From NCBI RefSeq assembly GCF_039727615.1, contig NZ_CP152474.1:1302001-1366000 (forward strand): a stretch of 64,000 bases of DNA, given 5' to 3'. The stretch comes from Leclercia sp. S52. Its GTDB lineage: Bacteria > Pseudomonadota > Gammaproteobacteria > Enterobacterales > Enterobacteriaceae. Each line of letters opens with the position of its first letter. Within the stretch, counting starts at the first letter, position 1. Position numbers and translations under genes: made by a program. The notes below the pieces were generated by a model. That model searched no databases and was not told the DNA's origin. It was given only the letters and a program-made list of their open reading frames with translations. Shown piece after piece: positions 1 to 64,000 of the stretch.

Positions 1-38
1 AGGAGCAGACGAGGCAAACAGATGAAAAGCGTGAAGCA

Positions 39-63
39 GTGCGCAATCTGAGCGATTGCGCAC
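39..63 (-). terminator. Hairpin downstream of gltL
   Basis: A perfect 10-bp stem with a 5-base loop lies just past the gltL stop codon. No clean T tract follows it on the minus strand, so it is either an imperfect terminator or an mRNA 3'-end stabiliser for the gltIJKL transcript. Confidence 0.4.
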
Positions 64-71
64 CGGAGAGA

Positions 72-797
72 TTAATGCAGGATTTTGGCGAGGAAATCTT
101 TGGCGCGCTCGGATTGGGGGTTAGCAAAGAACTCTTCTTTGGCGGAGTCCTCCACGATTTTCCCTTCATCCATAAAGATCACGCGGTTCGCCACTTTACG
201 CGCAAAGCCCATTTCATGGGTCACCACCATCATGGTCATCCCTTCATGGGCCAGCTCGACCATCACGTCCAGCACCTCGTTGATCATCTCTGGATCGAGC
301 GCGGAGGTCGGTTCATCAAACAGCATGGCCACTGGATCCATACAGAGCGCACGGGCAATCGCCACACGCTGCTGCTGACCACCAGAAAGCTGCGCCGGGA
401 ACTTATCGGCATGGGCAGAAAGACCCACGCGCTCCAGCAGTTTAAGCCCTTTTTCACGCGCAGCCGTTTTGTCGCGCTTGAGGACCTTCACCTGGGCCAG
501 GGTCAGGTTCTCAATAATCGACAGATGCGGGAACAGTTCGAAATGCTGGAACACCATCCCGACGTTTGAACGCAGCTTCGCCAGGTTGGTTTTCTTGTCA
601 TTCACTTTGGTGCCGTTGACGATAATCTCGCCCTGCTGCACCGGCTCCAGGCCGTTCACGGTTTTGATCAGGGTGGATTTACCCGAGCCGGACGGCCCGC
701 AAACCACCACCACTTCGCCCTTTTTCACTTCCGTGGAGCAGTCGGTCAGCACCTGAAAGTGCCCATACCATTTAGAAACATTTTTCAGGGAAATCAT
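72..797 (-). CDS. gltL: Glutamate/aspartate ABC transporter ATP-binding protein GltL
   Basis: 241-aa ATPase of the polar amino acid ABC uptake family; it powers import of L-glutamate and L-aspartate by the GltJK membrane pair, fed by periplasmic GltI. Walker A GPSGSGKS is at residues 34-41. The ABC signature LSGGQQQR, Walker B with FDEP, and a switch histidine in VVTHEM follow in the usual order. Length matches the family. The start ATG overlaps the gltK stop by one base (TAATG), indicating translational coupling at the distal end of gltIJKL. Confidence 0.97.
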
Positions 798-1471
798 TAC
801 ACTGTCCTTTTCTTCAGCCAGCTGACCAACAGCGACGCGCTTAAACTAATTGCAAAATAGACCGCACCTGCGAACAGGATCATCTCAACCTGAGTGCCAT
901 CGCGCTCACCGATGGTGGAGGCGGTGCGGAAGAAGTCTGCCAGGCTCAACACATAGACCAGCGAGGTATCCTGGAACAGCACAATACCCTGAGTCAGCAG
1001 CAGCGGAACCATGGCGCGGAACGCCTGCGGCAGAATGATGAGCTTCATTGACTGCCAGTGGGTCATGCCTAACGCCAGGGCGGCGCTGGACTGCCCGCGG
1101 GAGATACTCTGGATCCCGGCGCGGATAATTTCTGAGTAGTACGCCGCCTCAAACATCGAGAAGGCCACCATCGCTGAGATCAGGCGGATATCGGATTTAG
1201 GCGACAGGCCCAGCACATCCTGCAGCAATCCCGGCACGATGAGATAGAACCACAGCAACACCATCACCAGCGGGATAGAACGGAACACGTTGACGTAGGC
1301 GGTGGCAAACCAGGCGACAGGCTTAAAACTCGACAGGCGCATTACCGCCAGCAACGTGCCCCAGACAATCCCGATAATCACCGCCGTCAGGGTGATCTTC
1401 AGCGTGATGATCAGGCCATCAATCAGGTAGGGCATGGAAGGGACAATGGAACTCCAGTCAAACTCGTACAT
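797..1471 (-). CDS. gltK: Glutamate/aspartate ABC transporter permease GltK
   Basis: 224-aa inner-membrane permease of the HisMQ/GlnP type, with several hydrophobic segments and the EAA-type loop near [14 protein letters not shown] that docks to the ATPase. The ATG at 1471 is where the E. coli protein starts and would overlap the gltJ stop by one base. As read, however, an extra G upstream removes the gltJ stop, so the reading frame is open from gltJ straight through gltK and makes a 471-codon fusion (797-2212). I consider two separate genes more likely. Confidence 0.9.
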
Positions 1472-2212
1472 TATTTGCCCCCCCAGGTTGCCCGGCAGGC
1501 GAACTTTACGTTCGACCAGGTTCATCACCAGCATAATCACGGCATTAATCAGCACATACGCCAGGGTAATGGCGGTGAAGGATTCCCACGCGTGGGCGGA
1601 GTAATCCAGCAGCTTGCCCGCCTGCGCGGCCATATCGACCAGACCGATGGTGGAGGCGATGGCCGAGTTTTTCACCAGGTTCATCATCTCCGAGGTCATC
1701 GGCGGCACAATCACGCGATAGGCATTCGGCAGCAGCACATAGCGGTAGGCCTGCGGTAAGGTCAGACCCATCGCCAGGGCGGCGTTTTTCTGTCCACGGG
1801 GCAGGGACTGGATCGCTGCGCGCACCTGTTCGCATACGCGGGCTGCGGTGAACAGACCGAGACAGAGCATAGAGGAGACAAAGAACTGAACGTTAGGATC
1901 CAGTTCAGACTTGAACCACATGCCGATATCTTCCGGCAGCAGTTCCGGGATAACCAGATACCAGGTAAAGAACTGCACGATTAACGGAACGTTACGGAAC
2001 AGTTCGACGTAGCAGGTTCCCAGTGAGGAGAGAAAACGGTTAGGCACGGTACGTAAAATACCGAACAGCGAGCCGACGAGGAAGGCAATAATCCAGGCCG
2101 TGATCGACAGTGCGACCGTGACCTGAAAACCGCTCCACAGCCAGCCAAGATAGGTGGTGTTGCCGAACGGGGCTTGCTGCAGAAAAATGCCCCAGTTCCA
2201 GTCGATTGACAT
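1471..2212 (-). CDS. gltJ: Glutamate/aspartate ABC transporter permease GltJ (frameshift at last codons, fused in frame to gltK)
   Basis: Permease partner of GltK. The sequence from [10 protein letters not shown] to [11 protein letters not shown] is collinear with GltJ. The coding-strand run at 1478-1484 has seven Gs; with six, the gene ends Gly-Gly-Lys-stop after 246 aa, the normal length, and its TAA overlaps the gltK ATG. With seven, the last codons become Gly-Gly-Gln-Ile-Met and translation continues into GltK. The protein is otherwise intact, with the permease loop ([12 protein letters not shown]) present. The gene is separated from gltI by the SroC terminator, which probably lowers permease expression relative to the binding protein. 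Confidence 0.9.
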
Positions 2213-2220
2213 AATAAACT

Positions 2221-2385
2221 CCAGAAAAAAAAGGGTAGCAGCGCTACCCTCGAAGATTGGTGAGAAGCTTTAATGTTCGCGCTGAGTGGGGAACGACCAC
2301 TCAACGTTTAGTCTGTCCGCGCTTCCCGACAATCGAGAGGGCAGGAGGTCCCGCCCCTTAATGGTTCTAATTAGTTAAGTGCCTT
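2221..2385 (-). ncRNA. sroC: SroC sRNA (sponge of GcvB), from the gltI 3' region
   Basis: The gltI-gltJ spacer of about 158 bases ends in a strong intrinsic terminator (stem AGGGTAGC/GCTACCCT around 2231-2250, then eight Ts on the minus strand). In E. coli and Salmonella this same interval yields SroC, an Hfq-bound fragment processed from gltI mRNA that base-pairs with GcvB and relieves its repression. Position, size and terminator match; the exact 5' processing site cannot be seen, so the upstream boundary is approximate. Confidence 0.7.
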
Positions 2386-3279
2386 GTCATTCGGTTCTTT
2401 GAACAGCGCCTTCATGTCGTCAGACAGCTCAAAGTTCATGTTCAGATTTTTTGGTGGGATTGGGTTCTTGAACCACTTATCGAACCATTTCTCCGCGTCG
2501 CCGGAGGTCTGAACCTGAGCGATGGTGTCATCGACCAGTTTCTTAAATTCCGCGTCGTCTTTACGCATCATGCAGCCGTAGGCCTCTTTGGACTGCGCAG
2601 TGCCGACGATTTCCCAGTTGTCCGGTTTCTTCGCCTTCGCGCGCTCACCAGCCAGCAGGGCATCATCCATCATAAAGGCTACCGCGCGGCCGCTCTCCAG
2701 GGTACGGAAGGAGTCACCGTGGTCTTTGGCGCTGATGATGCGCATGTCCATTTTCTTCTCTTCGTTCAGCTTGTGCAGCAGCACTTCAGAGGTGGTACCG
2801 GAGGTCACGACTACCGCTTTGCCTTTCAGGTCGTCGAAGTCTTTAATCTCGCCGCCTTTTTTGGTCAGCAGACGGGTACCGACCACGAAGATGGTGTCGG
2901 AGAAGGCAGCCTGTTTCTGACGCTCAAGGTTGTTGGTGGTGGAACCACACTCAAAATCGAAGGTGCCGTTTTGCAGCAGCGGGATACGGTTTTGTGAAGT
3001 GATTGGGATCAGCTTCACTTCCAGATCCGGTTTGTTCAGTTTTTTCTTCACCGCGTCAACGATGGCGTTGGAGTAAGCCTGAGAGTAACCCACGACTTTT
3101 TGCGTGTTGTCGTAGTATGAGAACGGAACAGAGGATTCACGGTGGCCGACCACAATCACGCCGTTTTTAGCGATCTTTTCCAGGGTGCCACCCGCTGCCG
3201 GGGCAGCATCTTCGGCGTGCACGACGCCTGCAGACAATCCCATTACCAGCATTGCTGTGGCCAGTTTACGTAATTGCAT
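2371..3279 (-). CDS. gltI: Glutamate/aspartate periplasmic binding protein GltI
   Basis: 302-aa solute-binding protein of family 3. An N-terminal Sec signal peptide (MQLRKLATAM, then a hydrophobic stretch to VVHA-ED) directs it to the periplasm, where it captures glutamate or aspartate for GltJKL. The ATG at 3279 is chosen because AGGAG lies six bases upstream; a TTG two codons earlier overlaps the ribosome-binding site. The mature region contains the conserved TTNNLERQKQAAFSDTIFV block. First gene of gltI-(SroC)-gltJKL. Confidence 0.97.
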   Translation of the reverse strand: MQLRKLATAMLVMGLSAGVVHAEDAAPAAGGTLEKIAKNGVIVVGHRESSVPFSYYDNTQKVVGYSQAYSNAIVDAVKKKLNKPDLEVKLIPITSQNRIPLLQNGTFDFECGSTTNNLERQKQAAFSDTIFVVGTRLLTKKGGEIKDFDDLKGKAVVVTSGTTSEVLLHKLNEEKKMDMRIISAKDHGDSFRTLESGRAVAFMMDDALLAGERAKAKKPDNWEIVGTAQSKEAYGCMMRKDDAEFKKLVDDTIAQVQTSGDAEKWFDKWFKNPIPPKNLNMNFELSDDMKALFKEPNDKALN

Positions 3280-3593
3280 ATCCAACTCCTTTTTTATCAG
3301 CGTCAGGTGCGCATTGATATTCGGTGTGATGTTGTTATAGCTCGCGCGATACGAGTGCAGTGTTATACGTGTTTGTTAACATTTAGTTTGGCTTAATGTA
3401 AAGATTTTGCTGCGTTATTGTTTATTTTTGCGAAGCGCGCCGCACCATTCAGAGGCATAAATCTGCCGTTGCACCGTTTCGGTGCTACCGGTGAACAATG
3501 CTGGTGCGACCCGGTTGCACGTTAAGCCAAATCGCGTTTACATGAATAAACAAAGCAATAGACGTGCCAGAAATGGGAAGCGGAGGAGAAATT
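3280..3593. other. gltI upstream spacer
   Basis: AT-rich non-coding interval upstream of gltI. It carries the gltI leader and presumably its promoter; apart from the GcvB target I see no gene or RNA in it. Confidence 0.5.
3322..3337 (-). promoter_or_regulatory. C/A-rich GcvB target in gltI leader
   Basis: The minus strand reads AACAACATCACACC about 45-60 bases before the gltI start. In Salmonella and E. coli, gltI is repressed when the G/U-rich R1 region of GcvB pairs with a C/A-rich element at this place. The match to that class of site is visible here; pairing in this organism is inferred. Together with SroC it makes a loop in which gltI mRNA is both a target of GcvB and a source of its sponge. 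Confidence 0.6.
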
Positions 3594-3661
3594 GCCCGGC
3601 GGCGCGTTGCTTGCCGGGCCTACGTATGTAGGCCGGGTAAGGCGAAGCCGCCACCCGGCAA
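3594..3661. repeat. REP pair (BIME)
   Basis: Two inverted copies of the enterobacterial REP palindrome (GCCGGGCCTACG.../...GTAGGCCGGGTAAGGCGAAGCCGCCACCCGGC) lie between lnt and gltI. This is the most complete BIME of the window; REPs of the same family recur at 10.6, 24.0, 29.1, 49.9, 55.2 and 59.5 kb. Confidence 0.85.
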
Positions 3662-3674
3662 CAGAGGGGGAATG

Positions 3675-5213
3675 TTACTTACGACGCTGACGAAGGCTCA
3701 TCAGCACGGCGCCAAAGCCGAACAGCAGGGTCAGGATCCACAGCGGCCAGTTGCCGGTACGGGCGTAAGGCGTCAGCCCGCTGGTCGGGGTGACTTTTGC
3801 GGTCAGCACGTCGCGGGTGAACTGCGGCAGCATGGCCTGAATTTCGCCCTGCGGGCCAATCACGGCGGTGATGCCATTGTTAGTGCTGCGCAGCAGTGGA
3901 CGCGCCAGCTCCAGGGAGCGCATGCGCGCCATCTGGAAGTGCTGCCATGGGCCGATCGACTTACCGAACCAGGCATCGTTGGAGATGGTCAGCAGATAGT
4001 CGGTATTCGGGCGGAAATTATCCCGCACCTGCTCACCGAGGATGATCTCGTAGCAAATGGCGGCGGTCAGCAGGAAGCCGTGGGCGCTCAGCTGAGGCTG
4101 AACGTAGGAGCCCCGGCTAAAGGACGACATTGGCAAATCGAAGAACGGTGCCAGCGGACGCAGAATCGACTCCAGCGGCACAAACTCACCGAACGGCACC
4201 AGGTGATTTTTGTTGTAGCGGTTGGTCGACTCATAGCTGTACGGATTGTCTTTCCCGAGCATAATGATGGTGTTGTAAGTGTCGTAACGGTTCTGCTTGT
4301 TCAGACGCGCATCCACTATCCCGGTGATCAGGGTAGTGTCACGGGCACGGAGCAGGTCGTCCATCATGCCAAGAAAACGCTGCTGGTTAATCTCCAGATC
4401 GGGGATCGCCGACTCCGGCCAGATAATCAGCTGGGATTTACCCATCTCTTTCTGGGTGGCATCCAGATAAATTTTCAGGGTGTTGATCAGCTGACCTTCA
4501 TCCCATTTTAACGACTGAGGAATATTCCCCTGCACCATCGACACCTGGGTGGCGCGTTCCGGCTCAAGGGTAAACCACTGGATATAACGCAGCGGGAAAG
4601 GCAGGGCAAAGAGGATCAGCGCCGCCACCAGCGGACGCCAGTTACGCTGCACCAGCGCCAGCACCAGCAGGCCGCTCACTACCATCAGCAGGAAGTTGAT
4701 CGCCTCGACGCCCATCACCGGCGCCAGTCCTTTCAGCGGGCCGTCGATCTGGCTGTAGCCAAACTGCAGCCAGGGGAAGCCGGTCAGCACCCAGCCGCGC
4801 AGGAATTCGCTGCACTGCCAGACCACCGGAGCGGCAATCGCCACCCGCAGCCAGCTGGTTTTCGGCCACAGGCGCGACAAAATACCGGCAAACAGACCGG
4901 TATAGAGCGAGAGGTAGGCCGCCAGCAGCACCACGAGGAAGACATTTACCGGACCCGGCATGCCGCCAAACTGCGCGATACTGACGTAAACCCAGTTAAT
5001 ACCGGAACCAAACAGGCCCAGCCCCCAGAAATAGCCAATTGCCGCCGCCTGAACAGGGCGTCGGTTAAGCGTCAGCCCCTGCAGTCCCATCAGGGAGAGG
5101 AGGGCCGCAGGCCAGAAGTCATAAGGGGAAAAAGCCAGCGTACCGCTGGCTCCGAGGATCAGCGCCAGCAGCAGACGTATGCGCTGGCGTTCAAGCAGTG
5201 GGGCAAATGCCAT
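3675..5213 (-). CDS. lnt: Apolipoprotein N-acyltransferase Lnt
   Basis: 512-aa inner-membrane enzyme that adds the third acyl chain to the N-terminal cysteine of lipoproteins before Lol-dependent export. The N-terminal half is a bundle of hydrophobic helices. The C-terminal half is a periplasmic nitrilase-like domain with the Glu in [10 protein letters not shown], the Lys in [10 protein letters not shown] and the nucleophilic Cys in AAICYEII. Length equals the E. coli protein. The gene starts five bases after the corC stop, as the last gene of the miaB-ybeZ-ybeY-corC-lnt run. Confidence 0.97.
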
Positions 5214-5218
5214 TTAAA

Positions 5219-6097
5219 TCAATCATCCAGTGTGGGTTGCGGAGCGTCGTCCGGCATTCTTACATGAACCTGAATAATACGTCGACTGTCGGCCATTGCG
5301 ACCTTGAACTGGTAACCGTCTATTTCTACGGTCTCACCGCGTGCCGGAAGATGTCCAAAGGCCTGCATCACCAGCCCGCCGATGGTATCCACCTCTTCAT
5401 CGCTGAAGTGGGTGCCAAAGGTGTCATTGAAATCTTCGATTGGCGCCAGCGCACGCACGGTCCAGGTGTGGCGGCTCAGCTGACGGAAGTCGATATCCTC
5501 TTCTTCGTCATACTCATCTTCGATTTCACCCACGATCAGTTCAAGAATATCTTCGATGGTCACCAGGCCAGAAACACCGCCAAATTCATCGATAACAATC
5601 GCCATGTGATAGCGTTGAGAGCGAAACTCTTTCAGCATGCGGTCTACCCGCTTGCTTTCCGGAACAACCACCGCCGGACGTAACACTTTTTCCATGCTGA
5701 AGGCTTCAGACTCGCTGCGCATAAACGGCAGCAGATCTTTGGCCATCAGAATCCCCTCGATATGATCTTTGTCTTCGCTGATGACCGGGAAACGCGAGTG
5801 GGCAGACTCGATGATGACGTCGAGGCACTCTTCCAGGGTCTGGTTACGTTTCAGGGTAATCATCTGCGAGCGGGGGATCATGATATCGCGAACGCGTTGG
5901 TCTGCGATGTCCATTACCCCTTCGAGCATTTCGCGCGTATCTTCGTCGATAAGATCGTTCTGCCCGGAGTCACGGATCAGCTCCAGAAGTTCGTCACGGT
6001 TTTTAGGTTCACCGTGGAACAGCTGGCTCAGGAGGAGGGAGAAAAATCCCTTTTTGCTGGTTGGAGTGTCGCTACTGTGTGAATTGTCGTCGCTCAT
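5219..6097 (-). CDS. corC: CorC/YbeX, CBS-domain protein of magnesium/cobalt homeostasis
   Basis: 292-aa protein with an acidic, charged N-terminus, a tandem CBS pair (about residues 65-190, including [11 protein letters not shown] and [16 protein letters not shown]) and the C-terminal CorC_HlyC transporter-associated domain. It has no membrane segments. The family is linked to Mg2+/Co2+ resistance, and YbeX also to ribosome metabolism together with YbeY/YbeZ. It sits between ybeY (about 100-base gap) and lnt (5-base gap). Confidence 0.95.
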
Positions 6098-6200
6098 GGC
6101 GTTTGTTAAGGGTTCTCATGTTGATTTAAAACTGCCGTCGCGGACCTGGGTCTGACACAACGGCACATTATGTCAGTCCGGCGCAAAAGCGCCGAACAGA

Positions 6201-6668
6201 CTACTCTTTCTCGGCAATGTACGGATCCTCATAGCCCAGAGCAAGCATTATCTCTGTCTCGAGGGACTCCATCTCTTCCGCTTCATCATCTTCAATATGA
6301 TCGTAACCCAGCAGATGCAGGCTTCCGTGCACCACCATGTGCGCCCAGTGGGCCTCGAGCGGTTTCTGCTGCTCCTTCGCTTCCTGCTCAACCACCTGCC
6401 GACAGATGATCAAATCACCCAGCAGCGGCAGTTCGATGCCCGGCGGCGCTTCAAACGGGAAAGAGAGCACGTTGGTCGGCTTATCTTTCCCGCGATAGGT
6501 CAGGTTCAGGTCGTGGCTTTCTGCTTCATCCACCAGGCGAATCGTGACTTCTGACTCTTCCTGAAACTGCGGGATGACGGCATTCAGCCACGCCTGGAAC
6601 TGGCTCTCTTCCGGCAAACCGGAATTGTCTTCACAGGCCAGCTGTAAATCGAGGATCACCTGACTCAT
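6201..6668 (-). CDS. ybeY: Endoribonuclease YbeY (rRNA maturation factor)
   Basis: 155-aa metalloprotein of the UPF0054 family involved in 16S rRNA 3'-end maturation and 70S quality control. The zinc-binding signature [11 protein letters not shown] supplies His114, His118 and His124, matching E. coli numbering. The start ATG overlaps the ybeZ stop by four bases (ATGA), so the two are translationally coupled. Confidence 0.97.
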
Positions 6669-7711
6669 TTCTGCTCTTGCTCCTGGGCTTCGCGTTTGCG
6701 TTCCGCGGCCTGTTCTGCTTTACGTTTTTGATCTGCTGCTTCCCACGCTTCATACGCCGTGACGATGCGGGCTACCACCGGGTGGCGCACCACGTCTTCG
6801 CTGTGGAAGAAGTTAAAGCTGATTTCGTCCACTTCGGACAGGACTTCAATGGCGTGACGCAGACCCGATTTGGTACTGCGCGGCAGGTCGACCTGGGTGA
6901 TATCCCCGGTGATCACCGCTTTGGAGTTAAAGCCAATACGGGTCAGGAACATCTTCATCTGTTCGATGGTGGTGTTCTGGCTCTCATCGAGGATGATGAA
7001 CGCATCGTTCAGGGTACGGCCGCGCATATAGGCCAGCGGAGCCACTTCAATGACGTTACGTTCAATCAGTTTTTCGACCTTCTCAAAGCCGAGCATCTCA
7101 AACAGCGCATCGTACAGCGGGCGCAGATAAGGATCGACCTTCTGGCTCAGGTCGCCAGGCAGGAAGCCCAGCTTCTCGCCCGCTTCAACGGCCGGACGGG
7201 TGAGCAGAATACGGCGGATCTCCTGGCGCTCCAGGGCATCCACGGCAGCCGCCACCGCAAGGTAGGTTTTACCCGTACCCGCCGGGCCAACGCCGAAGGT
7301 GATGTCATGATCGAGAATATTGGCGATGTACTGCGCCTGGTTTGGCGTGCGCGGCTTAATAACGCCACGTTTGGTCTGGATATGGATCGCTTTGCCGAAG
7401 TCCGGCACGCTCTCCGCGCTCTGCTCCAGCACCCGCGTTTCTTTGATCGCCAGATGGATCTGTTCCGGCTCAATATCCTGAGTTTCACCGCGCATCGGGG
7501 CGGTATCAACGTACAGGCTACGGAGGATATCCGCAGCGGCATTGACGCAAATGGCGCGTCCGGTGAGTTTGAACTGGTTATCGCGACGATTAATCTCGAT
7601 ACCCAGACGTCGCTCCAGATGTTTGATGTTGTCATCAAACGGCCCGCACAGGCTCAGCAGGCGAGCGTTGTCTGCTGGCTCAAGGGTAATTTCACGTGTT
7701 TCTATATTCAA
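6665..7711 (-). CDS. ybeZ: PhoH-like ATPase YbeZ
   Basis: 348-aa PhoH-family P-loop ATPase that works with YbeY in RNA metabolism. Walker A GPAGTGKT is at residues 142-149, Walker B is in [11 protein letters not shown], and the C-terminal tail is rich in Lys/Glu/Gln. I place the start at the TTG at 7711 ((M)NIETREITL), which aligns with the E. coli N-terminus and has AGGAACGG just upstream. The frame is open further upstream, but that part resembles nothing and lacks a ribosome-binding site. Confidence 0.94.
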
Positions 7712-7862
7712 ACCGTTCCTCTTAATGTCTCGGGTGTCATAAGGCAGTGGGTCTGTCTTAAGAAAGTATTCACGCCACAGAATAAAGGCGCAAGCATTGC
7801 GAAGGATATGGGGGAGAGAAGAGGGGAAAACAAGGCCTGCCGGAAATGGCAGGCCAGAGGCG

Positions 7863-9293
7863 TTATGGCTGATAAACGCCGACGCCCAGATCGCTTTCTT
7901 TACGGGTACGGGCAATCACCGACTCCGGTGATTCGGCGACGCGCAGACCCATTTCATCTTCGGTGCGCACCAGTTTTCCACGCAGAGAGTTGGTCAGTAC
8001 CTCGAGGATCTCGATATCGACGAACTTGCCCACCAGATCCGGCGTGCCTTCGAAGTTCACCACGCGGTTGTTCTCCGTACGGCCAGAGAGCTGCATGATG
8101 CTCTTACGTGAAGTGCCTTCTACCAGCACGCGTTGCACGGTGCCGAGCATCCGACGGCTCCAGGCGTTAGCCTGCTGGTTGATGCGATCCTGAAGGATAT
8201 ACAGACGCTGCTTTTTCACCTCATCCGGCACGTCATCAACCATATCGGCGGCTGGCGTACCCGGGCGGGCAGAGAAGATGAAGCTGTAGCTCACGTCGAA
8301 GTTCACATCACCAATAACCTTCATGGTGCGCTCAAAATCGTCGTCCGTTTCACCCGGGAAGCCGACGATAAAGTCAGAGCTGATCTGAATATCCGGGCGC
8401 GCTTCACGCAGCTTGCGGATGATCGCTTTATATTCCAGCGCGGTGTGGGTGCGGCCCATCAGGTTCAGCACGCGGTCAGAACCACACTGGATCGGCAGGT
8501 GCAGGAAACTCACCAGCTCCGGCGTATCGCGATAGACATCGATGATGTCATCGGTGAATTCAATCGGGTGGCTGGTGGTGAAGCGAATGCGGTCGATGCC
8601 GTCGATGGCCGCCACCAGACGCAGCAGTTCGGCAAAGGAGCCGGTGCTGCCGTCATAGTTCTCGCCACGCCAGGCGTTCACGTTCTGCCCGAGTAGGTTC
8701 ACTTCACGTACGCCCTGCGCTGCCAGTTGAGCAATTTCAAAGAGAATATCGTCGCAAGGGCGGCTGACTTCCTCACCGCGGGTATAAGGCACCACGCAGT
8801 AGGTACAGTATTTGTTGCAGCCTTCCATAATCGAGACGAAGGCGGTCGGACCATCCGCACGCGGTTCCGGCAGACGGTCAAATTTTTCGATTTCCGGGAA
8901 GCTGACGTCGATGATCGCCTTGCGCTGACCGGTGCCGCGCACGGCGTTGATCATCTCCGGCAGACGATGCAGGGTTTGCGGGCCAAAAATAATATCGACG
9001 TAGTGGGCGCGCTGACGGATCAGTTTGCCTTCCTGCGAGGCGACACAACCGCCGACGCCAATGATCACCTCCGGTCTTTTTTGTTTGATCAGCTTCCAGC
9101 GACCTAACTGGTGAAAGACTTTCTCCTGCGCCTTTTCACGGATCGAGCAGGTGTTCAGCAGCAACACGTCTGCCTCTTCCGCCACGTCGGTGAGTTGATA
9201 CCCATGGGTGGCATCCAGCAGATCGGCCATCTTGGATGAATCGTATTCGTTCATCTGACAGCCCCAGGTTTTAATATGGAGTTTTTTTGTCAT
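7863..9293 (-). CDS. miaB: tRNA-2-methylthio-N6-dimethylallyladenosine synthase MiaB
   Basis: 476-aa radical-SAM methylthiotransferase that converts i6A37 to ms2i6A37 in tRNAs reading UNN codons. The N-terminal UPF0004 domain carries Cys12, Cys49 and Cys83 for the auxiliary 4Fe-4S cluster. The radical-SAM motif CNKYCTYC gives Cys159, Cys163 and Cys166, and a C-terminal TRAM domain follows. The ATG at 9293 ([12 protein letters not shown]) matches the family; the frame stays open for another 118 codons upstream without homology. First gene of the operon, divergent from ubiF. Confidence 0.97.
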
Positions 9294-9422
9294 CGACTTG
9301 CTCGTGCTCAGGATTGCAGGGCGCGTATTGTAATGCTTTGGTGCGGTTGTGACCAGTATGAAGGTTCCCGGACTCAAGGCGAAAAAATCCGGTAAACTTA
9401 AGGGATTCTCAAATAAGGACAA

Positions 9423-10605
9423 ATGACCATGACTATCCAACAAACCGGGATCGCCGTTGTCGGCGGCGGTATGGTCGGCGGGGCGCTGGCGCTGGGGCTG
9501 GCGCAACAGGGTTTCGACGTAACGGTGATCGAACAGGCGCCGCCGCCAGCCTTTGACGCTTCTCAGCAGCCGGATGTCCGCATCTCCGCCATCAGCGCCG
9601 CGTCGGTCGATCTGCTGCGCGGACTGGGGGGTCTGGGACGCCATCATGGCGATGCGCGCGCACCCTTATCGCCGCCTGGAGACCTGGGAGTGGGAAAATG
9701 CGCATGTGGTGTTTGATGCCGCAGAGCTCAAACTCCCGCTGCTGGGGTATATGGTTGAAAATACGGTTCTGCAGCAGGCGCTCTGGCAGGCGCTGGAGGC
9801 GCATCCGCAGGTTACGCTGCGCGTCCCCGCGTCGGTGAAGCATCTGCACCGCCACAACGATCAGCATCTTATTGAGCTGGATAACGGCGAGCAGCTGGCG
9901 GTGAAACTGCTGGTGGGTGCCGACGGGGCGAATTCCCGGGTGCGGGAGCTTGCCGGGATCGGCATTCACGCCTGGCAATATCAACAATCCTGCATGCTGA
10001 TCACCGTCGACTGCGAGAACGATCCGGGCGACAGCACCTGGCAGCACTTTACCCCGAACGGCCCGCACGCCTTTTTACCGCTGTTCGATCGCTGGGCTTC
10101 CCTGGTGTGGTATGACACTCCGGCACGTATTCGCCAGCTGCAGGGGCTGTCGATGGAACAGCTGCAGCGCGAAATCGCCCACCATTTCCCGACACGGCTG
10201 GGTAAGGTCACGCCCGTCGCCGCGGGTGCTTTCCCGCTGACGCGCCGTCATGCCCTGCATTATGCGCAGGAGGGGCTGGCTTTGGTCGGCGATGCGGCAC
10301 ACACCATTCATCCGCTGGCGGGGCAGGGCGTAAACCTTGGCTATCGCGACGTCGACGCGTTGATAGAGGTCCTCAGCAACGCCCGCAACCACGGCGAAGC
10401 CTGGGCCAGCCACCAGGTGCTTAAGCGTTATCAGACCCGACGGATGGCGGACAACTTCATCATGCAGTCCGGGATGGATCTGTTTTATGCCGGGTTCAGC
10501 AACGATCTGGGGCCGCTGCGCGTTCTGCGTAACGTGGGATTGATGGCGGCACAGCGCGCAGGCGGGCTAAAACGTCAGGCGCTGAAGTACGCCTTAGGTC
10601 TTTAA
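9423..10605 (+). pseudogene. ubiF: UbiF, 2-octaprenyl-3-methyl-6-methoxy-1,4-benzoquinol hydroxylase (one +1 frameshift)
   Basis: FAD-dependent monooxygenase for the C6 hydroxylation in aerobic ubiquinone synthesis. The N-terminal Rossmann motif [15 protein letters not shown] is at about residues 14-28; GADGANSRVREL and GDAAHTIHPLAGQGVNLGYRD mark the FAD/NAD-binding family. After VDLLRGLG the frame breaks in a six-G run at 9626-9631. With five Gs it continues as Val-Trp-Asp-Ala-Ile and gives 393 aa, the normal size (E. coli 391). As written, translation ends at 9716 after 97 codons. An ATG at 9429 is an alternative start. Loss of UbiF would cripple aerobic respiration, so a sequencing error is likely. 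Confidence 0.88.
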
Positions 10606-10611
10606 AACTGT

Positions 10612-10646
10612 TGTAGGCCGGGTAAGGCGAAGCCGCCACCCGGCAT
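10612..10646. repeat. Single REP element after ubiF
   Basis: One REP palindrome (GTAGGCCGGGTAAGGCGAAGCCGCCACCCGGC) immediately 3' of ubiF. It is the same sequence variant as the second half of the BIME at 3.6 kb. Confidence 0.8.
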
Positions 10647-10669
10647 AACTTTCAGAAACGCAGAAAAGC

Positions 10670-10697
10670 AAAAAGCTCGCCGAAGCGAGCTTTTTTA
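10670..10697 (-). terminator. Terminator of the tRNA operon
   Basis: The stem AAGCTCGC/GCGAGCTT, followed on the minus strand by a T run, lies a few bases beyond the CCA end of glnX. It is a typical intrinsic terminator for the seven-tRNA transcript. Confidence 0.75.
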
Positions 10698-10700
10698 GTG

Positions 10701-10775
10701 TGGCTGGGGTGCAGGGATTCGAACCCCGGAATGCTGGTATCAGAAACCAGAGCCTTACCGCTTGGCGACACCCCA
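10701..10775 (-). tRNA. glnX: tRNA-Gln (CUG), glnX position
   Basis: 75-nt cloverleaf with encoded CCA. The anticodon loop TTCTGAT gives CUG. It differs from the next copy at the last acceptor pair (G-C instead of A-U) and in the T-stem (CGGGG/CCCTG with one G-U), so the copies are no longer identical but the stem changes preserve pairing. Last tRNA of the operon. Confidence 0.95.
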
Positions 10776-10814
10776 ATTGCGTTAAATAAAGAATATCTAA
10801 CGACTTTTTTAAAT

Positions 10815-10889
10815 TGGCTGGGGTACGAGGATTCGAACCTCGGAATGCTGGTATCAGAAACCAGAGCCTTACCGCTTGGCGATACCCCA
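10815..10889 (-). tRNA. glnV: tRNA-Gln (CUG), glnV position
   Basis: 75-nt tRNA with encoded CCA and anticodon CUG. The T-stem CGAGG/CCTCG is perfectly paired. Sixth in the transcript. Confidence 0.96.
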
Positions 10890-10933
10890 ACAATTTTTTC
10901 TAGTTTACCGACAGAATCGATAAATTACTAATT

Positions 10934-11010
10934 TGGTGGCTACGACGGGATTCGAACCTGTGACCCCATCATTATGAGTGATGTGCTCTAACCAACTGAG
11001 CTACGTAGCC
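10934..11010 (-). tRNA. metU: tRNA-Met (CAU, elongator), metU position
   Basis: 77-nt tRNA beginning GGCTACGTAGCTCAG, anticodon CAU, encoded CCA. The 5' G-C acceptor pair marks an elongator tRNA. It is identical to the first tRNA of the cluster. Confidence 0.95.
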
Positions 11011-11026
11011 AGACTGCTTTCTTCGA

Positions 11027-11101
11027 TGGCTGGGGTACCTGGATTCGAACCAGGGAATGCCGGTATCAAAAACCGGTGCCTTACCGCTTGGCGATACCCC
11101 A
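11027..11101 (-). tRNA. glnW: tRNA-Gln (UUG), glnW position
   Basis: 75-nt tRNA with encoded CCA; anticodon UUG in the loop TTTTGAT. Identical over its full length to the neighbouring copy at 11135-11209. Confidence 0.96.
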
Positions 11102-11134
11102 ATAACCGCGGAGAACCGCAAAATCGAAGAAATA

Positions 11135-11209
11135 TGGCTGGGGTACCTGGATTCGAACCAGGGAATGCCGGTATCAAAAACCGGTGCCTTACCGCTTGGC
11201 GATACCCCA
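11135..11209 (-). tRNA. glnU: tRNA-Gln (UUG), glnU position
   Basis: 75-nt tRNA, anticodon UUG, identical to the glnW copy. The spacer between the two is unrelated sequence of 33 bases. Confidence 0.96.
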
Positions 11210-11232
11210 TCCGTGCAACGCTTTTATGGGAA

Positions 11233-11317
11233 TGGTGCGGGAGGCGAGACTTGAACTCGCACACCTTGCGGCGCCAGAACCTAAATCTGGTGCGTCTACC
11301 AATTTCGCCACTCCCGC
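11233..11317 (-). tRNA. leuW: tRNA-Leu (UAG), leuW
   Basis: 85-nt class II tRNA with a long variable arm; starts GCGGGAGTGGCG, anticodon UAG, encoded CCA. Second in the transcript. Confidence 0.96.
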
Positions 11318-11325
11318 AAAAAAGA

Positions 11326-11402
11326 TGGTGGCTACGACGGGATTCGAACCTGTGACCCCATCATTATGAGTGATGTGCTCTAACCAACTGAGCTACGTAG
11401 CC
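11326..11402 (-). tRNA. metT: tRNA-Met (CAU, elongator), metT position
   Basis: 77-nt tRNA identical to the metU copy. First gene of the seven-tRNA transcript metT-leuW-glnU-glnW-metU-glnV-glnX. Confidence 0.95.
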
Positions 11403-11441
11403 ATCTTTTTTTCGCGTTACCTTATCGGCGTTGCGGGGCGC

Positions 11442-11470
11442 ATTATGCGTATAGACCCTTGCAGCGTCAA
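11442..11470 (-). promoter_or_regulatory. Sigma70 promoter of the tRNA operon, with GC-rich discriminator
   Basis: On the minus strand TTGACG (-35), a 17-base spacer and CATAAT (-10) are followed by GCGCCCCGC. A GC-rich discriminator after the -10 box is the hallmark of stringently controlled stable-RNA promoters, so ppGpp/DksA repression on starvation is expected. Confidence 0.75.
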
Positions 11471-11586
11471 CACCTTTTTCAACGAAAATGTCTGGAATGT
11501 GACTGTTTGGTTAGGTTGCGAACAGCGTGGCCGAATATTCGGCAATTATTGGTTATTAATCGTTTTTGTCCAGCGAAACGCGAGGC

Positions 11587-11611
11587 AAAAAAAGAGGCCC
11601 CGAAGGGCCTC
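11587..11611 (-). terminator. Intrinsic terminator of asnB
   Basis: Stem GAGGCCC/GGGCCTC with loop TTCG on the minus strand, followed by seven Ts, just beyond the asnB stop. Confidence 0.85.
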
Positions 11612-11628
11612 ATGGCAACGCTTTTAGC

Positions 11629-13293
11629 TTACTTATACGCAGACTGGTGTACGCCTACGGCGCGACCTGACGGATCGTTCATGGTTTTGAACGCTTCATC
11701 CCACTCAATGGCTTTCGCAGAGGAGCAGGCGACGGAAGGGCCACCCGGAACACACTCTGCTGCGCTTGGCAGCGGGAACAGTTCTTCAAAGATCTCACGG
11801 TAGAGATAGGCTTCTTTTGAACCCGGCGTGTTGTACGGGAAGCGGAAGCTTGCGGTTTCCAGTTGTTGATCGGAAATCTGCTTCGCGGCCACCTCTTTCA
11901 GGGTATCGATCCAGCTGTAGCCTACGCCGTCAGAGAACTGCTCTTTCTGACGCCAGGCCACGCTTGCAGGCAGGTAAGATTCAAAACATTCGCGCAGGAT
12001 ATGCTTTTCCATCTTGCCGTTGCCGCACATCTTGTCCTGCGGGTTGATACGCATGGCCACGTCGAGGAATTTCTTATCCAGGAACGGCACGCGCGCTTCC
12101 ACGCCCCAGGCAGACATCGCTTTGTTGGCACGGGCGCAGTCAAACATGTGCAGCGCCTGAAGTTTACGTACCGTCTCTTCGTGCAGCTCTTTGGCGTCTG
12201 GCGCCTTATGGAAGTACAGGTAACCGCCAAACACTTCGTCAGAACCTTCGCCGGAGAGCACCATCTTGATGCCCATGGCTTTAATTTTACGCGACATCAG
12301 GTACATCGGCGTGGAGGCGCGGATGGTAGTCACGTCATAGGTTTCAATGTGATAGATAACGTCGCGGATCGCATCCAGGCCTTCCTGCACCGTAAAGTGA
12401 ATTTCATGGTGCACGGTGCCGAGGTGGTTCGCCACTTCCTGCGCGGCTTTCAGATCCGGAGAACCTTCCAGACCCACGGCGAAGGAGTGCAGCTGCGGCC
12501 ACCAGGCTTCGGAGCGCTCCTGATCTTCCACGCGACGCGCCGCGTATTTTTTGGTGATTGCCGAGATCACGGACGAGTCCAGACCGCCGGAGAGCAGCAC
12601 GCCATAAGGCACGTCTGACATCAGGTGGCTTTTTACCGCTTCTTCCAGAGCTTGCGTCAGCTCCACTTTGTCGGTGACGTTGTCTTTAACAGCGTCGTAA
12701 TCGAACCAGTCGCGCTGATAGTAAGAGCGGATCTCACCATCTTTGCTCCACAGGAAGCTGCCTGCCGGGAACTCTTTAATGGTGCGGCACACCGGCACCA
12801 GGGCTTTCATCTCTGATGCCACATAGAAGTTGCCGAATTCGTCGTGACCCATGTACAGCGGGATGATCCCGATGTGGTCGCGGCCAATCAGATACGCATC
12901 TTTTTCGCTGTCGTACAGGGCGAAGGCGAACATCCCCTGCAGCTCATCGAGGAATTCCGGGCCTTTTTCCTGGTACAGCGCCAGGATCACTTCACAGTCT
13001 GAACCGGTCTGGAAGGCATAGCGATCGCCGTACTCTGCGCGCAGCGCCTGATGGTTGTAGATCTCACCGTTGACCGCCAGGGCATGGGTTTTTTTCTCGT
13101 TATATAACGGCTGGGCACCGGCGTTAACGTCAACAATCGACAAACGTTCATGAGCCAGAATTGCTTTATCGCTGGCGTATACACCGGACCAGTCCGGGCC
13201 GCGATGGCGCATCAGACGGGATAACTCCAGTGCTTTTTTACGCAGTTCGCCTGCGTCAGTTTTAATATCCAGTACGCCGAAAATTGAACACAT
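11629..13293 (-). CDS. asnB: Asparagine synthetase B (glutamine-hydrolysing)
   Basis: 554-aa class II amidotransferase making asparagine from aspartate, glutamine and ATP in the cytosol. Cys2, exposed after Met removal (MCSIFGVLD), is the glutaminase nucleophile. The N-terminal domain holds RHRGPDWSG; the C-terminal synthetase domain holds the PP-loop LLSGGLDSSVISAI. The ATG at 13293 is chosen because Cys must follow Met; the upstream open frame (38 codons) has no homology. Single-gene unit with its own terminator. Confidence 0.97.
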   Translation of the reverse strand: MCSIFGVLDIKTDAGELRKKALELSRLMRHRGPDWSGVYASDKAILAHERLSIVDVNAGAQPLYNEKKTHALAVNGEIYNHQALRAEYGDRYAFQTGSDCEVILALYQEKGPEFLDELQGMFAFALYDSEKDAYLIGRDHIGIIPLYMGHDEFGNFYVASEMKALVPVCRTIKEFPAGSFLWSKDGEIRSYYQRDWFDYDAVKDNVTDKVELTQALEEAVKSHLMSDVPYGVLLSGGLDSSVISAITKKYAARRVEDQERSEAWWPQLHSFAVGLEGSPDLKAAQEVANHLGTVHHEIHFTVQEGLDAIRDVIYHIETYDVTTIRASTPMYLMSRKIKAMGIKMVLSGEGSDEVFGGYLYFHKAPDAKELHEETVRKLQALHMFDCARANKAMSAWGVEARVPFLDKKFLDVAMRINPQDKMCGNGKMEKHILRECFESYLPASVAWRQKEQFSDGVGYSWIDTLKEVAAKQISDQQLETASFRFPYNTPGSKEAYLYREIFEELFPLPSAAECVPGGPSVACSSAKAIEWDEAFKTMNDPSGRAVGVHQSAYK

Positions 13294-13512
13294 AACCTTC
13301 TCCATTAACCCTGTTGCAGTGTGATGTTGCTTGCTTATGAAAATGCCGCAAAAGGGGAGAAGCGGCAAGCGTTTTGCCGGGTAAAAGAGAAAAAGTTCAA
13401 CGGTCATTGCCGAATGTTGAAAAAAGCGTACGGCTTGAGCGACTTTATTGAGGATTATTCAATGAATGGCTGTTTTGGTTAGATGCGGCTCTGTTTTTAC
13501 CGCGACAAAATG

Positions 13513-13538
13513 AAAAAACCACGCCCGGGGGCGTGGTT
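13513..13538 (-). terminator. Intrinsic terminator of nagBACD
   Basis: Stem CCACGCCC/GGGCGTGG followed by a T run on the minus strand, directly after nagD. Confidence 0.85.
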
Positions 13539-13543
13539 TCAGG

Positions 13544-14296
13544 TTACAGAACGTCAATTTCCGCGACCGAGGGATAAATCCAGCTCGGCCGGAACGGCAT
13601 CGAATCAATATCATCGAGGGTCGATACCCCTGACAGCACGAGAATGGTCTCCAGCCCGGCCTGGAAGCCCGCCAGAATATCGGTGCGCAGGTTGTCGCCC
13701 ACGATCACCGTATCTTCCGAGTGGGCCTGCATCTTGTTAAGGGCCGCGCGAATAATCCACGGACTGGGCTTACCCACATAAAACGGCATGCGGCCGGTCA
13801 TTTTCTCGATACCGGCACAGAGCGCGCCACAGGCCGGATAAAAGCCGCGGCCGTGGGTATCGGGGTTAGTCGCGATAAAGCGGGCACCGCTGGCGACAAA
13901 GAACGCTGCCTTATGCATCATCTCCCAGTTGTAGGAGCGCGTTTCACCGACGATCACGAAATCGGGATTCACATCGGTGATGGTGAAGCCGGCTTTGTAT
14001 AATTCATGGATCAGCGCACCTTCGCCCACCACATAGGCTTTTTTGCCTTCCTGACGCTTCAGAAAATCCGCGGTCGCCATCGCCGACGTGTAAAACACGC
14101 TGTCGGGCACATCGACACCGGCGGTGGCAAAGCGATTCGCCAGATCCTGCCCGGTCTGCGACGGGAAGTTGGTGAGCAGCACCAGCGGCATACCTTTTTC
14201 CATGATGCGGTTAAGAAATTCGGCTGCGCCCGGCACGGCAACGTTGTCGTGCATCAGCACGCCGTCGATATCACAAATAACATTCTTAATGGTCAT
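13544..14296 (-). CDS. nagD: NagD, ribonucleotide monophosphatase (HAD-IIA)
   Basis: 250-aa HAD-superfamily phosphatase. The DxD motif is in CDIDGVLMHDN near the N-terminus, and the late motif with conserved Asp residues is in IVGDNLRTDILAGFQAG. The family dephosphorylates nucleoside monophosphates, preferring UMP; its role in GlcNAc use is unclear. The start at 14296 (MTIKNVICDI) matches the E. coli length; the frame is open 11 codons further. Distal gene of nagBACD. Confidence 0.95.
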   Translation of the reverse strand: MTIKNVICDIDGVLMHDNVAVPGAAEFLNRIMEKGMPLVLLTNFPSQTGQDLANRFATAGVDVPDSVFYTSAMATADFLKRQEGKKAYVVGEGALIHELYKAGFTITDVNPDFVIVGETRSYNWEMMHKAAFFVASGARFIATNPDTHGRGFYPACGALCAGIEKMTGRMPFYVGKPSPWIIRAALNKMQAHSEDTVIVGDNLRTDILAGFQAGLETILVLSGVSTLDDIDSMPFRPSWIYPSVAEIDVL

Positions 14297-14341
14297 GGAC
14301 TTCCCGACATCAAAAAAAGAAGGCGACACTATAAAACGCTG

Positions 14342-15562
14342 TCAGCTTTCCAGCAAACGCTGCAACAGGATACCGTTAAGCATGGCGCGTTTTACCAGCG
14401 CGAAGGCGCCAATCGCCGAACGGTCGTTCAGGGCCGAGCGAACCACCGGCAGATTCTGACGAAACGCCTTTAGCGCCTGGGTATTGATGCACCCTTCGAT
14501 GGCGGGCAGCAGCACTTTTTCGGCCTCGGTAATTTCGCCAGCGATCACCACTTTTTGCGGGTTAAACAGGTTGATGGCGATGGCGATGGTTTTGCCCAGA
14601 TGCCGGCCAACCTGCTCGATCACTTCGCTGGCCAGCGCGTCGCCCTTGTTGGCGGCCTTACAGATGGCGTTGATTTTACAGTCGTCCAGCGTGACGCGAC
14701 TCTGGTAACCCTGCTCCAGCAGATGACGCACGCGCTGCTCGATGGCGGCGTTGGCGGCCACCGTCTCCAGACAGCCAAAGTTGCCGCAGTGGCAGCGCTC
14801 GCCCAGCGGATCGACCTGAATGTGGCCAATCTCGCCGACGTTACCGTTCCGACCAATAAAAATGCGCCCGTTGGAGATGATCCCGGCCCCCGTCCCCCGG
14901 TGAACGCGCACCAGAATAGAGTCTTCACAGTCCTGGCTCGCACCAAAGTAGTGCTCAGCCAGCGCCAGGCTGCGGATATCGTGACCCACAAAGCAGGTGA
15001 CGGCGAAGCGTTTTTCCAGGGCGTCGATCAGCCCCCAGTTTTCGACCTGAATATGCGGCATATAGCGGATCACGCCGCTTTCGGGGTCGACAAGCCCGGG
15101 CAGGATCACCGAAATGGCGATCAGCTCGCGGATTTTGCGCTGGCAGGATTCGATAAACAGCTCAATGGCGTTGAGCAGGGCGTGCTCAAGAGTCTCCTGC
15201 GTGCGTTCCGGCAGGGAGTAGTGCTCTTCAGCAACCGCTTTGCTGCTCAGATCGTACAGCGTCAGGGTGGCGTCATGGCGGCCAAGGCGCACGCCGATGG
15301 CGTGAAAATTGCGGGTTTCGGTGACAATCGAGATGGCGCGACGGCCTCCGGTGGAGGCCTGCTGGTCCACTTCTTTGATCAGCCCGCGCTCAATGAGCTG
15401 GCGGGTAATTTTCGTCACGCTGGCGGGGGCAAGCTGGCTCTGCTCTGCAATCTGGATCCGCGAGATGGGGCCATGCTGGTCGATCAGTCGATATACCGCA
15501 GCACTGTTCAGCTGCTTTACCAGATCAACGTTACCAATTTGAGCTTGTCCGCCAGGTGTCAT
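14342..15562 (-). CDS. nagC: NagC, GlcNAc-6-P-responsive repressor (ROK family)
   Basis: 406-aa regulator with an N-terminal winged helix (about residues 15-75, PISRIQIAEQSQLAPASVTKITRQ region) and a ROK sugar-kinase-like domain containing the zinc motif CHCGNFGCLE. It represses nagE and nagBACD and controls chitobiose, chiP and glmUS genes; GlcNAc-6-P, consumed by NagA next door, is the inducer. Candidate operators for it are listed in this window at nagB, nagE and twice before chiP. Eight-base spacing from nagA. Confidence 0.97.
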   Translation of the reverse strand: MTPGGQAQIGNVDLVKQLNSAAVYRLIDQHGPISRIQIAEQSQLAPASVTKITRQLIERGLIKEVDQQASTGGRRAISIVTETRNFHAIGVRLGRHDATLTLYDLSSKAVAEEHYSLPERTQETLEHALLNAIELFIESCQRKIRELIAISVILPGLVDPESGVIRYMPHIQVENWGLIDALEKRFAVTCFVGHDIRSLALAEHYFGASQDCEDSILVRVHRGTGAGIISNGRIFIGRNGNVGEIGHIQVDPLGERCHCGNFGCLETVAANAAIEQRVRHLLEQGYQSRVTLDDCKINAICKAANKGDALASEVIEQVGRHLGKTIAIAINLFNPQKVVIAGEITEAEKVLLPAIEGCINTQALKAFRQNLPVVRSALNDRSAIGAFALVKRAMLNGILLQRLLES

Positions 15563-15570
15563 ACGTTTAC

Positions 15571-16719
15571 TTACTCTGTGACGACCTCGTTACCATTAAC
15601 GATGGTCTTGATGATTTTATAATCGTGTGTGAATGCGGTGAGGTTAGCCACCATGCCCGGGGCAATGCTGCCCAGCTGCTTGTCCACGCCAATCGCGCGG
15701 GCCGGGTAGAGAGTTGCCATACGCAACACTTCATCCAGGGCAATGCTGCAATGTTCAACCAGATTGCGCACGCCTTCGATCATGGTTAGCGCTGAACCGC
15801 TTAAGGTTCCGTTCTCATCCACACACAGTCCATTCCGGTAGTATATTGTTTTACCAGCAAAAATGAACTGTTCAATATTTGCCCCTGCTGGCGCCGTGGC
15901 GTCTGTGACCAGACACAGCTTGTCGCCTTTCAGGCGTTTGGCGTTACGCACGTTGGCATAATCGACGTGTAACCCGTCGGCAATGATGCCGCAGTAGACG
16001 TCCGGCTCATCGAAAATTGCCCCGGCCAGACCCGGCTCGCGCCCGGTGATGTACGGCATGGCGTTATAAAGATGGGTGGCGAAGGTGATACCGGCGCGGA
16101 AGCCCACTTTGGCCTCTTTCAGCGTGGCGTTAGAGTGCCCGGCAGAGACCACAATTCCCGCGCCCGCCAGCTTGCGAATCACTTCCGGGTCAACCATCTC
16201 TGGTGCCAGAGTCACTTTGGTGATCACATCCGCGTTGGCACACATAAAATCGACCAGCTCGTCATCAGGTTTACGCACAAAGCTCGGGTTATGGGTGCCT
16301 TTCTTGACGATATTCAGCCACGGCCCTTCAAGGTGCAGACCCAGCGCCTGGTGCGGGTATTTCGCCAGGTATTCACGCATTACGCGAATGCCCTGTTTCA
16401 TCAGATCGTCGCTGGTGGTGATCAGCGTCGGGAGGTAGCTGGTGCAGCCCGATTTTTCGTTGGCGCGCTGCATAATCTCCAGCGTCTCAACCGTGACGGC
16501 TTCCGCTGTATCATTGAACTGCACGCCGCCACAGCCGTTAAGCTGTACGTCGATAAAACCGGGGGAGAGGATTGCCCCATTGAGCGAGCGTTGTTCTATT
16601 TCCGCCGGCAGTTCGGCCAGTGGGCAGACACGTTCAATCAGGCCATTTGCGATCACAATCGCATGGTCATCCAGAATTTCATGGCCGGTATAAATCCGAC
16701 CGTGGGTTAAAGCGTACAT
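15571..16719 (-). CDS. nagA: N-acetylglucosamine-6-phosphate deacetylase NagA
   Basis: 382-aa amidohydrolase-fold enzyme converting GlcNAc-6-P to GlcN-6-P and acetate. Metal and active-site motifs seen: HLEGPW (metal Glu), SAGHSNA and THLYNAM (His ligands) and [11 protein letters not shown] (catalytic Asp). Same length as E. coli NagA. It removes the NagC inducer and supplies the NagB substrate. Confidence 0.97.
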
Positions 16720-16746
16720 AACGACCCCCGGTATAAAAATAGCATC

Positions 16747-16768
16747 CCGCCTCTGCGAACAGAGGCGG
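16747..16768 (-). other. nagB-nagA intercistronic hairpin
   Basis: A 9-bp GC-rich stem (CCGCCTCTG/CAGAGGCGG) with a CGAA-type tetraloop and no following T run sits between nagB and nagA. It probably stabilises the 3' end of nagB mRNA, or causes partial attenuation so that NagB exceeds the downstream products. Confidence 0.55.
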
Positions 16769-16775
16769 CGTTACA

Positions 16776-17576
16776 TTACAGACCTTTGATGTTTTCTGCT
16801 TCTAATTCGTTGAAATATTTCAGCGTCTTCACTTTCAGTTCCATCGTGGACGGCTCATCGCACACCACCACCGCTTTAGGATGCAGCTGCAGGCAGCTGA
16901 TGGTCCACATGTGGTTAACGTTGCCTTCAACCGCGGCCTGCAGCGCCTGCGCTTTCACGCTGCCCAGCACCAGAATCATCACTTCTTCCGCGTCCAGCAG
17001 GGTACCCACGCCAACGGTCAGGGCGTATTTTGGCACCTGGTTTACGTCGCCATCAAAGAAACGGGAGTTTGCCACACGGGTGTCATGGGTGAGGGTTTTG
17101 ATACGGGTACGGGACGCCAGAGAAGAAGCCGGTTCGTTAAACGCGATATGGCCATCGTTGCCTACACCACCCATGAACAGGTGAATTTTGCCGTAAGCGC
17201 GGATTTTTTCTTCATAATGACGGCATTCAGCGTCGATATCCGGTGCATTTCCATCCAGCAGGTTAATATTTCCCGGCTGAATATCAATGTGATCAAAGAA
17301 ATTACGGTGCATGAAGCTATGGTAGCTTTCCGGATGATCTTTTGGCAGACCTACGTACTCGTCCATGTTGAAGGTGACAACGTGTTCGAAACTTACCTGG
17401 CCCGCTTTATGCATCTCAACCAGTGCTTTATAGGCGGTAAGAGGTGTACCACCGGTTGGCAGACCCAGTACAAAAGGACGATCGGCAGTGGGTTTGAACG
17501 CATTGATACGGTTTACGATATGGCGGGCAGCCCATTTACCGACTTGTTCTGCAGTTGCCAGGGGGATCAGTCTCAT
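16776..17576 (-). CDS. nagB: Glucosamine-6-phosphate deaminase NagB
   Basis: 266-aa hexameric isomerase/deaminase turning GlcN-6-P into fructose-6-P and ammonia; the E. coli enzyme is allosterically activated by GlcNAc-6-P. Conserved stretches [29 protein letters not shown] and the GLPTGGTPL phosphate loop are present. Length is exactly that of E. coli. First gene of nagBACD, divergent from nagE across a 326-bp regulatory region. Confidence 0.98.
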
Positions 17577-17670
17577 TATTCACCTCTGAAGTTTTCATAA
17601 AAGTGGGCGGATTGCTTGTCCGGGTATGATTAAGACTAACCTGGTTCACACCGAGAGGGGGCAATCTGTC

Positions 17671-17695
17671 TTGATTTTTCGTATCATAAAATAAG
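17671..17695. promoter_or_regulatory. NagC operator, nagB side
   Basis: Minus strand CTTATTTTATGATACGAAAAATCAA: two A/T-rich arms around a TGnnnCG-type centre, the form of known NagC boxes. In E. coli NagC binds such sites at nagB and nagE together and loops the DNA between them. Confidence 0.65.
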
Positions 17696-17739
17696 TTTTG
17701 GCAGTTTGCCAGTGCAAGGGAGGGTGATAAACAATATTT

Positions 17740-17755
17740 GGTGACAAAACTCACA
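17740..17755. promoter_or_regulatory. CRP site between nagB and nagE
   Basis: GGTGA-CAAAAC-TCACA matches the TGTGA-N6-TCACA consensus at nine of ten half-site bases. It lies between the two NagC boxes, as in E. coli, where CRP-cAMP activates both divergent promoters. Confidence 0.75.
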
Positions 17756-17766
17756 AAAAATACGCG

Positions 17767-17791
17767 TTTAATTTGCGATACGAATTAATTT
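17767..17791. promoter_or_regulatory. NagC operator, nagE side
   Basis: TTTAATTTGCGATACGAATTAATTT is a near-palindrome with the same architecture as the nagB box, about 96 bp away (roughly nine helical turns), which suits NagC-mediated looping. Confidence 0.7.
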
Positions 17792-17902
17792 TCCACACAC
17801 TCAGAAAGCCAGTGAATCATCAACTGTATATATAAGTTAGTGACACAATAAAAACACAGCTGAGAATACACCGTTAACGGGGTCTCATAGGGGGGAAGCA
17901 AA

Positions 17903-19927
17903 TTGAGTATTCTAGGTTATTTACAAAAGGTTGGCCGCGCCTTAATGGTGCCGGTCGCCACGCTGCCAGCGGCAGCAATTCTGATGGGTGTCGGTTACTG
18001 GATTGACCCGGTGGGTTGGGGTGGAGACAACGCGTTAGCGGCATTCTTCATTAAGTCTGGTTCTGCCATTATCGATAACATGTCCGTACTGTTTGCCATT
18101 GGTGTGGCTTATGGTATGTCCAAAGATAAAGACGGTGCTGCGGCACTGACCGGTTTTGTGGGCTTCCTTGTGTTGACCACGCTCTGCTCCCCGGCTGCGG
18201 TTTCCATGATCCAGAAGATCCCTGCGGACCAGGTTCCGGCAGCCTTCGGTAAGATCAGCAACCAGTTCGTGGGTATCCTGGTGGGTATCATCTCCGCTGA
18301 ACTGTACAACCGCTTCAGTAGCGTTGAGTTGCCAAAAGCACTCTCCTTCTTTAGCGGTCGTCGTCTGGTGCCAATCCTGACCTCCTTCGTGATGATCGTT
18401 GTCGCTTTCATCCTGATGTACATCTGGCCGGTGATCTTCGACGGTCTGGTGAACTTCGGTGAGCACATCCAGAAACTGGGTTCCGTCGGTGCGGGCGTGT
18501 ATGCGTTCTTCAACCGTCTGCTGATCCCGGTCGGTCTGCACCACGCGCTGAACTCCGTGTTCTGGTTTGACGTTGCGGGCATTAACGATATCCCTAACTT
18601 CCTCGGCGGTGCACAGTCCATCGAAGCAGGTAAAGCGGTTGTCGGTATCACCGGTCGTTACCAGGCGGGCTTCTTCCCGATTATGATGTTCGGTCTGCCG
18701 GGTGCTGCGCTGGCTATCTACCACTGCGCGCGTCCAGAGAACAAAGCGAAAGTGCTGGGTATCATGATGGCGGGCGCATTCGCGGCCTTCTTCACTGGTA
18801 TCACCGAGCCGCTGGAATTCTCCTTCATGTTCGTTGCGCCCGTACTGTACGTCATCCACGCCGTGCTGACCGGTATCTCCGTGTTCATCGCTGCAAGCAT
18901 GCAGTGGATTGCCGGCTTCGGCTTTAGTGCGGGTCTGGTGGATATGGTGCTCTCGTCCCGTAACCCGCTGGCGGTTCACTGGTACATGCTGATCCTGCAG
19001 GGTCTGGCGTTCTTCGTGATCTACTATGTGGTGTTCCGCTTCACCATCACCAAATTCAACCTGATGACCCCGGGTCGCGAGCTGGCGGTTGCCGGTAGCG
19101 AAGCGGATGGTCAGGACGTGAACGTGAGCGGTACCGCGACGGAAGATGTTTCCGGTCTGGCGCGTCAGTACATCGCGGCAGTCGGCGGTTCCGACAACCT
19201 GACCGGTATTGATGCCTGCATCACCCGTCTGCGTCTGAACGTGAAAGACTCTTCTCTGGTTAACGAAGCGATGGCGAAACGCCTGGGTGCGTCTGGCGTG
19301 ATCCGCCTGAACAAAACCAGCGTGCAGATTATCGTCGGCTTTGTGGCTGAGAAAATTGCTAACGCAATGAAAACTACCGGTCCGGTTGCCGCTGCAGCAG
19401 CTGCACCAGCACCCGCTACTGCACCTGCTGCTGCCGTTAAGCCGCAGGCCGTTGCCAATGCCACCACCATCGCTGCGCTGGTTTCGCCAGTAACCGGTGA
19501 AGTGGTTGCCCTGGAGCAGGTGCCTGACGAAGCCTTCGCCAGCAAAGCTGTGGGTGATGGCGTGGCGGTGAAACCAACGGATAAAACCGTTGTCTCCCCG
19601 GCAGCCGGGACTATCGTCAAGATCTTCAACACCAACCACGCGTTCTGCCTGGAAACAGAGAAAGGCGCGGAGATCGTTGTCCATATGGGTATCGATACCG
19701 TTGCGCTGGGTGGACAGGGCTTCAAACGCCTGGTGGAAGAGGGTGCCGAAGTGGTTGCAGGTCAGCCGGTTCTGGAGATGGATCTCGATTACCTGAACGC
19801 CAATGCACGCTCCATGATCAGCCCGGTTGTCTGCAGCAATATCGACGACTTCAGCGGCCTGGTCATTAAGGCGCAGGGTCAGGTTGTTGCCGGTCAGACA
19901 CCTCTGTATGAAATTAAAGGCAAATAA
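17903..19927 (+). CDS. nagE: PTS N-acetylglucosamine transporter EIICBA (NagE)
   Basis: 674-aa inner-membrane permease that imports GlcNAc as GlcNAc-6-P. Domain order is IIC (about 1-370, multiple membrane helices), IIB (about 410-490, phospho-Cys in GIDACITRLRLNV) and IIA (C-terminal, phospho-His in EIVVHMGIDTV). A long Ala/Pro linker joins IIB and IIA and probably accounts for the size above the E. coli protein (about 648 aa). The start is TTG at 17903 after GGGGGAAGCA; a weak start codon here fits other members. Divergent from nagB. Confidence 0.96.
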   Translation: MSILGYLQKVGRALMVPVATLPAAAILMGVGYWIDPVGWGGDNALAAFFIKSGSAIIDNMSVLFAIGVAYGMSKDKDGAAALTGFVGFLVLTTLCSPAAVSMIQKIPADQVPAAFGKISNQFVGILVGIISAELYNRFSSVELPKALSFFSGRRLVPILTSFVMIVVAFILMYIWPVIFDGLVNFGEHIQKLGSVGAGVYAFFNRLLIPVGLHHALNSVFWFDVAGINDIPNFLGGAQSIEAGKAVVGITGRYQAGFFPIMMFGLPGAALAIYHCARPENKAKVLGIMMAGAFAAFFTGITEPLEFSFMFVAPVLYVIHAVLTGISVFIAASMQWIAGFGFSAGLVDMVLSSRNPLAVHWYMLILQGLAFFVIYYVVFRFTITKFNLMTPGRELAVAGSEADGQDVNVSGTATEDVSGLARQYIAAVGGSDNLTGIDACITRLRLNVKDSSLVNEAMAKRLGASGVIRLNKTSVQIIVGFVAEKIANAMKTTGPVAAAAAAPAPATAPAAAVKPQAVANATTIAALVSPVTGEVVALEQVPDEAFASKAVGDGVAVKPTDKTVVSPAAGTIVKIFNTNHAFCLETEKGAEIVVHMGIDTVALGGQGFKRLVEEGAEVVAGQPVLEMDLDYLNANARSMISPVVCSNIDDFSGLVIKAQGQVVAGQTPLYEIKGK

Positions 19928-19954
19928 GTGCTCCTGAGTCAGCGTTAATGCCTG

Positions 19955-19985
19955 AGCGGCGGGGATATCCCCGCCGCTTTTTTTT
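19955..19985 (+). terminator. Intrinsic terminator of nagE
   Basis: Strong stem AGCGGCGGGGA/TCCCCGCCGCT followed by a run of nine Ts. Confidence 0.9.
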
Positions 19986-20106
19986 ACAGCAATCGCCCCG
20001 ATAATTCTCTTCAGAGACCTTTTTTTGCGTAACTAAAGGTTGTCACTACGCCCGGCTTATAAGATCATATGCCGTTATATGTCGTTTACGCTTTGAGGAA
20101 TCCACG

Positions 20107-21774
20107 ATGAGTGAGGCTGAAGCCCGCCCGAGCAACTTTATCCGTCAGATCATTGATGAAGATCTGGCCACCGGTAAGCACACCACAGTTCATACCCGTT
20201 TCCCGCCGGAGCCGAACGGCTACCTGCACATTGGTCATGCGAAATCGATCTGCCTGAACTTCGGCATCGCGCAGGACTATCAGGGTCAATGCAACCTGCG
20301 TTTCGATGACACCAACCCGGTGAAAGAAGATATCGAATACGTAGAGTCCATTAAGAACGACGTGCAATGGTTGGGCTTCAACTGGTCTGGCGACATCTGC
20401 TACTCCTCTGACTATTTTGATCAGCTGTACGCCTACGCCGTTGAGCTGATCAACAAAGGCCTGGCCTACGTTGACGAGCTTTCCGCTGACGAAATTCGCG
20501 AATACCGCGGTTCGCTGACCGCACCGGGTAAAAACAGCCCGTTCCGCGATCGCAGCGTGGAAGAGAACCTGGCGCTGTTTGAAAAAATGCGTGCCGGTGG
20601 CTTCGAAGAGGGGAAAGCCTGTCTGCGTGCCAAAATCGACATGGCCTCACCGTTTATCGTGATGCGCGACCCGGTGCTGTATCGCATTAAGTTTGCCGAT
20701 CACCACCAGACCGGCAGCAAGTGGTGCATCTACCCGATGTACGACTTCACCCACTGCATCAGCGATGCGCTGGAAGGCATTACGCACTCGCTCTGTACCC
20801 TGGAGTTCCAGGACAACCGTCGCCTTTATGACTGGGTGCTGGATAACATCTCCATTCCGGTGCATCCGCGTCAGTACGAGTTCTCTCGTCTGAATCTGGA
20901 ATACACCGTGATGTCCAAGCGTAAGCTGAACCTGCTGGTGACCGACAAGCACGTTGAAGGCTGGGATGATCCACGTATGCCGACCATCTCCGGTCTGCGT
21001 CGTCGTGGCTATACCGCCGCCTCCATCCGTGAGTTCTGCAAACGCATCGGCGTGACCAAGCAGGACAACACCATCGAGATGGCGTCGCTGGAGTCCTGTA
21101 TCCGCGAAGATCTGAACGACAATGCGCCGCGCGCCATGGCGGTTATCGATCCGGTGAAACTGGTTATCGAAAACTACCCGCAGGGCGAAAGCGAGCTGGT
21201 GACCATGCCGAATCATCCGAGCAAACCGGAGATGGGCAGCCGTGACGTGCCGTTCAGCGCCGAGATCTGGATCGACCGTGCCGACTTCCGTGAAGAAGCC
21301 AACAAGCAGTACAAGCGTCTGGTGATGGGCAAAGAAGTGCGCCTGCGTAATGCCTACGTGATCAAAGCCGAGCGCGTCGAGAAAGACGCTGAAGGCAATA
21401 TCACCACCATCTTCTGCACCTACGATGCCGAGACCCTGAGCAAGGATCCGGCCGACGGTCGCAAGGTGAAGGGTGTGATCCACTGGGTGAGCGCGGCACA
21501 TGCGCTGCCGGTTGAAATCCGCCTGTACGATCGTCTGTTCAGCGTGCCAAACCCGGGTGCGGCAGAGGATTTCCTGGAAGTGATTAACCAGGATTCGCTG
21601 GTGATCAAGCAGGGCTTTGCCGAGCCATCCCTTAAAGCCGCCGTTGCCGGTCACGCATATCAGTTCGAGCGCGAAGGCTACTTCTGCCTCGACAGTCGCT
21701 ATGCGACCGCTGACAAACTGGTATTTAACCGTACCGTCGGTCTGCGTGATACCTGGGCGAAAGCGGGCGAGTAA
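20107..21774 (+). CDS. glnS: Glutaminyl-tRNA synthetase
   Basis: 555-aa class I aminoacyl-tRNA synthetase charging the four tRNA-Gln encoded at 10.7-11.2 kb. The HIGH-type motif is in [12 protein letters not shown] (about residue 37-48) and the KMSKS-type motif in VMSKRKLN. The C-terminal anticodon-binding beta-barrels are present. Length matches E. coli (554). Monocistronic, with its own terminator. Confidence 0.98.
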
Positions 21775-21788
21775 TCCCTTTCTCCTTT

Positions 21789-21819
21789 TAAAAAACGCCG
21801 CGTACTGCGGCGTTTTTTT
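21789..21819 (+). terminator. Intrinsic terminator of glnS
   Basis: Stem ACGCCGC/GCGGCGT flanked by A and T runs, directly after glnS. Confidence 0.88.
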
Positions 21820-21843
21820 GCCTGGCGATCGCACCCTAAACCC

Positions 21844-21870
21844 TTTAAATCTTCGCGTTGCGAATTAATT
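21844..21870. promoter_or_regulatory. Candidate NagC operator, distal to chiP
   Basis: TTTAAATCTTCGCGTTGCGAATTAATT has the TTCGCG..GCGAATTAA core of NagC boxes. It lies about 340 bp before chiP, just after the glnS terminator, and pairs in spacing with the box at 22.08 kb. Confidence 0.6.
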
Positions 21871-22080
21871 CTGTTTCTTAAAACGGTTAGCTTTCTCTTC
21901 TTTTTCGCAAATTAACCGCTATTGCTACCGCTTAAAGTAATTAACCTTTATTTATTAAAAATAAATCGCTCATTCTGCACATTATTTTAAATAAATATTC
22001 TTCCCTGTTTCCTTTGTTACAAACCGCAACCAAATATGTGCGCTTTGTCATAATCCTGACTTTTGATCGCTGAAAAGCAT

Positions 22081-22105
22081 TGATAATTCGCGTCGCGAAA
22101 AATAG
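22081..22105. promoter_or_regulatory. Candidate NagC operator, proximal to chiP
   Basis: TGATAATTCGCGTCGCGAAAAATAG shares the TTCGCG..GCGAA core with the distal site. NagC repression of chiPQ is established in E. coli. The two boxes about 237 bp apart suggest a repression loop over the chiP promoter. Confidence 0.65.
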
Positions 22106-22191
22106 TCTAAGGACAGGAGATGTAAGCGGGTATTTCCGGTTGCCTCCACTTTTTATTTTTTTGTTTTTCGCCGTTTAAGGCGCTTTAAATA

Positions 22192-22203
22192 CGTCAAAGA
22201 GGA
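22192..22203 (+). promoter_or_regulatory. ChiX sRNA pairing site overlapping the chiP ribosome-binding site
   Basis: CGTCAAAGAGGA is the exact 12-base complement of the ChiX (MicM) seed UCCUCUUUGACG as I recall it, and covers the AGAGGA Shine-Dalgarno of chiP. In E. coli and Salmonella, ChiX constitutively silences chiP through this pairing until chitobiose operon mRNA titrates the sRNA. ChiX itself is not in this window. Confidence 0.8.
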
Positions 22204-22209
22204 TTAATT

Positions 22210-23616
22210 ATGCGTACGTTTAGTGGCAAACGTAGTGCGCTTGCGCTGGCTATTGCCGGTGTTACAGCAATGTCAGGCTGGATGGTTTCTCCGAAAGCCC
22301 AGGCCGAAGGTTTTATCGATGATTCAACCCTCACGGGCGGTGTCTATTACTGGCAGCGTGAACGTGACCGCAAAGATGTCGAGTCAGACAAATACAAAAC
22401 TAACCTCGCTCACTCCACCTGGAACGCCAACCTTGATTTCCAGTCCGGCTATGCCGCTGACATGTTCGGTCTCGATCTGGCTGCGTTCACGGCTATCGAA
22501 ATGGCGGAAAACGGCGACAGCGGCCACCCGAACGAAATTGCCTTCTCCTCCAGCAACAAAGCCTATAAAGAGGACTGGTCCGGTGATAAGAGCGGGATCA
22601 GCCTGTATAAAGCGGCGGCAAAGTTTAAATACGGTCCGGTATGGGCGCGCGGTGGCTGGCTGCAGCCAACCGGTCAAACCCTGTTAGCGCCGCACTGGAG
22701 CTTTATGCCGGGTACCTATCAGGGTGCCGAAGCCGGGGCCAACTTTGACTACGGCGATAGCGGTGCGTTGAGTTTCTCGTACATGTGGACCAACGAGTAC
22801 AAAGCGCCGTGGCACCTTGAGATGGACAAGTTCTATCAGAATGACAGAAAAACTCGTGTCGACTATCTCCACTCCTTCGGCGCGAAGTACGATTTCAAAA
22901 ATAACCTGATTCTGGAAGCCGCCTTTGGTCAGGCTGAAGGCTTCATCGATCAGTATTTTGCCAAAGCCAGCTACAAGCTGGATATCATCGGCGGCCCGCT
23001 CTCTACCAGCTATCAGTTCTACGGCACGCGTGATAAAGCCGACAGCGGCACCGTGAACGATATCTACGACGGTACGGCATGGCTGCAGGCGCTGACGCTG
23101 GGTTACAAGGTCGGCCAGGTCGATTTACGTCTGGAAGGGACTTACGTCAAGGCGGAAGGGCAGCAGGGCTACTTCCTGCAGCGTATGACCCCAACCTACG
23201 CCTCTTCCAACGGGCGTCTGGACGTGTGGTGGGATAACCGCTCCGACTTTAACGCCAACGGCGAAAAAGCGGTCTTCTTCGGTGCCATGTATGACCTGAG
23301 CAACTGGAACCTGGCGGGCTGGAGCGTCGGCGCGTCTTACGTCTACGCCTGGGATGCGAAACCGGCAGACTGGTTAATCAACAGCGCCGGTCAGCGTGAA
23401 GATATCGCCTCCAACAAGATCAAGGAATCTGCCTACAGCCTGGATGCGATCTACACCCTGCAGGACGGTCGCGCGAAAGGGACCATGTTCAAACTGCACT
23501 TCACGCAGTATGACAACCACTCCGATATCCCAAGCTACGGCGGCGGTTACGGCAACATCTTCCAGGATGAGCGTGACGTGAAGTTTATGGTTATCGCCCC
23601 GTTCACCATCTTCTGA
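22210..23616 (+). CDS. chiP: Chitoporin ChiP (OprD-type outer-membrane porin)
   Basis: 468-aa porin for chitooligosaccharides. An N-terminal signal peptide (basic start, hydrophobic [14 protein letters not shown], cleavage after AQA) is followed by an aromatic-rich beta-barrel sequence ending in Phe (...APFTIF), the usual outer-membrane C-terminal signature. The ATG is at 22210 after AGAGGA. It is controlled by ChiX and NagC (sites above) and forms an operon with chiQ. Confidence 0.95.
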
Positions 23617-23624
23617 TGACAAGC

Positions 23625-23648
23625 CAGGCGGGGACGATCCCCGCCTGA
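23625..23648 (+). other. chiP-chiQ intercistronic hairpin
   Basis: Stem CAGGCGGGG/CCCCGCCTG with a 5-base loop and no T tract, between chiP and chiQ. Likely an mRNA stabiliser that favours chiP over chiQ. Confidence 0.5.
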
Positions 23649-23660
23649 CTGGAGACCGCT

Positions 23661-23996
23661 ATGCTGAAAAAAATCGTACTGGTTGCGGTGCTGGCATCAG
23701 GACTGGCCGCCTGCGCACAACCCCAGACCCAGAAAGAAGACACCCGTCTGAAAGAGGCCTACAGCGCGTGCATCAATACCGCTGAAGGGTCACCAGAAAA
23801 GATCGAAGCCTGTCAGAGCGTGCTGAACGTGCTGCGTCAGGAGAAGGCGCACGAGCAGTTTGCGACTCAGGAAACCGTCCGGGTGGCGGATTACCAGGCC
23901 TGTATTCAGGCGCGTAAGACGGGTAACAATCAGGATGTGACCAAAAACTGCGATAAGATTTGGCAGGAAATTCGTAGCAACAACAACGCGAAGTAA
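23661..23996 (+). CDS. chiQ: ChiQ (YbfN), small lipoprotein
   Basis: 111-aa protein with a lipoprotein signal: basic start, hydrophobic segment and lipobox Leu-Ala-Ala-Cys around residue 17. The mature part is charged and probably helical, with paired cysteines (SACINTAEG and IEACQS). The E. coli orthologue is co-transcribed with chiP; its molecular role is unknown. Confidence 0.9.
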   Translation: MLKKIVLVAVLASGLAACAQPQTQKEDTRLKEAYSACINTAEGSPEKIEACQSVLNVLRQEKAHEQFATQETVRVADYQACIQARKTGNNQDVTKNCDKIWQEIRSNNNAK

Positions 23997-24016
23997 TCTG
24001 CTGTTTGCCACACCCA

Positions 24017-24063
24017 GAGCCCGTAGGCCCGCGTAAGCGTAGCGCCACCGGGCTCTTTTTTTT
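24017..24063 (+). terminator. REP-like terminator of chiPQ
   Basis: A palindrome related to the REP family (GAGCCCGTAGGC...GCGCCACCGGGCTC) is followed by eight Ts, so a REP-like sequence serves as an intrinsic terminator. It faces the fur terminator. Confidence 0.7.
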
Positions 24064-24075
24064 GCCTGTAAAAGG

Positions 24076-24105
24076 CAAAAAAAAAGCCAACCGTCAGGTT
24101 GGCTC
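24076..24105 (-). terminator. Intrinsic terminator of fur
   Basis: Stem AGCCAACC/GGTTGGCT with loop TGAC and a long T run on the minus strand, directly after the fur stop. Confidence 0.88.
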
Positions 24106-24121
24106 AGAATCAGTGCAAAGA

Positions 24122-24568
24122 TTATTTCGTGTCGTGCGCGTGGTCATCTTCGCGGCAGTCGCCTTCGGCACAGTGGCCGTACAGGTACAGACTGTGGTTG
24201 GTCAGACGAATGCCATGACGTGCGGCAATTTCGCGCTGACGTAATTCGATGGAATCATCGCTGAATTCGATCACTTTGCCGCAGTCGAGGCAAATCAGGT
24301 GATCGTGGTGATGCTGCTGCGTCAGTTCAAACACGGATTTACCGCCTTCGAAATTATGACGCGTAACGATGCCTGCATCGTCGAACTGGTTCAGTACACG
24401 GTAAACGGTAGCCAAACCAATCTCTTCGCCCATGTCGATCAGACGCTTGTATAAGTCTTCCGCACTGACATGATGGTTATCCGGACCCTGAAGCACTTCC
24501 AGGATTTTTAACCGTGGAAGCGTGACTTTCAGTCCGGCCTTCTTTAATGCGGTATTGTTGTCAGTCAT
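24122..24568 (-). CDS. fur: Ferric uptake regulator Fur
   Basis: 148-aa Fe2+-dependent repressor. An N-terminal winged helix (residues about 10-80, including DNHHVSAEDLYKRL) is followed by the dimerisation/metal domain: HHHDHLICLDCGKVIEF (sensor histidines and Cys pair), then the His-rich C-terminal tail CAEGDCREDDHAHDTK. The start codon lies inside the end of uof (ATGACTGA), so translation is coupled to that leader peptide. Confidence 0.98.
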   Translation of the reverse strand: MTDNNTALKKAGLKVTLPRLKILEVLQGPDNHHVSAEDLYKRLIDMGEEIGLATVYRVLNQFDDAGIVTRHNFEGGKSVFELTQQHHHDHLICLDCGKVIEFSDDSIELRQREIAARHGIRLTNHSLYLYGHCAEGDCREDDHAHDTK

Positions 24569-24647
24569 GCGGAATCTGTCCTGTTGCTAAACGATTCACT
24601 TCTAAAGAAGAAGTGACAGAAAATGCACCTGGGATAATGCGTCTCAT
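24561..24647 (-). CDS. uof: Uof, leader peptide upstream of fur
   Basis: 28-codon ORF beginning MRRIIPGAFS and ending GQIPHD, with its stop overlapping the fur start (ATGACTGA). Position, frame and exact length match E. coli uof, whose translation is needed for fur translation and is blocked by the sRNA RyhB under iron starvation. It was found by reading the leader directly. The ATG lies within the end of the candidate Fur box. Confidence 0.85.
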   Translation of the reverse strand: MRRIIPGAFSVTSSLEVNRLATGQIPHD

Positions 24648-24651
24648 TATA
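24633..24651. promoter_or_regulatory. Candidate Fur box at fur/uof
   Basis: GATAATGCGTCTCATTATA matches the 19-bp consensus GATAATGATAATCATTATC at 14 positions, including both outer hexamers. It suggests Fur autoregulation. Confidence 0.6.
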
Positions 24652-24859
24652 GAACTGCCATGACGTAATGAAAACTGCAAGTCTCAAGTAAAGTATGCTT
24701 ATAAAAACGTGGTACCGCCAACAAAGTTGTTACAAGGTTCCCCGTTTACTCCTGGATCATTGTACAGGTATGGCAGCAAAAGTTAAAAATTTGTAGCAAT
24801 TATTTTGATTGGTATTACCTATCGATGCGGCGCAACTTTAGCGTTGCGCCGCGACATCA

Positions 24860-25390
24860 TCAGGCATTAAGGATGTCGTCGAGGTGCAGCTCTTCGCGAA
24901 TCTGTTTTACCCATTTGTCGACGCGTTCAGCGGTCAGTTCCGGCTGGCGATCTTCGTCAATGGCGAGGCCCACAAAGTTATTATCATCGGCCAGACCTTT
25001 AGAGGCCTCGAAGTGGTAACCGGCAGTTGGCCAGTGGCCTACAATCACCGCGCCGCGTGGCTCTATGATATCGCGAATGGTGCCGAGGGCATCACAGAAG
25101 TACTCTGCGTAGTCTTCCTGATCGCCACAGCCGAACAGGGCAACCAGCTTGCCGTTAAAGTCGATCTCTTCCAGAGACGGGAAGAAATCGTCCCAGTCAC
25201 ACTGCGCTTCACCGTAATACCAGGTCGGGATGCCCAGCAGCAGAATATCGTAACCTTCGATATCTTCTTTGCTGCTTTTCGCAATGTCATGCACATCGGC
25301 AACGTCTTTACCTAACTGTTTTTGAATGTTTTTTGCGATATTTTCGGTGTTACCCGTGTCGCTGCCGAAAAAAATGCCGATGATTGCCAT
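24860..25390 (-). CDS. fldA: Flavodoxin 1 (FldA)
   Basis: 176-aa FMN electron carrier used by biotin synthase, cobalamin-dependent MetH, IspG/IspH and pyruvate-formate lyase activation. The phosphate loop [11 protein letters not shown] follows the first strand (MAIIGIFF), and the aromatic FMN-stacking regions ([27 protein letters not shown]) are present. The start at 25390 matches the mature protein; upstream frame extension has no support. It lies upstream of uof-fur with about 210 bases between; in E. coli the genes can be co-transcribed. Confidence 0.97.
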
Positions 25391-25545
25391 GAGTAAAATA
25401 ACCTCTTGATACTTAATGGTATGGTGGCGCAATTTAGCCACGGATAAGGGCAATCATAGCAGAACAGAGAAGCCTGCGGAAACTGCTATCACGCAGGACT
25501 GCACTCTGTGCTACATGAAAGCAACAAGAAGGGGAGTTTTCTGAC

Positions 25546-25833
25546 TTACGCTTTGCCGTGCCATTTCCCGAGCTGCGCAATCAGCATCTCTTCGATAAGC
25601 TCACTGCGGCTGATCTCACGGGCATTTGCCAGCTCGTTCAGCGCATCGACGGCTACAGCATTCAGTTTCAGCTCGACGCGTTTAAGCCCACGACTCTTAT
25701 CGCGTTTAAGCTGATTGCGCTTATTAATGCGCAGCTGTTCATCACGCGAAAGCGGATTGGTTTTCGGTCGTCCCGGGCGACGCTCATTCGCGAACAGATC
25801 TATTGTCGTGCGGTCCGTGTGTTCTTTGGCCAT
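25546..25833 (-). CDS. ybfE: YbfE, ribbon-helix-helix-like protein
   Basis: 95-aa basic protein. The N-terminal 45 residues are rich in Arg/Lys (RRPGRPKTNPLSRDEQ), and the C-terminal half RVELKLNAVAVDALNEL...SRSELIEEMLIAQL looks like a MetJ/Arc-type ribbon-helix-helix fold. E. coli ybfE is part of the LexA regulon, but I could not find a convincing LexA box before this copy. The start at 25833 (MAKEHTD) is preferred over an upstream one on homology. Confidence 0.85.
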   Translation of the reverse strand: MAKEHTDRTTIDLFANERRPGRPKTNPLSRDEQLRINKRNQLKRDKSRGLKRVELKLNAVAVDALNELANAREISRSELIEEMLIAQLGKWHGKA

Positions 25834-25961
25834 GATTCTGAGACTTCGGGGGAAACAAGACACCCTGCTAATGCCCGGGCGATAAGCGCGCCATCATACA
25901 TCACCGAAAACGGCACGCCAACGACTGGAGGCCCGCAGGCGACCAGTCGCTCTCTTTTTAA

Positions 25962-26735
25962 TCAATTATTGATGTCAGCGAGGTAACGGCGGATAGCGCG
26001 CAGCACCGCGTCTGGTTTTTCGGCATGGACCCAGTGCCCGGCCCCGGCAATGACATGCGCTTTGGCCTGAGGGAATTGCGCCAGCAGCGCGTCGCGGTAC
26101 GCTTCGGTGACATAGGGGGAATTGCCGCCAGTGATGAACAGGGTAGAGTGCGGCCACGCCGGTACCGGCTGCCAGCCAACGATCTGGTCATACTGATCCC
26201 AGAGAACCGGCACGTTGAAGCGCCACTCGCCGTCGACGAAGGATTTCAGCAGGAACTGCACTACACCTTCTTCGTCCAGATGTTCACGCATCAGCGCCGC
26301 GGCCTGCTGGCGGGTGCTGACGCCTGCGTCGGTGACGGCGTTAATGGCGGCGAAGATCTCATCGTGGCGTCGCACGTCATAATCCACCGGGGCGACGTCG
26401 ATCGCCACCAGGCCGGCAATCCGCTCTGGCGCGAGCGCCGTCAGCGCCATCACCGCTTTGCCGCCCATTGAGTGACCGACCAGGATCGCCTTTTCAATCT
26501 TATGTTCATCCAGCGTATCCAGCAGATCCTGAGCCATATCGGCGTAGGTCATCTGCGGCGAGCGCGGCGACAGACCGTGGTTACGCATGTCCACCTGCAG
26601 CAGCGCGTGGTCGGTCACCAGATCCCGTGCCAGCACGCCAAGGTTATCCAGGCTGCCAAACAGGCCATGCACCAGGACGATGGGAGAATTATTGTGCGGC
26701 GATTGTGCAGATTGCGCTCGGGTATTCAATTTCAT
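25962..26735 (-). CDS. ybfF: YbfF, alpha/beta-hydrolase esterase
   Basis: 257-aa cytosolic hydrolase. The oxyanion region VLVHGLFGS, nucleophile elbow GHSMGGKA (Ser) and late His in GAGHWVHAEKP form the usual catalytic triad order. E. coli YbfF hydrolyses short-chain acyl thioesters and esters in vitro; the physiological substrate is unknown. Divergent from seqA. Confidence 0.93.
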   Translation of the reverse strand: MKLNTRAQSAQSPHNNSPIVLVHGLFGSLDNLGVLARDLVTDHALLQVDMRNHGLSPRSPQMTYADMAQDLLDTLDEHKIEKAILVGHSMGGKAVMALTALAPERIAGLVAIDVAPVDYDVRRHDEIFAAINAVTDAGVSTRQQAAALMREHLDEEGVVQFLLKSFVDGEWRFNVPVLWDQYDQIVGWQPVPAWPHSTLFITGGNSPYVTEAYRDALLAQFPQAKAHVIAGAGHWVHAEKPDAVLRAIRRYLADINN

Positions 26736-26918
26736 GGCAAAGTTCTTTTTTTACGTATGTCAGGTTAGGGTATCATGTTGACCATTCTGCCGCCCGGCTG
26801 CAAGGAAACAGTTAATTCTGACTTTTGCCGCCATTCTGGCTTGACGCTATCCGCTGTTGGGTTTTGACCTTATACTCCCAACGACTTGTATTCAGATAAG
26901 ATATCGCACTGGATTAAG

Positions 26919-27461
26919 ATGAAAACAATCGAAGTTGATGACGAGCTTTATCAGTATATCGCCAGCCAGACGCGGCACATTGGTGAGAGCGCGTCCGACA
27001 TTTTACGGCGCATGCTGAAAATCGCCGCCGCCTCGCAGTCTGCCGCTCCGGCCATCAAAGAAACGCGCCAGCCCGCTGCTGTCGCGCAGGAAAAGCCGCT
27101 GTCACCGGTAAAAGACAAAGTGCGTGCGATGCGCGAATTGCTGCTCTCTGACGAATACGCTGAGCAGAAGAAAGCAGTTAACCGCTTTATGCTGGTGCTG
27201 ACTACACTCTATTCACTGGATAACAACGCATTTGCCGACGCGACGGAGTCTCTCCACGGTCGTACCCGCGTCTATTTCGCGGCTGACGAGCAAACGCTGT
27301 TACAGAATGGCAATCAAACTAAGCCCAAGCACCTGCCTGGTACGCCGTACTGGGTGATCACCAATACCAACACCGGACGCAAGCGCAGCATGATCGAACA
27401 CATCATGCAATCCATGCAGTTCCCGGCGGAATTGACTGATAAGGTTTGCGGCACTATCTAA
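26919..27461 (+). CDS. seqA: SeqA, negative modulator of replication initiation
   Basis: 180-aa protein binding hemimethylated GATC at oriC and elsewhere to delay re-initiation. The N-terminal ribbon-helix-helix-like oligomerisation region (MKTIEVDDELYQYIASQT) is followed by a variable Ala/Pro linker and the conserved DNA-binding domain (LHGRTRVYFAADEQTLL...TNTGRKRSMIEHIMQSM). The start at 26919 aligns with E. coli; the frame is open 11 codons upstream. Followed by pgm after 24 bases. Confidence 0.96.
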   Translation: MKTIEVDDELYQYIASQTRHIGESASDILRRMLKIAAASQSAAPAIKETRQPAAVAQEKPLSPVKDKVRAMRELLLSDEYAEQKKAVNRFMLVLTTLYSLDNNAFADATESLHGRTRVYFAADEQTLLQNGNQTKPKHLPGTPYWVITNTNTGRKRSMIEHIMQSMQFPAELTDKVCGTI

Positions 27462-27485
27462 CCCTTGCATCAGAAGGACCAGGCA

Positions 27486-29126
27486 ATGGCAAATCACAAT
27501 CGTGCGGGTCAACCTGCACAACAGAGCGATTTGATTAACGTCGCCCAGCTTACCGCGCAGTACTACGTGCTGAAGCCGGAAGTGGGTAACGCAGAACACG
27601 CAGTGAAGTTTGGTACATCCGGGCACCGCGGCAGTGCGGTACGCCACAGCTTTAACGAGCCGCATATTCTGGCCATTGCTCAGGCCATCGCGGAAGAGCG
27701 CGCCAAAAACGGCATCACCGGTCCGTGCTACGTCGGTAAAGATACCCACGCCCTGTCAGAGCCCGCCTTTATTTCCGTGCTGGAAGTGCTGGCAGCCAAC
27801 GGCGTGGACGTCGTGATTCAGGAAAACAACGGCTATACGCCGACCCCTGCGGTCTCTAACGCTATTCTGGTGCATAACCAGAAGGGCGGCGCGCAGGCGG
27901 ATGGTATTGTGATCACGCCATCCCACAACCCGCCGGAAGATGGCGGCATCAAATACAACCCACCAAATGGCGGCCCGGCTGACACCAACGTCACCAAAGT
28001 GGTGGAAGATCGTGCCAACGCCCTGCTGGCCGACGGCCTGAAAGGCGTGAAGCGCATTTCGCTGGACGAGGCGATGGCCTCAGGTCATGTGAAAGAGCAG
28101 GATCTGGTGCAGCCGTTCGTCGAAGGGCTGGCGGATATCGTCGATATGGCGGCGATCCAGAAAGCCGGTCTGAAGCTGGGCGTCGACCCGCTCGGTGGTT
28201 CCGGTATCGAGTACTGGAAACGTATTGCCGAGCACTACAAGCTGGATCTGACCATCGTCAACGATCACGTCGATCAGACCTTCCGCTTTATGCACCTCGA
28301 TAAAGACGGCGCGATCCGCATGGACTGCTCCTCCGAGTGCGCGATGGCCGGCCTGCTGGCGCTGCGTGACAAGTTTGACCTCGCTTTCGCCAACGACCCG
28401 GATTACGACCGTCACGGCATCGTCACCCCGGCGGGCCTGATGAACCCGAACCACTATCTGGCGGTCGCCATCAACTACCTGTTCCAGCATCGTCCGCAGT
28501 GGGGCGCAGAGGTTGCCGTGGGTAAAACCCTGGTCTCCTCCGCCATGATCGACCGCGTGGTTAACGATCTGGGCCGCAAGCTGGTGGAAGTGCCGGTGGG
28601 CTTCAAGTGGTTTGTTGACGGTCTGTTCGACGGTAGCTTCGGCTTTGGCGGCGAAGAGAGCGCGGGGGCTTCCTTCCTCCGCTTCAACGGTACGCCGTGG
28701 TCTACCGACAAAGACGGCATCATCATGTGCCTGCTGGCGGCGGAAATCACTGCCGTCACCGGTAAGAACCCGCAGGAGCACTACAACGAGCTGGCAGCCC
28801 GTTTCGGTGCCCCGAGCTACAACCGTCTGCAGGCTTCTGCTACTTCGGCACAGAAAGCGGCGCTGTCTAAGCTGTCACCAGAAATGGTCAGCGCCAGCAC
28901 CCTGGCAGGCGATCCGATCACCGCCCGTCTGACGGCAGCACCGGGTAACGGCGCGTCGATTGGCGGCCTGAAGGTGATGACCGAGAACGGCTGGTTCGCA
29001 GCGCGTCCATCCGGTACCGAAGATGCGTACAAAATCTACTGTGAAAGCTTCCTCGGCGACGAGCACCGTCAGCTGATTGAGAAAGAAGCGGTGGAGATTG
29101 TGAGTGAAGTATTGAAGAACGCATAA
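27486..29126 (+). CDS. pgm: Phosphoglucomutase (alpha-D-glucose-specific)
   Basis: 546-aa enzyme interconverting glucose-1-P and glucose-6-P, linking glycolysis to UDP-glucose, trehalose and glycogen. The phosphoserine loop [13 protein letters not shown] is at about residue 140-153. The metal-binding DPDYDRHG and sugar-binding GGEESAGAS motifs follow, and the C-terminal [13 protein letters not shown] binds phosphate. The start at 27486 ([10 protein letters not shown]) matches E. coli length. Co-transcribed with seqA. Confidence 0.97.
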
Positions 29127-29139
29127 GTGCGGTAGGTGT

Positions 29140-29165
29140 GCCGGGCGGCGCTGCGTTTGCCCGGC
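29140..29165. repeat. REP element after pgm
   Basis: Single REP-type palindrome GCCGGGCGGCGCTGCGTTTGCCCGGC between the pgm stop and its terminator. Confidence 0.7.
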
Positions 29166-29177
29166 CTGGAAATTCAA

Positions 29178-29205
29178 ACGGCAACCCTGGGGTTGCCGTT
29201 TTTTT
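29178..29205 (+). terminator. Intrinsic terminator of seqA-pgm
   Basis: Stem ACGGCAACCC/GGGTTGCCGT followed by seven Ts. It ends two bases from the potE stop on the other strand. Confidence 0.88.
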
Positions 29206-29206
29206 A

Positions 29207-30521
29207 TTAGCTCAGTTTATTTTTTAGCTCAAAGCGCGGTGACACCAGGCCGTAGAGCGTCCAGCCCATAAAGGTCACCATTGCTCCGTACAGCATCGCT
29301 TCCTGACCGGAAGAGTAGAGCGCATAGAAGCTGTAAATTGCCCCCACCAGCGCCACAATATTGGCAACCTTCGCTTTGCCCGGATCGACTTTCGCCACCT
29401 TCTGAATAATCACCAGCGCCGCCATCGACAGGATGTACGGGATGATATTGGTCACCACCGCCAGGTTAACCAGTACGTTGAACTGGCTGTTCAGCGACGG
29501 GCTGATGGTCATCAGGGACAGACCGCTCTGGAAGATAACAATCGCCAGCATTCCCTGTACCGGGGCTTCTGACCTGGTGACGCGGGAGAAGATTTTCGGG
29601 AAGTAACCCGCATCGGCCGAGGTTTTAAACACCTGGGCGATGGTGAACTGCCAGCCGAGGAGAGAGCCGCAGCACGACATCACCATCAGACCCATAATCA
29701 CTTTCCCGACTTCCGGGGTGAACATCTGCGCGAAGGCCAGCCCGAACGGCGCGGTAGAGTTGGCCAGATCCATGTTTGGCACAATCCCGGCGATCACGTT
29801 GGTGGAGACGATATAGATTACCGCCGCGCCCAGGGTTCCGCCCAGCACCGCAATCGGCACGTTCTTTTCCGGGTTCTCCACCACTTCGGCGTTAGCACAG
29901 GCGGATTCCAGCCCGAGGAAAGCCCATAACGTCATGGCGATGGAGGAGCCAACGGCGGTGAAGAACGGCACATGGTGCGGGTTCCAGGAGTTGGCGTACA
30001 GCGTCGGGCTAAACCAGAACCAGCCGATGATGCACAGCCCGACCACCGGGATGATCACCCCCCCAGACGGTAATACTGCTGAGCTGCCCTGTGATACGCG
30101 CCCCGCCAAAGTTGGCGATGGTGCAGATCCACAGTACGCCGATGGTTGCCAGCCCGATTTGTACCGGGCTGAGCGTGGCACCGAACAACTCGGTACCGTA
30201 ACCCACCGCCGAAATCGCAATGGCGACGTTGGCGATCAGCAGCGACACGCCGTAGGTATAGTTGGCCATAAAGTTGCCCGACTTACCGAAGGCATATTCG
30301 GCATAGCCGCCCATCCCGCCTGACTTGCGGCTGAACATCCCGCACTTGGCGAATGCCCACGCCAGCGCCATCGAACCCACCGCCGTGACCAGCCAGGAGA
30401 TGATCGAGATCGTCCCCACCTCCGCGAGCTTGGTTGGCAGCATGATAATGCCGGAGCCCATCATGTTGACCATGGTGAGAATGGTGAGCTGCACCACCCC
30501 CATTTTGTTGGATTTACTCAT
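29207..30521 (-). pseudogene. potE: PotE, putrescine-ornithine antiporter (one +1 frameshift)
   Basis: APC-superfamily inner-membrane exchanger that imports ornithine and exports putrescine, the partner of SpeF in acid resistance. The N-terminal part (MSKSNKMGVVQLTILTMVNM...) and C-terminal part (...PVVGLCIIGWFWFSP to LSPRFELKNKL) are in different frames. They meet at a seven-C run, 30058-30064 (Gs on the coding strand). With six, TGG GGG GTG ATC ATC reads Trp-Gly-Val-Ile-Ile as in E. coli and the product is 437 aa. The start overlaps the speF stop by four bases (ATGA). Confidence 0.87.
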
Positions 30522-32716
30522 AATTTCTCTCCTTTCAGCAGCGCAGGCTGAGCGGCAGGTTTTTTGATGACGTAGCAGCGAACCTGTTTGCGTCCGTCAC
30601 ACTCTTCGACGTAGACACCCTGCAGCTCCGGGGCAAAGCCCGGCAGCAGGTTGATCCCCTCTTCGAGGGCCGCGAAGTAGCGCAGCACCGAGCCGCCCCA
30701 GACTTCACCCGGGACTACGCACAGCACGCCCGGTGGGTAAGGGAGAGCGCCTTCGGCGGCGATCCGGCCTTCCGCATCGCGCAGGGAGACCAGCTCAACC
30801 TCGCCGCGCAGGTAGGCAAAGTTGGCCTCCTGCGGGTTCATCATCACCCGAGGGAAGTGCGACTTGCGGAACATCTCTTTCTGGAGCTGTTTCACGTTAT
30901 GGCGGGCGTACAGTTCATGCATCTCCAGGCAGATCTGGCGCAGGGTGTAACCGGCGTAGCGTTCCGGGTACTGCTTACAGATCGACGGCAGCACCTCTTT
31001 CAGCGGGGCATCGGTCTGGAGCAGCTTCTCGAAGCGCACCAGCTGGGCGACCAGCTGCTGCAGTTTGCCCATGTCCTCTGCCGGAGTGAGCAGGAACAGG
31101 ATCGAGTTGAGATCGCATTTTTCCGGGACGATGCCGTTTTCACGCAGGAAGTTAGCCAGAATGGTGGCCGGGACGCCGAAATCTTCATACTCCCCGGTGC
31201 GGGCGTTGATCCCTGGCGTGGTCAGCAGCAGTTTGCACGGATCGATAAAGTACTGGTGCTCGGCATAGCCTTCAAAGGCGTGCCAGTTCTCGCCCGGAAC
31301 GAAGTGGAAGAAACGCAGATTAGTGGCAATGTCGGCGGTGCTGGCGCTCTCCCACGGGCGGCCATCTACCGTTTCCGGCACAAACGGGCGAATAAACTGG
31401 CAGTTTTGCAGGATCAGCTTGCGCGCTTCGATGCCGTTTACCACGCAGTCCATCCACATGTTGCGGCCGCTTTGTCCCTCATGCATCCGGGCGTTGATAT
31501 CCAGGGCGGCGAACAGCGGATAGAACGGGCTGGTGGAGGCGTGCATCATAAAGGCGTTGTTCAGGCGTTTATGCGGGACATAGCGCTGCTGGCCCTTAAT
31601 GTGTCGGTCTTTCTTGTGGATCTGCGAGGTCTGGGAGAAACCCGCCTGCTGTTTATGCACCGACTGGGTGACCAGGATCCCCGGATCGTTCTCGTTCAGC
31701 TCCAGCAGCAGCGGGGAGCAGTCCGCCATCATCGGGATAAACTGCTCGTAGCCCACCCAGGCAGAGTCAAACAGGATGTAATCGCACAGATGGCCGATCT
31801 TATCCACCACCTGACGGGCGTTATAGATGGTGCCATCGTAGGTGCCGAGCTGGATCACCGCCAGGCGGAACGGACGCGAGTCACGGGCGCGGTCAGGTGC
31901 CACCTCTGAGACCAGCTCGCGCAGATAGCCCTCTTCAAAGCAGTGGGCATCGATACCGCCGATAAAGCCGTACGGGTTACGCGCGGTTTCCAGATAGACC
32001 GGCGTTGCCCCCGCCTGCAACAGCGCACCGTGGTGGTTGGATTTGTGGTTATTACGATCGAACAGCACCAGATCGCCCGGGGTGAGCAGGGCGTTAAGCA
32101 CCACCTTGTTAGAGGAGGAGGTGCCGTTCAGCACGAAGTAGGTTTTATCCGCATTAAAGACTTTCGCCGCATGCTGCTGGGCGATGCACGGCGCGCCTTC
32201 GTGGATCAGCAGATCGCCCATCGCCACATCGGCATTGCACAGGTCGGAGCGGAACAGCGTCTCGCCAAAGAAATCGACAAACTGGTTACCCGCAGGATGA
32301 CGGCGGAAGAACTGCCCGCCCTGATGCCCCGGGCAGTCAAAGGCGCTGTTGCCTTGCGCGACGTAATCAACCAGCGCGCGGAAGAACGGCGGGCGCAGCT
32401 GCGTTTCGTACTTCTGTGCGGCCGCTTCCAGCTGGCGTCCGTAGAAATCATTGCAGTTATCGGCGCATTCAAAAACGCCCTGAATCCGCGATAAATACTC
32501 TGCCGGAACAATCTCTTCTTTATGGGTGGAAATAAAAACGGGAATATTGAATCCCGTCGCATCTATTTTTTCGATGGTGCCATTTTCAATATCGCTGACC
32601 GCCAGTACCACTGCGGCGACATCGATATAATCCGAGTCGTTCACGTCCACCGTTTCGCGGCTGGTGGTAAAGCAGTGTGGACAGGTACGGCTGGTGGCAA
32701 TTTTTAAGGTTTTCAT
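30518..32716 (-). CDS. speF: Inducible ornithine decarboxylase SpeF
   Basis: 732-aa PLP-dependent decarboxylase of the fold III wing-domain family; converts ornithine to putrescine and CO2, consuming a proton. The PLP lysine is in SVHKQQAGFSQTSQIHKKD, with GTSSSNKVVLNA in the cofactor domain and the N-terminal wing domain at about 1-110. Induced at low pH and high ornithine. Preceded by the SpeFL arrest-peptide leader and translationally coupled to potE. Confidence 0.97.
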   Translation of the reverse strand: MKTLKIATSRTCPHCFTTSRETVDVNDSDYIDVAAVVLAVSDIENGTIEKIDATGFNIPVFISTHKEEIVPAEYLSRIQGVFECADNCNDFYGRQLEAAAQKYETQLRPPFFRALVDYVAQGNSAFDCPGHQGGQFFRRHPAGNQFVDFFGETLFRSDLCNADVAMGDLLIHEGAPCIAQQHAAKVFNADKTYFVLNGTSSSNKVVLNALLTPGDLVLFDRNNHKSNHHGALLQAGATPVYLETARNPYGFIGGIDAHCFEEGYLRELVSEVAPDRARDSRPFRLAVIQLGTYDGTIYNARQVVDKIGHLCDYILFDSAWVGYEQFIPMMADCSPLLLELNENDPGILVTQSVHKQQAGFSQTSQIHKKDRHIKGQQRYVPHKRLNNAFMMHASTSPFYPLFAALDINARMHEGQSGRNMWMDCVVNGIEARKLILQNCQFIRPFVPETVDGRPWESASTADIATNLRFFHFVPGENWHAFEGYAEHQYFIDPCKLLLTTPGINARTGEYEDFGVPATILANFLRENGIVPEKCDLNSILFLLTPAEDMGKLQQLVAQLVRFEKLLQTDAPLKEVLPSICKQYPERYAGYTLRQICLEMHELYARHNVKQLQKEMFRKSHFPRVMMNPQEANFAYLRGEVELVSLRDAEGRIAAEGALPYPPGVLCVVPGEVWGGSVLRYFAALEEGINLLPGFAPELQGVYVEECDGRKQVRCYVIKKPAAQPALLKGEKL

Positions 32717-32970
32717 CTTTCGCTCTTTATTTTAGATAATAGAGGTCCTTCGATTTCTGATAAAAAAGAAATCGCTGGTTGCCGGAAAAAAAGCAAAGTC
32801 GGGCCGCTGATAAAAAATCAGTACATTGCTTTTTGCACAATAAAATTCAGTCCGTCCGGTTACGGATGTGTCTGAATCAAGGGAGGTGAGCGCACGAGTT
32901 CACAGCCAACTGACTGTAAAAGCGATCTTTTCAGGGAAGCCTGTAAGCGAATGCGCCAGAAGTCGAAGGA
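32717..32970 (-). promoter_or_regulatory. speF leader, SpeFL-controlled Rho/attenuation region
   Basis: 254-base untranslated segment between speFL and speF. In E. coli and Salmonella, ornithine-dependent stalling on speFL remodels this leader and prevents Rho-dependent termination, letting speF-potE be transcribed. The interval is GA/purine-rich and contains complementary stretches, but I did not derive the alternative structures by hand. Confidence 0.6.
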
Positions 32971-33075
32971 CTACCGGGCGTTGAAGAGATGAAAGTCAAA
33001 GCAGTTGCGATGGGCAAACTTCATGATATGAGTCACCCGTCTTATATGAGGCATGAAACGATTGTTGTTTTCCAT
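32971..33075 (-). CDS. speFL: SpeFL, ornithine-sensing arrest peptide
   Basis: 34-codon ORF, MENNNRFMPHIRRVTHIMKF followed by AHRNCFDFHLFNAR. It matches the E. coli/Salmonella speF leader peptide, which binds ornithine in the ribosome exit tunnel and stalls translation at its stop codon, turning on speF. Compared with the E. coli sequence as I recall it, there are three differences (T14V, S25C, F30L); the HIRR motif and the C-terminal NAR-stop are kept. A weak AGGG lies about 10 bases before the ATG. Confidence 0.9.
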   Translation of the reverse strand: MENNNRFMPHIRRVTHIMKFAHRNCFDFHLFNAR

Positions 33076-33354
33076 TTTTATTTTCCCTTTCAGTAATTGA
33101 AAGCGTGGTCATTTTATCCGGAAAGGGGCGGTAAACCGTGAAGATGATCAACATTAGCCGATCATTTAAAAAATAAATCCCCACATTTAGCTTTGAGCGC
33201 AGATCAAAATGCTGTTTTGTAGGTGTTATGTTAATACACTGTATTTTTAGTGTGTTAAATGGCGGGAAATAAAGAAATAAACAGACGATTAGCTGTTTTA
33301 TAAATATAAATTCGCGGCGTATTGTTTTTAAGTGAAATTAAAATGAATGCTTAT
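33076..33354. other. AT-rich spacer between kdpE and speFL
   Basis: 279 bases of low-GC sequence with no convincing ORF. It must hold the speFL-speF promoter (minus strand). Its low GC stands out from the neighbouring genes and may allow H-NS silencing, which is inferred from composition only. Confidence 0.45.
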
Positions 33355-34032
33355 TCAAAGCACAAACCGATAACCGATACCGGTTTCAGTTAATAAATGG
33401 CGAGGGCGCGCGGGGTCCACCTCGAGTTTCTGGCGAAGGTGACCCATATATATGCGCAGGTAGTGACTATGCTCCACTGCATTCGGTCCCCAGACCTGAC
33501 TTAACAGCTGGCGCTGGGTGAGCACTTTGCCGTGATTGTTGAGCAGCACCGCCAGCAGGCGGAATTCGATAGGCGTCAGATGGATTTCCGCTTCACCCCG
33601 CTGAATGCGCCGTGAGGCCAGATCGACGCGAATATCGGAAAAGCTATACACCGGGTCGACGGGGGCGGTGGTCGCGTGGCGGCGCAGGGCGACGCGAAGA
33701 CGCGCCTGCAGTTCGCCAATGCCAAACGGCTTGCTGAGATAGTCGTCGGCTCCGGCATCGAGCGCGGCGATTTTGTCGGTCTCTTCCAGACGCGCCGAGA
33801 GCACAATGATTGGCATCTGGCTCCACTGGCGCACTTCGCGGATAAAGTCGAGGCCGTCCCCGTCCGGCAGACCCAGATCGAGGATCACCAGATCCGGTTT
33901 ACGGGTCGCGGCTTCAATCAGGCCCCGCTGCAGCGTCCCGGCATCGTGTACGCGCAGGCCTTCCCCTTCCAGCGCGGCGCGCAGAAAACGGCTGATGGCG
34001 AGTTCATCTTCAACAATCAGGACGTTAATCAC
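33355..34032 (-). CDS. kdpE: KdpE, response regulator
   Basis: 225-aa OmpR/PhoB-type regulator that activates kdpFABC when phosphorylated by KdpD. The receiver domain has Asp52 in VILDLGLPDGDG as phosphoacceptor, acidic residues at EDE (8-10) and the Lys in LSKPFG. The C-terminal winged helix spans about 130-225 (LTPIEFRLLAVLLNNHGKV). The start overlaps the kdpD stop by four bases. It is the distal gene of kdpFABCDE. Confidence 0.96.
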   Translation of the reverse strand: MINVLIVEDELAISRFLRAALEGEGLRVHDAGTLQRGLIEAATRKPDLVILDLGLPDGDGLDFIREVRQWSQMPIIVLSARLEETDKIAALDAGADDYLSKPFGIGELQARLRVALRRHATTAPVDPVYSFSDIRVDLASRRIQRGEAEIHLTPIEFRLLAVLLNNHGKVLTQRQLLSQVWGPNAVEHSHYLRIYMGHLRQKLEVDPARPRHLLTETGIGYRFVL

Positions 34033-36706
34033 AAATCCTCTGGAAATTCATTCAGTTCAGGGGGCGTATCGCGCGGCAGTGTAACACAAAATCCGGCCCC
34101 GCCTTCGGGGCGGTTATGGGCCGTGATGGTGCCACCGTGCACCTCCACAATTGCCTGGCAGATGGCCAGCCCCAGCCCCACGCCGGGAATGGCCGACTCC
34201 TTATTACCGCGGGCGAACTTATCAAAGATAGCCCGTTCCTGACCCACCGGAATACCGGGGCCGGTATCCCACACCTCCAGCTGCAGTTGGTCAGGGGTGA
34301 CGCTGGCGTGAATCCCGATTTGCGCTCTGCTACCGGCGTATTTGCCGGCGTTCTCCAGCAGGTTAATCAGCACCCGCTCGAACAGCGGGCCGTCCACGTG
34401 GATCAACGCCAGAGGATCTGACATATCCAGCGCGATATGCCGACCACCGAGCCCCGGCTCCAGCGTTTTCAGGGCGCTGCCGATCACCTCTTCCAGGGTC
34501 AGCCACTCTTTTTTCAGGTTAAAGCCACCGGACTGGATCCGCGCCATATCCAGCAGGTTGTTCACCAGCCGGGTAGTATTCAGCACGTGCTGGCGGATCT
34601 CGCTGGCCTGGGGGGGCGTGGCGCGAGCCCTCTGCTGCCAGGTCGAGGGTCAGGATCTCCGACTGGCCGAACAGCACCGTCAGCGGCGTGCGCAGATCGT
34701 GAGAGAGGGCCGCCAGCAGGGAGTTACGAATACTCTCCCGCTCGCTGGCTAGCCGCGCCTGCTCTTCGCTGGCGGTCAACGCCAGCCGCTCGAGAGCGCT
34801 GGCGACCAGCAGGGTGAAGGTCTCCAGCAGGCGCTGCTGCTCGGGGATCATCAGCTGACGCAGGTTGGACGGCTCGACGATGGCCACTCCCTGGTGCTGC
34901 AGCGGCAGGATGAGATACGGCACCCCGGGCAGGGTGTCGGTTCCTGCCCCGGCGGGCTGGCCCTTGTCAAAGCTCCAGCGAGCAATGGCCTCATCCCAGG
35001 GCGTCATGCCCGAGGCCGGGGAGAGCGGGCGCAGCACACCTTCGCGATCCGGCACGAGGATCAGGCTGCGGGCGTGAAAGGTGGAGTGGATAAACTGCTG
35101 GCTGGTGTGGGCAATATCCTGCGGCGTGCGGCCCACCGCCAGTGCTTTAGACATCTCGTACAGATGGCGGGTGCGCTGCTCGCGGTAGCGGGCGATCCGC
35201 GCCTGATAGCGCACCCCCGCCGTCAGGTTGCCGATTAATAATCCCACCGCCAGCATCACGGCGAAGGTGAGCACGTACTGCACGTCCGACACCGCCAGGG
35301 TGCCGCGTGGGGCGATGAAAAAGAGATCGAAGCTGACCACGTTGATCACCGTCGCCAGCACCGAAGGCCAGCGCCCGTAAAACAGCGCCACCACCACCAC
35401 CCCAAGCAGGTAGATCATCACCAGGTTGGCGGCGTCAAAATCGGGTAGCCACTGACTGGCGATAAAGGTGATCAGGGCGCAGAGCAGCACCGCCACCAGA
35501 CAGCCGCGCAGCTGGATCCGCCATTTGTCGCTGAAGGTCCGGTTATCGGGGGGTTCTGGCGGGCAGGGCCGCGGGTTTGTCGTCGAGGGCGACGATCAGC
35601 AGGTCGAGGTCGGGGGCGCGCTGTGCCAGCTTGTCGGCAAAGGTGTCCCTGTTAAACCACCGGCGATGGGACCGTCTGCCGATGACAATCTTGCCGAGGT
35701 TATGCTCCCGGGCGTAGCGCAGGATGGCTTTGTCTTCCGCCTGTTCCGCCAGGGTAGCGGTTTCGGCCCCCAGCTCCTGAGCCAGACGCAGGGCGCTGAG
35801 AATGGCGCGGCGCTGGTTCTCCGGCAGGCGGTGCAGCTGTGGGGTTTCAACGTAGACGGCGTGCCAGACGCTGCCGAACTTCGCCGCCAGACGCGCGGCG
35901 GTGCGCACCAGCTTCTCATTGCCGCTGCCGTGGCCGATACAGAGCAGGATCGCATCGCGGGTATGCCACACCTTCTCCTCGCCCTGATGGTCGCGCCAGG
36001 CCCGCATCTGATCGTCCACCCGGTCGGCGGTGCGGCGCAGGGCCAGCTCGCGCAGGGCGATCAAATTGCCTTTACGGAAGAAGTGCTCGATTGCCCGTTC
36101 GGCCTGTCCGGCAATGTAAACCTTACCTTCATGCAGGCGCTGGCGCAGATCGTCCGGGGGCAGATCCACCAGCACCACTTCATCCGCAGCGTCGAAGAAC
36201 GGATCCGGGACGGTCTCCCGGACCTGAATGCCGGTGACGCCGCTAACCACGTCGTTAAGGCTCTCCAGATGCTGGACGTTGACGGTGGTAAAGACATCGA
36301 TGCCCGCCTCAAGTAGCTCCTCAACGTCCTGCCAGCGTTTCGGGTGGCGTGAACCGGGGGCGTTACTGTGCGCCAGCTCGTCCATCAGGATCAGCGCCGG
36401 GCGGCGGGCGAGGGCGGCATCGAGATCGAACTCCGTTACCAGACGTCCGCGATGATGAATGCGCCGGGGCGGCTGAGTTGCCAGGCCAGCCAGCATGGCG
36501 GCGGTCTCCTGGCGACCGTGGGTCTCCGCCACGCCGATCAAAATATCGAGCCCCTGGGCGCGCAGACGCTGCGCTTCACTGAGCATGGCGAAGGTCTTGC
36601 CGACCCCCGCACAGGCGCCGAAGAAGATTTTCAGCTTGCCGCGATGGGGTGCGGCAGCCTGCTCCAGCAGTTTGTCCGGGTCCGGGCGCTGAGGCTCGTC
36701 GATCAT
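34029..36706 (-). pseudogene. kdpD: KdpD, sensor histidine kinase (two +1 frameshifts)
   Basis: K+/turgor-sensing kinase for KdpE. Seen in order: Walker A-like GACAGVGKT (residues 30-38), USP-like domain, four-helix membrane region (ITFIASQWLPDF...LLIGNLTAGV), GAF-like region, phosphoacceptor His in LSHDLRTPLT and a HATPase_c domain. Frame is lost at 35548-35553 (six Cs on the coding strand, five expected; Pro-Asp-Asn-Arg restored) and at 34610-34616 (seven Cs, six expected; Ala-Pro-Gln-Ala-Ser restored). Corrected length 891 aa against 894 in E. coli. Start abuts the kdpC stop. Confidence 0.88.
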
Positions 36707-37282
36707 TTAGTTTTTCCTTAGTGCGTCCAGCGCCAGATTTAATTCAACAATATTGACCACCGCGCCGCCCATCGCGCTGAACAGCGGTTTTTGCGTATGC
36801 TCAGCCACCAGTTGGCTGAGCTGCGCGGAGGTGAGCTGACGTGCCTGGGCCACGCGCGGGATCTGCCAGGCGACGGCCTGCGGCGTCAGGCTGTAGTCCA
36901 GCCCGCTGGCCGAAGCGGTCACCAGCTCAACCGGCACCGCCTGGCTGGCCTGTGGATTGGCGACGCGTAGTGCCGCTACGCGGGCGCGAATGGCGTTATC
37001 CAGCTCAGGGTTGCTGCCCGCCAGGTTGCTGCCGCCCGAGGCCAGCGGATTATACGGGCTTTCCGCCGTGGCGGAAGGACGGCCGTGAAAGTAACCCGCC
37101 CCGGTAAAGTCTTGCCCAATCAGGCGTGAACCGCGGATCTCCCCCTGCTGGCGGATAAGCGAACCGTTAGCCTGGTCGGCAAACCACCACTGGCCCAGCG
37201 CGGTAGTCACCAGCGGGTAGACGCCGCCGGTGATCAGGGCCAGCAGAATAAACAACAGTATAGCGGGACGTAACATAGCCAT
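36707..37282 (-). CDS. kdpC: KdpC, K+-transporting ATPase subunit C
   Basis: 191-aa inner-membrane protein with one N-terminal membrane helix ([21 protein letters not shown]) and a periplasmic domain containing [17 protein letters not shown]. It stabilises ATP binding and assembly of KdpFABC. Intact, unlike its neighbours; its stop directly adjoins the kdpD start. Twelve bases after kdpB. Confidence 0.96.
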
Positions 37283-37294
37283 TTGATTTTCCTC

Positions 37295-39344
37295 TTAAAC
37301 CAGCCCGAACAGGGTGAGCACCAGGTCGATAGCCTTAATGCCGATAAAGGGCACCACCAGCCCACCCAGACCGTAAACCCACAGATTGCGGCGCAGCATG
37401 GCGGCGGCGGTGAGCGGCTTGTAGCTCACCCCCTTCAGCGCCAGCGGGATCAGAAAGACAATGATCAGCGCGTTAAAGATCACCGCGCTCAGGATGGCCG
37501 AGGCGGGGGAGTGCAGGTGCATCACGTTCAGGGCGTTCAGCTGCGGATAGGTCGCTGCAAACGCCGCCGGAATAATGGCGAAATATTTCGCCACGTCGTT
37601 GGCGATGCTGAAGGTGGTCAGCGAGCCCCGGGTCATCAGCATCTGTTTGCCGATATGCACCACCTCAATCAGCTTGGTCGGGTTGGAGTCGAGGTCGACC
37701 ATATTCCCGGCCTCTTTTGCCGCCTGGGTGCCGGAGTTCATCGCCACCGCCACATCCGCCTGGGCGAGGGCCGGGGCGTCGTTGGTGCCGTCTCCGGTCA
37801 TCGCCACCAGCCGTCCTTCAGCCTGGTACTGGCGGATCAGCGCCAGTTTGGCTTCCGGCGTCGCCTCGGAGAGGAAATCATCCACCCCTGCTTCGGCGGC
37901 AATGGCGGCGGCGGTCAGACGGTTATCCCCGGTGATCATCACCGTTTTGATGCCCATTTTGCGCAGCTGGGCAAAACGCTCCTTGATGCCGCCTTTAACG
38001 ATATCCTTCAGGGCGATCACCCCCAGCACGGTAGCGCCTTCGGCCACCACCAGCGGGGTGGCCCCCCTGACGGGCGACGTTCTCCACCAGGGTATCAACC
38101 TGCGGCGGGAAGTGGCCGTTGTTGGCGGCGATATGCCGGCGAATGGCATCCACCGAGCCTTTGCGGATCAGCCGGTCCTGAATGTTAATCCCGCTCATCC
38201 GCGTCTGCGCCGTAAAGGGCACAAAGGTGGCATGCAGGTTCTGGACGTCGCGCTGGCGCAGGTTAAAGCGCTGCTTGGCGAGGATCACGATGCTGCGGCC
38301 TTCCGGGGTTTCATCCGCCAGCGAGGCCAGTTGAGCCGCGTCGGCCAGGGTTTTTTCATCCACGCCCGGGGCGGGCAGGAACTCAGAGGCCTGACGGTTA
38401 CCGAGGGTGATGGTGCCGGTTTTATCCAGCAGCAGCACGTCGACGTCGCCCGCCGCTTCCACCGCCCGGCCGCTGGTGGCGATAACGTTGGCCGCCAGCA
38501 TCCGGCTCATGCCCGCCACGCCGATGGCCGACAGCAGGCCGCCGATGGTGGTCGGGATCAGGCAGACCAGCAGCGCAACCAGCACGGTCACGCTCACCGC
38601 CGTGCCGCCATACGATGAGAAAGGCCACAGGGTGGCGGTCGCCAGCAGGAAGACGATGGTCAGCGCCACCAGCAGAATGGTCAGGGCGATCTCGTTCGGG
38701 GTTTTCCGCCGCTGAGCGCCTTCTACCATGGCGATCATCCGGTCGAGGAAGGTCTCGCCAGGGTTAACGCTGCACTGGATCACCAGCCAGTCGGAGAGAA
38801 TGCGCGTCCCGCCGGTGACTGAGGCAAAATCGCCGCCGGACTCACGGATCACCGGTGCGGATTCGCCGGTGATCGCGCTCTCATCCACCGAGGCGCCCCC
38901 TTCAATGACCTCCCCGTCGCAGGGAATAATGTCCCCGGCCTCCACCAGCACGATATCGCCTTTGCGCAGCGTGTCTGCCGGAACCCTGTCGGTATCGGCA
39001 CCGTATTTCGCTTCGCGCAGCTTTCGGGCGAACGCCGTTTTCTGCACCCCTTTGAGGCTGTTGGCCTGCGCTTTGCTGCGACCTTCCGCCAGCGCCTCAG
39101 CGACGTTGGCAAACAGCACGGTGAACCACAGCCACAGGCTGATCGCCGCGGTAAAGCTGGCGCTTCCTGCCAGCCATCCGCCCGCCATGGCAAGGGCCAG
39201 CAGGGTGGTCAGCAGGCTGCCCAGCCAGACGATAAACATCACCGGGTTGCGCCACTGCACGCGCGGGTCGACTTTTTTAACCGCATCCATCAGCGCCTGA
39301 CGAACCAGCGAGGGTTCGAGCAGGGCCAGTTGCTTACGACTCAT
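37295..39344 (-). pseudogene. kdpB: KdpB, K+-transporting P-type ATPase subunit (one +1 frameshift)
   Basis: Catalytic subunit of the high-affinity K+ pump. The N-terminal part holds the actuator motif TGES and the phosphorylation motif DKTGTITLG. The C-terminal part holds [21 protein letters not shown] and the last membrane helices. They join at a six-C run, 38062-38067; with five, CAG GGG GCC ACC CCG reads Gln-Gly-Ala-Thr-Pro. Corrected length is 682 aa, equal to E. coli. The start at 39344 ([10 protein letters not shown]) is chosen over an ATG two codons upstream by homology. Confidence 0.88.
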
Positions 39345-39362
39345 GACCAATACTCCGCAAAA

Positions 39363-41043
39363 TCAGCGTAAAGAGAGATGTTCCGCGACCGGGCCTAAGG
39401 CGAGGGCGGGGATAAAGGTGAGGGCGCCTACCAGCAGGACGGTACCGATCAGCAGGCCGACGAACAGCGCGCCGTGGGTTGGTAACGTGCCGCCAGAGGC
39501 GGGCTGGCGGGTCTTATTCACCAGCGATCCGGCGATGGCCATCACCGGCACTATCACCCCGAAGCGTCCGATCAACATGCAGAACGCCAGCAGGCAGTTC
39601 CAGAACGGCGAGTTGGCGCTCAGGCCCGCAAAGGCGCTGCCGTTGTTGTTGGCCGCCGATGAGACCGCGTACAGCACCTCGCTGAACCCGTGGATCCCGG
39701 GGTTGAAGATGCCGCTGCGCCCGGCCTCGGTCATCAGTGCCAGCGCGGTGCCGAGCAGCACCAGCGCCGGGGTGACGAGGATCGCCAGCGCAGTCAGCTT
39801 CATCTCGCGCACGTCGATTTTCTTGCCCAGATATTCCGGGGTGCGGCCAATCATCAGCCCGGCGATAAACACCGCCAGCAGCACAAACAGCAGCATGCCG
39901 TACAGGCCGGAACCGACGCCGCCAAACACCACTTCACCGATCTGCATCAGCCACAGGGGGGATCATCCCGCCCAGCGCGGTGAAGGAGTCATGCATGGCG
40001 TTGACTGCCCCACACGAGGCGGCGGTGGTGACCACGGCGTACAGGCTGCTGGCGAGAATGCCAAAGCGGCTCTCTTTGCCCTCCATATTGCTGTTGCTGT
40101 CTGCCCCCAGCAGCATAAAGTGGCTGTTGCCCTGCCACTCCGCCCACATCACCAGCGCGGCGCAGATCGCAAAGATGATTGACATGGTCCAGAGGATCGC
40201 ATGCCCCTGGCGGCGATCGCTCACCGCATCGCCAAAGGCAAAGCACAGCGCGGTGGGGATCAGGAAGATCGCCAGCATCTGCACGGCGTTAGTCAGTGCC
40301 GTCGGGTTCTCAAACGGATGGGCAGAGTTCGCATTAAAGAAGCCGCCCCCGTTGGTGCCGAGCATTTTGATCGCCTCCTGAGAGGCCACCGGCCCCATCG
40401 GTAGCAGCTGTTTGGCCCCCTCCAGCGAGGTGAAGGGCTGATACGGCAGCAGGTTTTGCAGCACGCCCTGCTGAATAAATAGCAGCGCGATGAGCAGCGA
40501 CAGGGGCAGTAACACCCACAGGGTGATGCGGGTCAGATCGACCCAGGCGTTGCCCAGCGTGGCGATATTCTGGCGGGCGAAGGCGCGGGTGAGGGCGAAG
40601 ATCACCGCAATGCCGCTGGCCGCCGAGAGGAAGTTTTGCACCGTCAGCCCGGCCATCTGGCTGAAATAGCTCAGGGTGGTCTCCCCGGCATAGGACTGCC
40701 AGTTGGTATTGCTGACGAAGCTGACGGCGGTGTTCAGCGCCAGATGCCAGGAGAGCCCAGGCAGCTGCTGTGGATTGAGCGGCAGATAACCCTGCAGCAT
40801 TAACATGGCGAACAGCGCGACCAGACCCACCCCGTTCAGCAGCAGGATCGCGCCCAGATAGTGACGCCAGCCCATTTCTATGGTGCCGATCCCGAGCATT
40901 CGCAGCAGTCCTGCGTCAAGGGCTTGCACCCCGGGTAGCGGCAGGCCGTTAATCATCCGCGCCAGCCACATCCCCAGCGGCCGGGCGAGCACCAACAGCA
41001 CCAGCAGAAAGCCGGCAATAAGCAGAAATCCTTGTGCGGCCAT
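39363..41043 (-). pseudogene. kdpA: KdpA, K+-channel-like subunit (one +1 frameshift)
   Basis: Potassium-selective subunit of KdpFABC with four MPM repeats and about ten membrane helices. Selectivity-loop regions such as [35 protein letters not shown] and [14 protein letters not shown] are present. The frame breaks at a six-G run, 39956-39961; with five, the protein reads Met-Ile-Pro-Leu-Trp-Leu-Met-Gln-Ile and continues to 559 aa (E. coli 557). The start at 41043 overlaps the kdpF stop by one base (TGATG). Confidence 0.88.
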
Positions 41044-41132
41044 CAGAATGCCTCCGCGTTCAACAGGGCATAAATCAGATACCCCAGCAGCAGGAACACC
41101 AGCACGATGCCCGCAATTACACCTGCACTCAC
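41043..41132 (-). CDS. kdpF: KdpF, small stabilising subunit of the Kdp ATPase
   Basis: 29-aa single-helix membrane peptide, starting at GTG after [25 protein letters not shown] then YALLNAEAF. It is nearly identical to E. coli KdpF, which binds at the KdpA/KdpB interface and stabilises the complex. First gene of the operon; its stop overlaps the kdpA start. Confidence 0.93.
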
Positions 41133-41213
41133 AATTCACCTCCGGGTGACATTAGTAATGATGCAAAGCGTAAAATTTCGGTCGCAAAGATTTCGCAAAA
41201 ATCAGAGGGGGGA

Positions 41214-41233
41214 GGTGTAAAAAAAGTATAAAG
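41214..41233 (-). promoter_or_regulatory. KdpE-binding site of the kdpFABC promoter
   Basis: The minus strand reads CTTTATACTTTTTTTACACC followed by a C-rich stretch, which matches the T-rich KdpE operator of E. coli kdpFABC (TTTATACTTTTTTTACACC). It lies about 80 bases upstream of kdpF. Confidence 0.75.
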
Positions 41234-41442
41234 AGGGATAAGACCCTAATTTAACTAATGGTTAGTATAAATTTAACTTTCCTGTAACTAAATTACGGCG
41301 TGGAGTGTAAATATTCACTAAATGGATGAGAAAAAGTGGTCGGATGAGTAGTAAAATTACAGCCAAAGCGTTACTATTTTCTTCAGATAACCAGTTTTAC
41401 TTTTCCGGAGAGGGTTTCCGGCCAGAGAAAGGGGAGAAAATG
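41234..41442. other. kdpF-ybfA divergent spacer
   Basis: AT-rich interval beyond the KdpE site, carrying the ybfA leader. The ybfA frame stays open to 41326, but the extra 39 codons look non-coding and lack a ribosome-binding site. Confidence 0.45.
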
Positions 41443-41649
41443 ATGGAATTTTACAAAGCATATCCGGCACATATCGTTTTTATTCGCCGCACTTTCGCTG
41501 TTCTGGCGGGGGTTCTGGCGTTACCAGTGATGCTTTTCTGGAAAGAACGTGCTCGTTTTTATAGCTATCTGCATCGCGTCTGGGCTAAAACCAGCGATAA
41601 ACCGGTGTGGATGGATCAGGCCGAAAAAGCCACTTGTGATTTTTATTAA
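41443..41649 (+). CDS. ybfA: YbfA, small membrane protein
   Basis: 68-aa protein of unknown function, conserved next to kdp. It has one hydrophobic segment ([16 protein letters not shown]), then a basic stretch and the very conserved tail [20 protein letters not shown]. The start at 41443 follows GGGGAG and matches the E. coli length; the preceding ATG gives one extra Met. Divergent from kdpFABC. Confidence 0.88.
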
Positions 41650-41684
41650 ATTTTAGAAAGACTACACACAGCACCTGCAGCAAT

Positions 41685-41718
41685 AAAAAAACCGCCACAG
41701 CAATGTGGCGGTTTTTTT
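41685..41718. terminator. Bidirectional terminator after ybfA
   Basis: Stem ACCGCCACA/TGTGGCGGT flanked by an A run and a T run. Confidence 0.85.
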
Positions 41719-42022
41719 ATCCCTCGGGATTCGCGGTCCGTTGGGAGGGGCTACCAGGCTCTTCCAGAGAACGCCATCTTATCCCTAACCGCCCTCAGGA
41801 GAAATGTGCGCAATCTAAATGAATTCTGAAAGGCCTGTGGCGGTCTGCATATGACCCATGATGTTGACTATGATGTGTCGTCCCTTTCCGCCATCTCGCA
41901 CATGGGCACCGGTCCCGGGAAAGGTGTATTCACAACCGTAAATCAGGTTCTTCCAGAACTTGTGTCTGCCGGATTATCACCGGTGGTGAACGGTGGAGCG
42001 GTGAGTTTGCAGGGACCGCATA
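41719..42022. other. Spacer between ybfA and the orphan small ORF
   Basis: About 300 bases without a recognisable gene. A 77-codon open frame (41851-42081, plus) runs through it, but its codon pattern and product resemble nothing, and it has no clear ribosome-binding site. In E. coli and Salmonella ybgA lies in this neighbourhood; no trace of it is seen. Confidence 0.4.
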
Positions 42023-42130
42023 ATGAAACGCTATCTGTGTATCGCGTTCATTGTCGCCAGCGTATTCGTGGTAAGAAGTGACGATCCAGACGTCTTCGTT
42101 GCCCTTACCCCGTTCGCGCAGGACAAGTAG
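42023..42130 (+). CDS. Orphan small ORF, putative membrane or exported peptide
   Basis: 35-aa ORF, MKRYLCIAFIVASVFVVRSD followed by DPDVFVALTPFAQDK. A short basic start and a hydrophobic stretch precede an acidic, Pro-containing tail. It has a ribosome-binding site (CAGGGA, eight bases before ATG) and an intrinsic terminator five bases after its stop, which supports expression as its own unit. I do not recognise the family. The layout (one hydrophobic helix, short polar tail, tight terminator) resembles both small stress membrane proteins and type I toxins, without sequence support for either. Confidence 0.45.
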   Translation: MKRYLCIAFIVASVFVVRSDDPDVFVALTPFAQDK

Positions 42131-42134
42131 CGTT

Positions 42135-42161
42135 AAGGCCGCCATCAGGGCGGCCTTTTTT
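42135..42161 (+). terminator. Intrinsic terminator after the orphan small ORF
   Basis: Stem GGCCGCC/GGCGGCC followed by six Ts, five bases beyond the stop at 42130. Confidence 0.85.
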
Positions 42162-42240
42162 ATTCCATTATGGCTACACTTGTTAAAGCGAAGTATCCTC
42201 GATGACCTGGAGATGTTACAGACGATAATTCTGGAGTGTT

Positions 42241-43654
42241 ATGGCCACCCATCTGGTCTGGTTTCGCGCCGATCTGCGCATCCACGACAACCTGGCGCTT
42301 GCCGCCGCCTGTCGCGACAAAAACGCCCGCGTGTTGGCGCTTTTCATCGCCACGCCGCAACAGTGGCAACAGCACGCGATGGCACCGCGTCAGGCCGCAT
42401 TTCTTCACGCCCATCTCAACGGTCTACAGCAGCAGCTGGCTGATAAAGGCATTCCGCTGCTGTATGCCCAGGTCGCTGATTTTGCGGCGCAGGCTGAGAA
42501 AGTGATTCAGCTCTGTGCCGAGCATGAGGTCACCCATCTTTTTTTACAACTATCAATACGAACTGAACGAGCAGCAGCGCGATCGTCAGCTGGAGCGCGC
42601 GCTGGAGGAGGTGACCTGCCAGGGGTTTGATGACAGCGTTATTCTCCCTCCCGGCAGCGTGATGACCGGCAATCACGAGATGTACAAAGTGTTTACGCCG
42701 TTTAAAAACGCCTGGCTGCGGCGGCTGAAAGAGGGGCTGCCCGACTGTGCGGCGGCGCCTGCCGCGCGCGAGGGCGAGAAGGTCGCGCCGGTGGCGCTGG
42801 ATTTCGACTATCCGCAGCAGGCGTTCGATGCCGCCCTGTTTCCGGCGAGCGAGAAAGAGGCGATTGCCCGGCTGCGCCAGTTCTGTCAGCACGATGCAGG
42901 AAACTACGAGACGCAGCGTGATTTTCCGGCCATCGAAGGCACCAGCCGTCTCTCCGCCTGTCTGGCGTTGGGGGTGCTATCACCCCGTCAGTGCCTGCAC
43001 AGATTGCTGGCCGAGCAGCCCCAGGCGCTGGAGGGTGGTCCGGGCGCGGTATGGCTCAACGAGCTGATCTGGCGAGAGTTTTATCGTCATCTGATGACGT
43101 ATCACCCTGATTTATGTAAATATCGACCATTCATCCGTTGGACTGATAACGTGAAATGGCAGTCTGACGATGTTCAGCAGAAGGCCTGGCAATATGGACA
43201 GACCGGCTACCCGATCGTCGATGCCGCCATGCGCCAGCTGAATGAAACCGGCTGGATGCACAACCGCCTGCGGATGATTACCGCCAGCTTCCTGGTGAAA
43301 GACCTGCTGATCGACTGGCGAGCCGGTGAACGTTACTTTATGTCGCAGCTGATCGATGGCGACCTGGCGGCCAACAACGGCGGCTGGCAGTGGGCGGCGT
43401 CGACCGGAACCGACGCCGCGCCCTATTTTCGTATTTTTAACCCGACAACCCAGGGGCAGAAGTTCGATACCGACGGCGTGTTTATCCGCCGCTGGCTGCC
43501 GGAGCTGGCCACCGTGCCGGACCAGGCCCTCCATGACCCCTGGACCTGGGCGGACAAGCAGGGGGTAACCCTCGAATATCCGCGCCCGGTTGTCGATCAC
43601 AAACAGGCACGCGTCGCCACGCTGGCAGCGTATGAAGCCGCTCGTAAAGCGTAA
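42241..43654 (+). pseudogene. phrB: Deoxyribodipyrimidine photolyase (one +1 frameshift)
   Basis: Class I CPD photolyase that repairs UV dimers with light. The N-terminal antenna domain (MATHLVWFRADLRIHDN) and C-terminal FAD domain (GLSRLSACLALGVLSPRQ-type region, WLNELIWREFYRHL, GWMHNRLRMITASFLVKDLLIDWR, DGDLAANNGGWQW) are in different frames. They meet at a seven-T run, 42539-42545; with six, the text reads His-Leu-Phe-Tyr-Asn-Tyr-Gln and the protein has 470 aa (E. coli 472). The only shift here in a T rather than G/C run. Confidence 0.87.
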
Positions 43655-43664
43655 GGGAGCAACA

Positions 43665-44408
43665 ATGAAAAACAGTGAACTGGAAAGACTGATTAATGAC
43701 AAGCTGAACAGCAGCAGCTTCAACGACTATGCGCCGAACGGCCTGCAGGTGGAAGGGCGTGAGCAGGTGCAGAAGATTGTCACCGGCGTGACCGCAAGCC
43801 AGGCGCTGATCGATGAAGCGGTGCGCCAGCAAGCCGATGCGGTGATTGTTCACCACGGCTATTTCTGGAAAGGCGAATCCCCGGTGATCCGCGGTATGAA
43901 GCGCAACCGCCTGAAAACGCTGCTGGAAAACGACATCAACCTCTACGGCTGGCATCTGCCGCTGGACGCCCATCCGGAGCTGGGGAATAACGCCCAGCTG
44001 GCGGCACTGCTCGGCATCAACATCATGGGTGAAATCGAGCCGCTGGTGCCCTGGGGCGAGCTCTCCATGCCGGTGCCGGGTCTCGAGCTGGCATCGTGGA
44101 TTGAAGCCCGTCTGGGACGTCGCCCGCTGTGGAGCGGCGATACCGGGCCGGACAGAGTACAGCGCGTCGCCTGGTGTACCGGCGGCGGGCAGGGCTTTAT
44201 CGACAGCGCGGCGCGCTTTGGCGTCGATGCTTTTATTACCGGCGAAGTGTCAGAGCAGACCATTCACTCTGCCCGGGAACAGGGGCTGCATTTCTATGCG
44301 GCAGGACACCATGCCACGGAACGCGGCGGCATTCGCGCCCTCAGCGAATGGCTGACGGAAACCACTGACCTGGATGTCACCTTTGTGGATATCCCTAATC
44401 CAGCCTGA
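43665..44408 (+). CDS. ybgI: YbgI, NIF3-family metal-binding hydrolase-like protein
   Basis: 247-aa protein of the NIF3/DUF34 family, which forms toroidal hexamers with a dinuclear metal site. Metal-binding motifs seen are VIVHHGYFWKGE, GWHLPLDAHPELG and the C-terminal AGHHATERGG. Proposed to be a radiation-resistance or GTP cyclohydrolase-like factor; true function unsettled. The ATG at 43665 has GGGAG upstream. It heads the pxp cluster, 14 bases before pxpB. Confidence 0.93.
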   Translation: MKNSELERLINDKLNSSSFNDYAPNGLQVEGREQVQKIVTGVTASQALIDEAVRQQADAVIVHHGYFWKGESPVIRGMKRNRLKTLLENDINLYGWHLPLDAHPELGNNAQLAALLGINIMGEIEPLVPWGELSMPVPGLELASWIEARLGRRPLWSGDTGPDRVQRVAWCTGGGQGFIDSAARFGVDAFITGEVSEQTIHSAREQGLHFYAAGHHATERGGIRALSEWLTETTDLDVTFVDIPNPA

Positions 44409-44422
44409 TGAGAGGTGTATAA

Positions 44423-45079
44423 GTGCAGAGAGCTCGTTGTTATCTGTTAGGTGAAACCGCCGTGGTGCTGGAACTGGAGCCGCCGGTCACCCTGGCGACG
44501 CAAAAACGGATCTGGCGCTTAACCCAGCGACTGGGTGAAATCCCTGAGGTGGTGGAAGCCATACCCGGGATGAATAATATCACCGTGGTGTTGCGTAATC
44601 CCCACTCGCTGGCGCTGGATGCCATTGAGCGTCTGCAGCGCTGGTGGGAGGAGAGCGAGGCGCTGGATCCTGAGTCACGCTATATCGAAATTCCGGTGGT
44701 GTATGGCACCGCCGCGGGTCCGGATCTGGGCGAGGTGGCCCGGCACGCCGGGCTGAGCGAGAAACAGGTCGTGGAGCTGCACTCGTCCATTGATTATGTG
44801 GTCTGGTTCTTAGGTTTTCAGCCGGGCTTCCCGTATCTGGGCGGACTGCCCGAGCAGCTGGCAACGCCGCGCCGGGATGAACCCCGGCTGCAGGTGCCGG
44901 CGGGTTCGGTGGGGATTGGCGGGGCGCAAACCGGCATTTACCCGTTAGCCACCCCGGGCGGCTGGCAGCTGATCGGGCACACCCCGTTGCCGCTGTTCGA
45001 TCCACATCGTGACGAGCCGGTGCTGCTGCGACCGGGCGATACCGTGCGGTTTATCCCGCAGAAGGAGGGGGTATGCTAA
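44423..45079 (+). CDS. pxpB: 5-oxoprolinase subunit PxpB
   Basis: 218-aa KipI/AHS1-family protein. With PxpC and PxpA it forms the prokaryotic ATP-dependent 5-oxoprolinase that opens 5-oxoproline to glutamate. The conserved core [18 protein letters not shown] and the [13 protein letters not shown] segment with TGIYP are present. The start is GTG at 44423 after GAGAGG. It overlaps pxpC by seven bases. Confidence 0.95.
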
Positions 45080-46005
45080 AAATACTTCGCGCAGGACTCT
45101 ATACCTCGGTGCAGGACGGCGGGCGCATCGGTTTTCGCCAGTCGGGGATCAGCTACTGCGGCGCGCTGGATAAACCGGCCCTGCAGATTGGCAATATCCT
45201 GGTGGGCAACGACCCGGACGATGCCGCCCTGGAGATCACTCTCGGGCAGTGTACTTTCGAATTTGAACAGGACGGCTGGTTTGCCCTGACCGGCGCGGGC
45301 TGCGACGCCCGGCTCGACGGCGCGGCGGTCTGGACCGGCTGGCGTCTGCCGGTGAAGGCCGGACAACAGCTCACCCTGAATCGTCCCCGCCGCGGCATGC
45401 GCAGCTATCTGGCCATTGCGGGCGGCATCGACGTGCCGTCGGTGATGAACTCTCTCAGCACCGATCTGAAGGTGGGCCTCGGCGGCCACGAAGGGCGCCT
45501 GCTGAAAGATGGCGATCGCCTGGCCGTCCGGCCTGGCGGGCGCAAGTTCCTTGAAGCGCAGGGCGTAAAGCAGCTGCTGTGGGATAACCGCGTGCGCGCC
45601 CTGCCGGGGCCGGAGTATCACGAGTTTGATAAAGCCTCGCAGGATGCGCTCTGGCGTCTGCCGTGGCAGCTCAGCCCGCAAAGTAACCGTATGGGCTATC
45701 GCCTGCAGGGGCAGAAGCTGGTGCGCACTACCGAGCGTGAAATGCTGTCGCACGGCCTGCTGCCGGGCGTAATTCAGGTGCCACACAACGGACAGCCGAT
45801 CGTTCTGATGAACGATGCGCAGACCACCGGGGGCTATCCGCGGATCGCCTGCATCATCGAGGCCGATATGTACCACCTGGCGCAGGCCCCGCTCGGACAG
45901 CCGATCCACTTTGTCCCCTGTACGCTGGAAGAGGCGCTCGACGCGCGACGCATACAGAAACAATACATCGAACAGCTGGCGTGGAGGTTGCATGATCGCG
46001 GTTGA
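45073..46005 (+). CDS. pxpC: 5-oxoprolinase subunit PxpC
   Basis: 310-aa KipA/AHS2-family protein, called a biotin-dependent carboxyltransferase-like domain in older annotations although no biotin is involved. Conserved N-terminus [19 protein letters not shown], then [11 protein letters not shown] and the distal [17 protein letters not shown] segment. Overlaps pxpB by seven bases and pxpA by 14, which is strong evidence of translational coupling into one complex. Confidence 0.95.
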
Positions 46006-46729
46006 TTTAAATGCCGATTTAGGGGAAGGCTGCGGCAGCGATGCCGCGCTGTTACAGCTGGTGACGTCAGCCAACATCGCCTGCGGTTTTCACGCTGGCG
46101 ATGCCCAGACCATGCTGGCCTGCGTACGCGAGGCGCTGAAAAACGGGGTCGCCATCGGGGCGCACCCCAGCTTCCCGGATCGGGAAAACTTTGGCCGCAC
46201 GGCCATGACCCTGCCGCCGGAGACGGTCTACGCGCAAATGCTGTACCAGATTGGTGCCCTGGCGGCGATCGTCCGCGCCGAAGGGGGGCAGCTGCATCAC
46301 GTGAAACCCCACGGCATGCTCTATAACCAGGCGGCAAAAGATCGCGAGCTGGCCGATGCCATCGCCCGGGCCATCTCTACCGTCGATCCGGATTTGATTC
46401 TGGTGGGGCTGGCAGGGAGCGAGCTGATCCGCGCGGGCACCCGCTATGGCCTGATTACCCGGGAAGAAGTGTTTGCCGATCGCGGATATCAGGCTGACGG
46501 CAGCCTGGTGCCGCGTACCCAGGCCGGCGCACTGATCGCGGATGAAGATCTGGCCCTGGCGCAAACCCTGGAGATGATCCAGCACGGCCGGGTGAAGAGT
46601 ATTACCGGTGAATGGGCAACCGTACACGCGCAGACGGTATGCATCCACGGAGACGGAGAACACGCGCTGGCCTTTGCCCGTCGCCTGCGCACAGAATTTG
46701 AAGCAAATAATATAAAAATTAGTGCGTAA
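45992..46729 (+). CDS. pxpA: 5-oxoprolinase subunit PxpA (LamB/YcsF family)
   Basis: 245-aa protein of the LamB/YcsF TIM-barrel-like family. It begins with the signature [20 protein letters not shown] followed by [12 protein letters not shown]; further conserved blocks are [10 protein letters not shown] and [17 protein letters not shown]. The ATG at 45992 has GGAGG in ideal position. It contains a genuine six-G run (46283-46288) that does not disturb the frame. Confidence 0.96.
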
Positions 46730-46769
46730 CGCACGGCCGCAAACACAACACAACCAAAGGAACATTAAC

Positions 46770-47480
46770 ATGGCAGAGACGCTATCCCTCTGGCCACTCA
46801 TCGGTATCGCGGTGATTGTGGTCGGGTTTCTCTTACGCTTTAACCCGGTGCTGGTGGTCATAGTCGCCGGGATCGTCACCGGCCTCGCGGCACAGATGCC
46901 GATCGCCACCATTCTGGAAAAACTGGGTGAAGGGTTCCTCAATACCCGTAACCTGCCGTATATCCTGCTGATCCCGCTGGCGGTTATCGGCCTGCTGGAG
47001 CGTCACGGCCTGAAAGAGCGGGCCCAGGCGTGGATCGCGAAGATCCACAGCGCCACCGCCGGTCGTCTGCTGATCGTCTATCTGTTTGTCCGTGAAGCAA
47101 CCGCGGCGATGGGGTTGACCAGCCTCGGCGGCCATCCGCAGATGGTGCGCCCGCTGCTGGCGCCGATGGCGGAAGGGGCAGCAGAGAAGCAATATGGCGA
47201 ACTGCCGGGGGCGGTACGCTACCGCCTGCGGGCAATGTCGGCGGCCACCGATAACGTCGGGCTGTTCTTTGGCGAAGATATCTTTGTCGCCTTTGGCGCC
47301 ATTATCTTTATGCATAACTTTATGCTTGAATCCGGCGGGATCCAGACCGAACCGCTGCATATCGCCCTGTGGGGGATCCCAACCGCGCTCTGCGCCTTTG
47401 CGATCCACTCTGCCCGCCTGTACCGCCTGGATAAGCATCTGCAGCGTGAGCTGGCCAAAGTGCAGGGAGAAGCGAAATGA
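46770..47480 (+). CDS. DUF969 membrane protein, putative subunit of a 5-oxoproline transporter
   Basis: 236-aa integral membrane protein with about five to six hydrophobic helices. It contains IPLAVIGLLERHGLKERAQAWI, FVREATAAMGLTSLGGHPQMVRP and MSAATDNVGLFFGEDIF, typical DUF969 blocks. Family members occur next to a DUF979 protein and pyroglutamyl peptidase. Genes of amino-acid degradation on both sides suggest a transport role for 5-oxoproline or pyroglutamyl peptides; this is inference from context. The stop overlaps the next start by four bases. Confidence 0.8.
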   Translation: MAETLSLWPLIGIAVIVVGFLLRFNPVLVVIVAGIVTGLAAQMPIATILEKLGEGFLNTRNLPYILLIPLAVIGLLERHGLKERAQAWIAKIHSATAGRLLIVYLFVREATAAMGLTSLGGHPQMVRPLLAPMAEGAAEKQYGELPGAVRYRLRAMSAATDNVGLFFGEDIFVAFGAIIFMHNFMLESGGIQTEPLHIALWGIPTALCAFAIHSARLYRLDKHLQRELAKVQGEAK

Positions 47481-48472
47481 ATTTCCAGCAAAGTTATCTC
47501 TACTGGCTGGCAGGCCTGATCCTGCTCATCGTGGCGCTGATGTCGTTTCGCGATAAAGCTAACCCACGACGCATCACCACCGGGCTGTTCTGGGGCATCT
47601 ATGGCCTGCTGTTCCTGCTCGGCAACTGGACTTACGATCTGGTGGGCGACAAACGCACCGTCCATATCGCGGTGGGCGTGGCGGTGGTCGGGCTGGCGCT
47701 GATCGCCGGTTTTGGCGGCGTGCGGCTGGGCAGCTATCACCAGCGCACGGCAGAAGAGCGCGAGAGCAGCGCGAAGCGTCTGGGCAATCGCCTGTTCTTA
47801 CCGGCGCTGGCCATTCCGGTGGTAACGGTCGTGGGCGTGCTGATGTTTAACCATATTCCGGGCCTGCAGGAGACGCTGTTCGGGCCAGGTAACCATTCGA
47901 CGCTGGTGACGCTGTTCTCGATGACCGTCGGCTCGCTGGTGGGTCTGGCGATGGCGGTCAAAATGACCCATGAGAAAGTGCATCAGCCCCTGCAGGAGGC
48001 GCGCCGTCTGCTCGACTCCATCGGCTGGGCCTTTATTTTGCCGCAGATCCTCGCCACTCTTGGCCTGCTGTTTACTGCCGCCGGAGTCGGGGAGGGGATT
48101 TCATACCTCACCCAGACCTATCTGGCGGTCGACAGCCGGTTTATCGCGGTGGTGGTCTATGCTGTGGGCATGGCGCTGTTGACCATGGTGATGGGCAACG
48201 CCTTTGCCGCCTTCCCGATTGTCACTGCGGGGATCGGCATTCCGATCCTGGTGCTGCAACACGGCGGCAACCCGGCGGTGATGGCGGCGATTGGCATGTT
48301 CTCCGGCTACTGCGGTACTCTGATGACGCCGATGGCGGCCAACTTCAACATCGTGCCCGCCGCGCTGCTGGAGCTGCCCGATAAAAATGCGGTCATCAAA
48401 GCGCAGGTCCCGACCGGGGTACTGCTGCTGATCGCCAACGTGTTCCTGCTCTACTTCCTGATGTTCCTGTAA
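47477..48472 (+). CDS. DUF979 membrane protein, partner of DUF969
   Basis: 331-aa polytopic membrane protein with about eight to ten hydrophobic segments. Conserved-looking stretches include VMGNAFAAFPIVTAGIGIPIL and GYCGTLMTPMAANFNIVPAALLEL, whose Gly/Pro/Asn-rich pattern resembles re-entrant substrate-binding loops of permeases. Translationally coupled to the DUF969 gene (ATGA overlap), so the two probably form one complex. Pcp follows after six bases. Function is inferred only from neighbourhood. Confidence 0.8.
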   Translation: MNFQQSYLYWLAGLILLIVALMSFRDKANPRRITTGLFWGIYGLLFLLGNWTYDLVGDKRTVHIAVGVAVVGLALIAGFGGVRLGSYHQRTAEERESSAKRLGNRLFLPALAIPVVTVVGVLMFNHIPGLQETLFGPGNHSTLVTLFSMTVGSLVGLAMAVKMTHEKVHQPLQEARRLLDSIGWAFILPQILATLGLLFTAAGVGEGISYLTQTYLAVDSRFIAVVVYAVGMALLTMVMGNAFAAFPIVTAGIGIPILVLQHGGNPAVMAAIGMFSGYCGTLMTPMAANFNIVPAALLELPDKNAVIKAQVPTGVLLLIANVFLLYFLMFL

Positions 48473-48478
48473 GGAGAA

Positions 48479-49126
48479 ATGATGCAAACCGTATTAATCA
48501 CGGGATTTGAGCCCTTTGGCGGCGAAACCGTTAACCCGTCCTGGGAAGTGGTGAAGCTGCTGGATGGGATGATTATTGACGACTCCCGCGTGGTGGCGCG
48601 GCAGTTGCCCTGCGTGTTCGGCGAGTCGCTGGAGGTACTGAACGCGGCCATTGACGCGCTTCAGCCCTCCGTCGTGTTAGCGATAGGGCAGGCCGGGGGC
48701 CGCGTGGATGTGACCGTCGAGCGGGTAGCGATCAACGTCGATGACGCCCGCATCCCGGATAACCGCGGGCAACAGCCGGTGGATGTTGCCATCGTGCCGG
48801 ACGGCCCGGCGGCCTGGTTCAGTACGCTGCCGATCAAAGCCATGGTAGAGGCGCTGCGCGAAGCCGGTATTCCTGCTTCGGTTTCGCAGACGGCTGGCAC
48901 ATTCGTCTGTAACCACGTGATGTATGGCGTGCTGCACAAGCTGGCCGACCGGCCGGAGGTGAAAGGCGGGTTTATCCATATTCCTTACCTGCCCGAGCAG
49001 GCGGCGGCGCATCCTGGTGCCCCGAGCATGGCAACGCAAACCCTGAAGCAGGCGCTGGAAATTGCCATTGCCGTGGCGCTGCGTCAGGCGCACGACATCA
49101 AAGTGGTGGGCGGCGCGACGCACTAA
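48479..49126 (+). CDS. pcp: Pyrrolidone-carboxylate peptidase (pyroglutamyl peptidase I)
   Basis: 215-aa cytosolic cysteine peptidase of family C15 that removes N-terminal pyroglutamate from peptides. The catalytic triad is visible: Glu81 in VTVERVAIN, Cys144 in [12 protein letters not shown] and His167 in [11 protein letters not shown]. Two adjacent ATG codons (48479, 48482) follow AAGGAG, so the protein has 215 or 214 residues. Its product, 5-oxoproline, is the substrate of PxpABC encoded immediately upstream. Confidence 0.96.
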
Positions 49127-49139
49127 ATAAGGAGTCATG

Positions 49140-49931
49140 ATGCCAGAAGGACCGGAGATCCGCCGCGCGGCGGATAGCCTGGAGGCGGCGATAAAAGGCA
49201 AACCGCTCACCGACGTGTGGTTTGCTTTCCCTCAGTTAAAACCCTTTGAGTCCCGGCTTATCGGGGAGAAGGTCACGCATCTGGAGACGCGCGGCAAAGC
49301 GCTGCTCACGCACTTTTCTAACCAGATGACGCTCTACAGCCATAACCAGCTTTACGGCGTCTGGCGGGTGGTGGAGACCGGTCAGGAGCCGCAGACCACG
49401 CGGGTGCTGCGCGTTAAGCTACAGACCGCCGATAAAACCATTCTGCTCTACAGCGCCTCGGATATTGAGATGCTGCAGACGGAGCAGATCGGCACCCATC
49501 CCTTCCTGCAGCGGGTGGGGCCGGATGTGCTGGATTTACGCCTGACGGCAGAGGATGTGAAAGCGCGGTTGTTGTCGGCAAAATTCCGCAACCGGCAGTT
49601 TTCCGGGCTACTGCTGGATCAGGCGTTTCTGGCCGGCTTAGGCAACTATCTGCGGGTCGAGATCCTGTGGGAGGTGGGGCTGGCGGCGCAGCACAAGGCG
49701 TCACAGCTTACCGAAGAACAGCTCGATGCGCTGGCGCACGCGCTGCTGGATATCCCGCGCCTGTCGTACAACACCCGCGGGGTGGTGAATGACAAGAAGC
49801 ATCACGGGGCGTTGTTCCGGTTTAAAGTGTTTCATCGGGCGGGAAAAAAGTGCGAGCGGTGCGGCGGGGTGATTGAGAAAACGACGCTGTCATCGAGACC
49901 GTTTTACTGGTGTCCTGGGTGCCAGATGTAA
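49140..49931 (+). CDS. nei: Endonuclease VIII (Nei)
   Basis: 263-aa DNA glycosylase/AP lyase removing oxidised pyrimidines. The mature N-terminal Pro-Glu ([12 protein letters not shown]) supplies the catalytic residues, which requires the ATG at 49140 rather than the ATG three bases earlier. The Lys in RGKALL, H2TH region and the C-terminal zinc finger (CERCGG...YWCPGC) are present. Lies 13 bases after pcp, so probably read from the same transcript. Confidence 0.96.
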
Positions 49932-49935
49932 AAAA

Positions 49936-50006
49936 GCCGGGTGGCGGCTTCGCCTTACCCGGCCTACGTCGTTTTGTAGGCCCGGCAAGCGTAGCGCCGC
50001 CGGGCG
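49936..50006. repeat. REP pair between nei and gltA
   Basis: Two inverted REP palindromes (GCCGGGTGGCGGCTTCGCCTTACCCGGC and GCCCGGCAAGCGTAGCGCCGCCGGGC) between convergent genes; may act as bidirectional 3'-end protection. Confidence 0.85.
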
Positions 50007-50012
50007 TTACTT

Positions 50013-51299
50013 TTAGCGTTTGGTGATGTCAGTTTCGAAATTACGCTGCTCGTAGCCGGTGTACAGCTGACGCGGACGCGCAATTTTCATCCCGTCGGTG
50101 TGCATTTCGTTCCAGTGCGCAATCCAGCCCACGGTACGCGCCATCGCGAAGATCACGGTAAACATGGAAGACGGAATGCCCATCGCTTTCAGGATGATAC
50201 CGGAGTAGAAGTCGACGTTCGGGTAGAGTTTCTTCTCGATGAAGTACGGGTCGTTCAGCGCGATGTGCTCCAGCTCCATCGCCACCTGCAGCAGGTCATC
50301 TTTGGTGCCGAGCTCTTTCAGTACTTCATGGCAGGTTTCACGCATGACGGTTGCGCGCGGATCGTAGTTTTTGTAAACACGGTGACCGAAGCCCATCAGA
50401 CGGAAGGAGTCATTCTTGTCTTTCGCACGGCGTACGAATTCAGGAATGTGCTCAACGGAGCTGATCTCTTCCAGCATCTTCAGTGCGGCTTCGTTCGCGC
50501 CGCCGTGTGCCGGTCCCCACAGGGAGGCAATACCTGCTGCGATACAGGCGAACGGGTTAGCGCCGGAGGAGCCTGCGGTACGCACGGTAGAGGTAGAGGC
50601 GTTCTGCTCGTGGTCAGCGTGCAGGATCAGAATACGATCCATGGCGCGTTCCAGAACCGGGTTCACTTCGTACTCTTCGCACGGCGTAGCGAACATCATG
50701 CGCAGGAAGTTACCGGCGTAGGAGAGGTCGTTACGTGGATAAACAAACGGCTGTCCGATGGAGTATTTGTAACACATCGCGGCCATGGTAGGCATTTTGG
50801 ACAGCAGACGGAACGCGGCGATATCGCGATGACGCTGGTTATTGACGTCCAGGGAGTCATGGTAGAACGCAGCCAGTGCACCGGTGATCCCGCACATTAC
50901 CGCCATCGGATGCGAATCACGACGGAACGCATGGAACAGACGGGTGATCTGCTCATGAATCATGGTGTGGCGGGTAACGGTGGTTTTGAACTCATCGTAC
51001 TGTTCCTGGGTCGGCTTTTCGCCGTTCAGCAGGATGTAGCACACTTCCAGATAGTTGGATTCGGTGGCTAACTGATCGATGGGGAAACCGCGGTGCAGCA
51101 GGATGCCTTCGTCACCGTCGATATAGGTGATTTTGGACTCGCAAGATGCGGTGGAGGTAAAACCAGGGTCAAAGGTAAACATACCTTTAGAACCAAGACT
51201 ACGGATATCAATAACATCCTGACCGAGCGTGCCTTTTAGCACATCCAGTTCGATAGCAGTATCACCATTTAGGGTGATTTTTGCCTTAGTATCAGCCAT
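50013..51299 (-). CDS. gltA: Citrate synthase (type II)
   Basis: 428-aa hexameric, NADH-inhibited citrate synthase, entry step of the TCA cycle. Active-site residues are seen in [14 protein letters not shown] (His), [15 protein letters not shown] (His) and the Asp in NVDFYSGI. The N-terminal beta domain typical of the Gram-negative type II enzyme is present. Divergent from sdhCDAB, with which it shares the long regulatory region. Confidence 0.98.
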
Positions 51300-51697
51300 T
51301 TACGGTCTCCTTAGCGCCTTATTGCTTAAGACTGCCCTTAACCGGATTTGCATTCAGCTGATTTATCATTGTTACCAGTTTGTTATTTGGCTCGCCGCTC
51401 AGCTCACGAGGAGAAACCAGGGTACAGAGCAATGGCGCTAGCAGGTAAACAAATGAGAAATCAGAGAAATAACAGCAAATCAGTGTTTGTGCAGTCCGAA
51501 TTATTCAAACCTGTATACCACTAATAACTGTCCTGATAACTGCGGTCAATACCATCACACTGTTACATAACTTATTCTCAGGTGAAAGAGAGACCTCATA
51601 ACTTTTGCGCATTATATGCCTTTTCTGGTGATGTTTGTAACAATAATGTTTAACATTTGTCAAATCAGATGATTAAAAATTAAAAAGATGTTGTTAT

Positions 51698-51713
51698 CGT
51701 GACCCTGATCACT
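51698..51713. promoter_or_regulatory. CRP site upstream of sdhC
   Basis: CGTGA-CCCTGA-TCACT fits TGTGA-N6-TCACA at eight of ten half-site positions. Its centre is about 80 bases before the presumed sdh transcription start, a class I position. Confidence 0.65.
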
Positions 51714-51750
51714 GTTCCGCATAAAACCAGACAAACTGTATGTAGGTTAA

Positions 51751-51779
51751 TTGTAATGATTTTGTGAACGGCCTATACT
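51751..51779 (+). promoter_or_regulatory. sdhCDAB-sucABCD promoter
   Basis: TTGTAA (-35), 17-base spacer and TATACT (-10). It gives an mRNA leader of roughly 170 bases before sdhC. Sequence around it is the same as I recall from E. coli Psdh. Confidence 0.75.
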
Positions 51780-51954
51780 GCCGCCAGGTCTCCGGAAAAC
51801 CCTGCAATCCCGAGCCAACCAGCGTTGTAACGTGTCATTTAAGCATCTGGAAGCAATGTTTTGCATGACGCACAGTTATATAAAAGGCACGCTGTCTGAC
51901 CCGCATCGCAGTCCGGAGGAAGGAAACTATAAGAACAGCATGTGGGCGTTATTC

Positions 51955-52344
51955 ATGATAAGAAATGTGAAAAAACAAAGACCTGTCAATCTGGATCTCA
52001 AAACGATCCGATTCCCCGTAACGGCAATAGCGTCCATCCTTCATCGTGTATCCGGTGTGATCACGTTTGTCGCGGTGGGTATCCTGTTATGGTTACTGGG
52101 TACCAGCCTCTCGTCTCCGGAAGGATTCCAGCAGGCCTCCGACATCATGAACGGTTTCTTCGTGAAATTTATCATGTGGGGCATCCTGACCGCGCTGGCC
52201 TATCACGTAGTTGGCGGTGTCCGCCATATGCTGATGGACTTCGGCTATCTGGAAGAGACCTTCGAAGCTGGCAAACGCACCGCTAACATTTCATTTGTCA
52301 TCACTGTCGTGCTCGCACTTCTCGCAGGAGTTCTCGTATGGTAA
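51955..52344 (+). CDS. sdhC: Succinate dehydrogenase cytochrome b556 subunit SdhC
   Basis: 129-aa membrane anchor with three helices, binding heme b and ubiquinone with SdhD. Ser and Arg of the quinone site lie in [10 protein letters not shown], and the heme His in the [19 protein letters not shown] segment. The ATG at 51955 ([10 protein letters not shown]) matches E. coli length. Overlaps sdhD by seven bases. Confidence 0.96.
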
Positions 52345-52685
52345 GCAACGCCTCCGCATTAGGACGCAACGGCGTACATGACTTCATTCTGGTCCGTGCT
52401 ACCGCTATCGTTCTCACCCTCTACATCATCTACCTGATCGGTTTCTTTGCCACCAGCGGCGACCTGACGTGGGAAATCTGGACCGGTTTCTTCGGTTCGG
52501 CATTCACCAAAGTCTTTACCCTGCTGGCGCTGGCCTCCATCCTGATCCACGCATGGATTGGCATGTGGCAGGTATTGACCGATTACGTTAAACCCGTGGC
52601 GATTCGCCTCGTTCTGCAGCTGGCTATTGTGGTTGCGCTTGCGGTTTACGTTATTTATGGATTCGTTGTGGTGTGGGGTGTGTAA
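52338..52685 (+). CDS. sdhD: Succinate dehydrogenase membrane anchor SdhD
   Basis: 115-aa three-helix anchor protein. His in [11 protein letters not shown] is the heme ligand, and Asp-Tyr in [10 protein letters not shown] contribute to the quinone pocket. Overlaps sdhC at its start, and its stop overlaps the sdhA ATG by one base (TAATG). In E. coli RyhB acts at this gene start. Confidence 0.96.
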
Positions 52686-54451
52686 TGAAACTGCCAGTCA
52701 GAGAATTTGATGCTGTAGTGATTGGTGCCGGTGGCGCAGGTATGCGCGCGGCGCTGCAAATTTCCCAGAGCGGCCAGAGCTGTGCGCTGCTCTCTAAAGT
52801 CTTCCCGACCCGTTCCCATACCGTATCTGCGCAGGGTGGCATCACCGTGGCGCTCGGTAATACCCATGAAGATAACTGGGAATGGCATATGTACGACACG
52901 GTGAAAGGCTCCGACTACATCGGTGACCAGGACGCCATTGAATATATGTGTAAAACCGGCCCGGAAGCGATTCTGGAGCTGGACCATATGGGTCTGCCAT
53001 TCTCCCGCCTGGAGAACGGCACCATCTATCAACGTCCGTTTGGCGGCCAGTCGAAAGATTTCGGCGGCGAGCAGGCGGCACGTACCGCTGCTGCGGCTGA
53101 CCGTACCGGTCACGCCCTGCTGCATACCCTGTATCAGCAGAACCTGAAGAATAAGACCACCATCTTCTCCGAGTGGTATGCGCTGGATCTGGTTAAAAAC
53201 GAAGATGGCGCGATTGTGGGTTGTACCGCGCTGTGCATCGAAACCGGCGAAGTGGTCTACTTCAAAGCCCGCGCGACCGTGCTGGCGACCGGCGGCGCAG
53301 GCCGTATCTACCAGTCCACCACTAACGCCCATATCAACACCGGTGACGGCGTCGGTATGGCAATCCGCGCTGGCGTGCCGGTGCAGGATATGGAGATGTG
53401 GCAGTTCCACCCAACCGGTATCGCCGGTGCGGGCGTGCTGGTTACAGAGGGCTGCCGTGGTGAAGGTGGTTATCTGCTGAACAAACATGGCGAGCGCTTC
53501 ATGGAGCGTTATGCCCCGAATGCAAAAGACCTGGCGGGTCGTGACGTGGTGGCGCGTTCCATCATGATCGAAATTCGTGAAGGTCGTGGCTGCGACGGTC
53601 CATGGGGCCCGCACGCTAAGCTGAAACTTGATCATCTGGGTAAAGAGGTTCTGGAATCCCGTCTGCCGGGTATCCTGGAGCTGTCCCGTACCTTTGCTCA
53701 CGTCGACCCGGTTAAAGAGCCGATCCCGGTTATCCCAACCTGCCACTACATGATGGGCGGTATTCCGACCAAAGTGACCGGCCAGGCGCTGACCGTGAAC
53801 GAGCAGGGCGAAGACGTGGTCATTCCGGGCCTGTTCGCGGTAGGCGAAATCGCCTGCGTATCCGTACACGGTGCCAACCGTCTGGGCGGTAACTCCCTGC
53901 TCGACCTGGTGGTGTTTGGTCGTGCGGTGGGTCTGCATCTGCAGGAGTCCATTGCCGAGCAGGGTCCGCTGCGTGATGCGACCGACGCCAACATCGACGC
54001 CTCTCTGGAACGTCTGAATCGCTGGAACGGCAACCGCAACGGCGAAGATCCGGTGGAAATCCGTAAGGCGCTGCAGGAGTGCATGCAGCACAACTTCTCG
54101 GTATTCCGTGAAGGTGATGCGATGGCGAAAGGGCTTGAGCAGCTGAAAGCGATCCGCGAGCGTCTGAAAAATGCCCGTCTGGACGATACCTCCAGCGAGT
54201 TCAACACCCAGCGCGTCGAGTGTCTGGAGCTGGATAACCTGATGGAAACCGCTTATGCAACCGCGGTCTCTGCAAACTTCCGTACCGAAAGCCGTGGCGC
54301 GCATAGCCGCTTCGACTTCCCGGATCGTGACGACGAAAACTGGCTGTGCCATTCCCTGTATCTGCCAGAGTCGGAATCCATGACACGTCGTAGCGTCAAT
54401 ATGGAACCGAAACTGCGTCCGGCGTTCCCGCCGAAGATTCGTACTTATTAA
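52685..54451 (+). CDS. sdhA: Succinate dehydrogenase flavoprotein SdhA
   Basis: 588-aa catalytic subunit oxidising succinate to fumarate. Covalent FAD is carried by the His in [11 protein letters not shown]. Substrate-binding segments are [22 protein letters not shown] and [28 protein letters not shown] closes the FAD domain. The N-terminal dinucleotide motif is [13 protein letters not shown]. The start at 52685 gives the same length as E. coli. Confidence 0.98.
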
Positions 54452-54466
54452 TGCGGAGACAGGACA

Positions 54467-55183
54467 ATGAAACTCGAATTCTCAGTTTATCGTTATAACC
54501 CGGATGTTGATGACGCTCCGCATATGCAGGATTACACCCTGGAAGCGGAAGAAGGTCGCGACATGATGCTGCTTGATGCCTTAATGCAGCTGAAAGAAAA
54601 AGATCCGACACTGTCATTCCGTCGTTCCTGCCGTGAAGGGGTTTGTGGCTCCGACGGTCTGAACATGAACGGCAAAAACGGTCTGGCCTGTATCACCCCG
54701 ATTTCGGCGCTCAACCGTCCGGGACAGAAGATTGTGATCCGTCCTCTGCCGGGTCTGCCGGTCGTTCGTGATTTGGTGGTGGACATGGGGCAATTCTATG
54801 CACAATATGAGAAGATTAAGCCTTACTTGTTGAATAATGGGCAAAATCCACCCGCTCGCGAGCATTTGCAGTCGCCAGAGCAGCGTGAAAAACTCGATGG
54901 CCTGTATGAGTGTATCCTCTGTGCATGTTGTTCGACCTCTTGCCCGTCGTTCTGGTGGAACCCGGACAAGTTTATCGGCCCGGCTGGCCTGCTGGCAGCG
55001 TACCGCTTCCTGATTGACAGCCGCGATACCGAAACCGACAACCGCCTGGAAGGGCTGAGTGATGCTTTCAGCGTATTCCGCTGCCACAGCATCATGAACT
55101 GCGTCAGTGTGTGTCCTAAGGGGCTGAACCCGACGCGCGCTATCGGCCACATTAAGTCGATGTTGTTGCAGCGCAGTGCGTAA
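54467..55183 (+). CDS. sdhB: Succinate dehydrogenase iron-sulfur subunit SdhB
   Basis: 238-aa electron-transfer subunit with three clusters: 2Fe-2S (CREGVCGSDGLNMNGKNGLA with its cysteines), 4Fe-4S (CILCACCSTSCP) and 3Fe-4S (CHSIMNCVSVCPKG). Fifteen bases after sdhA. Confidence 0.98.
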   Translation: MKLEFSVYRYNPDVDDAPHMQDYTLEAEEGRDMMLLDALMQLKEKDPTLSFRRSCREGVCGSDGLNMNGKNGLACITPISALNRPGQKIVIRPLPGLPVVRDLVVDMGQFYAQYEKIKPYLLNNGQNPPAREHLQSPEQREKLDGLYECILCACCSTSCPSFWWNPDKFIGPAGLLAAYRFLIDSRDTETDNRLEGLSDAFSVFRCHSIMNCVSVCPKGLNPTRAIGHIKSMLLQRSA

Positions 55184-55190
55184 GTAACAA

Positions 55191-55257
55191 CGCCGGATGG
55201 CGCTGCGCTTATCCGGCCTACGTCACAGTAGGCCCGGTAAGCGTAGCGCCACCGGGC
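55191..55257. repeat. REP pair in the sdhB-sucA gap
   Basis: Two inverted REP palindromes (GCCGGATGGCGCTGCGCTTATCCGGC and GGCCCGGTAAGCGTAGCGCCACCGGGC) directly after sdhB. In E. coli the sdh-suc gap also lowers downstream transcript levels; here the BIME may protect sdhCDAB mRNA. Confidence 0.85.
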
Positions 55258-55425
55258 AAAATGCAGAAACCTTTAAAAACTGCCCTGAAGTTTAGACAGT
55301 TTCTAAAGGTTCCTTCGCGAGCCGCTATATAAAGAAGAGCTCGCAGGTGAACCCCGGCACGTACACGTGGTGTGCGTGGTAGTTTCTACGGCGAAAGTAA
55401 GCATAAAAATGCTTAAGGGATCACG

Positions 55426-58233
55426 ATGCAGAACGGCGCAATGAAAGCCTGGCTGGACTCTTCCTTCCTCTCTGGTGCAAACCAAAGCTGGATCGAACAG
55501 CTCTATGAAGACTTCTTAACCGACCCTGACTCAGTGGACGCTAACTGGCGTTCGATGTTCCAGCAGTTACCTGGAACAGGAGTCAAACCGGATCAATTTC
55601 ATTCCAAAACACGTGATTATTTCCGTCGTCTGGCGAAGGATGCCTCACGTTACTCTTCCGCCATCTCCGACCCTGACACCAATGCAAAGCAGGTTAAAGT
55701 CCTGCAGCTGATTAACGCCTACCGTTTCCGTGGCCACCAGCATGCGAATCTGGATCCGCTGGGGCTGTGGCAGCAGGAGCGTGTGGCGGACCTCGATCCG
55801 GCTTATCACGATCTCACCGAAGCTGATTTCCAGGAAACCTTCAACGTGGGTTCTTTCGCCATTGGCAAAGACACGATGAAGCTGGGCGAGCTGCTGACTG
55901 CACTCAAGCAGACCTACTGCGGCTCTATCGGTGCGGAATATATGCACATCACCTCAACCGAAGAGAAACGCTGGATCCAGCAGCGCATTGAATCGGTTGC
56001 CGGTAAATCCACCTTCAATGCCGACGAGAAAAAACGCTTCCTGAGCGAACTGACCGCCGCAGAAGGGCTGGAGCGCTACCTCGGTGCCAAATTCCCGGGT
56101 GCAAAACGCTTCTCGCTGGAAGGCGGCGATGCGCTGGTGCCGATGCTGAAAGAGCTGATCCGCCATGCGGGCAACAGCGGTACCCGCGAAGTGGTACTGG
56201 GCATGGCGCACCGTGGTCGTCTGAACGTCCTGATCAACGTGCTGGGTAAAAAGCCGCAGGATCTGTTCGACGAATTCGCGGGCAAACATAAAGAACACCT
56301 CGGTACCGGTGACGTGAAGTACCACATGGGCTTCTCATCGGATATCGAAACCAAAGGCGGCCTGGTCCACATGGCGCTGGCGTTCAACCCGTCGCACCTG
56401 GAGATCGTGAGCCCGGTCGTTATCGGTTCCGTGCGCGCGCGTCTGGATCGTCTGGACGAGCCGAGCAGCAACAAAGTACTGCCAATCACCATTCACGGCG
56501 ATGCGGCGATCACCGGTCAGGGCGTGGTTCAGGAAACCCTGAACATGTCCAAAGCACGTGGTTACGAAGTGGGCGGTACCGTTCGCATCGTGATTAATAA
56601 CCAGGTGGGCTTCACCACGTCTAACCCGCTGGATGCGCGCTCTACGCCGTACTGCACCGACATCGGTAAGATGGTTCAGGCGCCAATTTTCCACGTGAAT
56701 GCGGATGACCCGGAAGCCGTGGCCTTCGTTACCCGCCTGGCGCTGGACTTCCGTAACACCTTCAAGCGCGACGTACTGATCGACCTGTTCTGCTACCGCC
56801 GCCATGGTCACAACGAAGCGGATGAGCCAAGTGCAACCCAGCCGCTGATGTACCAGAAAATCAAAAAGCATCCGACCCCGCGCAAAATCTATGCTGACAA
56901 GCTGGAAGGCGAGAAAGTGGTTACGCTGGAAGATGCCACCGAGATGGTCAATCTCTACCGTGATGCGCTGGATGCCGGCGAATGCGTGGTGAAAGAGCTG
57001 CGTCCGATGAACATGCACTCCTTTACCTGGTCGCCGTACCTCAACCACGAGTGGGATGAGAGCTACCCGAACAAGGTCGAGATGAAGCGTCTGCAGGAGC
57101 TGGCTAAACGCATCAGCACCGTACCCGAAGCGATCGAGATGCAGTCCCGCGTACAGAAAATCTACTCTGACCGTCAGTCAATGGCGGCTGGCGAGAAGCT
57201 GTTCGACTGGGGTGGTGCAGAAAACCTGGCCTACGCGACCCTGGTTGACGAAGGCATTCCGGTCCGCCTGTCCGGTGAAGATGCCGGCCGTGGCACCTTC
57301 TTCCACCGTCACGCGGTGATCCATAACCAGACCAACGGTTCCACCTACACCCCGCTGCAGCACGTGCATAACGGTCAGGGCCAGTTCAAGGTCTGGGACT
57401 CCGTGCTGTCTGAAGAAGCGGTCCTGGCGTTCGAATACGGTTACGCCACCGCAGAACCACGCACCCTGACCATCTGGGAAGCGCAGTTCGGTGACTTCGC
57501 CAACGGTGCGCAGGTGGTTATCGACCAGTTCATCTCTTCTGGCGAACAGAAGTGGGGCCGTATGTGTGGCCTGGTGATGCTGCTGCCACACGGCTACGAA
57601 GGGCAGGGTCCGGAGCACTCCTCCGCGCGTCTGGAGCGTTATCTGCAACTCTGCGCCGAGCAGAACATGCAGGTTTGTGTTCCGTCCACCCCGGCACAGG
57701 TTTACCACATGCTGCGTCGTCAGGCGCTGCGCGGGATGCGTCGTCCGCTGGTCGTTATGTCACCGAAATCGCTGCTGCGTCACCCGCTGGCGGTCTCCAC
57801 GCTGGACGAGCTGGCGAACGGCACCTTCCTGCCGGCGATTGGCGAGATTGACGAGCTGGATCCGCAGGCAGTGAAACGTGTGGTGATGTGTTCTGGTAAG
57901 GTTTACTACGACCTGCTGGAACAGCGCCGTAAGAACGATCAGAAAGATGTCGCCATCGTGCGTATCGAACAGCTTTATCCGTTCCCGCATCAGGCGATGC
58001 AGGAAGTGCTGAAACAATATGCTCACGTACATGATTTTGTCTGGTGCCAGGAAGAGCCGCTTAACCAGGGCGCATGGTACTGCAGCCAGCATCATTTCCG
58101 TGAAGTGATTCCATTTGGGTCTGCCCTGCGTTATGCAGGTCGCCCGGCCTCCGCCTCTCCGGCGGTAGGGTATATATCCGTTCACCAGAAGCAGCAACAA
58201 GATCTGGTCAATGACGCGCTGAACGTCGATTAA
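55426..58233 (+). CDS. sucA: 2-oxoglutarate dehydrogenase E1 component SucA
   Basis: 935-aa thiamine-diphosphate dehydrogenase that decarboxylates 2-oxoglutarate and transfers succinyl to SucB. The N-terminal SucB-binding segment ([18 protein letters not shown]) is followed by the ThDP region ([36 protein letters not shown]) and the transketolase pyrimidine domain ([18 protein letters not shown]). Length matches E. coli (933). It begins 242 bases after sdhB and is probably read both from Psdh and from an internal promoter. Confidence 0.98.
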
Positions 58234-58247
58234 TTAAAGGATACATA

Positions 58248-59474
58248 ATGAGTAGCGTAGATATTCTTGTTCCCGACCTGCCTGAGTCCGTAGCAGATGC
58301 GACCGTCGCCACCTGGCACAAAAAACCTGGCGATGCCGTTAAGCGCGATGAAGTGCTGGTAGAAATCGAAACTGACAAAGTGGTACTGGAAGTACCGGCA
58401 TCGGCGGATGGTATTCTGGATGCAGTGCTGGAAGATGAAGGCACAACCGTGACCTCTCGCCAGATCCTGGGTCGCCTGCGCGAAGGCAACAGCGCGGGTA
58501 AAGAGTCCAGCGCGAAATCAGATGAGAAAGCTTCTACTCCAGCCCAGCGCCAGCAGGCCTCTCTGGAAGAGCAGACTAACGACGCGCTCAGCCCGGCGAT
58601 CCGTCGCCTGCTGGCTGAACACAGCCTCGACCCGGCAGCCATCAAAGGCACCGGCGTGGGTGGTCGTCTGACTCGCGAAGATATTGATAAGCATCTGGCA
58701 AAAGGGCCGTCTGACGCGAAAGCAGAAGCCAAAGCCCCTGCAGCGGCACCGGCAGCACAGCCTGCACTGGGCGCACGTAGCGAAAAACGCGTGCCGATGA
58801 CCCGCCTGCGTAAACGCGTGGCCGAGCGTCTGCTGGAAGCGAAAAACTCTACCGCGATGCTGACCACCTTCAACGAAGTAAACATGAAGCCAATCATGGA
58901 CCTGCGTAAGCAGTACGGTGACGCGTTTGAAAAACGTCACGGTATCCGTCTGGGCTTTATGTCCTTCTACGTGAAGGCGGTTGTTGAAGCGCTGAAACGC
59001 TACCCGGAAGTGAACGCGTCTATCGATGGCGATGATGTGGTCTATCACAACTACTTCGATGTGAGCATGGCCGTTTCTACCCCACGCGGCCTGGTGACCC
59101 CGGTTCTGCGCGATGTAGACACCCTGGGCATGGCTGATATCGAGAAGAACATCAAAGAACTGGCAGTGAAAGGCCGTGACGGCAAGCTGACCGTAGATGA
59201 CCTGACCGGCGGTAACTTCACTATTACCAACGGCGGCGTATTCGGCTCGCTGATGTCTACTCCGATCATCAACCCACCGCAGAGCGCGATCCTTGGCATG
59301 CACGCCATCAAAGATCGTCCGATGGCGGTTGACGGTAAAGTTGAGATCCTGCCGATGATGTACCTGGCGCTCTCCTACGATCACCGTCTGATCGACGGCC
59401 GCGAGTCCGTGGGCTTCCTGGTCGCCATTAAAGAGCTGCTGGAAGATCCAACCCGTCTGCTGCTGGACGTTTAG
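58248..59474 (+). CDS. sucB: Dihydrolipoyllysine succinyltransferase SucB (E2)
   Basis: 408-aa core of the 2-oxoglutarate dehydrogenase complex. The lipoyl domain holds the modified Lys in [13 protein letters not shown] (about residue 44). A linker precedes the peripheral subunit-binding domain ([19 protein letters not shown]). A second Ala/Pro linker leads to the catalytic domain with [12 protein letters not shown]. Fourteen bases after sucA. Confidence 0.98.
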
Positions 59475-59488
59475 TTTTTAGCCGTACT

Positions 59489-59514
59489 GCCCGGCGGCGC
59501 TTTGCCTGCCGGGC
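59489..59514. repeat. REP element between sucB and sucC
   Basis: Single palindrome GCCCGGCGGCGCTTTGCCTGCCGGGC within the 87-base sucB-sucC gap, separating the dehydrogenase from the ligase cistrons. Confidence 0.75.
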
Positions 59515-59561
59515 CTACAAAAGCATGACCTAACGATTACCCTGAAGGATGGATAGAACAC

Positions 59562-60728
59562 ATGAACTTACATGAATATCAGGCAAAACAGCTGTTTGCC
59601 CGGTATGGCTTGCCGGCTCCGGTGGGTTATGCCTGCAATACCCCTCGTGAAGCAGAAGAAGCCGCATCTAAAATCGGCGCCGGTCCTTGGGTAGTGAAAT
59701 GTCAGGTTCACGCTGGCGGCCGCGGTAAAGCGGGCGGTGTGAAAGTTGTTAACAGTAAAGAAGAGATTCGTGCGTTTGCGGAGCACTGGCTGGGCAAACG
59801 TCTGGTGACCTACCAGACAGACGCGAGCGGCCAGCCGGTTAACCAGATCCTGGTTGAAGCGGCGACCGACATTGCAAAAGAACTGTACCTTGGTGCCGTG
59901 GTAGACCGTAGCTCCCGTCGCGTGGTGTTCATGGCCTCTACCGAAGGCGGCGTGGAAATCGAAAAAGTGGCGGAAGAGACCCCGCACCTGATCCACAAAG
60001 TCGCTATCGATCCGCTGGCAGGCCCAATGCCTTACCAGGGACGCGAGCTGGCATTCAAACTGGGTCTGGAAGGTAAACTGGTGCAGCAATTCACCAAGAT
60101 CTTCATGGGTCTGGCTAACATCTTCCTGGAGCGCGATCTGGCGCTGATCGAAATCAACCCGCTGGTGATCACTAAGCAGGGCGACCTGATCTGCCTCGAT
60201 GGCAAACTGGGCGCTGACGGCAACGCACTGTTCCGCCAGGCCGATCTGCGCGAAATGCGCGACCAGTCTCAGGAAGATCCACGTGAAGCGCAGGCTGCAC
60301 AGTGGGAACTGAACTACGTTGCACTCGATGGCAACATCGGCTGCATGGTTAACGGTGCGGGCCTGGCAATGGGCACCATGGACATCGTTAAGCTGCACGG
60401 CGGCGAGCCGGCAAACTTCCTCGACGTGGGCGGCGGCGCGACCAAAGAGCGCGTGACCGAAGCCTTCAAAATCATTCTCTCTGACGACAACGTAAAAGCG
60501 GTTCTGGTGAACATCTTCGGCGGCATCGTACGTTGCGACCTGATCGCAGACGGTATCATCGGTGCGGTAGAAGAAGTGGGCGTTAACGTCCCGGTTGTTG
60601 TCCGTCTGGAAGGCAACAACGCCGAACTCGGCGCGAAAAAACTGGCTGACAGCGGCCTGAATATTATTGCAGCGAAAAGTCTGACGGATGCCGCTCAGCA
60701 GGTAGTTGCCGCAGTGGAGGGGAAATAA
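59562..60728 (+). CDS. sucC: Succinyl-CoA synthetase beta subunit SucC
   Basis: 388-aa ATP-grasp subunit binding nucleotide and succinate. [20 protein letters not shown] opens the domain; [12 protein letters not shown] is the nucleotide loop, LIEINPLVI the metal site, and the C-terminal CoA-ligase-like domain holds [15 protein letters not shown]. The stop overlaps the sucD start by one base (TAATG). Confidence 0.98.
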
Positions 60729-61597
60729 TGTCCGTTTTAATTAATAAAGATACCAAGGTCATCTGCCAGGGCTTCACCGGTAGCCAGGGTTCATTCCACT
60801 CTGAGCAGGCGATTGCCTACGGTACGCAGATGGTTGGCGGCGTAACGCCAGGTAAAGGCGGCACCACCCACCTGGGCCTGCCGGTGTTCAACACCGTGCG
60901 TGAAGCGGTAGAAGCGACTGGCGCGACCGCCACCGTGATCTACGTTCCGGCCCCGTTCTGCAAAGATTCCATTCTGGAAGCCATCGATGCAGGCATCAAA
61001 CTGATCATCACCATCACCGAAGGCATCCCGACCCTGGATATGCTGACTGTGAAAGTGAAGCTGGACGAAGCGGGCGTGCGCATGATCGGGCCAAACTGCC
61101 CGGGCGTGATCACCCCAGGCGAATGCAAAATCGGCATCATGCCGGGCCACATTCACAAGCCGGGCAAAGTGGGCATCGTCTCCCGTTCCGGTACCCTGAC
61201 CTATGAAGCGGTTAAGCAGACCACCGACTACGGTTTCGGCCAGTCCACCTGTGTGGGCATCGGCGGCGACCCAATCCCGGGCTCTAACTTTATCGACATC
61301 CTGAAGCTGTTCCAGGAAGACCCGCAGACTGAAGCGATCGTGATGATCGGTGAAATCGGCGGTAGCGCGGAAGAAGAAGCGGCTGCTTACATCAAAGATC
61401 ACGTGACCAAGCCGGTTGTTGGCTATATCGCGGGTGTGACTGCGCCGAAAGGCAAGCGTATGGGCCACGCAGGCGCCATCATCGCGGGCGGCAAAGGGAC
61501 TGCGGATGAGAAATTCGCGGCGCTGGAAGCAGCAGGCGTGAAAACCGTACGCAGCCTGGCTGACATCGGTGAAGCACTGAAATCCATCATTAAGTAA
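60728..61597 (+). CDS. sucD: Succinyl-CoA synthetase alpha subunit SucD
   Basis: 289-aa subunit with a CoA-binding Rossmann domain ([17 protein letters not shown]) and the phosphorylated catalytic His in [19 protein letters not shown] (about 246). Coupled to sucC. Its 3' untranslated region carries the SdhX RNA. Confidence 0.98.
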
Positions 61598-61685
61598 ATC
61601 CTCTCTGCTCCCCGTGCGGGGAGCTTTGACATAATAAATGTCCGTTTCGACATGGTTGGCCATCGTAAGATGGCCTTTTTTATTT
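61598..61685 (+). ncRNA. sdhX: SdhX (RybD) sRNA from the sdh-suc 3' UTR
   Basis: After sucD come a hairpin (GCTCCCC/GGGGAGC, 61607-61624), a single-stranded AU-rich stretch, then an intrinsic terminator (GGCCATC/GATGGCC, 61658-61675, with Ts). In E. coli and Salmonella the 3' end of the sdhCDAB-sucABCD mRNA is cleaved by RNase E to give SdhX, which pairs with ackA and other mRNAs. Architecture and position agree; the 5' end of the mature form is approximate. Confidence 0.65.
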
Positions 61686-62330
61686 TTGAGATATACAAAA
61701 TGATAACCATGTGGTGTTAATTTAAAGCGGGCTAAAAGTAAATTAATTGTTATTAAATTATCCCGCTATCCATTCTCTGAATAAATGTGGCGAAGTGACA
61801 ATGCTTCATGTCCTGGGGTTTATTAAAATTCCCGGCGCGCCACAGGTTAATTTAAATCACCTTTATTGATATTACAGCGCAGATTCAATAACTATTAGCC
61901 CATGACGTCAACATAAAATTAACAAAAAAGTCATCAGATTCACCATCAAGAAACACCTTTAACACGGCCAATCAATATTGATTTATATCAATATTTAATG
62001 CCTGGAAAAGGGCATCAAAAAGCGTTAAATTGCTCCCGATCAATCTGGTCGAAAAGTGGTAAATTCGCTATATATTGATCACCGTCGTAAAACGTAAAAC
62101 ACTTTCAATAAAAACCTGTTTATTGTAAGGGTTTTGCAGCGTAATATATTTGCGGGATCAATTTCGGGTTTTTATTAACGTATCTGTAACCTTTCATCAT
62201 GGCTTTTTCCTCCTGGGAAGATTAAGTTACGAAGAAAGGAAGCTGATAATTATTTGTATTGGGGCATGTGTGTGGATCTTTTCTAACGGATCCACTCCCG
62301 GAGTCTTCATGCGATGAGCAAGGAGTCATG
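61686..62330. promoter_or_regulatory. cydAB regulatory region
   Basis: About 645 AT-rich bases with no gene. In E. coli K-12 mngRAB lies between sucD and cydA; here there is none. The known E. coli cyd promoter region carries ArcA and FNR sites and several transcription starts, and the TTTATTAA/GTTAA-rich tracts here fit ArcA-P binding. The translation start is preceded by AAGGAG. Confidence 0.6.
61978..61991. promoter_or_regulatory. FNR box upstream of cydA
   Basis: TTGAT-TTAT-ATCAA is a perfect match to the FNR consensus TTGAT-N4-ATCAA. A second, weaker half-match TTGATCACCGTCGT follows at about 62076-62089. FNR represses cydAB in strict anoxia in E. coli. Confidence 0.8.
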
Positions 62331-63932
62331 ATGTTAGATATAGTCGAACTGTCGCGCTTACAGTTTGCCTTGACCGCGATGTACCACTTCCTGTTTGTGC
62401 CACTGACGCTCGGTATGGCGTTCCTGCTGGCCATTATGGAGACGGTCTACGTCCTTTCCGGCAAACAGATTTATAAAGATATGACCAAGTTCTGGGGCAA
62501 GTTGTTTGGTATCAACTTTGCGCTGGGCGTGGCCACCGGTCTGACCATGGAGTTCCAGTTCGGGACTAACTGGTCTTACTATTCCCACTATGTCGGGGAT
62601 ATCTTCGGTGCGCCGCTGGCCATTGAAGGTCTGATGGCCTTCTTCCTCGAATCCACCTTTGTAGGTCTGTTCTTCTTTGGCTGGGATCGTCTGGGTAAAG
62701 TGCAGCATATGGCTGTCACCTGGCTGGTTGCGTTAGGCTCTAACCTGTCCGCGCTGTGGATCCTGGTGGCCAACGGCTGGATGCAGAACCCTATCGCGTC
62801 TGATTTTAACTTCGAAACCATGCGTATGGAGATGGTCAGCTTCTCCGAGCTGGTGCTGAACCCGGTTGCTCAGGTGAAATTTGTTCACACCGTGGCGTCT
62901 GGCTATGTCTGCGGCGCGATGTTCGTGCTGGGCATCAGCTCCTACTACATGCTGCGTGGTCGTGACTTCGCCTTTGCCAAGCGCTCCTTCGCCATCGCGG
63001 CGAGCTTCGGTATGGCGGCTATCCTCTCCGTAATCGTTCTGGGTGATGAATCCGGCTACGAGATGGGTGACGTGCAGAAAACCAAACTGGCAGCGATCGA
63101 AGCAGAGTGGGAAACCCAACCGGCTCCGGCAGCGTTCACCCTGTTTGGTATTCCCGATCAGGATGCCCAGGAAAACCACTTTGCTATTCAGATCCCTTAT
63201 GCGTTGGGCATCATCGCCACCCGCTCTGTGGATACGCCGGTTATCGGCCTGAAAGATCTGCTGGTGCAGCATGAAGAGCGTATCCGTAACGGGATGAAAG
63301 CTTACTCCCTGCTGGAGCAGCTGCGTTCCGGCTCTACCGATCAGTCCGTTCGCGATCAGTTCAACAACGTGAAAAAAGACCTCGGTTACGGCCTGCTGCT
63401 GAAACGCTATACCCCGAACGTCTCTGACGCGACGGAAGAGCAGATTCAGATGGCGACCAAAGACTCGATTCCACGCGTTGCGCCGCTGTACTTCGCGTTC
63501 CGTATCATGGTTGGCTGCGGCATCATCATGCTGTTGATCATTGCTGCCTCCTTCTGGTCGGTGATTCGTAACCGTATCGGTCAGCGTAAATGGCTGCTGC
63601 GTGCTGCGCTGTACGGCATGCCACTGCCGTGGATCGCCATCGAATCCGGCTGGTTTGTTGCGGAATACGGCCGTCAGCCGTGGGCTATCGGTGAGGTGCT
63701 GCCAACCGCGGTAGCGAACTCATCCCTGACCGCCGGGGATCTGATTTTCTCCATGCTGCTGATTTGTGGTCTGTATACCCTGTTCCTGGTGGCTGAACTG
63801 TTCCTGATGTTCAAGTTTGCGCGCCTTGGCCCAAGCAGCCTGAAAACCGGTCGCTACCACTATGAGCAGTCAACCGTTGCTTCTCAGTCCCACTACGAGC
63901 AGTCCACCGTGACTACTCAGCCGGCACGGTAA
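62331..63932 (+). CDS. cydA: Cytochrome bd-I ubiquinol oxidase subunit I CydA
   Basis: 533-aa inner-membrane subunit carrying hemes b558, b595 and d; oxidises ubiquinol at low oxygen. The heme ligand His19 is in [12 protein letters not shown]. The quinol Q-loop (about 240-330), [11 protein letters not shown] and the C-terminal helices [20 protein letters not shown] (seen as [16 protein letters not shown]) are present. It is 11 residues longer than E. coli because the C-terminal tail is duplicated ([11 protein letters not shown] then [11 protein letters not shown]). Start ATG at 62331 after AAGGAG. Confidence 0.97.
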
Positions 63933-63947
63933 GACAGGAGTCGTCAA

Positions 63948-64000
63948 ATGATCGATTATGAAGTATTGCGTTTTATCTGGTGGCTGCTGGTCGGGATCTT
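63948..64000 (+). CDS. cydB: Cytochrome bd-I ubiquinol oxidase subunit II CydB (partial, 5' end)
   Basis: The first 17 codons, MIDYEVLRFIWWLLVGI, match the start of CydB; the gene runs off the window end. GACAGGAG lies upstream of the ATG, 15 bases after cydA. Confidence 0.93.
   Translation, partial: MIDYEVLRFIWWLLVGI

Follow-up and report, generated by a model that had tools for sequence, protein, structure and literature searches.

The stretch of DNA analysed here (hereafter referred to as the window) comprises 64,000 bases at positions 1302001-1366000 of a chromosome assembled as a single contig of 4,932,897 bases, which is closed and is listed with a completeness of 99.96% and a contamination of 0.13%. 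The nearest named relatives as judged by lnt belong to Leclercia, and on this sequence comparison the genome is Leclercia-like. The gene order of the window broadly follows that of E. coli K-12 from gltL to sucD, as judged by ORF sizes and matches, and a genome of the same genus (G019) aligns with it over positions 4-64000 at 95.0% identity. Seven genes in the window, namely gltJ, ubiF, potE, kdpD, kdpB, kdpA and phr, have frames that are lost or merged in comparison with the relatives, and all seven are whole in G019.

Homopolymer runs and apparently disrupted genes in the window

Eight homopolymer runs, which a sequence-only reading had described as each holding one base too many, are present at the coordinates claimed, and at each of them the window is one base longer than the matching stretch of every relative compared. 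Their base make-up is also as claimed, seven being G/C runs and one a run of T. Five relatives (G019, G002, G018, G012 and G010) were compared at all eight sites, and three others (L001, L002 and L064) at the sites beginning at 1478 and 9626; frame shifts were judged solely by comparison with relatives. The eight runs are as follows.

1478..1484, minus strand: C7 at the 3' end of gltJ; C6 in 8/8 relatives; stop lost, with a gltJ-gltK fusion
9626..9631, plus strand: G6 in ubiF; one base fewer in 8/8 relatives; two frames, split at about residue 67 of 391
30058..30064, minus strand: C7 in potE; one base fewer in 5/5 relatives; two frames, split at about residue 156 of 439
34610..34616, minus strand: G7 in kdpD; one base fewer in 5/5 relatives; second split, at about residue 702 of 894
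35548..35553, minus strand: G6 in kdpD; one base fewer in 5/5 relatives; first split, at about residue 380 of 894
38062..38067, minus strand: C6 in kdpB; C5 in 5/5 relatives; two frames, split at about residue 430 of 682
39956..39961, minus strand: G6 in kdpA; one base fewer in 5/5 relatives; two frames, split at about residue 362 of 557
42539..42545, plus strand: T7 in phr, the sole A/T run; one base fewer in 5/5 relatives; two frames, split at about residue 101 of 472

The gltJ product itself is full length, and readthrough into gltK gives an ORF of 471 amino acids at 797-2212, the open frame of gltJ extending over 490 codons here as against 265 in L001, L002 and L064. The kdpD gene spans three frames when matched to the E. 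coli protein and a single frame in G019. Among 80 named loci, ubiF is whole in 75, split in L064 and partial in L053, the remaining three being without a scored match.

Runs of at least six bases account for 449 of the 64,000 bases of the window, and since such runs represent merely 0.7% of the sequence, the location of all eight shifts inside them is not a matter of chance. The corresponding stretch in the relatives is not always a plain shorter run, several carrying another base within it; at 9626, 30058, 35548 and 39956 another base is found inside the stretch in G019, indicating that a substitution has also lengthened the run in the present genome. The occurrence of shifts in such substitution-lengthened runs as well fits a fault that strikes any long run that exists.

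By our reading the window contains ten G/C runs of at least six bases, eight of them coding and seven of these shifted, which bears out the claim that pxpA holds the only unshifted coding run of this kind. The frame is identified as pxpA because that gene follows pxpB and pxpC in E. coli. The three G/C runs outside the shifted set are as follows.

46283..46288: G6 in pxpA, unshifted and serving as an internal control; G6 in G019 too; within the open frame 45815-46729
17890..17895: non-coding G6 upstream of nagE; five Gs in G019, G002, G018, G012 and G010
41207..41212: non-coding G/C run upstream of kdpF/kdpA, placed, like that at 17890-17895, by E. coli gene positions

The G6 at 17890-17895 is possibly a further over-call, the site having no reading frame by which it could be confirmed.

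Sign, spread and length dependence in a wider sample

The sample was extended to the window and 580 kb at seven further places on the chromosome (644 kb in eight blocks), with counterparts from G019 for all seven further places and from G002 for four of them. With these two genomes as references, a net frame change was observed in 33 of the 266 conserved genes, with 7/44 in the window and 6/72, 7/53, 7/45 and 6/52 in four other blocks. Several of these 33 changes lie upstream of real starts, including two of the three deletions (uvrD and dcuC), while the third deletion falls in an ORF that has no match in E. coli. The same pipeline applied to the relatives gave net frame changes in 10/239 genes of G019 and 25/260 of G002, a background which by our reading reflects mainly the reciprocal view of the events in the present genome, differences close to the starts and ends of ORFs and misaligned divergent stretches, and not long runs. 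A cruder count of split genes based on E. coli ORFs gave 41/290 here and 26 and 27 of 290 in two relatives; this contrast is smaller, and we ascribe its high background to spurious ORFs.

When G019 and E. coli served as references, alignment succeeded for 392 of 407 genes across the eight blocks (418,831 bases). Indels of a length not a multiple of three were counted within the E. coli-homologous stretch, cancelling pairs at most 45 bases apart being skipped. Sixty-four events were listed, of which 16 were dropped and 48, in 39 genes, were retained. Nine of the dropped rows belong to a cusA-like gene whose alignment showed 65.7% identity, and one to an ORF at ygdI judged spurious (its stop differs from the annotated stop). 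Four others lie in a non-genic ORF or upstream of the annotated start of a gene (uvrD, a -1; corA; ahpF; an ORF by rplL), and the remaining two (thpR/hrpB and yrdD/tsaC) duplicate a run that had been counted already. By sign the 16 rows are seven of +1, one of +2, six of -1 and two of -2, the last two classes being all eight minus rows. The sole -1 row touching a run sits in the ORF judged spurious. All 48 retained events are +1 (sign test, p 7e-15), 41 in G/C runs and seven in A/T runs. When neither the dropping of rows nor the skipping of pairs was applied, 97 indels were obtained. Genes aligned at 90% identity or more account for 59 of them (55 of +1 and four of -1), and the other 38, of mixed sign, are in genes that have diverged further. 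The comparison of insertions with deletions that had been proposed as a check therefore gives, in this sample, 48:0 among the retained events and 55:4 without filtering in the genes with 90% identity or more. Retained events occur in all eight blocks, ranging from 3 in 100 kb to 8 in 64 kb, and naive scaling of 48 events per 419 kb suggests that the chromosome may carry several hundred.

The frequency with which a run is called long depends on both its base and its inferred true length. For G/C runs it is 1/1421 at length four, 24/230 at five, 12/29 at six and 4/6 at seven, and for A/T runs 0/1601, 0/549 and 7/148 at four, five and six. A/T runs of seven gave 0/15, with no increase in what is a small number of runs.

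A mismatch-repair-deficient lineage, in which genuine slippage mutations in the runs have broken the genes, has to be weighed at this point. Indels in repair-defective bacteria are described in the available text of two studies as concentrating in homopolymers and rising with run length (PMC5854121, PMC8510543), and the same pattern is seen here. The sign of the events tells against such a lineage: insertions and deletions both occur in mutS lines of Vibrio fischeri and V. cholerae, according to the available part of PMC5854121, and the nearly exclusive +1 sign, both after filtering and before it, is for this reason at variance with a mutator. The inspection of mutS, mutL, mutH and uvrD, also proposed beforehand, found all four intact as judged by their open frames and by matches above the cut-off. 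An excess of transitions, another mark of a mutator, would be masked by the background divergence of about 5% from the nearest genome. We consider a mutator very improbable. Length dependence alone is not decisive, because in bacteria that lack repair genuine mutation, too, becomes more frequent in longer runs.

Essential genes are affected along with the others, 8 of 86 being split or cut. The set is that of E. coli and is presumed to apply to the present organism. Seven of the eight genes (murD, cdsA, mrdA, tsf, tilS, dnaE and rplX) lie in at least two frames here, and the eighth, coaE, is cut at the start, so that its first residues are missing; each of the eight is whole in G019. Splits fall within the protein in murD, cdsA, tsf and tilS, mrdA carries three events and spans four frames, and the break in dnaE comes at about residue 1060 of 1160 and that in rplX close to the end. 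The search for second copies, made with dnaE only, gave a single match in the genome. Among runs of 5-7 bases, 10/180 are affected in essential genes and 37/797 in the others (Fisher p 0.57), the corresponding values for G/C runs alone being 6/24 and 34/241 (p 0.23). That the rate per run in essential genes is close to that in other genes is a further argument against a real mutator.

Ordinary decay of dispensable genes, such as the loss, in a particular niche, of kdp and of putrescine uptake, is another possible source of broken frames; four events fall in kdp, and each of recB, recC and recD is affected as well, a pattern that relaxed selection could permit. Decay would, however, be expected to yield indels of either sign and of other lengths, clustered in dispensable genes, whereas the frame-shifting indels retained are +1 only and are found in all eight blocks with essential genes included. 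The probability we attach to decay is accordingly very low.

rRNA gene copies and the source of the additional bases

A run of six Gs in the 16S rRNA genes provides a comparison among copies within one genome. It is called as G7 in 4 of the 8 copies located here and as G6 in 64/64 copies located in eight relatives, an excess for which a hypergeometric p of about 7e-5 was calculated by hand. The proportion of long calls, four of eight at a true length of six, agrees with the 12/29 observed for G/C runs of that length in genes. Copies of one genome that differ in run length are expected from consensus error, and their mixture argues against a real mutator.

The same mixture is left unexplained if the shifts are real and are tolerated because transcription or the ribosome slips at the runs. 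Slippage of transcription in A/T runs has been reported in Buchnera and E. coli (PMC5574713, in the portion available); however, the homopolymer transcription insertions described in that portion were all in A/T runs and none in G/C runs, while 41 of the 48 events here are in G/C runs. We regard tolerated slippage as extremely improbable. A related reading, in which the longer runs are real, growth depends on genome-wide frame correction at G/C runs by a slippage-prone ribosome or polymerase and the mixture of rRNA copies has the same cause, seems to us equally improbable. The mutator, decay and slippage readings were rejected, each being at odds with the essential genes, with the sign or with the rRNA copies.

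Systematic over-calling of homopolymers, which had been put forward from the window, is strongly supported by the spread of the events, their single sign, their dependence on base and length, the involvement of essential genes and the mixed 16S copies. The eight shifts are almost certainly consensus errors of the assembly and not mutations; any one of them could be a real variant, but taken together they are an artefact. A sequencing or polishing step would add one base to G/C runs with a true length of 5-7, the likelihood climbing steeply with length, and would over-call A/T runs of six as well, less often.

The published descriptions of long-read errors agree with this explanation in part. 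In the available text on Homopolish (PMC8011154), the Flye row of Table 1, an unpolished nanopore draft, shows errors dominated by insertions, and the same table shows Racon polishing turning the insertion excess into a deletion excess. According to the accessible sections of PMC8486125, nanopore sequencing handles runs of C and G less well than those of A and T, and the homopolymer errors described there are mainly omissions; omissions are likewise mainly described for G/C runs in PacBio data in the accessible sections of PMC4487206. The +1 sign observed here differs from the omission bias in these two sources and counts against the over-calling explanation, and no clear match to platforms that over-call G/C runs was found in the available parts of the literature. 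Residual homopolymer indels in long-read assemblies of bacteria, as described in the available text on Kastor (PMC12007338) and Homopolish (PMC8011154), resemble the present ones in being single-base and mostly in homopolymers and in fragmenting genes genome-wide. However, deletions exceed insertions in 6 of the 8 bacterial rows of the Kastor Table 1 as available, while all 48 events retained here are insertions, mainly in G/C runs. Similarly, the PacBio assembly of S. leeuwenhoekii (PMC4487206, as far as available) shares the G/C homopolymers and the frame shifts found by comparison, but bases were omitted there and one is added here. Within the genus, L. adecarboxylata NCTC13032 (LR590464.1, the L064 above) also shows many more plus than minus indels (43 of its 50 private indels of 1-2 bases are plus) and has ubiF, lnt, miaB and asnB split, although by our reading most of its indels are doubled bases in short runs or outside runs, unlike the runs of at least five bases affected here.

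Consequences for reading the genome

About one-tenth of the conserved genes of this assembly are frame-shifted on paper (39/392, a few only at the last residues), and these faults coexist with the high completeness score given above. The apparent pseudogenes, truncated operons and fused ORFs of the assembly are not to be taken as biology. Comparison of a conserved rRNA run among the copies within one genome offers a quick test for such faults that does not need the reads. Judged from the sequence comparisons, the DNA of the cell very probably has the shorter runs, with gltJ, ubiF, potE, kdpD, kdpB, kdpA and phr intact and working as in the relatives. The shifts carry no biological significance, and the genes are very probably ordinary.

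Candidate over-calls in and outside the window, and a 33-base difference

Two non-coding homopolymer runs in the window are possibly over-calls, i.e. runs written one base too long in the assembly:

17890-17895, G6 run, one base more than in the same-genus genome G019
10805-10810, T6 run, one base more than in G019

A further over-call may perhaps account for a shorter frame outside the window:

G000:C1:1683022-1684419, UvrD-like helicase gene, open frame of 564 aa (697 in G019 and 693 in the relative G002)

Close to the 3' end of the open reading frame at 62259-63932, 33 bases (63861-63893) are without a counterpart in G019.

A second Leclercia record

Frame-breaking indels are also numerous in a 21.5 kb record of the same genus, L. 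adecarboxylata NCTC13032 (LR590464.1), in which 43 plus and 7 minus private indels of 1-2 bases were identified relative to the loci L002 and L001, and ubiF, lnt, miaB and asnB are split. These are for the most part doubled bases, long runs not being the usual site.

Listed assembly quality

The completeness (99.96%) and contamination (0.13%) listed for the Leclercia sp. S52 assembly give no sign of its frame-shifted genes, which constitute 39 of the 392 conserved genes aligned from eight places of the chromosome, including the window.
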